A stretch of 64,000 nt of DNA, taken from the NCBI GenBank assembly GCA_032164295.1, contig JAJHTX010000003.1, positions 2,294,001 through 2,358,000 on the forward strand, in the 5' to 3' direction. Origin of the DNA: Inonotus obliquus. Its lineage: Eukaryota > Basidiomycota > Agaricomycetes > Hymenochaetales > Hymenochaetaceae. A program made the position numbers and the translations under genes. Below the pieces are notes generated by a model. That model made no database searches. It worked only from the letters and a program-made list of their open reading frames with translations, and was not told the DNA's origin. This document shows positions 1 through 64,000 of this stretch, in pieces (the stretch's first letter is position 1; every line of letters begins with the position of its first letter).

Positions 1-472
1 GTTCGTTTTCCTTAGTGAACCTTGGCTGTTTGCTTCCGGCTTCTGGAATGTCGAATGTCAATTGTCCACTTATCCGTTACCACTCTAGTTATCTCATGGT
101 ATAATAATTCCCTCTTTTCTCTTCCTATCGCTCTGCTGTGCAAGTCCGAAAGTTCGTATCAAATCTGCGTGTTTGGTATTCTTTTATGTTTCATCTGTCT
201 ACTTCCTCCGTACTTGGTGGCGTTCTTTACGGTTTTCTGTTCGGACTGGCTTCTATCGGGATCGGTTCAAACTAATCTGCGGCTGTTGTAATTTCTTTTC
301 TCGCTGTCGCTCTTTCTACCGGATGGATATAGGGTTAATATACAGTATACGTTTCACCCACGATAAACTCTATACTTCTACACGTTAGTTCCTCAAAACA
401 GTAGTATTAATTACAATCCATCGAGGTATTCTCTTCTTCCTCATTTCCAAAATACATTCCCTATTCGTATTC
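1..472. other. Left-edge non-coding stretch
   Basis: No gene is recognisable here. The short open frames on the + strand have no coding character or known motif. The stretch most likely holds the 3' flank of the methyltransferase gene that follows and part of an intergenic region. Confidence 0.5.
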
Positions 473-3004
473 TCATTCCGAGCGAACAAACGTCCCAACA
501 TAAATTTCAACGGGCATACCACCCGCTCCCGCTCCCGGTACACAATCAATCTGGTCAAAACGTAACCCGATATCTCTTGCCATATTCCATAATCGTCTTT
601 CGTCCGGATCTCGTTCTTTGTATGCTAAGAGAACGGTTGGTGTCTTTGGTGTATTTTTTGCGGTCGTGGGACACAGAGAAGAATCTGTAAGGCTTGAAAG
701 ATGTGAAGGACGAGAGAGGAGGTGGAGGAGTTGGATGAGAGAAGGGAAGGATGCTGTGTTGTATGTTACATCTGCCATTCTGATTTTTCCGCCCAGTACG
801 GAACGTTGTGATTGATGTTCGTGTAGTAGATTGTGTGTTGGTGGTAGTTGATGAAGTAAAGCGTAATCGATTTTCCCGAGTCCGAGGTTTGGTGGTTTAC
901 AAGATAAGGTAGTAAGTGTCGTCCGTCCATAGCGGAAAGAAAGAGTGAAATAGAAATTACATAAGAAAAGGGAAAGGAAAGAATTATCATATTTTTCTTT
1001 TGGAAGAAGATGAAGTAGGGAAAGTAGGGAAGGAGCGAAGAAGAGGAAGAAGAGGAAAAAAGACGTACATAATAAAATCAACTCCATTTCGAATCTCCAC
1101 GGGGAACTCCTTTTTCTTGTTTACATTCCTCTCCACGTTCTTCTCATTCTGCACATTCCCGTCTTTCTTGTCAACGTGATTAGCATCGTGGCCTCCTTCA
1201 ACGTGGTTATCGTGTTTATCGTGGTTATCGCGTTTCCCCTCATGTCCCTCGTGTCCCTCGTGTCCATCGTATCCATCTCCGTCACATTCACTATAATCCA
1301 AATAGTCATTCCAATTGAGAACAACAGCCTTGGCTCGAATGGAAGACTCGGACTCGGACTCGCAAGGGCCACCTGAACCACTCGAATCACCTGAACCTCC
1401 CAAACCTAAATTTGAACTCGGAAAATAGCGACCGAATCCGTTATCTGAGTTATCTGATAAGTTAGACTCTAGGATCTCCATAGCCGAAGCTGCGCAAGGG
1501 CCGCCGGTTGGATATTTCGATATTCGATTTTCAATTCAGATCGTTCAATCGTTCAGATCGAGATGAGGTATGTGTGGGAGACGGAGTTAGTTTTCTTATC
1601 TATCTCCAAGGATCAAGAAAAGGGGAAGGCTGAGAAGTAGGTTGCGGGGTGCGGAGGATCGAGGAACGTAAGGTTGCGGATTGAAGACTAAAAGAAAATA
1701 TTGTCAAGGTACTTACGCAAATCAGTAGCTATAATATCAATATCAATCCGATTCCGAGTCTGAATCTGCGAATTTGATTCCGATCGTTCCTCAGCGTCTG
1801 GATAATAGTGGCTGAGTAGAGTAGCTAGTACTATTGATACCAGTCCCGTGCCCGTTCCTGGTGTGTATGCAATGTCAATAGTATTACAGTATAATGAAGA
1901 TAAGATAGGCGGCGAACTGGCAACTTTGGCAGATGTCGTTGAATTTCACGCACCTAATTCCAGGATGGTAGCTTGTTTGGTCTGCATGAGGTCCTTTATA
2001 ATTGGCGGTATGGTATCGTTACCAGTATTGGACCCCGTCCCTGCTCTAGTCGATTCGGATCGTTCCGTCGAGGCGGAGGCGGGGGTAGATTGCAAGACTG
2101 ATTCGGAGTTGATAGTGGTAGCTTTTATCATTGTGGAGACAAGCCAATGTGATAATCCAACACCGCTATCCCAGACTTTCTTCCTTGTTCAACAATCAGC
2201 CTCTTTTCCTTTACATTCAATCTCGAAATCGGAAGTAGGAGGATGGAGATGAAGATAAGATTGAAAATTAGGCAAGTTTGTACGCACCTTGTCAAGATCA
2301 TACGAAAGGTGTTCCATCACCCTCAAAGGTCCCACAGATGAACTCTTCCAAGGCGATAAAGGTAACTTGAACAAACGCTCGTTCCATACTTGCTTCTTCT
2401 CCACTTCACGTCCCTTCGTAGCGGTACCATGACTCCGCAAACCAGAACCAACCTGTCTCCCGGTGGTACTCCCAGCGATAACGTGGAAGAGAACCGGAGC
2501 AGACAAGATCGGAAAGACACAATCTCCAAAATTCTCAGCGGATAGATCTATCGAAGTCGCGTATGATCCCAGTCCCTCGCCAGTTCCAGTTCCAGTTCCT
2601 TGTTGTCTGGCATGCGCGCTGGTAGACAATGTCCCTGATGAACGAGTACATAAGAGCAATTGCCACCTACTCCCAACTCCACCACCACCACGACCTTGAA
2701 CTGCCCCCTTAGGTGGAAAGACCTGCACCTCCTTATACGAATTCCCCTTCCACGTTACTAGTTTCTGAACTTGAGTCACCGGTCCTAGGCCGTATCGCCT
2801 CTTTCCCTTCCCAGACGACCCTTCCGCTTCTACAGCCTGAGACTCCATGCACTTCACCCAAGCATAATAAATATCAATCCCTTTCTCTCCAGGAGAAGGA
2901 TACTCTGTACGCAAGTCATTCGCGATGTTTGGTGTGATGAGTATTGATTGAGATGGATGAGCTTGCTCGGGTGGTGGACGTGTTAGGTGGATGTAGTAGA
3001 ACAT
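473..3004 (-). CDS. Class I SAM-dependent methyltransferase (METTL21/methyltransferase-16 type)
   Basis: Predicted protein methyltransferase of 603 residues in five exons: 3004-2288, 2179-1954, 1857-1717, 1489-1069 and 779-473. Joined, these are exactly 604 codons including the stop. After an N-terminal region (starting MFYYIHLTRPP) of the kind I associate with fungal members, the second exon gives KVWDSGVGLSHWL, the usual strand before the SAM site. Exons 2 and 3 join to make motif I, ELGTGTGLVS. The acidic loop follows as ATDLPSAMEIL, and the post-I motif is MADVTYN across the last intron. The C-terminus has VLLAYKERDPDE, typical of protein-lysine methyltransferases in this family. A long low-complexity Gly/Ser/Asp/His insertion lies in exon 4. 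The start is the first ATG in the open frame. The exact substrate cannot be read from sequence; Efm-like elongation-factor methylation is one possibility. Confidence 0.85.
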
Positions 3005-3269
3005 TTTCAACTTGAGAGAGGTTACTCGCGAACAGAAAATCAGAGATTTTCACAACTCCCGTGATCGACGCGTGGCTATGCCACACTTGCTACGCTCGTT
3101 ACGCCAAGCACCAAATGATAAACAATCGGGGGTTTATTGCAATAAAATACAAGAATGCTGCAATTCGCTACATCATATCTATTATAATTCAGAGATAGTA
3201 AAAGGTAAGAAATCGGATAGACTCGAAAGCGTGAAGAACACCAATTGCTCAATGCTCAGGCCGCGGCTG

Positions 3270-5270
3270 TTATGACTTCGTCGTCTGCTGACTTGGACTC
3301 GAATTCGCAGCAACTCGTGTGTACATCGCTCTTAACCAATTCCATGCATCGGGTCCATACTTCCAATATAGAGCTCCGAAAGCTGCACCGCTTAGATGTG
3401 CCCAGTGGTCAAAGAATCTAAACATATCGCCAATCGGATGTCAACGTCAGTTATCAAATCTCACAACTTCGAAAAGGAGTCTGTTGAAGATTGAGACCAA
3501 GAAGAGGTGAACTTACCTCCAGCCACGAATGATACCAATCAGGTCCAATGTAACCATTGCACCAACTCCCCACGTAATCGGTAAAGGAATAGGCGGGAAC
3601 AACAAGAAGACTTGAGCATCAGGGTATGCTAAGGCTGTAAGCGTCACAGTAGCGTAGATCGCTCCCGATGCTCCCAGTGAGGGTAAGATTCCTCTTCGCG
3701 GCGAGGCCGCCTTATCCTTTGCCGCCGAGCCTACTCGACGGAAGGCAGAAGTTGTCGTTGCGACAATACTTTCACCTGCTTTTGACGCCCGTGCTTCGGC
3801 GAGGAGTTTAGGGAAAACGAATCGTGCGCTCACGACGTGCGAGGCAAGCGAGGAGAGGAGACCAGCTAAACTCCATCATGAGAAGCTGAACGGAACGGTC
3901 TGGACGCTGAATAAGATTTACCAGTGATGAACATTGCCCAGAAGTGGTACTTCGGTGTTGATTCGAGTACCCCTTCGTGGTTTATTTGCTGCTTCTTAGT
4001 TAGGTATGCAGTTGCCGCAGAACCTTGAGGAGTGACGGTTAGCAGAAAGATTTCACTAGCCATCTGCCAAGAACATTGCGGCTCACCGAAGCTGATAAGT
4101 GCAAACGAGTTCGCCAACAAATGGATCAATGACTCGTGGCTGAAACACACGAATGATCAATGAATATCACATACAAATTTTCCACATCTCCAAAATAACT
4201 CACCTAAAAATACTCGTCAACAATGTCAAACTCCTCCCCGAAAGCGGATGGTGCAAGAAGTATGTCCTCATAAACGGATGAAGCACACGGAACTGCCATA
4301 GTAACCACACTAGTCCGTTGATCTCGCAGATCTGATATGCGATCCGTTTACCCTCGGATGCGTTGATGTAACCGTTTGCGATTTGCACGTAGGACCAAAG
4401 GATTGGGTACGTTATCGAGTTGGGCAGACCCGATAGTTTATCCTTGAGTTTTTGGAGTGCCTTCTTGAGTTTCTACAAATAGAAATAGAGGTCAAGGCAA
4501 AGGTTTGGAAGAAAGAAAGAGTGAGTGACAAACCTCGGATATGATCCCCAGTCGTACTCGCCGAAGCTGCTCACTAGTCACCAAAAATGGACTCGGGAAT
4601 ACCGCACTTAATCGCTTTGTATCGATATTCGTGTACTCTGCTGCTTGTCCAAAGACGAATACTGTAACCAAGCCTACAAACTAATCGTCCCGTGAGTAGG
4701 AGGTCACGGTCCATCATCGCGACTGGAAATAACAGTTCAAGGGGAGAAACGTACCGTAATCTGTTTCCAAATCCCAGGTCTTCCGATCCCTTCTTCAAAT
4801 TCTGGTTGTTCAAAAGTCGGATCCTCCTTCAACACCTCCTCTTTAAACCTCGGTGGAGGTTCGGATATCGAAACTGAAGCCGAATCTGACGTTGTAGGAG
4901 AATCATCCGAACGATGGGTCCTCACACCAATTCGATGATGTCGTTCTCGTAGAGGTGGCATACCCGTTTGAGCACGAAACCGAGCAGCGTCTCTCTCGAA
5001 AGTCGATTCTTCATCTCTTGCAAGTTCCCATAGAAAACTTGTGGTTCTACCCGAGTCAGAGGAGGTATTAGAATCTTTAGAGTCTGGCGAGGTCCTTGGA
5101 AAGGGTCGGCGTGAAGAAGTGAGGAATAGTCGTGCTCTTGTTTGAATGGCACTTTCATAACGAGAGAGAGGTTTTGGTAATGAGAGAGTTAGTATTTCTG
5201 AACGTGAAGCAAGACGAAGACATGGCGAAGAACCGCGCAACAATGTTGGCGCTCGAAGAGTAGCGAGCAT
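3270..5270 (-). CDS. PCP1: Mitochondrial rhomboid protease (Pcp1/PARL type)
   Basis: Intramembrane serine protease of the mitochondrial inner membrane. Yeast Pcp1 cleaves Mgm1 and Ccp1; human PARL acts on PINK1. The N-terminus (MLATLRAPTLLRGSS and an Arg-rich, acid-poor stretch) looks like a mitochondrial targeting sequence. Several exons give successive membrane segments. The HxxxN-like motif is in SHESLIHLLANSFAL near 4110. The catalytic serine is in GASGAIYA near 3660. The catalytic histidine is in FDHWAHLSGAAFG near 3400, reached by joining GIIRGWR (exon end 3513) to RFFDHWAH. The last exon ends at the TAA at 3270-3272. The Ser and His catalytic pair and the GxSG context are intact. It is divergently transcribed from the Rkm5-like gene, with about 150 bp between the start codons. 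Confidence 0.9.
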
Positions 5271-5424
5271 GGATTTCCCCCTCTTTTCTTGGCCGACGTC
5301 GTCGCGGCCTCACTCAGTCAAGTCGATGAGCTTCAATGGCTGGTTGAGACAATGAACGATTCGAGAGACTGCGACGTGAAAGTCGAGTGAACCAAAACTC
5401 CCAGACGGACAGACGGAAAAAGCA

Positions 5425-7067
5425 ATGATCTGCATGAGCCGGAGCCGCTTTAGTTCGTCATCGCGTCACGCTTCGGCGGCCAGCAGAAGATCACGCACGA
5501 ACGCGACTGTGACCACAACTTTATCAAGCAATCTTCAACAAATGTCAGATTCTGAGAACCTACTTGAGACACATCAGCCAGATGAGATATTTCAGGATCC
5601 AACAGGGTTGATCAGGCTACCGAAAAGTTCTGTACGTGTTGAAGATCCAGATGAAGAGGTATTTTATTTTTTCCTATGTGTATGATCGAGTTTTTTCTAA
5701 CAAGAATTTGATACCTCCAACATCCACAGGTCTTCCTATTGTACACTACTCTCTCATCTCGTCGACCTCACGACATCTCCGTCTCTTCCTTCCCAGGCCT
5801 CGGCTCCGTAGACTCAAAACAAGACACACTCACAGTCCGATTCACTCTTCCATCTCTGCCAAGGTCCGCTATACAACCGAAAAGGTCAGGGGTGACTTCC
5901 AGAGAAGCCCGCGAATCAACTCCAAGAACCTTGGATAGTCCGGGTACAAATACATCTTCACATGTTACCAAGTCAAGGAAGAATGACAAGCACTCTACAA
6001 AGCTTGGTACACGGACTACAAGTCCAAGAGCAACGGAGAACACCGGCAAGGATGAACGAAGTTTCGAAATCAACCTCTTGCAGGACAAGACGGCGCTACG
6101 CTCCAAAAGGGGTGATACAGGTAGGGAACTTTCATTTTGTGGTGGTCTTGTTCTTGTTGGTTCTTGTTGTACTCATACGCTGCTCGGGTTTGATCTACAG
6201 GCAGTGTACTCTGGAGAGTCAGGTGAACCTGCTTGTCATCATTCCCCTCAGTACAACATGTAAAACGTCTCGCAGCGTCGCGCTGGGTCAAGCGTTCTTG
6301 ACCGACTTGTGCTCGGACAGTCCTTTTTCGCTGTTTGATCCGTCGAAATTGAAAGAGAGTGACGTCTTGGAACTCGGGTGAGCGCCCCTTGGCGTCTAGA
6401 AGTGGCATGTAGTCTGATTCTAGGTCTCTGTTTCCTGGTCAGAGCTGGGACGGGCCTGTTGAGCCTCGTAATCGCACCTTGGGTTCGTCACTACACGGTG
6501 ACTGACCTTGGTTACTTGGTCCCGCTGATAAGAAAGAATATCACGATGAACCGATCCGTTGTTCAGCAAGCTTTGACAAGGCCAGCCCAACAATCGGCAT
6601 CCAGACGACCAAAACACTCTGGTCCAGCAACCAGAGTTCGCGGAAGCGATGGAGAAAGCTTGAGCGACGAAACGGTCACTGTTGATGCTTTGGATTGGCT
6701 TGAGTTGCAGCGTGCCACGCCACACATTCGCCGCACTGCATTTCATTTTACAAACGCCGACCCGCCCGGTCTGATAGTCATCGCGGATTGCGTGTACAAT
6801 CCGGCTCTCATTCCGGCTCTGCTCGCCACTGTTGACTTTTACGCGGCGCCTAGGCGGACTTGCGTGCTAGTTGCGGTAGAGCTACGCTCGGCGGAGGTCG
6901 TGCGAGAATTTTTGCAGATATGGCTACGTCTGGGAAGATGGGAGATCTGGCGGCTTGGATCAAGCGACGGAGATGGTACACAGGACAAAGACGGCGGCGT
7001 TGATGGAAACAAGGAAGGGATTCTGAGTGTTGATTTTGCCGTCTGGATCGGTTGGAAGGTTGATTAA
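5425..7067 (+). CDS. RKM5: Rkm5-like ribosomal protein lysine methyltransferase
   Basis: Class I methyltransferase, 457 residues in five exons: 5425-5658, 5730-6120, 6202-6223, 6276-6377 and 6443-7067 (458 codons with stop). Exon 3 is only 22 nt and encodes the GSVLWRVS strand that precedes the SAM site; without it the frame breaks. Motif I, ELGAGTGLLSL, is assembled across intron 4. TDLGYLVPLIRKNI is the acidic loop and VIADCVYNPALIPALL the post-I motif, matching yeast Rkm5, which monomethylates ribosomal protein uL1. The last exon also carries VDALDWLEL and a charged Asp/Gly loop. The N-terminal 100-150 residues are Ser/Thr-rich and poorly conserved. Alternative starts at 5434 or 5542 (MSDSENLLETH) are possible. 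It is the second methyltransferase of this superfamily within 7 kb, but too different from the first to be a recent duplicate. Confidence 0.8.
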
Positions 7068-7728
7068 CGACTGGCAACGAGTCGGCAAGTGGCAGGGGAG
7101 AGATGGTACTTTGTCAAGTAAGTTGAGTGCCGTCGGAGGCAGTGCGAAATGGGACGAATCCGCGGGAGTGCCGAGAGCCAAGTCCGCTACGGAGCGGGTG
7201 CCGGCTGGGCGTGAAGTATGACGACTGGGTGGAATTAGTTAGGAGTGGAGTGGCCAGTGCAATTTGTAGTGAAAACATACATAATAACACAGGAATAATA
7301 CATGCGCAGCAGCACAGAGTGCATGTCCCTCGGAGTTATGATCAGTTATGAGCGTTTACAGCGTGCACTTTCTTGGCTTGTAAGGGCTGATGTTTTCTGT
7401 CGATCTGGATTATTCGAAAGAAAGAACAAACCCAGAGAAAAGAGCGCTCTGCTTTGTTATTTACTGCAGGATACGTGTTGTAGTGCACAGGAAATAATTG
7501 ATAATCAGGCCGAGTCCTGAATAGGCAGTGACCGAGTTGAGGACGGACTGCGCAGTGAGAAAATGTTTGGCACCACAGGGCTCTACTAGTCTCGTCCGCC
7601 ATCTCTTTCTCTTAGTATTGCTTATTTACTCCTTCCCCTCATTCTCGCTGGCCGAGCTTTTCTCTCTTTCTCCTTTCTTCCTCCTGCCATATCCTTCCCC
7701 ACTTTTCATCTTTGTTGCCCCCGTTGCG
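7068..7728. other. Intergenic, upstream of the aspartic protease
   Basis: No coding signal. A pyrimidine-rich tract (about 7595-7720) lies directly before the protease start codon, as is common in fungal 5' leaders. The open frame from 7528 that runs into the protease is an upstream extension through this leader and is not accepted as the start. Confidence 0.5.
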
Positions 7729-9458
7729 ATGCGAGCATCGGCATCATACTCTGCTCTCGCCCTCTTAGCCCTTGCTGCAGAGGCTCTCGCAGCTCCAAAT
7801 GCAGCTCCGTCGCCGCAAGGCCAGACGATGCGATTGTCCCGACGGAGTGCAAGTCGAACGTACGAGGAATGGGGTCAATGGGCGAAGAACCATCGTGAAG
7901 GTCTTGCGAACAAGTACAACCCTGGAGCTGCTGCCAAGGCCCGCTCCAAACGTGCTGCGGGAACAAACCTCATTGTTAACCAGAACGCCGACTCGACGTA
8001 TTTTGGTTCAATAGCTGTGGGGTCACCGCCCGTCGCGTACGACGTCATCCTTGACACAGGATCCGCGTACGTCCTGCTTTGTTCATTACGCTTTGGGGTG
8101 CTCACTGACTTGCTTTCTTGGTGCATCATAGTGACCTTTGGTTGGCCGACTCGAGCTGTAGAAGAGGATGCCAAGACATCACAACCTTTGATGCGTCTGC
8201 CTCGTCAACATTCGTAAACTTGACGAGATCATTCTCCATCACATATGGCAGTGGTGCAGCCGCAGGGCACTTGGGTCAAGACATCGTTCAAATGGCAGGA
8301 TTCTCGGTATCAAATCAAACATTCGGTACGTCGTCGTCGTAGCCGAGCAGAGGCTAGTCTGAACACTAACAATGTAATTGCAGCGACGGTTGATCAAGTC
8401 ACCGCGAACTTACTTTCAGTCCCGGTATCGGGACTCATGGGACTGGCTTTCCAAAACATTGCATCATCTGGAGCAACACCCTTCTGGCAAAATCTGGTCG
8501 AGAGCGGAGCTTGGGACTCCCCAGTCATGTCCTTCCAATTGACGCGGTAAGCATCCATTTCTCACCACCGCCGGCATCGAATGATTTGCTGATCTAATCT
8601 GTCCGCAGCTATGTCGACCAGCCGCGTGCGCAGTCGCTGGAGCCCGGTGGTACTTTTACCATGGGTAAGTTTCAGTTACATTTAGAAACAGACCAGCTAT
8701 TTCTGTTTCGGATTGATTCGGATTCTGACTGACTGGTAACCGATTTCTATTTAGGGTTCGTCAATGATACGCTTTACGAAGGCGATATTGATTTCGTGGG
8801 CATTCCGGGCGGGACGGGCTCGTATTGGATCCTTCAGTTGACGGAGTTGTCTGCGCAGGGAAACTCGGTGTCGCTTCCTTCGGGGTCGAGTTCTTATGCT
8901 GCGATTGATACGGGGACCACCCTCGTTGGCGGACCGTCTTCCGTAATCTCACAGCTTTACGCTCAAATTCCAAATTCACAGGCTGGAACGGGTGATTACG
9001 AGGGGTATTACATCTACCCTTGTTCGGAAAGCGTAACGATCACGATGGCATTCGGTGGACGAACATGGTCAATCTCTCCGAACGACTTTATGCTCGCTCA
9101 ACTCTCCAGTTCTCAATGCCTCGGAGCATTCTTCGAATTGGACATGGGAAGCGGATCTTCAGCGCCCTCTTGGATCGTTGGAGACACGTTTTTGAAGAAC
9201 GTGTATTCGGTGTTTAGGTATAACCCACCTTCGATCGGGTTTGCGAATTTAAGTGATGTTGCACTTGGGATGAATGGAGATTTGGAAGCTGCTGTTCCTA
9301 CGCCTACATTGGGAAGTGTTGCCGCTGTTACGGCCACTGGGAGAAGTGGGAGCGGGAGATCTTCTGGTGCTGTCTCTGATAGGATGATGATGATGATGTC
9401 GCAGACGATGTTGATGGGGTTGGTTGCGCTGGTTGTTGGGTTGATTGGTGTCGTATGA
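7729..9458 (+). CDS. Secreted pepsin-like aspartic protease (A1), probably GPI-anchored
   Basis: Aspartic endopeptidase of 484 residues in five exons: 7729-8066, 8132-8325, 8384-8546, 8609-8664 and 8755-9458. The start is chosen because it opens a clear signal peptide (MRASASYSALALLALAAEAL). A basic propeptide follows, ending near KARSKRAAGTNL. The first catalytic aspartate is in DVILDTGSA, split by intron 1, followed by DLWLADSSC. The flap tyrosine is in ITYGSG, and the second aspartate is in AAIDTGTTLVGG. The C-terminal lobe has SWIVGDTFLKNVYSVF. A Ser/Gly-rich stalk and a final hydrophobic run (MGLVALVVGLIGVV) suggest a GPI-anchor signal, so the enzyme may stay at the cell surface. Both catalytic motifs are intact. 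Likely role: extracellular protein breakdown or wall remodelling. Confidence 0.93.
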
Positions 9459-10547
9459 TCTCTCCCATCCTCCGGTGTTCATCAGCGATGACTACGAAAG
9501 AAGTCAAGAGACGACTGTATTATTACCCCAGCATCATTCATCACCCCATCCTTTCCTTTTGCATAACCCATCGATCTCGGACCTCTTAACTAATTCCAAC
9601 CAAACCATTGACATACATAACTCACCTCCTCATCCCTCATCCCCTCGTACCCTCATTCCATACCTCCATACCTCTCTTTAGCAATATCAACGATAACTGC
9701 TTTCATGTCAAGCTGCATTAAAATATCTTAATGCTTACAACAATCCTGTAAATATTCTCCGCCTGAAGTGGCTTATTTACTCATCTCCATAGTTCCCCGT
9801 TTCCTTACTCCCTCCTTACCTACCTGCCTTCCCTCCTTCCGAGTTATCAACCCAAATTTATCGACCAACCGTCCCGCCCGAAGTACCACTTATTCCTTAT
9901 ACCTTACACTCCGTTCACTTCCCTCTTCCCACCTCCCTTTCTCACTCGTCCCGCCGCATAGCCGCATATATCAACACTCTTACATTTCTTGCACCTCGAA
10001 TATACGGACAATTCATAAACGTTCAATTGCGTTTTCTTGTTTATTAGTTATTGGTTTGAGAATAGAATGCGACTGCGTTTGTTTCTTGGAACGGATGCGA
10101 GAGACTGGGCACTACATAGTTCATATATTGTTGGTGAGAATAGCGGAAAAGTGGTGCATGGTGTTGAGTTCTGACTGGATGAAGAGATTCAGGAATATGT
10201 AGAATATGTTGAGGCGTGGATTGAATCCCATGCAACTCCTGGTCTTTTGCAGACTCGTACTGACCCATCGTCGGCAACCCGAATCTCAAGGATTTCTCAC
10301 TAACAGCCTGTATTTCCGAACTTACAATAACCATCGAACCAGACAAGCGATTGCAAAATTCACGCATGTATCATATTGGGTGGGTGTCATACAGCATGTC
10401 GTCTACCAAACTTCGATCGATTCGGAAACGGAGAGAAAAAAGGAAATGGTCATACAGAATAATATTACAAGACCGATAAGATTACGAAGAGACTAACAAC
10501 TTGGAAGGATCAAGGGAAAGGTAGGAGACGTAGAGGGCGTGATAGCC
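9459..10547. other. Intergenic, between the protease and histone H3 3' ends
   Basis: Pyrimidine-rich DNA downstream of the convergent protease and H3 genes. Open frames here (for example 9768-10202 on the + strand) are rich in Pro/Ser/Leu from C/T-rich composition and show no motif. Nothing further is supported. Confidence 0.5.
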
Positions 10548-11903
<1,356 letters not shown>

Positions 11904-12082
11904 TAGCTGCAAAAGCAATTTCCATTGGGACGGAGTGAAGCAAGCTTGGTAAATCATTGTAAAGTCAAGTGTACGACAGTAGCAAGCGACTGAATATGTG
12001 TGGTTTGTGAGGTGAATCAAACTGGGAGTAAGCGCGAGATCAGGGCCACATGAAGGTAAATGCACACGCATATCGGGATCGT

Positions 12083-14004
12083 CTAATTCTTCCATCTACA
12101 GCAACCCGTCAATACCATCCCAACCATCAGGACAAGCTGACACTCACATTTTAACCACTCGATCTCGTCCACCACTAACAATTTTATCAGCAACAAAATC
12201 GACACAATAAACCTCATCCGTATGACCCGGTAAATCCGTTTTGAGTTTGTACGTCTTCAAATCCCAGATCTTGAGTGTGCTATCTTTGCTGGCGCTCACG
12301 AGCAATCTCGAATCGGCTGACCATGCGAGACGGTACACCGCACCGACGTGTCCTCGGAGCGTTGCTACGAATCTTAGAAAGCAACGACACCATCATCAGA
12401 TAATTCGCACCAAAATGGAACGAGAACGCTACGATGAGGACTATTGATGCTTACTTCCCAGTCCGTCCATCCCATACACGTACACTACTATCCCAACTCG
12501 CACTCGCCGCCCATCTTCCATCAGGACTAAATGCAACATGTGCAATTTGTTTTTGATGTCCAGTAAGTCGAGCCAAAGGTTTCAACTTTCCTCCTCTCGC
12601 TGCCGCATCCTCTTTCGCCTTGGATTGTGTTTGTTGGGAAGGATCTGAGGAACGAGAAGGGAAGAGAGACCAGAGGAAGAGTGTGTGGTCGTCTGAACCT
12701 GAGATGAGGAGTTCGGGTGTTGTACTGAGGAGGGAGGTGTAGCGTTTGAGAGCGAGGGATTGGGCTGGATGAGAAGGAATGGATGAGTGGTGAGGTGAGG
12801 AATACAGGAGAAGAACTTACCTTCTTCGTCTGATGAAGGTTTCTTCCCTGTGTGGTCAAATGGTCCAGTGCGGAGAACGAAATCGGTATTCAACGCAAGG
12901 GTATTCACCCAATGCGCATGTTCTTTGAGTGTATGCAATAATTTTCCCTGCAGACTCCTTCAGTACGCCTCAACCAAACCAAAATAAACTCACCCCATTC
13001 GGATCCCAGACTTTCACAGTCTGGTCACTCGAAGCTGTATACAAAACTCCCTTCCCACCAACACCACCTCCACCCCAAAGTACACAATTCACACTAGCAG
13101 TATGCCCACCAAGTGTATACTCCAACTTCCTATTCGCAGCGTTCCAAACTCGTACTGTACCATCTTTCGACGCGCTTGCGAGACGTGGGGATGAGGCGTT
13201 GAGGTGTATAGGTTCCCAAGCGAGACTCATCACCCATTTTGTGTGTCCGCGTAGAGCGTCACCTTGTGGTGAGCCGGTTTTCGGATCCCAGAGACGGATG
13301 TGTCCGTCATGTCCTCCTGTTGCAAGACGTCGTTCCATACCTTCCCAAGCAACGCATAATACCCATCCTTTGTGTCCTACTAACGAAGGTCCTGGCATTT
13401 CTGTGTCTAAATCCCACAATCTTGCCGTACAATCCCCCGAACCTGTTGCAAGTCTCGAACCGGTAGGCGAGAACGCCGCGCATAAGATGGGAGCACTGTG
13501 CCCTGACAGAGAAGACGAACATCTCGTTGCTGGACGAACGCGGAAAACTGCTTGAGGTGCGCAGACGATTGTGAGTTTGTCTTCGGTGGTGAGATTGTAG
13601 GTTTCGTTTGAGAGAATATCGGAGAGGATGGATTTTGATATTGTTACTCGTGTTGGTGCGCTAGAGGGTGCATCTTTTCGTGGAGGAAGGGAGATGTAAA
13701 ATGAGAATGGTGTTGGTTCATCGTTATCCTATATCATTAACAATTAACACGGTAGAACAACTAAACAAGTAGACAAGATACGCACCTTATTAGACAATCT
13801 ATTAACAAGCAACTCTAGATCCTCCCTGCTGACATTAGCGGGTAACTGAACAGCAGGGGCAATACTCTTTCCATCTTCCTCACTAACAAACTGTACCACA
13901 ACATTCGGAACGGGTGCTGTCTCAGCTGGAGAAGATGATTTGTCAGGCTCTGGGATGCCGTGGTAGATTTTGGGCCTTTTCGGGGGCGGGAGGAGTGTGG
14001 CCAT
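12083..14004 (-). CDS. RSA4: Notchless/Rsa4 WD40 ribosome assembly factor
   Basis: Nucle(ol)ar pre-60S assembly factor that binds the Rea1/Mdn1 AAA ATPase during late 60S maturation. Six exons (14004-13786, 13728-12994, 12947-12821, 12764-12455, 12372-12148, 12095-12083) give 542 residues. The N-terminal NLE domain includes PNVVVQFVSEEDGK and LPANVSREDLELLVN. WD40 blades follow, for example GHSAPILCAAFSPTGSRLAT, GHKGWVLCVAWEG, GHTKWVMSLAWEP, GHTASVNCVLW and GHVGAVYRLAWSADSRLLVS. The last exon is only 13 nt and turns an apparent ending VVKM into the proper terminal strand VVKIWKN. The 5' end of this gene (RSA4 codons 1-38) is duplicated at 48.2 kb as part of a larger segmental copy. The start codons of this gene and the neighbouring pirin are about 380 bp apart, facing outward. 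Confidence 0.95.
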
Positions 14005-14382
14005 TGTCAGCAAGCACTGAGCGGCGGTGAAGAGGAAGGCACTGGAGTCGAGACGAAAGATAAAAATTCGAGTTGATTAGATTGACTTACCAAAAAAGGA
14101 GATTGTTTCCTCACGTTACTGAGCATCCTCTTCCGATGACGGACTCTTCAGTGACCATATATGATATAAGACCAGTGAATTCTTCCTCAATGTATTCAAT
14201 TTGTCCCCCGGATATCACGCCATACCATCTCTATTTCACTCAATCCTATCTCTAAGACTCTAACCATACTGTCATCTCTCTCAGGCTCTCCTCTCTTGCG
14301 CACAGTGATAAACGCGACTCGTTCGCGCATATACTCTTCTCTCGCAAAGTCTGCTACGACGGAAGAAGTCAAAAGATCGAAG

Positions 14383-15408
14383 ATGGGCGTTGATTTGGAT
14401 ATCGCGAGTGGTGTCAAGATTATCCCTCGTTGGAGTAAAGATCGTGGACATGCAGATCGTGGGTGGTTAAAGTCGTTTCATACGTTTTCATTCGCTATGT
14501 TCGTTCCTTCTTTCCATTCGTCTTCGGGTTTGGGATATATGCTAATTGAATGGTATCGGATATAGGTATCAAGACCAAAACCACATGCAAACCGGTAGTT
14601 TACGCGTCATAAATGAGGATCGTGTCCAACCTGGAACAGGATTTGGAACGCATTCGCATAGCGAGTTTGAGATTTTCTCCTACGTCGTTTCCGGTGAACT
14701 CGAGCAGTATGTTCATGCTTTCCTCCCTTCTCTCTTTACTCCACTAATATCCGCGTTGTTGTGCTTAATAGTAAAGACTCGATGTCCAACACGGAATTTC
14801 TGCACCGAGGAGACCTCCAACTAACCTCCGCAGGCTCTCCAGGAATCTCACATTCCGAAAGATGTCCTTCTTCCTCTCCCTCCCCGGTCCATTTCTTACA
14901 AATCTGGACTCTCCCATGGAAACCCAACCTACCAGCCAAATACTTCACACGCCATTTCTCCGATGACGACAAGCGTGATAAGTGGTGTCGAATAGTTGCA
15001 CCTGTAGGAGAAGATGGGGTTGTACACGAAAGGGAAGGCGAAGGACCTGCACCTGTTCAGAGTCCTGTAACGCTTTGGGCTAGCTTGTTGAGTCCTGGGA
15101 CGAAGCTGAGTTCAGGTTTTCCAGAGAAAGTTTGGAATATTCAGACGCAGAGGCCGGAAGGGAAGTTGGAGGAGGCGAGGAAGAAGTATGTACATGTCGT
15201 GCAGACAAGTGGCTACAATCCTGCTGAGGCGAACGGCGCGAGTGTGCGTATCTATGGTGCCACCAGTGACGGCGAGAATGGTACAGGTGAAAGTGTTGTG
15301 CTACGAGAGGGGGATGGAGCGTACGTGTTTGGTGAGAAGGGGAAGGAACTCTCGGTTGAGAATATTGGCGATAGAGTTGCAGAGGTCTTGCTTTTTGATG
15401 TCGAGTAA
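14383..15408 (+). CDS. Pirin (cupin) family protein, intact copy
   Basis: Pirin-type bicupin of 297 residues in three exons: 14383-14498, 14566-14706 and 14772-15408. The four metal ligands known from human pirin are present: the His pair in GFGTHSHSEFE, and the His and Glu in GSPGISHSE. The conserved start RGWLKSFHTFSFAMYQDQNH and the join SGELEHKDSMSNT are in frame. Pirins are non-haem iron proteins acting as nuclear redox-sensing cofactors or as quercetin 2,3-dioxygenases; which applies here is unknown. The C-terminal cupin strand ends with VAEVLLFDVE. ATG 14383 is chosen as the first in-frame ATG; an upstream exon cannot be excluded. This is the only unbroken pirin in the window. A frameshifted copy lies at 46.95-48.01 kb, and 3' fragments lie at 19.4, 22.3 and 26.2 kb. 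Confidence 0.92.
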
Positions 15409-15479
15409 AGGAATAGTACCATTGTATCCTAATGCCTGAGTTTTGTATGCGTTTCCGTTTGTAATAGGCCTATCTCGGT

Positions 15480-16495
15480 TATTGTACAAATTTGTGGAAT
15501 TCGGAATTTGGTACTTAAAACGAACTATTTTAGTCCTTCGTGTATATACATATGTTTATCGATCTTACTCATCCCTTTGAATTGGGGGGGGGCACGAGTG
15601 AGATCGTAAGAATCATAGATCTCTGTTAACTACATAGTGCTTACGACTCCATTTGAGAAGTCTCCATAGTAGACTCCGTACCATTCGATTTGCGAAAGCC
15701 TTTGCACACAGAATCCATCTTAATCGTCGCCTCGGGAAAGCAGCAGAGGAGGGTGATATTGCTTCTATTTCGCGCTCATCCCACGTACGGTGTTTACATG
15801 AATACGAAATAGGCCACCATCCCAGGTAGGATATCCCAATGATTTGACTTGGATTACGGCACTGTAACAGGCTTCGGAGAGATCAGTATTGTGATCACTT
15901 TGAATAAAATGGATTTTTCTCATCGTAGCAGCAAATTCTTGACGACGTCCACTGAAACTACTTCATTTCCAGCTGGCTCCTAAAGAAAGAATGTGGCCAC
16001 AGCCAGATATTGTGTGGCCTTTCCATTTGTGTTAGGCACTGTCGTGAGAACGCTTGTTTCTTTGGCCGCCAGGCCACGAATGGAGTCAAAAATTCGAGGT
16101 CAAAGCCTGGTATTCGTCTGACTACAGTCATGAAACTGTAGGCAGGCAACCGTAACGCGTAACATGGGCTTGGTTGCGTCGCTTCAGTCTCATACTTCGA
16201 AATCATGCAACCAGCCTTGCGTTACATGTCTACAGACAATCTGGGGCTACTTCAGTCCGATTCAATGATCTCAGAGGTTGGCCAGCCTCTTCACGCCATT
16301 GACTTCATCAATAAGGTGAAACGTGGTGGCTGGTCAATGTTGGCATCTCGGGTTGTGGCTTCTTTGTGGCTGGTGATTTTCAGGTACCCGACCGTGGTAT
16401 AAATTCTGAAGTTTCTGGGATTAAGGGCTCATTACTTCCTCCCTCAAACCTCCCTCATACACTGCATACTGGTTTGACTCTGCTGTATCGAAATA
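15480..16495 (+). repeat. Conserved upstream block, copy 1 (promoter region of P1)
   Basis: About 1 kb present four times, always between a pirin end (or its flank) and a P gene, in the same orientation relative to P. Shared landmarks are the GGAATTCGG/TTTAGTC flank, an 82-bp segment bounded by GCGAAA and TTTCGC, several TTTGGCC/GGCCACGAATGG motifs, and a TATAAATTC box about 95-100 bp before the P start (16399 here). In this copy the 82-bp segment (15692-15773) is flipped relative to the other copies. The stretch probably contains the P promoter. No protein frame is conserved through all copies. Confidence 0.75.
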
Positions 16496-17785
16496 ATGTC
16501 TACGCAAATCAACATGGATGATTGGAGTTCCAAAGAAATCCTACAGGTATACATACTCATGCTTCTGTAACCGCGCCTCTCCAACTAACTCATGTCTGCA
16601 GATCGCGACTATCGGGTTCTATGAACCTGAAGCACCTTTAGATGTGCAGATCCATAGAGATGATGGTCCCCGAATCTCCGTGCCGTGGGCACAAATCCGC
16701 TCAAGGGTCCCTATGTGTTCAATTCAGTTGTCGACGGATGCGCCGATCCTAAAAATCTTCACGGATCTTAGAACGTTTGTTCATTGCCTGCCGGCGGAAG
16801 TGAGCATCCGTAATCTAGAGAGTTGGCAAGACACATTGAATTCAGCAGTGGCCACGATCATGATAAAAAGGCCTTTCTGGTCACTTTACATGCGAGCCGG
16901 CTGAGCTTGCAGTATGTGGGAATGGTTACATGGAGTCAAAGTCATTTGCTTACCTTTCCTTCCGCAATGACAGCAAAAACTTTCTCAAACCCTCGTAAGT
17001 CAGCCAACAATGCATAGTAATTGCTTCCCCCGTTCTAACCCCGAATCAAGGGCGGATTCACCAGCGGGTTTAAAAGCAGAACGGAAAGTCGCAACGGTCA
17101 TTGTCATCGTCAATCCCGATGACGAATATTCGGGCGGCAGAATTCGTGTCAAAAGCACCCACCACGACAAACACCGGGATTACGATTTCCAGACTAATAG
17201 CAAGAAGGGTCTGATCTCATTCCTCTTGTGCTCCTCTTGTGCTTTAACGGCCCGGTGAAGGAGGTCAAGACGGAGCCTGTGCAGAAAGGTCATCGTCTTC
17301 ATCTCATTTACAACGTTTACGCCGTGAAGCCCGAGGGCTTGACTATTACCAGCAAGAGGATGGACGAGCTCGTGACGAACATGGAGCAACTCGCTTCGCA
17401 CTCATCGTATAGAACTGCTACTCGTCACGAACCAGTTTTCCTGACACTCTTGCAGATACTTGCGCAAACTTACAAGTACGCTCCCCAAGCCTCCCGCGGG
17501 CGTCCTCCAATTCTATTGTCAGATCATCGAAGGCCTGTACAAGCAAACCGAAGCATTATTCGCCGCGGCCATACCATCCCCCGGAAACGTACGCAGAGCG
17601 CCCGATCCACAAAAATAGTATGTGCTTTGCGAAAATGTCCGGTTTCTCATACAGTGTACAGTGCCTTTGTAAAGAAGTCTCTTTACCAGACTATTGCATT
17701 GCACTCCCAAGGAAAAGCAACGCAGTGCTCGATGATGTTGCTGAAACTGGGTTTCGCGAATGAAGAGGATGACATTCTGATTTGA
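16496..17785 (+). pseudogene. P1: degenerate 2OG-Fe(II) oxygenase-like gene
   Basis: Clear relative of P2-P4, starting MSTQINMDDWSSKEILQ and keeping the first intron. The frame is broken in several places. There is a shift near 16680, where the other frame gives VGTNPLKGPYVFN, and a return near 16760. A one-base loss near 16867 turns TIMIK into a premature stop. An 11-bp tandem duplication at 17221-17242 (TCCTCTTGTGC twice) shifts the region before the GHRLHLIYNVY motif. A further shift lies near 17490. The micro-exon equivalent (NFLKPS, about 16977-16996) and the EYSGGRIRVK strand remain recognisable. No intact product is possible, so this is a pseudogene. Confidence 0.85.
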
Positions 17786-17940
17786 TTATTGCACTGTAAC
17801 TTTAGAGATTGTGAGAGAGATTGTTGTTGGTCTTTGTACGATTTAGCCGGCAATTTGACCGTGGGACCGCACCTTTTCCTTCCCACAGCTTACAACCCCT
17901 ATCCAGTTCACTCTGTACATGTGACACGGTCAGTCACAGG

Positions 17941-18639
17941 TGATGTCGGCTAAGCGGTGATCGACGCGAGGCCCTCGCAGGATCTGGAAAACCGAGGGCA
18001 TGCATGCATGTCCTTACAGCATATTCAATAAGTGATGTCAGTCTGCGTTTTTCTCTCGTACTTTCATGCAGGGTCCACCCCAAGGGGAAAACCCTGATCT
18101 CTATGGTGATCTCTTACAATCAACTACAAATGAGGATGAGTGAACGATCGCTGCACCAAATTGGGTAAATGATCCTTCTGCGACTGAGTTTCGATTATGT
18201 AGGATGGAAAAAACAATCGAAGTATCCAATACAAATACAGTCCAAACCTTTCGTGAGCCGGGTTTTAAATTCGTTTCACTCTCTCCTTGTTATATAAGTA
18301 ATTAAACCCTAGAAAATGATTGGTCATATACTACTGCCAAGAATAAGTGAAGGTGATGGCGGGAAGTTACCTGAAGTTACACATTTTGACCTTCACCAAT
18401 CCCCATGTTCACCGGTTGTTGGCGTTGTGATGCCCCAAGATCACCAATGGCACTTTGTTATGCGCACATTGGAAGGTACTGAGTCATTTTTTCCCTCTAA
18501 AAGTAAGATCATAGCCTTAGTCCCGGATATGCCAGATAGTACGCATTATGAGATAAGCGCGGGACCGGATCTGATAGCAACCATGAAATATCCGCGCGTA
18601 TCTTATAAGATACGCTGCGTAGCCCGGATCAGTAGTCGC
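17941..18639. other. Unassigned stretch with one open frame
   Basis: Region between P1 and the TPR gene fragment. The + strand frame 18316-18672 (MIGHILLPRISEGDGG, later HFDLHQSPCSPVVG and MPDSTHYEISAGPD) has an amino acid mix that could be coding, but I recognise no family and it runs into the duplicated TPR fragment. It may be a remnant of another gene. Nothing else is supported. Confidence 0.35.
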
Positions 18640-18930
18640 GGAATGTGGGGTCGTCGAGGTTGCAAAACCTGAACAAAGACAATTAGCAGGGAGAATCCGG
18701 AGGAACGGGAAAGTAATACTTGGCACACTTACGTTTGAATGTATGAGATCTGATAAGCCAGTCGCAGCAAAACGACCACGGGCAGATTTAGTGGCAGGAG
18801 TCAGATGCACAGCTCAAGCGCCTTGAAAGAGTAGGTGCTGACAGCAGCGGGTGCGGAGATCTGGGCGAACGCGCCAGAAAGAGTGTTTTCGACCTGAGGC
18901 TGTTAAGTTCATATTGTCTTTGTTCGAATA
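18640..18930 (-). pseudogene. 5' fragment of the TPR gene (broken copy)
   Basis: Matches the 5' end of the intact TPR gene (24236-24490 and its upstream DNA). It includes exon 1 (FAATGLSD in place of FAATGLSV), the first intron with its GTAAGTGT donor, and the start of exon 2 (FATSTTPHSATTDP). It stops abruptly at about 18640, where unrelated sequence begins. Exon 1 carries a frame change near the start codon (MNLTASGRKHSFWRV ends at a stop). It is therefore a truncated non-functional duplicate, joined on its other side to a pirin 3' fragment. Confidence 0.8.
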
Positions 18931-19365
18931 TAATCCTTGCTCGATACAGTTGCGGACAAAGTGACGGATAGCCTGACGGTGACGGTGACTCGAGACGGTG
19001 ACAGAGACATATTTGTGACGAGAGGCGATTTGTATGTATTACATGGCCGCAGACTCAGTACCTGATGGATAAATAAATCTGGTACTGTAACAGAGGTCAT
19101 CACTCCATCCCCTGGCTGGATGGAAGAGCGGTTGCGGCACCAGGGAGGACATTCACCTTGGCACCATCTTCGAGCTCCAAATACTTAAGCTTCAGACTGC
19201 CAGTGACGAGAAGATTAGTCCCTCTATCTCAGCTAGTCGAACAATTGTCTTATTTTTATTCTCCGTGTCATCTTTATTCTTTAGGCCTCGCGGTTGGAGG
19301 TATTTGGGGGGCTTCGAGAGGGTATAATGCGATCTCTTGCTTTATTACATTCCACAGTGTTTTAT
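18931..19365. repeat. Duplicated linker shared with 24.5-26.2 kb
   Basis: Upstream flank of the TPR fragment, shared with the DNA upstream of the intact TPR gene. It has the same landmarks (CTCCATCCC, GGCACCAGGGAGG, TTTAGGCCTCGCGGTTGG). This copy has no transposon at the site corresponding to 24597 (about 19034), so it gives a nearly empty paralogous site. No gene is seen in it. Confidence 0.7.
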
Positions 19366-19493
19366 TGAGCGAAAGTGTTGTGTTGCGAGAGGGAGATGGA
19401 GCGTATGTGTTTGGTGAGAAAGGGAAGGAACTCTCGGTTGAGAATATTGGCGATAGAGTTGCAGAGGTCTTGCTTTTTGATGTCGAGTAAAGG
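19366..19493 (+). pseudogene. Pirin 3' fragment
   Basis: Codes in frame for the last about 40 residues of pirin (ESVVLREGDGAYVFGEKG through VAEVLLFDVE and stop), nearly identical to 15285-15408, and continues into the same 3' flank. Everything upstream of ESVVL is unrelated to pirin, so no metal-binding residue is present. It is a gene fragment created by duplication or recombination. Confidence 0.85.
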
Positions 19494-20508
19494 AACAGTA
19501 CCATTGTATCCTAATGCCTGAGTTTTGTATGCGTCCCCGTCTTTCAAATAGGCCTGTATCTCGGTTATTGTACGTCAGTGGTTAAACATGATAATTTGTG
19601 GAGTTCGGAACTTGGTACTTACATAATTCGAACTGTTTAATTTTTTCGTGTATATATCGATTTTACTCATCTCCTTGAATGGGGGGCCACGAGTGGGATC
19701 GTCTTTGATAACTACATATTGCTTATAGACTCCACTTGTTAAAACTCCATAGTAGACTCCGTACCATTGGTCCATTCGATTTGCGAAATAGAAGCAATAT
19801 CACCCTCCTCTGCTGCTTTCCCGAGGCGACGATTAAGATGGATTCTGTGTGCAAAGGCTTTCGCGCTCATCCCACGTACGGTGTTTACATGGATACGAAA
19901 CAGGCCACTCAGGCTATCCCAGGTGCTAGGATATCCTAGTGATTTGATTTGGATTACTGCACTGTAACAGGCTGAGAGATCAGTATTGTGATAACTTTGA
20001 ATAAAATGTATTTTTCCCATCGAAGCAGCAAATTCTTGTCGACGTCCACTGAAACTACTTTGGCTGGTGTCTATGCGAGACTAGGCCATAAGTCTATCCA
20101 AGGAAAGGAATGAGGCCACAGACAGATATTGTGAGGCCTTTCCATTTGTGGCAGCCTGGCAGGCCCTGTCTTGAGAACACTGTGTTTCTTTGGCCGCCAC
20201 AGTCTCATACTCCGAAATCATGCAACCAGCCTTGCGTTACATGTCTACAGACAATCTGGGCATATGGCCTGGGCCACTTCAATGACCTCAGAGGTTGGCC
20301 AGCCTCTTCACGCCATTGACTTCATCAATAAGGTGAAACGTGGTGGCTCTCAATGTTGGCATCTCGGGTTGTGGCTTCTTTGTGGCTGTTGATTTTCAGG
20401 TGGCCGACCGTGGTATAAATTCTGAAGTTTCTGGGACCCGGGGCTCATCCCTCCCTCCCTCCCTTAAACCTCCCTCATATACTTGTTTGACTCTGCTGTG
20501 TCGAAATA
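19494..20508 (+). repeat. Conserved upstream block, copy 2 (promoter region of P2)
   Basis: Second copy of the block before P. The 82-bp GCGAAA/TTTCGC segment at 19783-19864 is in the orientation also seen in copies 3 and 4. A TATAAATTC box lies at about 20414, 95 bp upstream of the P2 start. The frame MQPALRYMSTDNL is disrupted here by a small deletion after KVKRGG, arguing that this stretch is not translated. Confidence 0.75.
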
Positions 20509-21789
20509 ATGTCTACGCAAATCAAAACAATCCTACAGGTATACATACTCTTGCTTATGTAACAGCGCGTCTCTAATTCATGTCTGCAGATAGCTACGGT
20601 CGGGTTCTATGAACCTGAAGTACCGTTAGCCATACAGATCCATAGAGATGATGGTCCAGACATCTTCGTGGGCAGAATGCAGCCCAGGGGCCCCTTGATG
20701 TTCAATCCAGCTGTCGCCGGATGTGTCGATTTTTATAAAAATATGCGCACGGATGGTAGAACGTTTCTCCGTTGCTTGCCGGAGGAAGTGCACATACGCA
20801 ATCTAGAGAGTTGGCAAAAGACGTTGAATGCAGCAGTGAACACGATCATGTTAAGTCAAGGCCTTGCTAGTCACTTTACGTGCGAGCTGGCTGAGCTTGC
20901 AATATTTGGGGAAGGTTATGGGTCAGTTGTCTAACACATGGAGTCAAAGTCATTTGCTTACCTTTCCTCGCGCATTGACAGCCAAAACTTTCTCGACCCC
21001 TCGTAAGTCAGCCAACGATGCATAGTAATTGCTTCCCCCATTCTAACCCAGTCAAGGGCGGATCCACCAGCGGATGAAAAAGCGGAACTGAAAGTCGCAA
21101 CGGTCATTGTAATCGCCAATCCTGACGACAAATATTCGGGCGGCAAAATTCGTATCAAGGGTCCTGACCGTGACAAACACCAGGAATACGATTTCCGGAA
21201 TAATAGCGAGAACGGTCTGATCTCCGTCCTCTTGTGCTTTAACGGCCCGGGGACGGAGGTCGAGACGGACCCTGTGCAGGACGGCCATCGTCTTCACCTC
21301 ATTTACAATGTTTACGTCGCGAAGCCTGAGGACTTGACTATTACCAGTCCCACGAGGAGGGGCGAGCTTGGCATGAACATGATACGACTCACTTTGAACC
21401 CATCGTTCAAATCCACCACTCGTCAGAATCTGAATCCAGTCTTCCTGAGGCTCTTGCAGATACTTGTGCAAACTTACAAGGACGCTCCCAAACCTCCCGC
21501 GGTCGTCCTCCAATTCTATTGTCAGATCATCGAATGCCTGTACAAGGAGACCGAAGCATTATTCTCTGACGCCAAACCATACCCCGCAAACGTACGCACA
21601 GCGAGAGCGCCCGATTCACTATTATTGTCTCAACTTTGCAAAAAGGTCCGGTGTGTCATACTGTACCTTGGTGGAATGAGGCCTCTTTACCAGGCTATCG
21701 CATTGCACTCCCAAGGAACAGCAACGCAGTGCTCGATGATGTTACTAAAACTGGGTTTCGCGAATGAAGAGGATGACATTCTGATTTGA
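20509..21789 (+). CDS. P2: 2OG-Fe(II) oxygenase-like protein lacking iron ligands
   Basis: Intact member of the P family, 371 residues in four exons: 20509-20538, 20590-20921, 20982-21002 (21 nt) and 21057-21789. The joined sequence is 372 codons with no stop. The layout resembles fungal prolyl-4-hydroxylase-like oxygenases. CELAELAIFGEGYG stands where such proteins have a strand like ELYKLLLYEKGS. NFLDPSADPPADEK (123-136) lines up with the FLPHKDTPRSEK type of motif. YSGGKIRIK stands for the GG-L-V strand, and GTEVETDPVQDGHRLHLIYN for EHEV..V..G.R.TLTYN. So the first His is Ser128, Asp130 is kept, the distal His is Thr194 and the 2OG-type Arg206 is kept. I infer loss of iron binding and catalysis. 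No targeting signal is seen. The role is unknown. Confidence 0.7.
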
Positions 21790-22059
21790 TTATTGCACTG
21801 TAACGTTAGAGATTGTTGTGGTGCTTTGTATGAATAAAAAGGATTTAACTGGCAAATTGACCGTGGGTGAGACCGCACCTTTTCCCACCCCTATCCCGCC
21901 CAAAACTCTGTACGTGTCACGGTCAGTCATAGGGATATGCTCCTGCCGAGTCAACATCGCTCGTACTGCTTCGCGACATGATTACGCAGACTCACGAGGG
22001 TCTTCAGTAGAAGGCGCTCCTCGATGTGTCTCCCCTTTTTGTTACACGTTAGGTTTTTA

Positions 22060-22301
22060 GTCCAGTGATGGCCAAATTTGTTTGAATGGCGCGACTTTGG
22101 GCCAAGTCCAAATCTTGGACCTTGTGACCCATTTCTCATCATTCCGTTACTATTGCGTTTGTATTGTTTCATTACATTTCATTACAATTGCGTTTTCTCG
22201 TGCGATATAGTGGACACTAGCTTGTCTGATCCCAGATCCAAAAAGAACCCCAGAAGTAATCAGGACGATCACTCCTCCGCACATGAGAACTTTGAGGTGT
22301 A
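22060..22301. other. Unassigned spacer after P2
   Basis: The 3' flank shared by P copies (AGAAGGCGCTCCTCGATG, about 22010-22028, also near 48.57 kb) ends just before this point. After it I see AT-rich DNA without a gene. The short motif CCTCCGCACATGAGAACTTTGAGG (22276-22299) recurs at 26470-26493. Confidence 0.4.
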
Positions 22302-22386
22302 GATAACCCTGCTGAGGCGAATGGTGCGAGCAGCGAGTGTACGAATTTCTGGTCCCACCAGTGATGGTGAGAGTGGTGCAGGGCTC
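22302..22386 (+). pseudogene. Short internal pirin fragment
   Basis: About 85 bp matching the pirin segment NPAEANGASVRIYG...SDGENGTG (around 15217-15290), with an insertion (GCAGCGAG for GCGAG) that breaks the frame. Flanks are unrelated to pirin. It is the smallest of the pirin pieces. Confidence 0.7.
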
Positions 22387-22445
22387 AGTAAGTACTAAGT
22401 ACCAGAGCAAGAGTGGAAGACTGAAAGAGACCGATAAGTGATTCA

Positions 22446-22981
22446 ATCTCTTTTGATGAGAAGGGGACGAGGAAGCGCCCAGCTCAAGCTCTTGTGCTAA
22501 GATTCAGAAAAATGTTCATAAAGAGATGACACGTTTGGAAGGGGTACAACTGATCAAGCCTGAGGACCATTCCTCCGCAGAGTACACAAAAGACCAGCTT
22601 CAGAACCTTCTTGTCCAGGTCGCGGGGTCTTCTCCATCTGATCACACTGCCGTGCAACTGGTAAAATACTCTGCGGACTCGGATGTGTCGCAGGCTGTAG
22701 CAGATAAAGTAGAAAAAGGCAATGGTGGTAGTTCCGGCGATGCGAAAGGTCTTCTGGTCGTGGTACTAATAGAGGCAGTTCTGGTTATAGAGGCAGTTGC
22801 CGTTATAAAGGCGGTTCAAGAGGCGGTTATGGTTGCGGAGGCGGTTCTGGTTCTAGAGGCAGTTATGATTCCAGACTAGAGGCAGTCCCGGAAGAAGCCA
22901 CACCTGATCGCGCGGTGCCAACGGTGCCATCGAAACAGATCGATAACGGGGGGCCAGAGAACACCAACCAAATAGACTAAG
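22446..22981 (+). pseudogene. Remnant of an RGG-box protein gene
   Basis: One frame reads GDEEAPSSSSCAKIQKNVHK and continues through DQLQNLLVQVAGSSPSDHT to KVEKGNGGSSG. It then loses the Gly pattern, while the next frame takes over with RCERSSGRGTNRGSSGYRG, GGSRGGYGCGGGSGSRGSYD and a tail ending ENTNQID and stop. A frameshift near 22740 explains this, so the RGG/GYRG repeat tail is no longer joined to the upstream part. Such tails are typical of RNA-binding proteins. The parent family is not recognised and no intact parent is in the window. A spliced, still functional gene cannot be ruled out. Confidence 0.5.
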
Positions 22982-23344
22982 GAAGTATGTATACAGGTGC
23001 CGGCTGCAGGGAGTGCTTGTGAAACAACAGATAGGATCTTCGACGTTGCCGCTTATTTTTTACACTGTAACTTGCAAACATTGATCAGTAACCTTACTTG
23101 TGAGAGCGCTAATGACCAACCTTTTATCAGTGTCCACGCAAGTGACATGGTTATTAACGTGCTTGGAAATCTAAAGTGCGCATTACACATGTGCCACGAC
23201 GGGCGCCATAACAGTAAGAGAGCATCTATACTAGACAGATTATTAAAGGTCCATTCCATCAGCCGGATGGCTAGTATCGTCGACTAAAATTAACGCCGTG
23301 TGTGAATCCAATTCGAATCTCATCTCCCGTGTAATGGTTTATAC

Positions 23345-24490
23345 TTATTGTGGCCCTTTACCTTCCTCGGCTTCCTTCATTCTCTTGCCAAGTATTTTTG
23401 CACTGACCTGCTTAAATCAAGCAATATGCATATAACAAGATCAAATGGAGGAGAACCCACGTTTCGTATATGAACCTCAGCTCGGTCAACCCCATTCGCT
23501 TTACTTCGTTTGTAATAAGTGAGGGCCTCTTCAAGCCTGCCGCCTGTTCAGGTGACGAAACAACAATAGCATTCGTCCATCAGTCAAACATGCCATTTTC
23601 AACAATAACATAGGTGTGAATGCTCACAGGCTTCCAATACTGCCGCCAAATTGAAGGCTATCTCAGGATCCTCTGGTGCAAGCGACGACGCAATTCTGAT
23701 TGGTTTTCGTCAATATCGGCCTTGAAGTTAGGGCGGCCGAAGGATGCTTTACCGAAGATGGTGCAGAGCAAGATCGGGCCGCGAAACTGGTGAGATGATG
23801 TAGGCACTTGCCAAGTCTGAATCGAAACTGATAAGCAAGAAAAGAAACTTCATAACAAGAAGGACGAACTCGTGTGAGCATCGGGACTCGATGGTTGGAG
23901 CTCAATTGACTCTTTCCAAGCAGTTATAGCTTCATCAAACTCCTCTTCATTGAAGATTTGACAGAATGAAAAACCGTGGAATGCAATATAAAATTGGATA
24001 TGAGTTGAGTAACCGTGTGGAAGAAGAGGGGCACCGACTGAGATGATAGTGCGTGACTCCAAGATTGAATAGAGATCCGGCGTCCCGCTTTATGTTGACG
24101 GACCGTTGATATAGTGCTTTTGCTCCCTCGATGTCGCCTTCCTCAAGCTTTTGGGTTCCTTTTTCGAGGCATACCTGAGCTTCTGTCTCTGAGGGATCGG
24201 TAGTCGTGGAATGTGGGGTCGTCGAGGTTGCGAAACCTGAACAAAGACAATTAGCAGGGAGAACCCGGAGGAACAGGAGAGCAATACTTAGCACACTTAC
24301 GTTTGAATGTAAGAGATACTGATAAGCCAGTCGCAGCAAAACGACCACGGACAGAGTTAGTGGCAGGAGTCAAATGCAAAGCATGAAAGCGCCTTGAAAG
24401 AGAAGGTGCTGACAGCAACGGATGCGGAGATCTGGGCGAACACGCCGGAAAGAGTGTGCACCAGTGTTTTCGACAGGCTGTTATGTTCAT
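23345..24490 (-). CDS. TPR-repeat protein, probably mitochondrial
   Basis: Intact gene of 246 residues in seven exons: 24490-24301, 24236-24039, 23944-23870, 23816-23753, 23695-23628, 23543-23461 and 23407-23345 (247 codons with stop). The N-terminal 65 residues are Ser/Arg-rich with few acidic residues, consistent with import into mitochondria. Tetratricopeptide repeats follow: CLEKGTQKLEEGDIEGAKAL, GSLFNLGVTHYHLKEFDEAI, PDAHTNLASAYI and PEIAFNLAAVLEACGRLEEA. The tail is KILGKRMKEAEEGKGPQ. Such small TPR proteins are conserved in fungi as scaffolds; the partner is unknown. A broken copy of its 5' end is at 18.6-18.9 kb. A transposon lies 108 bp upstream of the start codon, probably inside the promoter. 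Confidence 0.85.
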
Positions 24491-24598
24491 ATTGTCTTTG
24501 TTCGAATATTATCCTTGCTCGATACAGTTGCAGACAAGTGACGGACAACGGAGAGACGGTCACAGTGACGTATTTGTGACGAGAGGCGATTTGTACTA

Positions 24599-25884
24599 AG
24601 GTAGGGGAAGTATAAACTCGACTAGGTGTGACAGGACCCCCGTTAATACTAACAAATGCCTGCGCCAAATCCGGATAATTTTGTCCGAAAATTTGACCCA
24701 ATGCCTCTGCTAATCCGGATAAGTTGGGGTCATTTTTCTGGAAAGGCCCCCGCAATTTTCCGGATAAAAGAGGGCATGGATGAGTGGATGCCTCTGCCAA
24801 TCCGGATAAGATCGACGCTTGTCTCCCAATTTGGTCATAACTTCCTACCTGTTCCTCTATGTTCTTCCTGAACAGGAAAATATTACATGCAAAGGGAATT
24901 CATTTCTGTTGCTTCTTTCAGTGTTTGGAAGGAAATTCGGTCAGTTTCTCACTTTTTCCCTCAAATCATGGAGGATTTTAAGTCCAAAGGCAATGATAAA
25001 CAATAGATTTTTTAATTTTTCACTATGTTCCGCATTGCACATGGTAATGTTGTCTTCCTACTAACTGACTTCCAACTGACATAAATTCGGATAAAAATTG
25101 CCCCTTTTGGAGGCCTCCGCGAAAATCCGGACAAAAACTACCCCCTGACCGGTGAGGCCTCCACAAATCTGGATAAAACGGGCGCGAAGCGCCCGACAAA
25201 ATCCGGATAAAACCCCCCATTCTGTGCGCAGGCCTTAATCGGTATTAACGGGGGTCCTGGTGTGACGCGCGTCATGCGACCCTGACTTGGCCTGACTTGC
25301 CTCATCTGGTGACTCTGGACCCTTTCTTAACTGCAACTTCCACACAACACAAACTCGATATTGGCTCTCATAGATCTCTTCTAATAAAAATTACAAGCAG
25401 ATGTATGTTTTTAAAATTAAAAAATATGGACCCCTGACCTTCCGATTAAGGGATGAACCTTTTTTGTGTCAAATGGCTCAGAATTCATTTTCCAGCATTC
25501 TGGTAAGCTTTTCGTAAATTTCGAAAATTTCGACCGCAGAATTTTTGCCGCTCTTGGCAGGCACAGGATGACAAATACAATCCAAATATAGTAATTCACT
25601 TATGACTCATATCTATTACTAATATTTGACTAATACATATTTATAACACATATCCTGATGGCTGAGGGAGGTTCAGGAGAGCTGGCTATTGGTGAAACAA
25701 GCTTTGTTTTGATGCTTTGTTGAAGTACAAATGGGATTCTGGCTGCTCTTCTGCTGGCTACCACTGTTCTGAAATCCGACCTTGAGATTTTTGCCTCAGG
25801 GTCCTTCTAAATCGGGTAAGCTCAGGGTGCTCAGGGTCATCAGTCACATTGTGACACCTAGTCGAGTTTATACTTCCCCTACCT
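24599..25884. mobile_element. Terminal-inverted-repeat DNA element flanked by TA (Tc1/mariner-like size class)
   Basis: The ends are exact inverted repeats: AGGTAGGGGAAGTATAAACT and 11 further bases at 24599-24629 match the reverse complement of 25854-25884. TA is present on both outer sides (24597-24598 and 25885-25886), the target duplication typical of Tc1/mariner elements. The inverted similarity extends inward (CGACCCTGA near 25277 against its inverse near 25836) once the nested insertion is removed. Without that insertion the element is about 650 bp and has no transposase, so it is non-autonomous. A paralogous site without the element exists near 19034. Confidence 0.85.
24632..25259. 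mobile_element. Nested non-autonomous element with 6-bp target duplication
   Basis: This 628-bp element starts CAGGACCCCCGTTAATAC and ends in its inverted complement. Both sides carry GTGTGA (24626-24631 and 25260-25265), a perfect 6-bp target-site duplication that interrupts the inverted repeat of the outer element. Near both ends are repeated ATCCGGATAA-type motifs (about 24668, 24711, 24758 and 24799; then 25086, 25114, 25153 and 25201), like subterminal transposase-binding sites. No coding capacity is visible. The superfamily is uncertain; the 6-bp duplication is less common than the 2-, 3- or 8-bp ones. Confidence 0.8.
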
Positions 25885-25886
25885 TA

Positions 25887-26430
25887 CTGTGACACGTGAG
25901 GCAGAAGACATACCCAGCAGATAAGTTATTCCAGTACCGTAGCAGGTCATCGCTCCATCCCTGGATGGCAGAGCTGTTGTGGCACCAGGGAGGTCATTCA
26001 CCTTATCATCTTCGAGATCCAAATACTCAAGCTTCAGACTGACGAGAAGATTAGTCGTGTTTGTATCTCAGCTAGTCGAACAATTGTCTTATTTTTGTTC
26101 TCCGTGTCGTCTTTACTCTTTAGGCCTCGCGGTTGGAGGTATTTGGGGGCTTCGAGTGGGTATAAGGCGACCTCTTCTCTTGCTGTATTACATTCCACGG
26201 GTTGTGTTGCGAGAGGGAGATGGAGCGCATGTGTGGAGCGTATGTGTTTGGTGAGAAAGGGAAGGAACTTTCGGTTGAGAATCTTGGTGGTAGAGTTGCA
26301 GAGGTTTTGCTTTTTGATGTTCTGAAAGGAACACTACTAGTGTATCCTTCTGTCTTTGAGTTTTGTATACCTTTCCGAGTCCGTTTTGATCTCGGTGTGC
26401 GATAGTAGTCAAGCATGATAATTTGTATGC
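25887..26430 (+). pseudogene. Duplicated linker with a pirin 3' fragment
   Basis: Resumes the sequence shared with 19.03-19.58 kb after the transposon. From about 26206 it reads into the last pirin codons (LREGD, then AYVFGEKGKELSVENLGGR and VAEVLLFDV) with a small internal duplication (GAGCGCATGTGTG before GAGCGTATGTGTTTGG). The natural stop is lost: the frame continues LKGTLLVYPSV. It is a non-functional fragment. Similarity to the pirin flank ends at about 26430. Confidence 0.75.
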
Positions 26431-26722
26431 TCTTGCCCAAGAAAACTCAGAACAATCGCAACACTTTCCCTCCGCACATGAGAACTTTGAGGAGTAGAGA
26501 GAAATGCTAGTCTGGAAGCGATTTCATGTTCCACCAAGCATCGTAATCCAGAGACAAGAAAGGTCGGGGCTATCACACTTGCGTTGAGCGCCATGCATAC
26601 ATGTTTGTCTTTGCGGGCAATACGGATGGTGGAAAAATCGGACGTGCGTTGAAAGGGACGCAGTACATGGAAAATGGGCATGGATAGGCATTGCCGACCG
26701 TATACACCACCTTCAAACAATT

Positions 26723-27350
26723 TTAGATGTTCGACGGGTAGAGCAACTACAAAGAAAAAAACACATAACTCAGCAACACGCCCCGAACATCAAGTTCAAA
26801 AACAATCAAAAATACGCACCACACGAACAGAAGCACCAAAAGCCCTCGGTGGAATATTACTCCTAAACTTCCCTTTCACAACACCCGAATTCCCATGAGG
26901 TCTAGTAACCCTCCCCCAAATAACCCTCACTTTCGATCCGTTAATCTCGCGTTTCGCTTTGTACACATAGGCCAACCGTTTGCCTAGATAGAACTGAGCG
27001 TCCTCTTTGGTGCTGACGCCTTCGATTTGGATTAGGGTAGTGTTGGGACGGGTGTTACGTTTGCCGCGTTTGTGTGAGAGGATGCGGCCTTTTGAGTAGA
27101 GTCTGTGGAAGAGAGAGGGGAAGGAAGGAAGGAAGGAAGGGTGAGTGAGTATAGGCAGGGCACGACGATGGGTTTGGGTGAAGTTGCCTCTCGATACCCT
27201 CATCTGTTTCGTGTGCGTGTGCTCGCCATCCATCATCCAAACGTCCAATCCATCCCATTCAGCGTGTCATCTCCAACTCTTCCACCCCACGGACATCGAG
27301 CAAGGCAGCGGCAACCCAGAGAAACTATAAACATACCTAGTGGAGCCCAT
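26723..27350 (-). CDS. RPL33: 60S ribosomal protein eL33 (L35Ae)
   Basis: Structural protein of the large ribosomal subunit, 106 residues, in three exons: 27350-27337 (14 nt, MGST plus two bases), 27102-26820 and 26746-26723 (24 nt, LLYPSNI and stop). The middle exon contains the family signature [20 protein letters not shown], the segment [38 protein letters not shown], and [14 protein letters not shown]. The length matches yeast eL33 (107). The long first intron right after the start codon is typical of fungal ribosomal protein genes and often carries regulatory signals. It is divergent from the ornithine acetyltransferase gene. Confidence 0.96.
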
Positions 27351-27819
27351 CTTCGTTCTTGCTGGTCGTCGTTGGCCGTGTCCTGTCCTTCACCGACCCT
27401 CTTGCATGGTCAATCATCTTATGTAATCCTTTTCGTCCAAACACGGCAGAGAGCATTACATAATATAGCTCCAGAAACGTCTTGGCATAAAGTACGCGAA
27501 GGAACGAAAAAAAATAGTTTAGCAGTGATGCAGTCGATGAATTGGACTGCACTCGACCGTCGACGTTTACCACGGCTCGTCGAGTAACGGAGCGCTGCGA
27601 GAGCAAGTTCTAGTCCTTCTGCTTGTATCTCTTTTTTGTTTTCTGTTGTACTGTTGAGGTTGTTTACTGGTACACTGCAATCTGAGGACACATCTTTTTT
27701 CTTTCCGTACTTTGGATAAAAACCGGTGCTAGTGCTCAGCTCTGACTCGACTCAGTCTATCTCTCGACTCTCGCCTCTTACAGCCTTCGTCAATACCTGC
27801 CTTTTTCTTGCTTGCAAGA
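27351..27819. promoter_or_regulatory. Divergent promoter region of RPL33 and ARG7
   Basis: The 469 bp between the two start codons, read outward in both directions, must hold both promoters. No clear TATA box or named factor site stands out. The ARG7 leader (about 27680-27819) is pyrimidine-rich. Open frames on either strand here are short and unsupported. Confidence 0.5.
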
Positions 27820-29736
27820 ATGGTCCTAGCTCGCTATCGTCTTCGCCCACCCTCGTTTTCTCTAGCTCGAATGTCCTCATCAACAACGACAAACGAAAAT
27901 CTCACATTCCACATGCGTCCACCACCTCCCAAAACCCACCACCACCGTCCCATCCCATCTTCATCCTTCCCGCGCGGATACCTCCTCGGAGGTGTACACT
28001 CAGGAGTCAAAAAGAATCCCGAAATCCTCGACCTCGCATTGATACTATCAACAACATCGAAACCAGCATCTGCAGCAGGAGTGTTTACGCGAAACGCTGT
28101 AGCTGCTGCACCTGTACTTGTTAGTCAAGAGGTGTTAGAAGGGACGGGAGGGAGAGTGAGGAGTGTTGTTGTTAATAGTGGATGTGCGAATGCCGTTACG
28201 GGAAGGAAGGGATTGGAGGATGCTTGGAAGATGGTTAAGCTTGCTGATGGATGTACGAGGGAGGTATTGTCTGATGTTGAAGATGTGGGGGATAACGGAG
28301 GGTCGGGAAGGGCGACGGAGAGCTTGGTTATGAGTACTGGCGTTATTGGACAGCTTTTGCCTATCGATAAGATCATCGCCGGTATCAAATCCTTCACCAA
28401 CTCGTCCAAGTCTACTTCTACATCGAATACCAACTCCGAATCGTCCGGTCTGGGGAGTACATTTACCCACTGGGAACGCGCAGCCCGTGCATTCATGACA
28501 ACCGATACTTTCCCCAAATTACGCGCTTCGTCTTTCATCGCAGGTGGTCGAGAATATCGTTTAGGAGGGATGACGAAAGGTGCTGGGATGATTCATCCCG
28601 ATATGGGTTTACCACCACCTTCCTCCTCGTCCTCTACGAAAGCAAAGCGCGAATTACATGCTACTCTTCTGGGGTTGATATTAACAGATGCACCGGTAAC
28701 ACCTCGAGCATTACGTGCGGCAGTAGCATACGCTACAGATCGATCGTTCAATTCTATCTCTGTTGATGGAGATATGAGTACGAATGATACGCTTTTGGTT
28801 CTCGCTAATGGTGCTGGTGTTCCTTCCGATTCGGATATGGAGAGGGAGAAGGCTACTATTGATTTGATTGACGGCGAAGAAGATGGAAAGGAGAACGAGA
28901 ATGAGAATAAGAACAGAGCGTTTGTGGAGTTTAGAGATGCTTTAACAAGTTTCGCAGCCGAACTCGCCAAACTTGTCGTTCGCGATGGAGAAGGAGCGAC
29001 GAAATTTGTTACTGTAACCGTTGAAGTACGTGTCCCCCACTCCTTCCTTCTCTTGATTGCATTTTGCATAAATGGATACGGATGAACAATGACTTACTTT
29101 ATATCTATCTGACTTTGACTTTGAAAACGTTTGTAGGAAGCAGCGACGTATGCAGATGCACATGCTATAGCATCTCGTATATCTACATCCGCACTCGTCA
29201 AAACAGCTCTATACGGCGAAGACGCCAAGTACGTACTCACTCCGCCTCCTCCCTCTCCTCTCTCAACTTACCTCTCCTCTCCCCCTCATCCCTCCGATCC
29301 GTCTCTCTTCTAATTAGCTGGGGCCGCATACTAGCAGCAACAGGTTCAATCCCCTCTACATCCCTCTCAACACCCCTCATCCCATCCCAAATATCAGTCT
29401 CCCTCGTCCCCTCCTCCTCCTCCTCTTCCCCTTTACCCCTTCTAGTAAACGGCGAACCAACAACCATAGACGAAACACGCGCAAAACAGATATTACAAAA
29501 CGAGGAAGTGGAGATTGTTGTCAGGTTAGGGCTGGGTGGTGAATGTGCGAGGTATTGGACTTGTGATTTTAGTTATGTGAGTTTCTTTCCTTTTTTTTTT
29601 TTTTTTTTTCATGATTTGAGTTTCTGTTCTTTGGGCGTTTGGTTTTCGAGAGTGAGGTTTTGCTGATGATGTTTTCTTCTTTTTATTTGGATCGTTGTAG
29701 GAATATGTCCGCATCAATGGGGATTATCGTAGTTAA
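27820..29736 (+). CDS. ARG7: Ornithine/glutamate N-acetyltransferase (ArgJ type), mitochondrial
   Basis: Arginine biosynthesis enzyme that moves the acetyl group from N-acetylornithine to glutamate, in the mitochondrial matrix. Four exons (27820-29025, 29137-29228, 29318-29576, 29701-29736) give 530 residues. A basic N-terminal presequence ([17 protein letters not shown]) is followed by [27 protein letters not shown], and [15 protein letters not shown]. The self-processing site is [16 protein letters not shown], where cleavage before the Thr of ATLLG yields alpha and beta chains. Other family segments are [11 protein letters not shown] and the C-terminal [11 protein letters not shown]. Between [11 protein letters not shown] and LHATLLG there is a Ser-rich loop of about 15 residues. 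A further acidic loop ([15 protein letters not shown]) lies in the beta chain. Intron 3 contains a long T tract (about 29588-29610). Confidence 0.94.
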
Positions 29737-30395
29737 AAAGCGACAACGGACCTCGACTCCCGACTCTTGACTCCCAACTAGTACTACACTACGACTACGA
29801 CTACGACGACTACGACGACTACGACGATGCGTTCATCATATTGCCGTTCTTTCGGAAACCGGAAACCGGAAATTGGAAATGAAAATATCAAAACATTTAT
29901 AGTATTGGCTTTAGGTCTCTAGGTCGCTTTGTTTGACTCAATGGTTGTGCATGTACACATGTAGAGATGTATCACGACATTTCGCATACAGTAAACGAAT
30001 CTCGAGTCTCGAGTCAAATTTCCTTACTTCCTCTCTCGCAAGCCTAGGGTAAGAGTCTTTTCCAATCGATTTACATAAAAATCACTTGGACTGTGCCATG
30101 CCTTGTGCGATCAAATTCATCTCGTAGGGATGGGTCACGGACGAACGTTAGGGGAAACCATGTGCATATGCATGTTGCATTTTTAGATTTTCGTTATAGA
30201 TGGGAAATAAAAAGGGAACGCCAGAACAGAGGAGTGAGCAATATGAATAGTGTAAGAGATTCAAGTACATGTAAGATACGTGTGTGAGATGCAAGTTGTC
30301 AAGAAAACGCATTAGCATGAAACCGTTGTAAGACCCCTTCCTCTTTTTATATCGGTGCTGTCAACTCGAAATCACCTCAACAAAGAACCCTCACA
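29737..30395. other. Intergenic, with CTACGA microrepeat
   Basis: No gene seen. A short degenerate tandem repeat of CTACGA/CGACTACGA units lies at about 29786-29827, just after the ARG7 stop. The rest is the joint 3' flank of the convergent ARG7 and anoctamin genes. Confidence 0.5.
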
Positions 30396-33196
30396 TCACG
30401 TATCCTTCACAGCCCTCGTAATCTCATCCATACCCTCATCCCTCCCCCAAAACCCCGTCACCTCTTCCTTCTCCCTCTCCTCATCCTCCTCTCTAACTCT
30501 AACATCAACATCAACACTAACACTCCCAACATTCTCTCTCCCAAGCCTAACTCTCTCCCCTTCAACATCCTCAACACCCAAACTCCTCAAATACCATCCT
30601 TTAACTTCCCTCTCACCTCTTTCAACTTCTTTTAAAGCTTCACTGCGTTTCCATAAGGCTCTTTCGAGGATGTGACGAACGAGGAAACGGGCTAGGGAGT
30701 GAAGATGTGAGGCGCTTAGTGAGACGAGGAGGAGGGGGAGGAGGAGTGTGTAATGTGCTGTTGAGGTGTTTATGTGGAATGTTGGATTTAGATCTGGAGG
30801 TGTCGATAGTGTGGACTGGGAGATGTCGATTGAGGATCCTGTTGATGGAATAGGTGTAGTTGTGTCATTGGTAGTATCGTTGGAGAAGGACGTAAAGTGG
30901 TCTGGACGGAAGAGGTAGACGAGAGCGGCGTTGGTGAGTGCTGATAGCCAGGCGATGAAACTCTGTAAATTTTATCATGAAAAAATAGTCTACGAAAGAC
31001 TAGGAGTGTTTGGAGAGGAAGCACGAACCATTGTATCTACCCAGGGTCCTATCGTATCCGTTCGGAAAGGCATTGGCCTCCTACAATGCGTTGCAATCTT
31101 GAACGCATCGCTCCTCAATTCAAGCCAATTATTCAATAGCGACATCACTGAGTTTATATTCAAATTCCACCATCAGTCAATCCATTTCAGCCTCAAACGT
31201 AAAGACATTGAGAATGTTACTTACCAGGAGCAAGTGGCCAAATCGTACTCCAAAGCGAGACATAACCAAACTGTGTAACCATCTCACTAAAATCCTCAAA
31301 GGTAGTATATTTCGGTAACGACGCTTCATGTCGCACGCGAGCGAGGAATTCGCGTTCATCCCGTCCTCCGCTTTCCTCATCTTCGAACACCACACGTTTG
31401 CCGTTACTACCTTTCTTACCACTATCTATGCTGGACGCTGAAGGGCTACCGGACGAAGCAGTTGCAGAACCTGATGATGGTGATGACGGTGTTTGGCTGG
31501 CCTTTGAAGGCTTTGACCGGAATGCCTCGATCCATCGCATGACATACGGCAACCCAACTTCCGTAAAAGTCCCCACAACCTGATTTGTTACTGTATACGC
31601 AAACATCTGATTTTGCAATCGTGCAGGATCCGTCTTTGCGCTCTTAGCCCAAATATTAACTTTCTTCCCTTCTGTTTTTCCAAACAGGCCAGATAGGAAA
31701 GAAGAAGTCGATTCCGACTTGCTCTCTGCTCCCGATCCTCCAGTGATGTTGATGAAACCGGCAGCTTGAGTCGCTTTTGCTCCTACAACCGCGCTTGTTA
31801 CGAAAAGCGTACGCGAGACACTCTGCATCAGCTCCTCGCCAAATGGCATATATACGAAGGCGGAGAGCGCGAGACCAAGGTATGCGACTATCGCAGAAAG
31901 CGCAAAAGTCTTGAGCGTAAGTGAGAACTCGTATGTTGACCGATGTGCATGGTTTTCCCATTCTGTGAGTCGAACAGCATAAGAGTGATACAAGTGAAGG
32001 AGCTGCGGAACTAGAGCGGAAAAGAGCAAGGTTGGGCTGAACGACTAAATGAAAGGGAATTAGATGTATAGAATTTCTAGAACGTGCATTTGACTTACGA
32101 TGATCGTTTGGCCTGGGCCCTTGTACAACTGCGTAACAAAAGCCTCCATGACAAAGATGCCGGTCAGAAGCGCTGCAAGAGCGGCAGAAAACAGCAATAT
32201 GACTGGCAAGCTCGCAAAAATCTTCAAGTCGCGTTTCCACCAGGGGAACTTTAATCCTTTACCACCGGCATCCTTATATTGAGCGCGACGCCGCTCGACA
32301 CGGAAGGATCCACGCGTTCCCCATCGTACGGCCAGAATACGTTCTCGAATGCGCCAGAACTCGACGAAGAAGGTGGACCAAAGAACAAGGAGGGTCGAGT
32401 AGATTGCCGAATACGGCATGTTTAGGAGATAGAACGCAATGCCAAGCGCGGCGATGTATATCAATGAAGACGTGTAAGAGGAAAGAAACGAGAAGTATAA
32501 CGCCACCGCTTCGCCGAACTGACACGAGCAGCGTGATTAAGACGTTTTCAAGAAAGAAAGTAGACTATATGCACCTGATCTCTAATTTTATCCAACTCTC
32601 TCCTTCCAATCCCAAAGCCAATTTGCCCCCGTGTCCAACTGCGTAACCATAAATCGTTAAATTCATGATCATGTAATGCCAGGACGTCTTCTACGCGCGG
32701 CCATTGAGGGCTTCCGGGGACGATGCCGAGACCTCCATCATGCCGAGTAGATGTGACAAATTCGTATACTTGACGAAGCCGATCGGCAGGAGCAATTGTC
32801 GATGGGTCGTAGATGGCGGAGGCATTATCCTTTTGAAGAAGCTCTGGTACTGGGAGACCTCGAAGGAAATCCGAATATCTGAGAGGAAAACATGGTAAGA
32901 CAGATGACACGTTCCTTTGTTGTCGTGTGCTAGACGTACCGCTCACGCTTTGCAAGTTTCGCAAGTCGAACAGCAGGTGCCCAAACAAACACGAGCACCT
33001 GTCCACTCTTCTGTCCTCGCTTCCCTGTGGCACGTAACCCAGCATCTCGAAGGGTCTTGAGTAACTCAGTATACTCCTTTTCAGCTGCTTCCGCTTCCTC
33101 TCGTGTCTCTTGCTTTGAAAGGGTTGAATCACTCGAAGTACGAAATACGAGGATTATATCAACTTTGGGTAGTTTAGCGGTGGTTGGATGTGGCAT
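30396..33196 (-). CDS. IST2: Anoctamin/TMEM16 family membrane protein (Ist2-like)
   Basis: Multi-pass protein related to lipid scramblases and ion channels; yeast Ist2 tethers the cortical ER to the plasma membrane. The cytosolic N-terminus has KVDIILVFRTSS, then SDFLRGLPVPE and RLRQVYEFVTST. The membrane part runs from about 32550 downward. It includes ALYFSFLSSYTSSLIYIAAL, FVEFWRIRERILAVRWGTRG, IFASLPVILLFSAALAALL and TFALSAIVAYLGLALSAFVYM. The conserved anoctamin segment SLLNNWLELRSDAFKIATHC, with RRPMPFRTDTIGPW, is reached by splicing from about 31229 to 31155. The last exon begins SFIAWLSALTNAALVYLF. A Ser-rich cytosolic loop and an acidic C-terminus are less conserved. ATG 33196 (MPHPTTAKLPKVD) is preferred over 33316, which would add a Pro-rich extension. 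Confidence 0.88.
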
Positions 33197-36131
33197 TGTT
33201 TCGTTGGAAGGTGATGGTGGTGAAGAAGAAAGAGGCTTGAAGATGGGAGGGAGCCGAGGACGGAGTTGAGGACGGCCGGAGGAGGGACGGCACACGAGCT
33301 TGACACGTCCGTCCAAAACAGGATGATGTCATCACAGGTACTAGTGGAACGCCCACGTGCACCGTGATGCGATTGGATTACGTGGTCATTTCTCGCGCAG
33401 TGACCAGCCAGCCTTGTCTCCTTTCGACTCGCACTTGCTTTGTGATGTGCTGGAAGAGGCTGGAAGGTCGATTGTTCCAAGACTACCCTGATAAAGACTA
33501 GTTACAGCCGGGAGACAGAAGAACTTGAACAAGCTGGGAGGAGGAGATCCATATGTATGTCGTGGTAAGTATAAGAAGAGCACTTCCTCGTCAGGGCGAC
33601 AAGATAACATCGAACCAACGTTCTACTTTCTGAACAAAGGAGAATTTTGATTATTTCAAAATCGAAATTTCTATTTCTCAGGGTCAGTCGGCTTTCTACT
33701 CGACAATTCTTGCCGGTGGCAGCGGCGATGTTGAATCGTATCTTCATTATTTCCCTCCAGATGTGATATGGCAAAAATCTGGAGCTTCGCGGCTTCTCCG
33801 GATTGTATACGGTGAGAGATAATCCTCGGCCGTATCGAAGCTCGTTGTAATCAGGTGGATGCGTACCTAGGTAATGCATGTGTTTGCGACACCGAAGAGA
33901 GAGATATTACAACGAACCCTCGTTTCTTGCATGCAGTGTCGTGGACAGCCAGCGCAGATTTGGTACGTACCTTTTGCAATGAGGTGTTATCCTTGATGCA
34001 CGTCTTTCGGATCTTTCAAGAAACTCCAAACGGTGTGGTACTCTTGCCGCCGTCTTACCGATTGACGCCCTGACGCCCATCGAGGATAAGTACAAGATTT
34101 TCGACACGGAGCTTTGGTACCCTTGATACACGAGGAACCCCTCCAACACATCCTACATTTTTCCCATACACGCTGCTGTACGGGATCACGACGCCCATGT
34201 CAATAAAACAGAAAGGCCCACCCCAGGAATAATTACGTTTTTATCGACTCCGAGAGAGTACGGATGTGAGGAGACCACGAAGATGAAAGATGCCTTTGTT
34301 TTGGGACGAAAGTACTAGTTCTGTGTTGAATTCGGCGGTCTTATGGTTCTTCGGTTCTCTATTCCGTGTGGTATATCCCAGGAAGATATATACACAAGTA
34401 ACGGTTGCTCAGGTCAACAAATCGAAAGCATGAAGGAACATCAGACTGAGAATTGAGAATCATAGGAGAAGAAGCCTCCCTTGTTCGGACGTTCGGACGA
34501 TTTACACGCACAAGTTCTTTGCCCTTGATCAAAATTCTTTCTCCGAACCGAATCCAGTCTACAAATAGTAGAAACTAGAAGTGTGATCGGCAGCCGTCCG
34601 ATTTTCAATGGTGTTTTCGTCGGGCGTCTGTAGTTTCCCTGAGATGGCGTTGGCAACGATCAATCGTCAAGATCAGTCATCCAGTCAGGTCTCAGGTGTA
34701 CGATACGCTTGCATACTTTGCCGGGTTCATATTCATATTCATATTCCCAAACCAATTCCAAACCGCGGTACTCCATGGGTGAAGGTATGACCAACGGCAA
34801 GTCGTATAATCCGATATTGATATTGGATGTCGTCTAGGCTCAAGTGAGAGTAAATTAGCATGATTTGTATACTTATGAACGCTTGGCGATTATAGCGAAT
34901 AGCGAATGGAACCGGAAATGGCGCTGAATTGTTGTATCCCGCGGCGTATTTCATGCTTTGTTTCTTTCACAGGGAATACAGGAATTGGATATGTAGCGAC
35001 TTGCGGATAGCGGACTTGCGTGACTGGAAGGCTCCCATAGGATGGGATTACGTCATGGAGGTTGCTAGGGAGGGTGTTGCGCCGGACATAGCGGCTATTC
35101 CGGTGAGTTGTTGACAAAACACCAGGCTGGAGTAAGTAAGAGTTCGCGTTGTAGCGCTGGCTGCTCGCCATATCATCGCGTAAGAGTAAAATAAAAGAAA
35201 GTGGCTATCAGTGGGGCACCTCAGACACGTACTAGCAGCAGTGGGTTGATAAAATGAAATGAAAATTGATTGGTTGCTTGAATTGAGCGATACACAGTAA
35301 CACAACTACTTCCTCCGTCTAACTAGCCATTTCTCTCCTCACTTCACCTTCAAAATACTCGACCAACTTCTCCCTTTTCTACACTTGGAGAAGGATACTT
35401 GACTGGACTCGCGGTCCACGCGGTCCCGTGCCGTTGGCCTGGGATTATTACATCCGTTTCATATTCATATTCATACAAAACACCATCCAATCTCATATCT
35501 TAGTCCACTATCTACCTCACTAGTACATCCATCTCATCCCCTCCTATCGTACTAGTCCTCGTCCTTCTACCTCGCGCGTGTCCATCACCTAGAGAAGAAA
35601 ACATAGACGCACGGAAGGAAAAAGTTGAAAATCATTCGGTGCTAGTACTGTTGACGTTGCATTGTTATTCTTATGTACGTATTTTATTTCACTCTTCTCA
35701 TTCGGACGACCGACGTCTGCCCGGGTCTTTATTCTACCCCACGCGTTTGGTTCCCCGAATGCACCGCCAAAGAATGAAGCGTTGATATATAATGCTAACC
35801 GACGCCTTTTTTTCTCCTTGTTTTGTTTGCACGCCGCCCTCCTCGAATCTCCATCTGGACCAACGCACTCTTTGGCTTTTTGGCTTTGCGTGTTTGGCCG
35901 GTCCTGTGCAAACAGGGTTCATTGATATTGGAGCACCTCCCAACGCGTCTTTCTTGTCCTGTCCGCTTTCCTAAAATCCTTCGCCGTACTATTTGGGTTT
36001 GGGAGGAAACGAGAGGACGATAGTTTATTGAGGTAATTTATACCTTGCACGGTAAGCCTGTCTCTTCCTGTTTTTTCCTGACGTACGTCCTCACGGCGCT
36101 TGCATTGGAATGCATAGAGCGCGCACAGGAC
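33197..36131. other. Long intergenic region
   Basis: Almost 3 kb without a convincing gene. Open frames such as 33502-33879 (-) show no family motif or clean start context. The right end (about 35640-36131) is likely the leader of the next gene. A typical intron (GTAAGCC donor near 36050, ACAG acceptor near 36128) lies directly before its start codon. No tRNA or repeat was recognised. Confidence 0.45.
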
Positions 36132-39100
36132 ATGGCATTCTTCGGATCCAAGTCTATTGAGCGTGACTTGAGGCGGTCCTACTCAACAGACCGCCTCCGC
36201 CGAGACCACGACCGGACACGTACAACGTCAACTCCGACCTCCAACATGCAACCACACAAATTACACAGATCAAAATCAACCATGCCCTCTGCTGACGAGT
36301 TTGGCGTTGTGCCATGTGGAATGAGTAGTGGAAAGGGGGACCCACCCTCGTTGACATTCTCGACTACGACGGCCTCCGTTTCGCTTACCTCCCATCCATT
36401 AACACCTGTTGCATCACCCTCGTTATCCGTCCCGGTCTCCGTCAACGGGACACGTAGCCCTTCGTCGTCTCCTACGAGTTCGCTACATAAGCAACCGTCG
36501 TCGAGGACGAGGACAATCAGTGGGAGTGGAAGCAAACATTCGACAAACTCACATTCCTCGAACCCCTCTCGCAGACGCACACCTCAACTCGAAGTGGAAG
36601 AGGCCCCTTCATCCGATGCGGTGGCACGCTTACGCCGCCCAAGTACCGGATCAAGTAGTAGTAAGAAGGGTGACGCGGTAACTCGGACATATTCATCGTC
36701 GGAGCTTAAGGTGGAACGTACCGTTTCCAAGTCACGATCTAAAAATTCTATGCACGCACAGGCGATCAATGATGGCGCTGTTGGTGCTGCGGAGTCGGGC
36801 ACGTCGGGGATTATTCCTGCTCGTCCGCCCCGGAGTACGCGCCCTCCTGATACGATTCAAGCAAGCTCGTCTAAGCCCTCACCTCCTTCCAGCACAAAGG
36901 TCGTCGCTTCTCCAAGTCAGAAGCATAATGAACCGCTAAAACGCGGTGACTCACGAGTGACACGAAATGTCTCTTCTTCCTCAACTCCCTTAACCAGTCC
37001 TTCGAATGCTAGGCTTCCATTGAAGCAGATTGCATCTCCATCCTCCTCCTCTGGTCCTACTATGTCGTCCACTGCGTTACGACGTGAAGACTCCTCGTTA
37101 TCAGTACCGGCGAATGCGAAAAAAGCCTCTTGTGGGAACGCGTCTGACAGTTCCTACGGCACTCCCTTTACAGAATTCGGCGTCGGTGGGTTCAACGTCA
37201 AACGCCTACTATCGAAACCAGCTGCGAACACTGCATCAGCCGGCGTGCGTTCCGAGCCCGATGCGAGTACGGACTCGTACGACTCGTATGGCGCGTACGC
37301 ACTTGCAGCGAGACGACGGCGTGTGGAAGGAAGAGGTGACGCGACGACGACACCTTCATCTATCTACTCGTTGACAGGAGGGAATTTGAGCGCAGGATCG
37401 CGGGATCATTCGCGTAAGCCGACGACTTCTGATCCGGAACCACCACGGCACGGTATGGGTAGCCTTGGGCGTTCAAGGGGATTAGAGTGGGGACACGTTC
37501 TTGGTCGAGAAAGGGAACGCGAACGCGAGCGAGGAAAGGCACATACGCGAGAAGGTTCGTCGTATTCGCTTTCCTCACCTTCAGAAGGTGCACCTGGGTA
37601 TCCATACGGTCTAGCCTACGAGCGGATAAATGACCGTCGAGGGAATAAAAATACCCGTCCTGTCATTCAACTTACTACAAGTGCCGTTAGACGCCTTTCA
37701 GCTTTTGGGATAAGAGAGGCGGACCGTAATCACGAGCGCGAGAGGTCCCATTCGCCCGCGACGCCTATGACGTTCGGGCCTGCTCCATCTCCGACACCAT
37801 CGCCGCTTACAGGAGCATCGGCGTCAAACAGTCGTCCCGGGACGCGAACTGGAGGACGCATATCGACCCAGCCGTCACCAACAACAACTAGTTCGAGTGT
37901 TGTTCGTCGAGCGGAATCGCCAAGACCACCTGTCGGGCTAACACCCGCAGAGATCGTCGCGCATCAGTATAAGGAACAAGAACGTCGACGGGCGGAGCTT
38001 GAACGCGAGGCTACGAGGGAAGCGGAGGTACCAGAGATGATACACACGTCCATGCAGTCGATAGACATTGGCGAGTTTGAGTATGAGAAGTCTCAGAGGA
38101 CCGTGCGTGTCAGGGACAGGGAGCAAGACAAGGAGCAAGCCAGCTCACTTGTCCGTCGAGCTAGTGCAAACGCACTTTCGAGTCCTACCTCCCATGTCTC
38201 AAATCCTAGTCATCACAAGAGCGACGGGAACACCATAGGGGAGCCTCCATCCACTCCGTATTATACCGTCTTTGGTGAACCTAGCGGGCGCATCGTTAAT
38301 ATTGGCTCGGCGCGAGACAGTGCTTTTGGCATATTTAATCGCGCACAGGAGAAAAGGGCGAAGGAGACCGAGCAAGCCGTTGTATCAGAACTCTCGGGGT
38401 GCGCCTCAAGTGGTATCTCCGTCACCACCACCACAACAACAAACGGGTCCACCGATGCACTTGGTGCTATAATCACCGTAGAGAAACCGTCCAAGTCGCA
38501 AACACTCCGACGTAAGCTTTCGCGCAAGATGTCTGGGAAGTTTAAGGGTGATGGGGGTTTGGCGCGGAGTGGTGGCGGTACTAGTGGTGGCGCTAGTGGC
38601 AGGGAAAGTGGAAAGGAATCATGCGATGGACGTGATGAGAGGCTTGAACTTGGGGAGTTACTTGCCGGAGGAAGTGGTCTAGGCGGTGACGATTGGTATA
38701 CATACGGCACGGAAGGTATCTTACGCGCTCGACCTAGCTTGACGCTGAATACCTCGACGGCGACTTCCGGGAGGCGAAGTGCGACGCTTCCGAGAGAGAA
38801 GAATCCTACATCGGTGAAGATGTCGTTGGATAGCTACGTTGCTGTTCAGAGCGTCGAGTCAGCGTCGGGTGGGGTGCTACCGTCTGCGATGAATGGTGTA
38901 CCATCTGGTATGCATGGAAAGAATCGACCGAAGGACGAGAAGGATAAGGATAAAGGGAAATTATGGGGTCTCGTGAAGCGCATTAGCTCAAATACGCTGA
39001 AGGACAAGTATAAACGATGTTCATCGGAGATGGTCCCACCCGTTCCGGCGCTTCCCCGAGATGTTTCATCCTCCACGCACGTATCACCGATACTCGATGA

Positions 39101-40571
39101 TGACAAATACAAATATCGACCTGACGGGGAAAGTCCCCGAGAAGGAAGAGGAGTAGGAGTGGACGCGTATGCTATTCATCTTGGTACTCCACCATCTTCC
39201 CGTCCGTCTTCACGAAGACCGTCAACTGCACCTGCGTTGAATTTTGGAGAGTTGAGTAGTGGTAATAAGGAAGGAAGGTTTGCTACGTTGCGAAAGAAGA
39301 CTTCTGTTGCTCAGGTTCGACCGACGACGTCTTCGTTACTTGGAACGTCTCCGACTACTCAAGTCTCTCGCCCCAGCGCCACGACTCGTTCGTCCTCACC
39401 CATGTCGTCCGATTTGCTCTTCTCGTATAAGCATTCGGACGTTTCGTCTGTGACTTCGTATGGAGATTTGACTTCTCCGAGTAGCAAGCTCTCCCGAGGT
39501 CATCCCGTTCTTGGTGAACACATTTTGCCACCAGAGACACTTTCCATGTTCGATGAGCTCAATATCAACTTTGAGCTACGAAAAGAGGACGATACGAGGA
39601 GTAAACCCGAATCTCGTGCTGCAGTAGCAGAAGGCTACGATAGCCTATTCTACGGCGAAGAACCCATGTGTCATCAAGCTTTACCTGTCCCGCCTCGACG
39701 ACCACCTTCAGCACCTTTAGTAAGAACAGACACAGTTGATGATTCACGATCGGAATCACCAACTATTCCTTCGTTCTCTGCGGATTATGCTATTAATACG
39801 TTTGGAAATCAGAATCGTAAACGAGCTGTTTCTACTGTTACTGGTTCGGAATTTGGAGGGAATGGTGGTGGTGCTGGTGTTGGTAAAGGGACAGGGTCGC
39901 CACCGGGTTCTTCTGGGTCGCCTGCTTCTTCGGTTAAAGGAGATCCTCCACCTCGGCCGCCACGAAGTGCACTTCGTGCACTTCCCATGCCGTCCACTAC
40001 AATAAACGCCAACTCCAACTCCAACGCATACATTCCACACTCACCACATATTCCTCCACCGCGTTCAACATCCTCCTCTTCACCCTCTCACGCACGTACG
40101 GTTTTTGAAGACCGAGTAGGTGGGCGTACTTCGATTGGAGGACACAGTCAAGCTTCTACAGCACGTCCAAGCGTCTTACGTTCTTCTTCGTCACCTTGTT
40201 CAACACCTTCTCCACCTCCACCTCCAGAACTCCTCGACTCATCCCATCAATCACCTGTCTCCGCTTCTGATTCTGCTTCTAGTACGATGACGTTCCGTGA
40301 TCTCAACATCAATCTCAACCTCAACCTCGACCTCAACTCTACCATCGCGAATTCGAATTCGAATGGTGGTGGGGTAGGTGATGGTGTTGTGGGTGGTGGT
40401 AGACCGACGTTAACGGAGAAGGAGAAAATGGAAAAATGGAATGATTTGTTGGATAGGAGCGAGAGAGCTGGTGGGACGTTGCATGTGGGAGTTGGAGGTG
40501 TTTTGTTGAGTGATCAGTTGAGAGAGTCGAGTTATGAACCGACGATTAGGGATTCGTTGTATGATTATTGA
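36132..40571 (+). CDS. Large Ser/Pro-rich disordered protein, single exon
   Basis: An uninterrupted 1,479-residue frame, unusual in this intron-dense window. I do not recognise a named family. The protein starts MAFFGSKSIERDLRRSYSTD and is mostly Ser/Thr/Pro/Arg low complexity, with short islands of better sequence. These are VKRLLSKPAA; AVRRLSAFGIREADRNHERE; a charged helix HQYKEQERRRAELEREATRE (about 610-630); YYTVFGEPSGRIVNIGSARD (about 710-730); a basic LRRKLSRKMSGKFKG (about 787-801); KLWGLVKRISSNTLKDKYKR (about 943-962); and a C-terminal EKMEKWNDLLDRSERAGGTL. The many R-x-x-S sites and basic patches suggest a phosphorylated cortical or signalling scaffold, which is inference. ATG 36132 is preferred over 36045 because the DNA between them looks like a 5' leader intron. 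Confidence 0.75.
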   Translation: MAFFGSKSIERDLRRSYSTDRLRRDHDRTRTTSTPTSNMQPHKLHRSKSTMPSADEFGVVPCGMSSGKGDPPSLTFSTTTASVSLTSHPLTPVASPSLSVPVSVNGTRSPSSSPTSSLHKQPSSRTRTISGSGSKHSTNSHSSNPSRRRTPQLEVEEAPSSDAVARLRRPSTGSSSSKKGDAVTRTYSSSELKVERTVSKSRSKNSMHAQAINDGAVGAAESGTSGIIPARPPRSTRPPDTIQASSSKPSPPSSTKVVASPSQKHNEPLKRGDSRVTRNVSSSSTPLTSPSNARLPLKQIASPSSSSGPTMSSTALRREDSSLSVPANAKKASCGNASDSSYGTPFTEFGVGGFNVKRLLSKPAANTASAGVRSEPDASTDSYDSYGAYALAARRRRVEGRGDATTTPSSIYSLTGGNLSAGSRDHSRKPTTSDPEPPRHGMGSLGRSRGLEWGHVLGRERERERERGKAHTREGSSYSLSSPSEGAPGYPYGLAYERINDRRGNKNTRPVIQLTTSAVRRLSAFGIREADRNHERERSHSPATPMTFGPAPSPTPSPLTGASASNSRPGTRTGGRISTQPSPTTTSSSVVRRAESPRPPVGLTPAEIVAHQYKEQERRRAELEREATREAEVPEMIHTSMQSIDIGEFEYEKSQRTVRVRDREQDKEQASSLVRRASANALSSPTSHVSNPSHHKSDGNTIGEPPSTPYYTVFGEPSGRIVNIGSARDSAFGIFNRAQEKRAKETEQAVVSELSGCASSGISVTTTTTTNGSTDALGAIITVEKPSKSQTLRRKLSRKMSGKFKGDGGLARSGGGTSGGASGRESGKESCDGRDERLELGELLAGGSGLGGDDWYTYGTEGILRARPSLTLNTSTATSGRRSATLPREKNPTSVKMSLDSYVAVQSVESASGGVLPSAMNGVPSGMHGKNRPKDEKDKDKGKLWGLVKRISSNTLKDKYKRCSSEMVPPVPALPRDVSSSTHVSPILDDDKYKYRPDGESPREGRGVGVDAYAIHLGTPPSSRPSSRRPSTAPALNFGELSSGNKEGRFATLRKKTSVAQVRPTTSSLLGTSPTTQVSRPSATTRSSSPMSSDLLFSYKHSDVSSVTSYGDLTSPSSKLSRGHPVLGEHILPPETLSMFDELNINFELRKEDDTRSKPESRAAVAEGYDSLFYGEEPMCHQALPVPPRRPPSAPLVRTDTVDDSRSESPTIPSFSADYAINTFGNQNRKRAVSTVTGSEFGGNGGGAGVGKGTGSPPGSSGSPASSVKGDPPPRPPRSALRALPMPSTTINANSNSNAYIPHSPHIPPPRSTSSSSPSHARTVFEDRVGGRTSIGGHSQASTARPSVLRSSSSPCSTPSPPPPPELLDSSHQSPVSASDSASSTMTFRDLNINLNLNLDLNSTIANSNSNGGGVGDGVVGGGRPTLTEKEKMEKWNDLLDRSERAGGTLHVGVGGVLLSDQLRESSYEPTIRDSLYDY

Positions 40572-42037
40572 TTTTTAAAAAGACGTGGATGGACGAGGTG
40601 GGGTGAGGTGAGGTGAGCGATGGGTGGTGGGTTGGTTGCTAGAAGCTGTACATACGATTTATGGGTGCGGCACGACTGTCTGGACGGGAGCTGCCTCTCT
40701 TGTTTCCTACTCTTGTTGTTTATTCTCTCTCTTCCTCGTTTTCCTTCCTTCCTGTCCTTTTTTTGTCATTCCTGCATTGATATTTACCAATCAATCTCAT
40801 ACTGTTTTCTTGTTTTTTTACGTCTTCCTGTTTTTCTGTTTTCGCTTTGTTTTCTATCATGAATTCTACCATCATCCGTCAAATCGTATACGTATTCGTC
40901 TTGTGCTATATTATCCCCTCCTTCTCCTTTCAATTTCAGTTTCATTGGACTTGTGCATTTGTGCATTCGAGCATTGGAGTGCTTTTTATCCACGATCGCT
41001 TACACTCATTTCATTTCGACTCAGGTCCTTCCTTCCTTTCCGCCCCCCCCCCTTTGCACTTTTTACATCTCATATCTCATACTTCGTTTCTCATATCTCA
41101 TATGTCATATTCCCCCAAGTCGCGAATCCCGAATCCTGACTTTCATATCCATCTATTCGAGTCTCAACTTCAAATCTCAACTTGATTACTTGTTTTAATC
41201 CCAAACTCCAAACTCCGAATTCCAAATTTCGAATTCCTGATCGTGAATTCCGAAAAGATGTTTCGTCGTTCGTTTCAAGTTGTTATTTTGCTATCATCAT
41301 TACTTAGACTTTTGAACGTCTCCATTGTCCAATCGTCCAAGTGTCTGTGTATACCCCCATCCCCCAGTTATAAGTTGTTATTATCAAGATGTCTAGTTTT
41401 TTTTTGCTTGTTATTTTTTTCCTTTCCTATTATTTCTTTGTGTCGTTAATGATGTTGTTCACTTCTTCCGTAGTGGATTCGCTTTTTTTTTCTCCCTTTC
41501 TCTCTTTTTCTTGGTTAGTGAGTAATTACTACTACTACATACATACATATATAGCACGTTGTAGAAACTTTTTCTCTCTTTTCTCTTTTCTTTTTTCTTG
41601 TTCACTTCGTTTATCTTTGGAAGAACAAGTATATGAGAGAATTCTTCGAGTTTTTTTTGTGATTTTTGAGTTGAGTTGAGTTGAGACGAGTGAGGATGAT
41701 CTCTCACGGTTATATGATTACATTTGATTCCATAAATTATTAGCCGCCCGCCGCCCGTCCCTAGACTTAGACTAATTACACGGTTACACGGTTATAAGCA
41801 AGTAATACGTGTCTTTTCGTGTCTTTTCCCGTCCCGTCCAATATCCCGCTCTAATACTTTTTCTTCATCTTCTCACCCTCTCACACCACTTTCGCCTCCG
41901 GAGTCCGCTCGTCTAACCTCCTCGTACTTAGCTCCCCTCCCTACCAGTGACCAGTTCAAACCTCAAATTTCGAATCTCGAAACCAAACCAACTCTTACCA
42001 CCCTCGGAACTATACCTTTCAACTGTAACTAATAGCT
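40572..42037. other. Intergenic, pyrimidine-rich
   Basis: T/C-rich DNA with long T runs (for example around 41399-41440 and 41486-41520). The open frames reflect this composition (Phe, Ser and Leu runs) and none is credible. It contains the 3' flank of the large gene and the leader of the next one. Confidence 0.5.
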
Positions 42038-43961
42038 ATGGGTGCTTTAACGAGCTCAGTCGCAGCTGAATCGGCAGCTGTGGGTGCGTTAGTTGCTGGT
42101 GTTGGTGGAGCTGCTGCATTTGCTATGTATAAACGCGTCGGTGCTGTGGACGAATCACCCAAGGCTGGGGATGGGAAAGAGAAAGAGAAAGAGAAAGGAA
42201 GGGGGGAAGGGAAAGCTGCTACGACTACTACGTTATCGACAACAGCGAATAAAAAGAATAAAGGGAAGAAGAAGAAAGGTGCCTCTTCGGCTAATGTTCC
42301 TGCTGTCACGGTTGTGGAGGACGGGGACGAAAAGAAATCAGACGCAGACGCAGATGCAGAACTCGACGAAATCCTCGAACGTGCCAAAATTGAACGTGCA
42401 CAAGTTGAGGCGAAGCGTTTGCTAAATCAGATGGAGAGAAGTAAAGGGATGATTCCTGGGGCTTTTGAACGGGATTTGGATGTTGAAGGGGGATTGGGTT
42501 TGAGTGAGGGTGAGGGTGTGGTAGCTAGTGGGAAGGAGAGGAAGAAGAAGAAAGGGAAGAAAGTGGAGAAGGGGCCCCGGGAGAAGAACACGGGTAATTC
42601 ACCGGCGTCGAATGCATCTAACGCGGTAGATGGAGTTGGCAAGGAAGCAGTCGCATCGAGTTCGACCACCACTAAACGCGCGGAAGGTCCTTCCAAGAAG
42701 TCTAGCCAACCCCGACCTCATCCACAGCAACCTTCTGAACCAGCTCCTACATCTGTACAAGCAAGTAGCACCAATGCACCGAAGAAGTCAAAGAAACGTA
42801 AAGGCGGTACAGTGACGAAAACGTCTGGAACTACTGATACAAACGTGTCTTCCACTATCACGCCCAATCCAAACGAAAACGCGTCGTTGGTGTCATTACA
42901 ATCATCCCAGGTCCTTGGGATGAGTCTTACTTTGAGCGATGCACCAGAAGACGCGTCTTGGACGCGTGTTTCGACGCGTAAGAAGACTTCGGGGACGAAT
43001 ACATCTACATCTACATCTCAGCAAGAACAACAACGTCAGAAACAGTCTCGTGGTATCGGTGGTACGACACAAAGCCAGACTGAAGCGGAGCTGTTCACGA
43101 GTGATACGAACCTTACGGGTAGTGGTATCACGGATCCTGAGAACCCTTCCAATTCTAATTCTGAAGAGGAAGAGGAAGACGGGGATGAGGAGGGGAGCGT
43201 ACGTCAACCGGAGAATCGTAGGACTTTCGTGGAGCGTATGTTACCACGTCCTAGGAAGACGGGTGTTGAAGAGTAAGTCATAAACCACTCTTTGTCTATC
43301 GCTTTACTCTAGTTTCGCCTGAATAATGATCACTGATATTCTAACTGACTCCTGATTATTTGTCCCATCTCATAGTATTGAGGACGAACCCCTCCAACCA
43401 ACTCTCGCACGCGTAATACGCGTTAAATCCAAACCTGTGGCAGGTGAGAAACCCGCTAAAGGTTTCTCTTGGGGAGATTATGAGGAGTACGCATATGCGA
43501 ATGTGGAGAACGTAGATGATGGGACTAGTGCGGATGGAGATGAGGATGATGCTTGGGAGGAGGTTAAGAGCAAGAAGCGAACCAGTAAGTACTATCTATT
43601 TACTATACTTCTCCGTTTCTGTCCAAGTCGCAAATACTAACGATCATCATTCGTCACAGAACCAGATCGTTCAACATCAACATCCCCCTTCACCCCACCT
43701 TCCATCCCTTCCCAACCTTCCCAATCTTCCCAAACAACAAAAAAACAACGCCAAAACGCCAAACGCAAGGAAGACAACCGACAAGCTAAGGAAAACGCAG
43801 AACGTGAGAGGTTAGAAACGTTACAGAGACATCGAAGGGAGCAGGAGAGGGAAAAGATTGCTGAGCAATATCGTAACTCGAAAGCAGGAACGGGAGGGAA
43901 GAAAGGAGCTAGTGGAGGTATGAATGCGAGCGTTGAAGGTGGGAAACTTGTTTGGGACTGA
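42038..43961 (+). CDS. Membrane-anchored Lys/Ser-rich protein of unknown function
   Basis: A 581-residue protein in three exons: 42038-43272, 43376-43584 and 43660-43961. The N-terminus (MGALTSSVAAESAAVGALVA and AFAMY) forms one hydrophobic segment followed by Lys-rich sequence, suggesting a signal anchor with the bulk in the cytosol. An acidic and heptad-like part (DAELDEILERAKIERAQVEA, then KRLLNQMERSKGMIPGAFER) is followed by a long disordered region. Conserved-looking islands come late: SWTRVSTRKK, RRTFVERMLPRPRKTGVEE, KGFSWGDYEEYAYANVEN, DDAWEEVKSKKR, and a charged coiled coil ending EKIAEQYRNSK. The protein ends GGKLVWD. I have no named family for it; conserved fungal hypothetical is the honest label. 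Confidence 0.8.
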
Positions 43962-44542
43962 GTTGGAAGTTGGAGTTGGGAGAGGATCTTAAAAAATCAG
44001 GCCTCCTGCTTGGTCAATACCTCTAATACCTCTGTTCGAACTTCATTTTTCCGGGTATATTCAATTTCGAAATTACACTCCTACATAATAGACATCTTCA
44101 TTTTCGAGGCTACAGTTGGTTTGGCACTAAATACTCCCACCTCCCACCCCTTCACAATCAATAACGGAATGGATTAATCTTACGGGTGACAACAATTGAT
44201 CACTAGTACTGTCGCACCGTATGTACATATTGGATTTGTTTTTAGGAAAAATCTATTGTGTTCCTTTTGTTCTTTGGATCCATCGACCCGACTGGAGTCC
44301 TGAATCTGAACAAGTGCTCTTTAGATTAAGGTTCAAAGCCCGGCCTGAATCTTGTTGGCTGCATGTGCAGCATGTCGAGAAAGACAGTGCACAGCGTATG
44401 ATGCTGTGATGGGATAGAAAGGGGGAGGGGAATGCAAAGTCAACGAAGACGATGGGAGGATGGAGCAACTAGTACTGTGGGAAAAGGGGGCCCACGTTAT
44501 TCACTCAAAGTAAGTGATATTCACAACAATATTATGTAATCT
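43962..44542. other. Intergenic between two convergent genes
   Basis: No gene seen. This stretch lies between the 3' ends of the Lys-rich gene and P3, at the outer limit of the inverted duplication. Confidence 0.45.
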
Positions 44543-45821
44543 CTACCATCTAACATTGCTAACAACCACCAAGTTTTCCGCCATATCCAGTTTCAGCAAC
44601 ATCTTCGCCAACCGCGCTGCTTTTTCTTGCGAGTGCGATTTAATAAGTCGGTAAAGACTCGCATCTCCGCCAAGGCACTGCATGACAAACCCGACCTTGT
44701 CGCGAAGTTCAGACAGTTTATGTGGATCGGCCTGCCTCTCACCGCGTACGTTTGCGGGATTTGATCTAGCCGCAATGAATAACGCTTTAGTCTGCTTGTA
44801 CAGGCCATCGATGATCTGACAATGGAATTCGAGGACGCCCGCGGGAGGTTTGGGAGCGTCTTTGTAAGTTTGCGCAAGTATCTGCACGAGTCCCAGCAAG
44901 ACTGGATTCTCAGTAGATCTAAGCGATGGGATCAAAGCGAGTTGCATCACGTTCATACAAAGCTGGCCCATCCTCTTCGTACTCGTAATAGCCAAGTCCG
45001 AGTGATTCACGTAAACATTGTAAATCAAATGAAGACGATGGCCATGCCGCACTGGGTCCGTCTCGACCTTCGTCCCCGGGCCGTTAAAGCACAAGAGGAC
45101 GGAGATCAGACCCTTCTCGCTATTAGTCCGGAAATCGTATTCCCGGTGCTTGTCGTGGTGGGTGCTTTTGACACGAATTTTGCCGCCCGAATATTTGTCG
45201 TCAGGTTTGGCGATGACGATTACCGTTGCGACTTTCAGTTCCGCTTTTTCGTCCGTTGGTGAAACCGCCCTTGATTTGGGTTAGAACGGGGTAAGCAATT
45301 ACTATGCATCGTTGGCTGACTTACGAGGGGTCGAGAAAGTTTTCGCTGTCAATGCGCGAAGAAAGGTAAGCAAATGACTTTGACTCCATGTGTTAGACAA
45401 CTGACCCATAACCTTCCCCAAATATTGCAAGCTCAGCCAGCTCGCACGTAAAGTGACTAGCAAGGCCTTGATTTATCATGATCGTGCCCACTGCTGCATT
45501 CAACGTCTTTTGCCAACTCTCTAGATTGCGTATGTGCACTTCCTCCGGCAAGCAACGGAGAAACGTTCTACCATCCGTGTGCATATTTTTTCTAAAATCG
45601 ACACATCCGGCGACAGCCATATTGAACATTAAGGGGCCCCTGGGCTGTATTCTGCCCACGAAGATGTCGAGACCATCATCTCTCTGGATCTGCATGTCTA
45701 GAGACTTTTCAGGTTCATAGAACCCGATAGTCGCGATCTGCAGACATGAGTTAGAGAGGCGTGGTTACAGAAGCAAGAGTATGTATACCTGTAGGATTGT
45801 TTTGAATGTCCAAGCATCCAT
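44543..45821 (-). CDS. P3: 2OG-Fe(II) oxygenase-like protein lacking iron ligands
   Basis: Intact P family member, 370 residues in four exons: 45821-45789, 45737-45406, 45345-45325 (21 nt) and 45269-44543. It starts at MDAWTFKTILQ because the ATG used by its relatives is TTG here. The metal-site segment reads NFLDPSAVSPTDEK, so both the His and the Asp of the HxD motif are replaced (Ser and Val). The strand YSGGKIRVK is followed by GTKVETDPVRHGHRLHLIYN, with Lys-Val where active enzymes have the distal His, but the Arg is kept. The C-terminal helical part (QILAQTYKDAPKPPA, GLYKQTKALF) is shared by the family. The tail after KLDMAENL differs from P2 and P4. Its frame and splice sites survive despite divergence, suggesting it is expressed. 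Confidence 0.68.
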
Positions 45822-46920
45822 GTTGATTTGCGTAGACAATATTTCGATACAGCAGAGTCAAACGAGTATATGAGTGAGGTTTGTGAGGGAGGAAGTAATG
45901 AGCCCTTAATCCCAGAAACTTCGGAATTTATACCACGGTCGGGTACCTGAAAATCACCAGCCACAAAGAAGCCACAACCCGAGATTCCAACATTGACCAG
46001 CCACCACGTTTCACCTTATTGATGCAGTCAATGGCGTGAAGAGGCTGGCCAACCTCTGAGATCATTGGATCGGACTGAAGTGGCCCGGGCCATATGCCGA
46101 GATTGTCCGTAGACATGTAACACAAGGCTGGTTGCATGATTTCGGAGCATGAGACTGAAGCGACGCAACCAAGCCCATATTACGCGTCACGGTTGCCTAC
46201 ATACAGTTCATGACAGTAGTCAGACGAATACCGGGCCTTGACCTCGAATTTTTGACTCCATTCGTGGCCTGGTGGCCAAAGAAACACAGACATGGCCTGC
46301 CACAAATGGAAAGGCCAAACAACATCTTGGCTGTGGCCTCATTCTTTCTCTTGGATAGACTTATGGCCTAGTCTCGCATAGACACCAGCCAAAGTGGCTT
46401 ATGTAGCCAGCGAACTGAAGTAGTCTCAGTGGACGTCGACAAGAATTTGCTGCTTCGATGGGAAAAATCCATTTTATTCAAAGTGATCACAACGCTGATC
46501 TCTCAGCCTGTTACAGTGCCGTAATCCAAGTCAAATCATTGGGATATCCTACCTGGGATGGTGGCCTATTTCGTATTCATGTGAATACCGTACATGGGAT
46601 GAGCGTGAAAGCCTTTGCACACAGAATCCATCTTAATCGTCGCCTCGGGAAAGCAGCAGAGGAGGGTGATATCGCTTCTATCGGAAATCGAATGATACGG
46701 GAGTCTACTATGGAGTCTGCTCAAATGGAGTCAATAAGCACAATGTAGTTATCAGAGCATATCTATGATCTATACGGTCCCACTCGTGCTCTCCCCCCAC
46801 ATTCGAGGAGATGAGAAAAATCGATAAACATATGTAAATACATGAAAGACTAAAATAGTTCGTTTTAAGTACCAAATTCCGAATTCCACAAATTTGTACA
46901 ATAACCGAGATACAGGCCTA
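45822..46920 (-). repeat. Conserved upstream block, copy 3 (promoter region of P3)
   Basis: Inverted copy of the block upstream of P. A TATAAATTCC box lies at about 45930-45935 on the - strand, roughly 110 bp before the P3 start. The 82-bp segment has the same orientation relative to P as in copy 2, but its boundary repeats have decayed (GTGAAA and TCGGAAA). The opposite-strand frame MGKIHFIQSDHNADL is open here for 96 codons. Confidence 0.75.
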
Positions 46921-46945
46921 TTACAAACGGAAACGCATACAAAAC

Positions 46946-48010
46946 TCAGGCATTAGGATACAATGGTACTATTCCTTTACTCGACATCAAAAAGCAAGAC
47001 CTCTGCAACTCTATCGCCAATATTCTCAACCGAAAGTTCTTTCCCTTTCTCACCAAACACGTACGCTCCATCCCCCGGACCCCCTCTCGTAGCACAACAC
47101 TTTCACCTGTACCATTCTCGCCGTCACTGGTGGCACCATAGATACGCACACTCGCGCCGTTCGCCTCAGCAGGATTGTAGCCACTTGTCTGCACGACATG
47201 TACATACTTCTTCCTCGCCTCCTCCACCTTCCCTTCCGGCCTCTGCGTCTGAATATTCCAAACTTTCTCTGGAAAACCTGAACTCAGCTTCGTCCCAGGA
47301 CTCAACAAGCTAGCCCAAAGCGTTACAGGACTCTGAACAGGTGCAGGTCCTTCGCCTTCCCTTTCGTGTACAACCCCATCTTCTCCTACAGGTGCAACTA
47401 TTCGACACCATTTATCACGCTTGTCGTCGTCGGAGAAATGGCGTGTGAAGTATTTGGCTGGGAGGTTGGGTTTCCATGGTAGAGTCCAAATTTGTAAGAA
47501 GTGGACCGGGGAGGGAGAGGAAGAAGGACATCTTTCGGAATGTGAGATTCCTGGAGAGCCTGCGGAGGTTAGTTGGAGGTCTCCTCGGTGCAGAAATTCC
47601 GTGTTGGACATCGAGTCTTTACTATTAAGCACAACAACGCGGATATTAGTGGAGTAAAGAGAGAAGGGAGGAAAGCATGAACATACTGCTCGAGTTCACC
47701 GGAAACGACGTAGGAGAAAATCTCAAACTCGCTATGCGAATGCGTTCCAAATCCTGTTCCAGGTTGGACACGATCCTCATTTATGACGCGTAAACTACCG
47801 GTTTGCATGTGGTTTTGGTCTTGATACCTATATCCGATACCATTCAATTAGCATACACCCCGAACCCGAAGACGAATGGAAAGAAGGAACGAACATAGCA
47901 AATGAAAACGTATGAAACGACTTTAACCACCCACGATCTGCATGTCCACGATCTTTACTCCAACGAGGGATAATCTTGACACCACTCGCGATATCCAAAT
48001 CAACGACCAT
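46946..48010 (-). pseudogene. Second pirin copy with a frameshifted C-terminus
   Basis: Nearly identical to the intact pirin, with the same three exons and all four metal ligands (GTHSHSEFE and ISHSE). An 8-bp insertion near 47071-47085 (TCCGGGGG in the coding sense) after SVVLREG shifts the frame. The normal ending with AYVFGEKG and VAEVLLFDVE is replaced by VRGMERTCLV and about 40 unrelated residues ending PLYPNA. The last cupin strands are therefore lost. The N-terminus reads MVVDLDIA instead of MGVDLDIA. It is most likely a recent pseudogene; a partly functional protein cannot be excluded. Confidence 0.8.
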
Positions 48011-48184
48011 CTTCAGTCTTTTGACTTCTTCCGTCGTAGCAGACTTTGCGAGAGAAGAGTATATGCGCGAACGAGTCGCGTTTATCACTGTGCGCAAGAG
48101 AGAGCGAATCAATCCAAATTTTTATCTTTCGCCTCGACTCCACTCCAGTGCCTTCCTCTTCACCGCCGCTCAGTGCTGCTGATA

Positions 48185-48346
48185 ATGGCCACACTCCTCC
48201 CGCCCCCGAAAAGGCCTAGAATCTACCACGGCGTCCCAGGGCCTGACAAATCATCTTCTCCAGCTGAGATAGCGCCCGTTCCGAATGTCGTAGTACGAGC
48301 TTCTACTACTCTTATCTTTGGTACTAGTGTCCGGCTGGTCTCTTGA
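48185..48346 (+). pseudogene. 5' fragment of RSA4
   Basis: Encodes MATLLPPPKRPRIYHGVPGP and on to IAPVPNVVV, matching codons 1-38 of the intact RSA4, then runs into unrelated sequence (RASTTLIFGTS) and a stop. It lies head to head with the second pirin copy exactly as in the original locus. It shows where the duplication ended, at about 48296. Confidence 0.85.
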
Positions 48347-48693
48347 CCCCGACTAAGTACTTACTGTTGCTACTCTACTCTAAGCGCCGTCTCGCACTTT
48401 CCATTGCTTATCAAGACGGATTATGTATATTGCCAGACTGAGTGGACTTGTTCTGGTGCATCGAAATCGACGTCGATCACTGGCAAAGCTTAGCGAGACC
48501 GTGGGAAAGAACGAAATTTGATAGGTCCAAGATTTGGACTTGGACAAAAAGGGGAGACATCGAGGAGCGCCTTCTACCGAACTGCGTGACCAACGAGCTT
48601 GCGAGGCTGTGACTGACCGTGTCACATGTACAGGGTGAACTGCGGTCAAATTGCCGTTTTTTTCTATTCAAAGCACCACAACAATCTCTAATG
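48347..48693. other. Junction and 3' flank of P4
   Basis: Holds the junction between module 3 and module 4 and the shared P 3' flank (AGAAGGCGCTCCTCGATG on the - strand, near 48557-48574, and a GTGACACGG motif). No gene is seen. Confidence 0.5.
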
Positions 48694-50006
48694 TTACAGT
48701 GCAATAATCAAATCAGTGTCACTCTGCACATTCGCGAAACCCAATTTCACCAACAGCGTCGTGCACTGCGTTGCTTTTTCTTCGGAGTGCAATGCGATAG
48801 TCTGGTAAAGAGGCTTCGTTCCACCATGGCACTGTATGACACACCGGACCTTTTCGCGAAGTTCATACAATAATCGTGGATCGGACGCTCTCGCTGTGCG
48901 TACGTTTGCGGGGTATGGTTTGCCCGTAGCGAATAATGCTTTGGTCTGCTCGTACAGGCCTTCGATGACCTGACAATAGAATTGGAGGACGACCGCGGGA
49001 GGTTTGAGAGCGTACTTGTAAGTTTGCGCAAGTATCTGCATGAGTGTCAGGAAGACTGGATTCTGACCAGTAGCAGTTCTAAACGATGGGTTCAAAGTGA
49101 GATGTTCCACGTTCGTATTAAGCTGTCTCATCCTCTTGGTACTCGTAATAGTCAAGCCCTCAGGCTTCACGATGTAAACATTGTAAATCAGATGAAGACG
49201 ATGGCCATCCCGCACAGGCTCCGTCTCGACCTTCGTCCACGGGTCGTCAAAGCACAAGAGGACGGAGATCAGACCCTTCTTGCTATTCGTCTGGAGATCG
49301 TAATCCTGGTGTTTACCATGGTGAGCGCTCTTGATACGAATTTTGCCACCCGAATATTTGTCTTCAGGATTGGCGATGACAATGGCCGTTGCGACTTTCA
49401 GTTTCGCTTTCTTATCCGCTGGTGGGTACACGCTTGATTTGGGTTAGAACGGGGTAAACAATTGTTATGCATTGTTGGCTGACTTACGAGGGTTTGAGAA
49501 AGTCTCTGCTGTCAGTGCTGAAGGAAAGGTAAGTAAATGGCTTTGACTCCTTGTGTTAGACAACTGACCCATAACCTTCCCCAAATACTGCAAGCTCAGC
49601 CAGCTCGCACTCAAAATGACCAGCAAGGCCTTGATTTTTCATGATCGTGTTCACTGCTGAATCAAACTTCTTTTGCCAACTCTTTAGATTATGGACGTTC
49701 ACTTCCGCCGGCCGGCAACGAACAAACGTTCTGAGATCCGTGCGAAGAATATTTTTAGGATCGACGCATCCGTCGAGAGCTGAATAGAACACATTGGGGC
49801 CCCTGAGCGGAGTTATGCCCACGGAGATTCGAGGTCCATCATCCCTCTGGATCTGTGCATCTAATGGACTTTCAGGTTCATAGAACCCGATAGTCGCGAT
49901 CTACAGACATGAGTCAGTTGGAGAGGCGCGGTTACAGAAGCATGAGTATGTATACCTGTAGGATTTCTTTGGAACTCCAATCATCCATGTTGGGTTGCGT
50001 AGACAT
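48694..50006 (-). CDS. P4: 2OG-Fe(II) oxygenase-like protein lacking iron ligands
   Basis: Intact P family member, 380 residues in four exons: 50006-49956, 49900-49569, 49508-49488 (21 nt) and 49432-48694. It starts MSTQPNMDDWSSKEILQ. The metal-site segment reads DFLKPSVYPPADKK, so neither the His nor the Asp of HxD is present. The distal His position falls in WTKVETEPV, and the Arg in DGHRLHLIYN is kept. Other shared parts are FYEPESPLDAQIQRDDGP, FVRCRPAEVNVHNLKSWQ and VQLPS-like IANPEDKYSGGKIRIK. The tail ANVQSDTDLIIAL is longer than in P2. The promoter block with a TATA box precedes it, but no pirin sequence lies beyond that block. It is a putative pseudo-oxygenase with unknown role. Confidence 0.68.
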
Positions 50007-51060
50007 TATTTCGATACAGCAGAGTCAAACAAGTATACAGTGTATGAGGGAGGTATGAGGAAGGTAGTAATGAGCCCTGGGTCCCAGAAACTTCAGATTT
50101 TATACCACGGTCGGCCACCTGAAAATCAACTGCCACAAAGAAGCCACAACCCGAGATGCCAACATTGACCAGCCACCACGTTTCACCTTATTGATGAAGC
50201 CAATGGCGTGAAGAGGCTGGCCGACCTCTGAGATCATTGAATCGGACTGAAGTGGCCCGGGCCATATGCCCAGATTGTCTGTAGACATGTAAGGTTGCAT
50301 GATATCGGAGCATGATATTGAAGCGACGCAACCAAGCCCGTGTTACGCGTTACGGTTGACTTCCTACAGTTCATGACAGTAGTCAGACGAATACCGGGCT
50401 TTGACCTCGAATTTTTGACTCCATTCGTGGCCTGGTGGCCAAAGAAACACAGACAGGGCCTGCCACAAATGAAAAGGCCAAACAACATCTTGGCTGTGGC
50501 CTCATTCTTTCCCTAGGATAGACTTATGGCCTAGCCTCGCATAGACACCAGCCAAAGTGGCTTATGGAGCCAGCTGGAACTGAAGTAGTTTCAGTGGACG
50601 TCGACAAGAATTTGCTGCTTCGATGGGAAAAATACATTTTATTTGAAGTGATCACAACGCTGATCTCTCAGCCTGTTACAGTGCAGTGATCCAAGTCAAA
50701 TCATAGGGATATCCTACCTGGGATAGTGGCCTATTTCATATCCGTGTGAACACCGTACATGGGATGAGCGCGAAAGCCTTTGCACACAGACTACATCCTC
50801 ACCGTCGCCTCGGGAAAGCAGCAGAGGGTGATATTCCTTCTATTTCGGAAATCGAATGATACGGAGTCTACGATGGTGTGTTCTCAAATGGAGTCTATAA
50901 GCGTCATGTAGTTAGTAGAGATCTATGATCTATACGATCCCGCTCGTGGCCCTCATTCAAGGAGATGAGTAAACTCGTAATCGATAAACATATGTATATA
51001 CACGAAAAACTAAAATAGTTCATTTTAAGTACCAAAATCCGAATTCCGAGTAACTCGAGA
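50007..51060 (-). repeat. Conserved upstream block, copy 4 (promoter region of P4)
   Basis: Inverted copy of the block, with TATAAAATC about 100 bp before the P4 start (near 50100). The opposite-strand frame MGKIHF is interrupted here by TGA and TAG codons (near 50642 and 50703). Similarity ends at about 51050, after the TAGTTTTTCGTG/AAAATCCGAATTCCG flank, without any pirin codons. Confidence 0.7.
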
Positions 51061-51250
51061 CTCGAATTGAAGCCGAGCATGGACACGAACATTAATCACA
51101 TGAAGCATGAAGAAGGTATACAGGGAAAAAAGAGTGGACTTCTGCATGCATGACTATGTGAGTTACGTTCAAAACCCTACATAGATTGAAACAACTACTC
51201 ATATAACAACCAATAACCTGGGGCCCCACTCGATCCCATATAATATGGAC

Positions 51251-54200
51251 TTATGCTGTTTGCATAGCAGGTGTAACAGCAGACGGAGATCTCGGTTCTC
51301 CCATACCCATCGAAGCAAATTGACCATGCATCTGAGCGTATTGAGCGTTAATATCGTATCCTGATTGTGCATGACTTGGTATATGCGCTGGACCAGGTTG
51401 AGGTTGCGGACCAGTACCAACAGAAGGTGATTGGGAAGCCGCAACTGGAGCGTACGTAGCATTAATATTAGTGTTATCAGGGTAGGGATTTGGAGGGTAA
51501 GCTTGTTGTTGTGGCGAACTCGGTTGTTGCTGTTGCTGTGGAACACCACTATAAAACGAACCTGCTCCTACTCCATGATGTGATGCACTCGAAGTTGTTG
51601 GTGACCCTCCAGAAGGCAAGGGTTGATACTGTTGATTCGGAGCGCCGAAAGATTGTTGACGGTGTAATTGCGCCTGGCCTTGCCCTTGTACCTGTCCTTG
51701 TGAGTCAAGCGAAACGGAGCTTCCATTCGTCACAGGATACCCGGACGGTTGTTGACCGGGGTATGCCTGATAGAACGGCGCCCTCTCTACTGTTGGAGAA
51801 CCCTGAGGTTGACTCTGCTGCTGCTGTTGGAAGTCCGTGGGTCCACCTCCCGAAACACGCCGTTCAGGCTGAGGTTGCTGCTGCTGCTGTTGTTGAGGAT
51901 GGATAGGAGAGGAGGGCTGTTGTTGACGATCCGTAACACCAGGGACAGATATAAAGTAAACCGCGCCGGTAGGATCGTCCCCACCCACTGCATAATACTG
52001 CGCCCACGCTTGTGCATTAGGGTCCGGATATGTCGCATTCGGATCAAAGATATACGGTGGTCCCTGGGTAATAACATTCGGCGTTTGACCCTGCGCTTGA
52101 GCTTGAGCTTGGGGTTGAGCCTGGGGTTGAGCCTGGGAAACGATAGCCGGATCCTGGTAACCGTTTGGTTGCGTCTGCGATGTTCCTATCGCTTGAGCGG
52201 GTCCGTGTCCTTGTTGCTGTTGGGGTTGGGGTGACATTGGTTGAGCTGGGTCCTGTTGTTGCGTTTGGCCGTATGTCTGCGGTCCTCCTTGAGCTTGCGG
52301 CTGAGCTTGGCCGACGATAGGCTGTTGGTACAGCGCGTAAGGTGTAGTATTATCTGATGTACCCTGAGTCTGTTGGGGACCATATGGACTTGCCGCCTGT
52401 TGCGCAGGATACGGTCCATATGGAGGCTGCTGTGCAGTGTACCCAGGTGCGCCATATGGCTGATTCGCAGGACCCTGGGTCGATGCAGAGTATCCCACAT
52501 TTGGTTGCGGGAAACTCCCATAACCTTGGTCATATGGACCAACATATGGGCGAGGTGTGACTGTCTCGTAAGGTGGTCGCCCATCGTAGACTTCAAAACA
52601 TTATTATATATCTTCGAGCGAGATTGTCTAAAAACTTACGTCCGCTGTGGCGTGCCAAACTGTCTTCCATCATTCGATCGAACATTGTACGTGCCTTCAC
52701 GAAAGTCTCATTCATAGACACAAGTTCGGCTGAATCAATTCTATTTAGTCGCCAAATTAGACACGGCACGTCATTAACACACACACCTCGCTTTTGACTA
52801 TATTTATCAATCAGTTTAACTATCTTCGGGCGTAAACTCATGCTTTGACGATATAGTTCCTAATGAATAGAGCATTCAATCAATATTCCAATCCAAATTA
52901 AGATAGATCACGAACCTGTATCTCTTCATTGTCCGCGAGACTGTCTTTCGTAGGATCTAAGCTGCGAAGCATGTTCAACAGTTTGTCAATGTTGGCTGCC
53001 TGAGCAAAGATGGCCGCTTCCTGCTCTGCCTCTCTCGCAATTTCTTCAGGTGTAGGATCCGGAAGTAGTTCCTATAGTGGAGTCATGTTAATCTCGCGGG
53101 ATCTGATTGATCATACAGATCAGAACAACACTTACAACGTAGTTGACCGGAAAGATGCCCGTTCGCCCTTTAAGTTGACCCCTCCACCAGTCCTTGTAGT
53201 TACGATCAACAACTTTGATGATGTCGCCCTTCTCGAAGGTCAATTCACCCTGCTCCGTCCCCTCGAAATTGTGAAGCGCTCTAACACGCGAGACGGATGT
53301 AAGGGGCAACGACGTTTGAGAAGATGACTTGGCTTGCTCTGACGCGGCTGTTACGGCTGCATAGCTTGGTAAGGCAGTTGCAGGGCCAGGCAGAACTGGT
53401 GACTGCGGCTTAGGAGACGGACTATGGGCAGGGACGTAGCCCGTTGTAGCTTTTGCGTAGCCATAGTCATGTAAGCTGTTCTGAACTGGAGCACCACTTG
53501 CAGGGGCATCAGCGGTTCGGCTGGAACCAGCGTTCTGTGAAGCATGGGGCGAGCTAGAGGGGCCCGCGCTGCTCGATGATCCGGCACCATAAGGATCCCA
53601 CCAAGCACCACGACCGCCTTTATCATGAACAGACATTTCTAAGACACGCTGAAGCTCTTCCTCTTCTCGGCGACGAATCTCGTCGTCCACTTGAGGTGGA
53701 GGAGGTTCGTTAGGCTCTTCGAACTTGTACCCTAATCCCGTGTCATTCTTATTGCAGCAAGTAGCCATATTGAGAAGGAAGACTCACCTTTGCTCTTCAA
53801 ATTCTCGTAACACTCCTCCATAATCCCGAGTGAAGGATCGTTCTCGAACTCAGCAGTCCACATACTAACGAGTGACAAGGACTTTTGCTTCACTTTATCA
53901 TGAATAGTCTAAAGAAAACGTCGAAATCAACTACTCAAAACTGCACAGATGACATACTCTGTCGGTGACGATGCGTTCGAGACCTTGTGTGAACGAACGC
54001 GAAGCGATTTCACGGTTAACTTGCTCCCCACAGTTCTTTGATAGTGCTTCTGCCAGTGCGAGTGCGTATAATTGGACATTGGGATTACGATGCGTCAGTC
54101 TCTTAAGGACTGCGGCAATGACATTACGTGCGCTGCGCATTCGTATACTCAGCATGAGTCCTTCGATTGATCTCGGTATGTACGATGTGTACTTACCCTG

Positions 54201-54391
54201 CTTCTCCCTCATCCTGTACTTTGTCGCATATGTTCAGAATTAACTCCCAATTTTCGCTCGTTAAGTTCTCGTCGGTGGTCTTTGCTGTTCGTGCCGTGGT
54301 GGGTAAATGTCCGAATTGTATGGTTCATAACAGGTCCGAGTACGTACCGACTAGTTCTTCGTATGGATTGGTTGCGCCTCCCTTGAACATA
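51251..54391 (-). CDS. HSE1: ESCRT-0 subunit Hse1 (STAM homologue)
   Basis: Endosomal sorting protein that, with Vps27, captures ubiquitinated cargo for the multivesicular body pathway. Exon 1 (MFKGGATNPYEELV) joins AKTTDENLTSENWELILNIC to form the VHS domain, which continues VIAAVLKRLTHRNPNVQLYA and LSLVSMWTAEFENDPSLGIM. A ubiquitin-interacting motif, REEEELQRVLEMS, follows near 53650. The SH3 domain is VSRVRALHNFEGTEQGELTF, then WWRGQLKGRTGIFPVNYV, near 53280-53130. The GAT-like coiled coil includes EELLPDPTPEEIAREAEQEA, KLLNMLRSLDPTKDSLADNE and ELYRQSMSLRPKIVKLID. The C-terminal 415-residue exon is Gln/Pro/Tyr-rich, prion-like low complexity and ends AVTPAMQTA. Domain order and motifs are complete. 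Confidence 0.95.
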
Positions 54392-54603
54392 CTGTCTCTG
54401 ATTTGATTTTGATTTTCCCCCTGTTGCGTAGTGGAGACTAGGTGACGAGAAAGCAGGAAGTCTGGAGGATGGATGAGGAAGGGAGTGACCGTGGACAGAT
54501 CATCAAGGCTGTGCGGACTTTGCCGAAAGCATCTACTACATAGTCAGCATACAGCCATCTTTCCACTCATCTTCCTCCATCTCTCACTTTAAGTCTGAAT
54601 TAC

Positions 54604-55204
54604 ATGGCGAAGGGTATGTTCTTCCCTTCTCTATAGACTTGTTTATTGCAAATACAAACTTTGATCGTCTCTAGTTCCCAGGAACTTCCGTCTCCTTGAG
54701 GAGCTGGAGAAGGGCGAGAAGGGTATCGGTGATGGATCTTGCTCTTATGGTCTCGAGGATGGCGACGATATCCTCATGAGCAACTGGACTGGCACAATAA
54801 TCGGACCCGGACATGTGCGCCTCTTGTTTCTTCAACTATAGAGACTAATCATATTCTGATTACTTTCCATACAGACTGTTCATGAGAACCGTATTTACAG
54901 TCTCAAGATCACTTGTGGCGAGGAATACCCTGACAAGCCACCCTCCGTCCGTTTCCTTTCACGAGTCAACCTACCATTTGTCAATCAGACTAACGGTGCC
55001 GTAAACCCGACCGACTTGTCTGTTCTGCGAGACTGGAACAGGAACAAGAGCATTGAGACAGTGCTTGTGGAGATTCGAAAGTACGTTCGCAGCTTTTCTT
55101 CGATCTCAGTGATCTCATACGGATGCATTTGCTACAGGGAGATGGCAAGTTACAACAACAGAAAGTTGCCCCAGCCACCAGAGGGCACATTCTTCGGCGT
55201 GTAA
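54604..55204 (+). CDS. MMS2: Ubiquitin-conjugating enzyme variant (Mms2/Uev1)
   Basis: Catalytically inactive E2 variant of 140 residues that pairs with Ubc13 to build K63-linked ubiquitin chains in post-replication DNA repair and endocytic sorting. Four exons: 54604-54613 (10 nt), 54675-54814, 54875-55080 and 55138-55204. It begins [20 protein letters not shown], followed by [28 protein letters not shown], the E2 fold strand [20 protein letters not shown], and [20 protein letters not shown]. The position of the active-site Cys of true E2s is not a Cys, as expected for a UEV. It is divergent from HSE1, with about 210 bp between the start codons. Confidence 0.96.
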
Positions 55205-55523
55205 CGACTTGACTCGTGGATGACTCAGATAGCTCTCCATGCAACCACACATTAGTGCTTGTACTCCTCATTTCTCGATCAATATCCAAACAATTCCGTA
55301 TCCATGTACGATTCTTTCTCTTTGACTGTTCGGGCGTATCGCAATAATTGAAATAAGATGTATTATCTCGCTGTGAATGATGCTCTGATTGCGAATGATT
55401 CGCCACTTATCTGATGTTGCGGTGTATTGCGATGTAAGAGGGTACATGAGAAGTGATATAGGTACTACAGTATGAGGTATTTTCACAGTTAAACGACCAA
55501 GGCGTACAGCTGGCCAATTTTCC
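55205..55523. other. Convergent 3' flanks of MMS2 and BUD20
   Basis: No gene is seen. This is AT-rich DNA that presumably holds both polyadenylation regions. Confidence 0.5.
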
Positions 55524-56072
55524 CTATTCAATCTTCATCGCCAAACTATCCGGTCTCTTCCCTTCCCTCCCTAGGCCTGCAGCTCTTTCGGACTCTTCGA
55601 TCGTATACGCAGGTTCCCGCAGTTCTTTACACCTCCGTTTATGCACCTTTCCTCTCCAATGCGACTTTAATGCGACGTCCGTCTCGAAGTATCTATATTC
55701 CATAGCATCAGTTACTTCATAAACGGAAAGGGATATAAAACGCACTTTGCACATTCTACACAGTAGTGTTGTGCAAGACCGGGTTTCTCAAAGTCGAGAG
55801 GCTGGTTCTCGAGTACTGCACGATGCTATAGATACAAATAGCAAGAATGCGTCACTTTCAATTTCGGTTTTCATCGCGAACATGACACGAACCTTCGGGT
55901 CCAAGTCTATAAGTTGAATCTGGTCCAAATCCTTTGTTCTTGCCTACAAACATTCGTCAGAAGAGTAGTTTGTTTGATTACTCATGTGCGAGGCAACAAA
56001 TACTCTTGTCCGAGAAGCTCTATGCGTGTCTCTTCGCGCATGGTGAGCCCTTGCCCGTCGCAATCGACCCAT
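55524..56072 (-). CDS. BUD20: Bud20/ZNF593-type zinc finger, pre-60S export factor
   Basis: Shuttling protein that accompanies pre-60S ribosomes through the nuclear pore. 122 residues in four exons: 56072-56004, 55943-55893, 55825-55746 and 55692-55524. The Arg/His-rich N-terminus ([20 protein letters not shown]) continues [20 protein letters not shown]. Then comes [20 protein letters not shown] and the C2H2 finger, whose Cys pair (CVEC) is in exon 3 and whose His pair ([10 protein letters not shown]) is in exon 4. The conserved tail is [20 protein letters not shown]. Length and motif order match the family. The first ATG with the basic N-terminus defines the start. Confidence 0.95.
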
Positions 56073-57727
56073 TGGATGATATTCGAAGGAAAGAAGACGG
56101 GAAAGAATGCTACAATAAGTTGAATTGAAAACGAAAAAGATTCACGCCAGAGGCGGCACGTGATGTTAATTGATGCAAGCAAACGCAAACGCCCAGACCG
56201 ATTACCATCATGGGGAGTGGCAATCTCCAAGTGCCGCGCGAGCCCCCTTTTTTTCAAGCGGAGTTGTAACATCTACCATATATGGTAAGAAACAGCGATC
56301 CATATTTACCGCCTTTCGATACAATGCACCAATCCTTCATGAGACCAGATAATTAGAATTTTATGAGAAATATGCCAGAGAATTAAATAAATACATTCAC
56401 TTGATATGATACTAGACAAATAAAGACAAAAATGAGCATACATAGCATGTTTTATTGTAGATTATTACCGGTCAGCAGTACTCCCTGGTCCATCACCCTT
56501 TAGTTTGCAATAGCCGCCATTGTCGAGGCAAACGAAGTGCATCATTGTGGCCCTGATAGCACTTGGACCGTACAGGGTCTACTCAAGGTATGTGCTTGGG
56601 TTCCTTGATACCAACGACTGTGGGTTGAAGCATCGATCTTCAACTGATGGCCGGATCTGTCGAAGGTTATCACTTCAAATCGAGTGCAGGTCAAAAGTCT
56701 TTGCGACGCAAATGCAGCGACTCAGGGGGACCTGTACTATGCTCGCTCTACAACTGCAATGAGGCAGGAAGAAGTGGCGACGGCGGTCAAGGAATATTAC
56801 TGTCGTGCTTTATGGCCGTCATCGCAGCCACAGTTGGGGATTTAATTTGAACCTTTTTGGTGGAAAATGATGTAGTCTGGTCAAGTCTGGCCATAAAGAG
56901 GCATTGGGTTGGTTGCATTATTATGCCGATGCGATGACTATCCGGTTTCGGGGAAGAAGACGACTTTAATGCCTCGGGAGTAGAACGAGAGGATTTGTTC
57001 AAAGTGTGGATGCGACCTTGCGGCGAAATAATGGGTTGTAAGGGACGGAAAATGAAGTGGTAGAGGCATCATCTCTGTCATTTCCAAGGTTTGGATGATG
57101 CTACTCGGTCTACTATTTCCGTAAAGCGTTGATCAAGTTGTGCATTGCCATTAAATCAGTCCTATGCAGATTATCTTCCCTTTTCAATTGATCTATCTCG
57201 GTCGGGCTGGTGAAGGCAAGATTGCGGGGATTGCGAACATGGTTTTTTTTTCCCATTGTACCGTAGGTTTGATTGAGTATATGATCATAGTTGAATTAGA
57301 ATATAGTTGAATCATAATGCATATCCGCTTTTGATAAGTTCTTATCGATGTACAACAGAACTCCACAAGAAGTATAAAGGAGCGTCTGTGGTAGCGTTCA
57401 GGGGAACAAGAATAGGAATCTAACGCCAAGCATCGATCAAAGCAGAGAACATAGAGTAGTAGATTCTCACCGCCTATCAGACGATCCGAAGGATGAGGTG
57501 TGGTGTACCGAACAGAATACTGCTAGTATAAAGATATTCTAATATAGGATGTATGTATTGAGAAAATAATAATCAAACGACGACGAATTAAATAATTAAT
57601 GCTAAGTGTAAAATACAATGCAGTTCAAATGGAGTGCGGTTCCAAAAGGCTGAGCAATAAACAGGGTATGACAAAACGACAATGGAAGATGAAAAAGCGA
57701 GTAGCATTCGGCACTGTCTTGTGTCTT
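56073..57727. other. Gene-poor stretch with a small conserved-looking frame
   Basis: AT-rich, with no clear gene. On the - strand a 47-codon frame at 57256-57113 (MGKKNHVRNPRNLAFTSPTE, then IDQLKREDNLHRTDLMAMHN and LINALRK) has coding-like composition and could be a small gene, a terminal exon or a remnant. The + strand frames at 56520-56850 look like a decayed secreted-protein-like sequence (SGGPVLCSLYNC) but have no start context. Neither is assigned a function. Confidence 0.35.
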
Positions 57728-60700
57728 CTACAAGGGAGGAAGTGGTCGCCGGCATTGAGGGCAGATGTTCTGGATCATTATTACGAGTCAGTTATCACGC
57801 TGAAGCTAAGATAACGATACCCACCTTAATGGCTAACCACTGTTTTTATGACAAATGCATCAGAATCTCAACCTCAAGCTAAAAAGGAAGATTTGCTTAC
57901 CCGTTCTAGACATGTAGTATGCTATGAGAGCAAACAATGAGTACAAAAGAGTAAGAATGTGTAACGATACTTACGAAAAGATGATGGCAGGGCGCAAGGG
58001 CATAACTCCGCCTCACGCCAGGACCCCCAAGTCCAACACTAACACCCGTACTTCTTCCAGTAGCAGCTCCAAACCTCTCCAAAATCCCTCTCACACCTCG
58101 TTCTCGCTCCTTTTCCCTCTCCCGCTCTTTAATACTATTACTCCTTCCACGTCCTAAAGCAGACTTCTCACTAGAACGTCGGCGCGATTGTGTACCGGGT
58201 TGTACAAGAATAGCCTCCATGCAAATCGCACAGTCTCCGAGGGATGGCTCAGGCGCCTCGTCGTCTGGAAGCGGGATATATGGGTGATAGTCGTATTGCA
58301 TTGTTGGGGTGTACTGTGATCGACTCGTAAGTATCATACACGTAACTTGAGAAAGCAGAGATGCTCACATTCCGCGGAAGGAAGAACGCAGGTCCGAAGT
58401 ACTCCTGAAGCAGTACGATAACAACCTGGAGGAACATGAACCCGACTAGGACGAAAATCCATGCTATTGGTCGTTGAATGATAACTAAATCGAAGGACAA
58501 AACAGTAGGATAACATACGAGACGATTCTATACCCAAGACATTCTTCGGACAAGCAAATAGATCTATAGCCATGTGTTCAGCAACTCGAGGCACACATTT
58601 CCCAACAAAAACAACTTACAAAGTGCGAAGAATGCCCTGCATGCAGTCGTGCCGATCAGATACTCAAAACGCAACCCGGAGGTCAACCCACGACGGGCAG
58701 ACCGCACGATCTGCGGGGTCCAGAAGTTGCTATAGACTGCCGCAATAGTTAAAAGAGCTAGCGAAGGTGAAACGAGCACTCGGATAAACAAGGCGAGTGC
58801 ACAAGCCATCGAAAGCACTGAAATCCTCGAATAAGTGAACTCTATTGATAGCGAGACGTATCAACCGGAACACGAACAAAAGCGCGCCTGAGGGCTTCCC
58901 CATAATCTTCTCAAGTAACCTGGCAGTAATCCCGAAGAAGCGGGAGAAGGTGGCGGTGAAGTGGTCGGAGTAGGCTGCGCGCCCTGCTGAGGTACCGGCG
59001 TGGTGGTCATACCCGTAGAAGGAATGGATGAAGGTGAAGGTGCAGGCTGAGCACCAGGTTGTACGACTTGTTCCGTTGGCGCAGGGGACGGTAGCCTCGG
59101 TCGTGGTTGCGGTGCATTATCCTCTGGTTGTTGTATCTGGTGAACCAATACGGAGAATTGCTAACAAAGAAAGTATCAGAGTTGGTGCCGATCGCAGAGG
59201 TTACAAAAGAAACTGACAGCTTCATATGCTAATAACACCGCAGCCAGGAATGCCGGAGCAATCAGAGAGAGGGATGGGCGACCTTCCGCTAGGATACTAA
59301 ACGTTATATGCTGCAAGATCAAACTTTATGAAAGTCTGCATGGTTTACTAAACAGCATACTCACCCCCACGAATGAGATCGAATCTGCCGCAGCTTGCGT
59401 CAGAAATGTCCAGCGCGAAACCCGTGATATGCCCGACGGGGTCTGACTCAACTCCATCTGTCTAACAAGCAGGATGAGTAGTGTAAGGTAAACGCCAGCC
59501 GCAAAAGCAGCATCTGCTATGATGTTAGAGAGAATCAAAGTCAGATAAGGAAAGAAGCGTACATGTCGTGACTTTTCTCCAGAACCGCTGAGACTTTAAA
59601 CCTTCCGCAGCTTGCATCTCGAGCATAATTCCGCATTCCTTGCTCAGTAATATTGCGTTGACCTTCAGTTCGGGCCTCGAGGCCGTCGTGATACCTGTTG
59701 GATTCTCCATTTCGCTCTCGAGTTCAAGCATTTTGTCTCTAGGGACTGTCGTCGGAATCAGCTGGGCATAAAAGATGAAGGGGCATGTGGTCTTGGGATC
59801 TCCGTCTAAGGTAGCATGAGTAATGCTGACTGACGCAGAATACTCTATGCCGTCTTACCCGACGTTTGTGTATCAATTTCGATGTTTCCGGAATTGATCA
59901 TGTCCTCCAAACGCTGGATACGTGCAAGTAGTTCTGCATTAACCGCTTGCGCAGTAGCGTTGACATACTGCTCGGGAACGAGAGAAGGGATTTCTCGCAC
60001 GTCAACGTGTCGGCTAAACGAAGCATACCATCAGACTTCTACCCTGCAGTTAAGACAAAAAGGTAGAACATACCCAGAAGGTTCTGCAAGTCCATAAATC
60101 GTACCATTCTCAATGAAGTGCACAGCCTCCATGTCAAACGCGAGCTCATCATCATTCGTACGATCCGTGAGCTCAATTCGACCGTGCATCAAACTGATAT
60201 CCGCCCACGTAGTCTTGTTCATTTGGTTTGCGTCGTTGCTTTCGCCATTCTTCCCTTTGATAATTAGAATCTCTGGTTGCTTTTCGATCACGCGAAATGC
60301 CATCTCTGTCGGTGCGCTCCAGTTCCATGTACCCAGGCGTTCGATTGCCTCTGTCATGTTTATGCTTTTGACAAACTCGCTAGCAACATCCGACCATGAA
60401 GGTGAGGTGGCATTCTCTGAGACCACAACGTCTGATCCTGATGCAAGAACAGTGTTCGTCTCTCCTGATGATTGAGGCACCTCCGAAGCGTTGAGAGTCA
60501 GGTTATGCATCTCTATAGGTCCATGAACGAATCCAGTAATGTTTGTATAGTAGGATCCGGACGAAGGATGTAACGGTACGCCAAAGGTCATTACGGAATG
60601 CGCAAGGTTCATGCTTGAGTTGTTGACTTCTGGCTACATCGCAATTCTTTCAGCTACGAGGAGATTAGGAAGCAAACTCGGAGCACACACTGACGAGTGT

Positions 60701-61090
60701 AAAGTTTATCCCTGACGCGTTCGCAGCAGTGTTTCCACCGGACCATAACCAGGCACTGAAGTTGGACTGTTGGAAACGAAGGCTCTTCAAGCTTTCCCGA
60801 TACTGATTACGTGCAACAAGATCTTCCTGGAGTACCCCCAATATTAAGATAATTGCAAGACAATGAGCGATAGAAATACATACTCCACCGTTATTTGTGA
60901 GCAGAAATAGCATGACTGTCATGAAAAGCATGGAGGATATGCCCCCGCGTCCGTTCTGAGCTGCTAGTCCTGGATTATCGAACGAGTCCATTTCAGACCC
61001 ATCCTCAGCGTTGCGGACATCCCTTCTCGCGTTCTGAGCTGTATCGCTTTGAGAAACATTACCAGGATTTGAATCTTGCGCGTCTGACAT
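57728..61090 (-). CDS. TUL1: Transmembrane RING E3 ubiquitin ligase (Tul1/Dsc1)
   Basis: Golgi/endosomal multi-pass ubiquitin ligase; yeast Tul1 sorts membrane proteins to vacuolar degradation, and S. pombe Dsc1 activates SREBP. It starts MSDAQDSNPGNVSQ, with a first membrane segment (SSMLFMTVMLFLLTNN). A luminal domain contains MTFGVPLHPSSGSYYTNITG and several N-glycosylation sites. Multiple membrane segments include GVYLTLLILLVRQME, ITFSILAEGRPSLSLIAPAF, IAAVYSNFWTPQIVRSARRG and PIAWIFVLVGFMFLQVVIVL. The C-terminal RING-H2 is CAICMEAI, a long Ser/Arg loop, APCHHLF, HTTCLER, WLAIK and NICPQCRRPLPPL. The RING end needs three tiny exons: 57921-57901 (21 nt), 57839-57825 (15 nt) and 57769-57728. 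All eight zinc ligands are present. An extra Pro-rich loop lies near 58930-59130. Confidence 0.94.
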
Positions 61091-61235
61091 TAGAGATTAG
61101 AGGGTAGGGACAGGGAACCGAACCATTCTGGTGGGTGATCGACGCGGACATGGCTTATATAATCGAGAATCTAATTCTCTGATGGAAAGATTACAATTAT
61201 TCGACCATATGCATATTGTATGAAAGATACGTTAG

Positions 61236-63170
61236 CTAACCAAATACTCTAAAACCACCCTTCAGAGCCTCCTGAACATCAGTATCCATCCCTAGAGGTC
61301 GCTTTTCCGCATCTTCAGGGGGCACATTGGCATTGATATCTGGAAAGCCCTTCCCAAGTAAAGAAGCAAACAGTTCATCGATTTGTTCTTCGTGCCATGC
61401 GACTCCTCCTCCGGGTTGAGGAGACGGAGCCATAAAACTTTGTATCTTCTCATGAACCTCAAAACGCAACTTACGTCCTTTACTAGCGCGTGTATCGATG
61501 GTCTTTTGACGGGTTTTCTTGCGTTCCTGTTGTGTTCGACGCCAGTTTGCCGCAAAGCCTTCCAGGCCAGATACTGCTGTTGTTCCATCAGAACCGGAAC
61601 GTAAGTCAATAACGTCCCGAAGGAGAGATTGATAGAAGTCCGTATCGTCGAAGACGTCCTTCGCTGTCGTTCCCGTGACCCTTTCAGATGACTCTGTAGA
61701 CTCGATGGGTTTTGATAAGGTCGTATTGGAATTTGAACTGAAGTTAGCATCAAAATCCAACCGAGTACCAGCTCCGCGCCAAACTCGCGTTCTCGCAATG
61801 AGTTTTTCACGCTCAAGAAGTGCTTCATCCACGAGCTGAACTGCACCTTTTACTTGATTTGAATTTTTGTTGTTCGAGAATTTGGTACGATTGGAAGGAA
61901 GTAGTGCGGAGGGTGAGATTGCGAGGACCTTGTTCGACCATTTTTGGAGGGTTGACAGTAGGTGGGGGTGGAACCTGCAAGAAGATCTAGCGAAGGGAGA
62001 TAAGGGAAGATCGATTATCTTACGTTGATTCAAGCTCTGTGAAGTAGCCTGTGCTTCCTTCCAACTCTTCTTCCCAATCACACTCTATTTCTGAATCAAG
62101 TTCTATCTTTCGGCGTTTGCGAGTCGGAATTTGGAATCCTTCATTTGCCGCAATCAATTTCTTAGTGTCAATTCATTTCAGTCTATACAGACCTTCTGAC
62201 CTGGAATTATCTGCTTACCTCCTGAAGGGCACAAAGCTGGTCGGCTAGACCCAAGCTTTCGTAAAGTAGCTTGTTGACTGCGATCCGGCTTTCAGCGTCT
62301 TCGAGATACACAGGTATTCTCGACGCGTCTGGTAACCTATTCACAGAACTACCGCATTTCTGCAATCTAATTCGAGAATCCAACAAAATATCAAATAAGA
62401 CCTGAAAAGAACAATAAGCGTGATGCGTACGAGATGTGGAGATGTGCAAATTTACCAATTGTCTCGATACCGCCTTTCCTTTCTTCCGCTCCTCCTCGCG
62501 TGCACGCTTTAATGTCGAGGAAAGGTCGTGGTCATTGGACACCTGTGGAACGGCTTCTGAATCCTCAGGGGTTATCGAAGTGCCTCTTTGCGGGATCTCC
62601 TGGGCATTCACGATATCTGATTTCCCATCGTCCTCTTCCTCGCCGCTCTCGGTTTCTTCGTCCGAAGTCACGGGTCGCGATAGTGTACCATCTGTATTAT
62701 CACTAGGCATATCATCGGACACGAGCTTGTCGTCATAGTCTTCTAGCTGCTTCCTCGATACGCGCACACCTTCATACTTGGGGTCATTCAGGCTCTCATG
62801 AAGCTTGCTTCGAAGCGTCGAAGGGCTAGCATTATACTTAACTATTAGAGATAGGAGGAATGCATGCACAGTATCAGTGCTCACCCGACGTCCAGGTAGT
62901 GTTCTCTGCCCGCGTTGCTACGCTCTTCGCTGGCATGCTCATTCTCGATATTCGTAACGGCTACATCTTCCGGGTCAAAATCTGTTCACGTGCGCATAAA
63001 TGTTCAGGCCCGTCAAGGAAAATTTTGCACAGCAATAATACAAAAGGCACCGACCTTGGGGAGCTGGATGGTTCAGCTGCTCGAGCTGCTGAGCCAAAGA
63101 TACACCTTCAGAGAAAGCAAGTAAGTAAGGAGATATGTCGGTGGGATGAGGATATGAACGTACGAGACAT
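61236..63170 (-). CDS. BFR2: Bfr2/AATF (Traube) SSU processome factor
   Basis: Nucleolar protein needed for early 18S rRNA processing. Exon 1 is 7 nt (63170-63164, ATGTCTC). Splicing gives MSRVSLAQQLEQLNHPAPQD, then the acidic start FDPEDVAVTNIENEHASEER and REHYLDVVKYNASPSTLRSK. A very acidic region (SDEETESGEEEDDGKSD) precedes the AATF leucine-rich segment (VLFDILLDSRIRLQKCG, ESRIAVNKLLYESLGLADQL). The C-terminal TRAUB domain includes DTDFYQSLLRDVIDLRSGSD, KGRKLRFEVHEKIQSFMAP and EEQIDELFASLLGKGF. The protein ends EALKGGFRVFG. Motif order and start match fungal Bfr2. The start is certain only because the micro-exon restores the typical N-terminus. Confidence 0.93.
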
Positions 63171-63650
63171 CGGAGTCAAAGACCAAGGGGGAATAAAGTA
63201 ACGTGAGATCAAAATTTGATGGAGACAGTAAAAAAAAGTGAAACGTGCCCAAGCTTCCTTCCTCGCATCTCTCCCATCCACCGTCATATCCGTAGGCAAC
63301 AAAGCCTTCGGTTTTCAACAAAACTCTCTTCGCAATCCTGGAGTCATTCCTGCTCTCATGTCAATTAGACAAAAATGCTCAAAAATCATCTTTCACAAGG
63401 TGAGTACAGTGAGCAAGCCTGCTAGTCTTCTTCAAAAAGCCTCGGCCCTGCAGTTACAATATGGGTCTATACGTTTCCCGAAGCAATTTACCCGGCTGCA
63501 AGGCATGCCGCATGTCCTTATCCATTCCAAATCGACAGGGCCTTCATGCATATACCCTTCGCCTTTTCTTTTCCGCCTGCCACTTATACTCGAGTCTGAT
63601 ATACGTATCTTCTGTTAGACCGTACCAACCCTCAAACCCAAGCTCCATCA
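63171..63650. other. Divergent upstream region of BFR2 and the right-edge gene
   Basis: About 480 bp between the two start codons. The + strand frame 63238-63618 has no motif and is not accepted. The promoters of both genes must lie here. Confidence 0.45.
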
Positions 63651-64000
63651 ATGTCGCCTGCTCATTCCTATACCTTAGGCGACGGCGCAGGAAGCGGCTC
63701 GAAGCATGCATCACTGTCGCCGAACGAACCGGAAGACGACGACGACATTTGTCCCGTATGCGAGAGCGAGTGCACCTGCGCGAATCGGTCCCGCAACGGC
63801 AACTCTTCTCTGACTCACAACTATCAGACTGGCTATGTTGCTCAGAATGCGTCAAAGGGAAGCAGCGGCTCCGCTCCAGCTGCACGGCCACCATCGCTAA
63901 AAATCAGACTTACGTTACAACCCCGGTCTCATCAATCTCAAGCTATAAAATCTTCCAGTGGGCGCTCCTTCCTACCAAAACGAAAGTCCAAAAATGCAAT
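63651..64000 (+). CDS. N-terminal part of an unrecognised protein, cut by the window edge
   Basis: Open from ATG 63651 to the end of the window (116 codons and no stop). It reads MSPAHSYTLGDGAGSGSKHA, then PNEPEDDDDICPVCESECTC and ANRSRNG, a Ser/Gly-rich stretch, and SLKIRLTLQPRSH followed by a basic run SFLPKRKSKN. The acidic patch followed by CPVCESECTC looks like a short zinc-binding knuckle of the kind found at the start of fungal chromatin-associated proteins, but I cannot name the family. The sequence downstream would be decisive. Confidence 0.65.
   Translation, partial: MSPAHSYTLGDGAGSGSKHASLSPNEPEDDDDICPVCESECTCANRSRNGNSSLTHNYQTGYVAQNASKGSSGSAPAARPPSLKIRLTLQPRSHQSQAIKSSSGRSFLPKRKSKNA

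What the first reader, a model, noticed from the sequence alone, without database searches (positions are those of the whole stretch)
16496..50006. Gene P: a four-copy family that looks like a 2OG-Fe(II) oxygenase without its iron ligands
P2 (20509-21789), P3 (45821-44543) and P4 (50006-48694) each splice into intact proteins of 370-380 residues with identical exon layout; P1 is broken. Seen in sequence: a strand CELAELAIFGEGYG, the segment NFL.PS...P..(D/E)K encoded mainly by a 21-nt exon, YSGG(K/R)IR.K, and GHRLHLIYNVY. From knowledge of fungal prolyl-hydroxylase-like oxygenases, these line up with ELYKLLLYEKGS, FLPHKDTPRSEK, GG-L-V, and EHEV..V..G.R.TLTYN. The His of HxD is Ser (P1-P3) or part of PSVY (P4). 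The Asp is kept in P1 and P2 but is Val in P3 and Tyr in P4. The distal His is Thr or Lys. The 2OG-type Arg is kept in all. Inference: a lineage-specific pseudo-oxygenase family, perhaps a 2OG or peptide binder, kept under constraint in at least three copies.
Basis: partly seen in the sequence, partly recalled or inferred. Interest (0 to 1): 0.82.

Follow-up and report, generated by a model that had tools for sequence, protein, structure and literature searches.

The report
Fast-evolving prolyl-hydroxylase relatives lacking iron ligands
A fungus carries a cluster of duplicated genes that appear to keep the fold of an iron-dependent protein-modifying enzyme but have lost its iron-binding histidines, and whose protein sequences change unusually fast, which suggests that a dead enzyme has become a binding protein.

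The parts
16496..17790 (+). P1, broken copy of the family
   Evidence: frame changes and stops in all three frames; family matches in pieces over several frames
20509..21789 (+). P2, intact copy, 4 exons, 371 aa
20982..21002 (+). P2 exon 3, 21 nt, phase 2 on both sides; counterpart of the 18-nt exon that carries the HxD motif in gene S (L060)
21057..21315 (+). P2 exon 4, oxygenase-like part: GG motif and GHRLHLIYNVY strand with Arg206
21316..21789 (+). P2 exon 4, C-terminal part with stop codon: predicted all-helical, the fastest-evolving part
44543..45821 (-). P3, intact copy, 4 exons, 370 aa
48694..50006 (-). P4, intact copy, 4 exons, 380 aa
19715..19900 (+). remnant of the end of a Q-type short copy, upstream of P2
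   Evidence: tblastn of Q, 55% identity, E 1e-17
50734..50871 (-). remnant of the end of a Q-type short copy, upstream of P4
   Evidence: tblastn of Q, 74% identity, E 2e-16
46569..46718 (-). remnant of the end of a Q-type short copy, upstream of P3
   Evidence: tblastn of Q, 57% identity, E 2e-14
15669..15809 (+). remnant of the end of a Q-type short copy, upstream of P1; 15692-15772 matches in inverted orientation
14291..17812 (.). duplicated block containing a pirin-like gene (name from memory) and P1
   Evidence: blastn of the window against itself: 14291-15978 matches 48102-46405 inverted (93%); 15978-17812 matches 50518-48681 inverted (84%)
44587..51047 (.). inverted counterpart with P3 and P4 as a tandem pair
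   Evidence: 44587-46887 matches 48741-51047 directly, 85%

Best explanation
The P family consists of non-catalytic descendants of a fungal prolyl-4-hydroxylase-like 2OG-Fe(II) oxygenase. SHOWN by sequence: homology to PF13640-type fungal proteins; a predicted double-stranded beta-helix of prolyl-hydroxylase type (model only); no His ligand at either position in all seven open copies, with no ligand set shared between copies; retention of the 2OG-type Arg; a tiny HxD exon between phase-2 introns shared with S, an active-type gene about 12-20 kb from copies P5, R and Q; frames kept open in five long copies while amino acids change about as fast as, or faster than, synonymous sites. INFERRED: an S-type gene was duplicated, its copies lost iron chemistry before the present copies separated (R and Q lack the ligands too), and the fold plus a helical C-terminal domain was reused as a binding surface. 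Much of the diversity lies in the helical domain and on one face of the helix predicted at residues 82-99, so the proteins probably recognise partners that vary, for instance as regulatory decoys of active oxygenases or as recognition factors. Which partner they bind is unknown.
Against: No transcript or protein evidence. Pfam scans of the single proteins find no 2OG domain in any of the seven. Q alone (24.5) does not exceed the shuffle range against A3, and single members against S score only 20.3-37.1, several no better than shuffles; Q and R belong by similarity to P. P's first intron has no counterpart in S as modelled, and the start and most of the 3' half of S were not modelled. Few single pairs differ significantly from dN/dS 1. 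Gene conversion can inflate site tests; regions prefer different trees. Exons differ more than introns, but third positions do too, so part of the excess may come from intron constraint or uneven conversion, and the 3' flank is also diverged. Choosing the open copies favours open frames (five of seven long copies). The model is of moderate confidence (best pLDDT 68, the other four 50-63; pTM 0.67; Foldseek TM-scores under 0.5) and carries two intron-coded loops. The omega control is crude: unspliced open frames, two of the genes lack the HxD Asp themselves, and one recent pair has 0.64.
Confidence: 0.6

Rival explanations
1. Relics: inactive oxygenase duplicates drifting to decay, intact only because the segmental duplications are recent.
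For: Overall dN/dS near 1; two of seven long P copies are already broken, P1 and P7; the first start codon is lost in P3; the window's copies sit in duplicated blocks 82-93% alike.
Against: About 20 stops expected on the tree under neutrality, none in five copies; exon gaps mostly multiples of three, upstream gaps not; omega significantly above 1 in the C-terminal part; splice sites kept in all intact copies.
Confidence: 0.2
2. Passive hitch-hiking: copy number is driven by the repeat-rich duplicated blocks with a pirin-like gene, and P has no role tied to its oxygenase ancestry.
For: P copies and pirin-like gene copies recur as units in direct and inverted arrangement.
Against: P5, P6, Q and R lie outside the window, about 45-180 kb from its start, and are also open; the upstream region of P6 differs from that of P2 at about half its sites (0.47) while its coding frame stays open.
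Confidence: 0.1
3. Still an enzyme, using another metal site or metal-free chemistry in the same pocket.
For: The Arg at the 2OG-binding position is invariant in all seven; an Asp is present near the first or second ligand position in some copies.
Against: No His at the ligand positions; the candidate Asp126 alternates with Lys and Asp130 with Val or Tyr between copies, so no ligand set is shared.
Confidence: 0.06
4. Unrelated fold with motif look-alikes.
For: No single-sequence hit to a 2OG family in Pfam, NCBIfam or PDB sequences.
Confidence: 0.03

Closest known systems
Fungal PF13640 (2OG-FeII_Oxy_3) proteins, several named 'Prolyl 4-hydroxylase alpha subunit Fe(2+) 2OG dioxygenase' or 'Fe2OG dioxygenase domain-containing', including gene S (L060) and the L013-type array of this genome
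   Same: Core strands, GG motif, G-x-R..L.Y strand, predicted fold; with S also the two phase-2 introns around a tiny HxD exon
   Different: P lacks the His ligands, has a helical C-terminal part without detectable counterpart in S, falls below Pfam detection and has omega about 1 rather than mostly 0.15-0.47
C-terminal domain of OGFOD1/Tpa1 (PMC4396695, passages read)
   Same: A double-stranded beta-helix in a prolyl hydroxylase protein that has no metal site
   Different: There it is fused to an active domain in a protein conserved from yeasts to humans; P is free-standing, multicopy and fast-evolving
N-terminal domain of vaccinia C16 (PMC9674614, passages read)
   Same: PHD2-like fold whose cofactor-binding residues are not conserved and which is reported to bind PHD2; a C16 chain (8ag3_C) is among the Foldseek hits of the P2 model, rank 11, E 2.1e-3
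   Different: Viral protein, another second domain, no sequence relationship claimed
Snake small serum protein genes (PMC6609765, passages read)
   Same: Gene array with Ka/Ks above 1 between some copies while their introns differ little
   Different: Unrelated proteins; an evolutionary parallel only

Membership tests
2OG-Fe(II) oxygenase fold family (PF13640-like, prolyl-hydroxylase type) | sequence homology of the core domain | tested here: met
   hhalign score 68.8, E 1.3e-8; best of 100 shuffles 28.4. Pfam scans of the single proteins negative in 7 of 7
2OG-Fe(II) oxygenase fold family (PF13640-like, prolyl-hydroxylase type) | double-stranded beta-helix fold | tested here: met
Active 2OG-Fe(II) oxygenases | HxD...H metal triad | tested here: not met
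   no His at either position in 7 of 7 open copies; an Asp at the HxD position only in P2 and P6 and only in the profile alignment
Active 2OG-Fe(II) oxygenases | Arg or Lys that binds the 2OG carboxylate, ten residues after the distal His | tested here: met
   Arg in 7 of 7; the role is recalled knowledge of this superfamily
Active 2OG-Fe(II) oxygenases | iron- and 2OG-dependent turnover | not testable with these tools
   needs biochemistry
S-type fungal oxygenase subgroup | HxD encoded by a tiny exon between two phase-2 introns | tested here: met
   18 nt in S, Q and R, 21 nt in P2-P6, same phases. Whether other S-type genes share this was not examined
S-type fungal oxygenase subgroup | homologous C-terminal region | tested here: inconclusive
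   A2 against an S C-terminal piece scores 13.8, below the shuffle maximum of 23.8
Pseudogenes | loss of open frame in step with divergence | tested here: not met
   P2-P6 open where about 20 stops are expected on the tree; P1 and P7 are broken

The most novel reading that the evidence does not exclude
A clustered, diversifying family of metal-free prolyl-hydroxylase folds acts as a recognition or decoy system in this fungus: the dead oxygenase pocket and a fast-changing helical domain bind variable partners, either to regulate active paralogues or for self/non-self or antagonist recognition.
Probability: 0.25. Interest if true: 0.75.

Novelty: new variant of a known kind. Interest (0 to 1): 0.55.

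Why it matters
Metal-free relatives of 2OG oxygenases are known as a fused domain (OGFOD1/Tpa1) and as part of a viral protein (C16), but my paper searches (listings only) showed no report of a free-standing, expanding, fast-evolving cellular family. If expressed, it would be a case of an enzyme fold turned into a diversifying binding protein, with a possible source gene 12-20 kb from the nearest copies and divergent members (R, Q) still present, so loss of catalysis and gain of diversity could be traced step by step. It also shows that Pfam scans of single sequences can miss such proteins.

Tried and rejected
Single-protein searches of Pfam, NCBIfam (24, P2 only) and PDB sequences (11, P2 only) gave no 2OG hit; only MLLE (E 0.03) and LisH_TPL (E 0.19), both judged chance. 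P2 and the seven-member alignment A2 found nothing at E <= 1 among 1406 and 3943 word-sharing candidates of 5.8 billion proteins. That library holds many mushroom-forming fungi, but the search needs shared exact words, so distant relatives elsewhere are not excluded.
Full report
OBSERVATION. The three intact copies are as described. P2 (20509-21789), P3 (45821-44543) and P4 (50006-48694) have four exons of 30/33/51, 332, 21 and 733/727/739 nt, GT...AG introns of 51-60 nt, and proteins of 371, 370 and 380 residues. P1 is broken. A search of the window's own genome (36.07 Mb in 30 contigs; the window is C3:2294001-2358000) shows further copies on the same contig. Two are intact long copies: P5 (374 aa, near 2.240 Mb) and P6 (371 aa, near 2.117 Mb). 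Q (210 aa, near 2.248 Mb) is a short open copy that ends just after the last core strand. P7 beside it is broken. R (353 aa, near 2.246 Mb) is a divergent copy, 24% identical to P2, with the same four-exon layout and an 18-nt exon 3. Each of the four P copies in the window is preceded by a remnant of a Q-type end, so the ancestral unit was probably a tandem Q-P pair. The window holds two inverted sets of such units, mixed with copies of a pirin-like gene (name from memory).

IS IT AN OXYGENASE RELATIVE? Single-sequence Pfam, NCBIfam and PDB searches say nothing. The same Pfam library finds PF13640 in gene S, L013 and P0003, so P is below that threshold. The profile test is clear. Of the 120 listed relatives (of 1744) of the genome's own L013 protein, 39 were aligned (A3). 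hhalign of the seven P-family proteins (A2) against A3 gives probability 95.6%, E 1.3e-8 for the one comparison, score 68.8, aligned over the oxygenase core. One hundred column shuffles of A2 reach at most 28.4 and the reversed alignment 20.4. Taken singly against A3, P2-P6 and R score 35-49; Q scores 24.5, inside the shuffle range, so Q belongs by its likeness to P.

SHARED EXON STRUCTURE. Searches with P0003 (E 1.7e-7) and with R (E 0.006) both point to one further gene on contig C3, at about 2.2268-2.2285 Mb, some 12-20 kb from P5, R and Q. This gene, S, encodes FLPHQDTEK, GGQVHVSH and DVVHEVKPITSGYRLALSYNL, that is, a complete HxD...H site with the Arg, and PF13640 is over its cut-off (28.8 bits against 27). 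Its HxD lies in an 18-nt exon; the introns before and after it are both phase 2, and the second splits the Asp codon. Exon 3 of P2-P6 is 21 nt and of Q and R 18 nt, with the same two phases. I regard this as independent evidence for homology. P's first intron has no counterpart in S as modelled; the start of S and much of its 3' half were not modelled. A2 against S scores 51.4 (best of 60 shuffles 24.9), but single members score 20-37. The intron anchor gives a second alignment of the metal site: the split codon, Asp in S, is Ser in P2-P6, Leu in Q and Phe in R; the codon for the first His is Asp or Lys in P2-P6, Asp in Q and Glu in R. In the profile alignment the His position is Ser128 and the Asp position is residue 130 (D, V, Y, V and D in P2-P6), so P2 and P6 would keep the Asp. 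In neither register is there a His. Ten residues before the invariant Arg, where S has the distal His, P2-P6 and Q have Val and R has Ile.

HOW IT EVOLVES. Pairwise Nei-Gojobori dN/dS among the five intact long copies (ten pairs) is 0.77-1.27 over the whole protein, 0.50-1.92 in residues 11-74, 0.43-1.06 in the core (75-216 of P2) and 1.07-1.79 in the C-terminal part; few single pairs differ significantly from 1. As a crude control, unspliced open frames of related genes at C3:1.33-1.36 Mb give 0.15-0.47 in 15 of 16 pairs computed and 0.64 in the most recent pair; two of these genes, L057 and L058, themselves lack the HxD Asp. A codon model gives omega 1.23 (whole), 0.83 (N-terminus plus core), 0.85 (core) and 2.0 (C-terminal part); omega = 1 is rejected only in the last (2dlnL 16.7; the others 3.4, 1.5, 0.75). 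M2a beats M1a with 2dlnL 54.5, 32.0, 15.5 and 40.3, with a tree chosen for each region. Leaving out the most diverged copy P6 keeps the result, weaker in the core (40.5, 29.5, 8.7, 24.9). In the core run the sites called are 91, 94 and 98, spaced like one face of the helix predicted at residues 82-99. Regions prefer different trees, so conversion between copies has probably happened and the site tests must be read with caution. Pooled over the ten pairs, introns differ at 8.8% of sites, exons 2-3 plus the exon 4 core at 16.2% and the C-terminal part at 25.7%. In variable-site counts the excess over introns is clear for the C-terminal part, moderate for exons 2-3 and not significant for core positions 1+2; third positions exceed introns as well.

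Neutral decay does not fit well. A simulation gives about 3.3 stop codons per 0.10 substitutions per site in a P2-sized frame. The tree of the five copies holds 1.82 substitutions per codon, about 0.61 per nucleotide, so about 20 stops would be expected; there are none. The five were chosen for being open, but they are five of seven long P copies. Most exon gaps are multiples of three, the exceptions lying in exon 4 of pairs with P3 or P6, while upstream gaps have all lengths. Relaxed amino-acid sequence with a guarded reading frame, plus omega above 1 in one part, is the pattern of diversification rather than decay. This is inference from sequence: no transcripts were available.

RANGE. Neither P2 nor A2 found a relative at E <= 1 in 5.8 billion proteins, although the same library returned 1744 relatives of L013, many from named fungi such as Termitomyces, Pleurotus and Suillus. 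The search needs shared exact words, so 'restricted to this lineage' is probable, not proven.

MECHANISM. The usual iron-dependent hydroxylation is excluded as far as sequence can do so. The retained Arg and GG motif may be structural, or may keep a weak 2OG or carboxylate pocket; I cannot tell. The two precedents for metal-free prolyl-hydroxylase folds that I read in passages are the OGFOD1/Tpa1 C-terminal domain (PMC4396695) and vaccinia C16, whose N-terminal domain is reported to bind PHD2 (PMC9674614). With the fast-changing helical C-terminal part this favours a binding role with variable partners; a decoy or regulator of the active paralogues and a recognition factor are the two concrete forms. 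Combined confidence 0.6; the homology alone about 0.95.

NOVELTY. A new variant of a known kind: pseudo-oxygenases exist, a multicopy diversifying cellular family did not turn up in my paper searches (listings only).

Noticed in passing
L057 and L058 (C3:1329410-1330318 and C3:1344257-1345132): Two paralogues of the L013 array read FLTAHNYARTG and FLTAHNYSRTG instead of FFKAHKDTPRG: the HxD Asp is Tyr while the distal His is kept. This looks like an independent loss of a metal ligand in the same genome.
   Followed up: partly
C3:1326806-1364165 (parts held as L061-L064): An array of L013-type PF13640 genes and fragments on the same contig as the P cluster, found with P0003.
   Followed up: partly
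C12:1535015-1535359 (L075): Another match to gene S (31% over 111 residues, E 2e-5), outside contig C3.
   Followed up: no
window 14291-15313 and 47080-48102: Inverted, 99% identical copies of a pirin-like gene (name from memory), with a matching 3' stretch at 19371-19540.
   Followed up: no
window 18626-19034 with 24194-24595, and 19094-19530 with 25944-26368: Two further direct repeat pairs, 83-86% alike, not part of the P units.
   Followed up: no
P0086, P0093, P0098: Relatives of the fungal L013 oxygenase are annotated in the tardigrade Paramacrobiotus metropolitanus, 38-47% identical: transfer or contamination.
   Followed up: no
window 36045-40571 (+): A single open frame of 1508 codons, visibly rich in Ser, Pro and Thr.
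   Followed up: no
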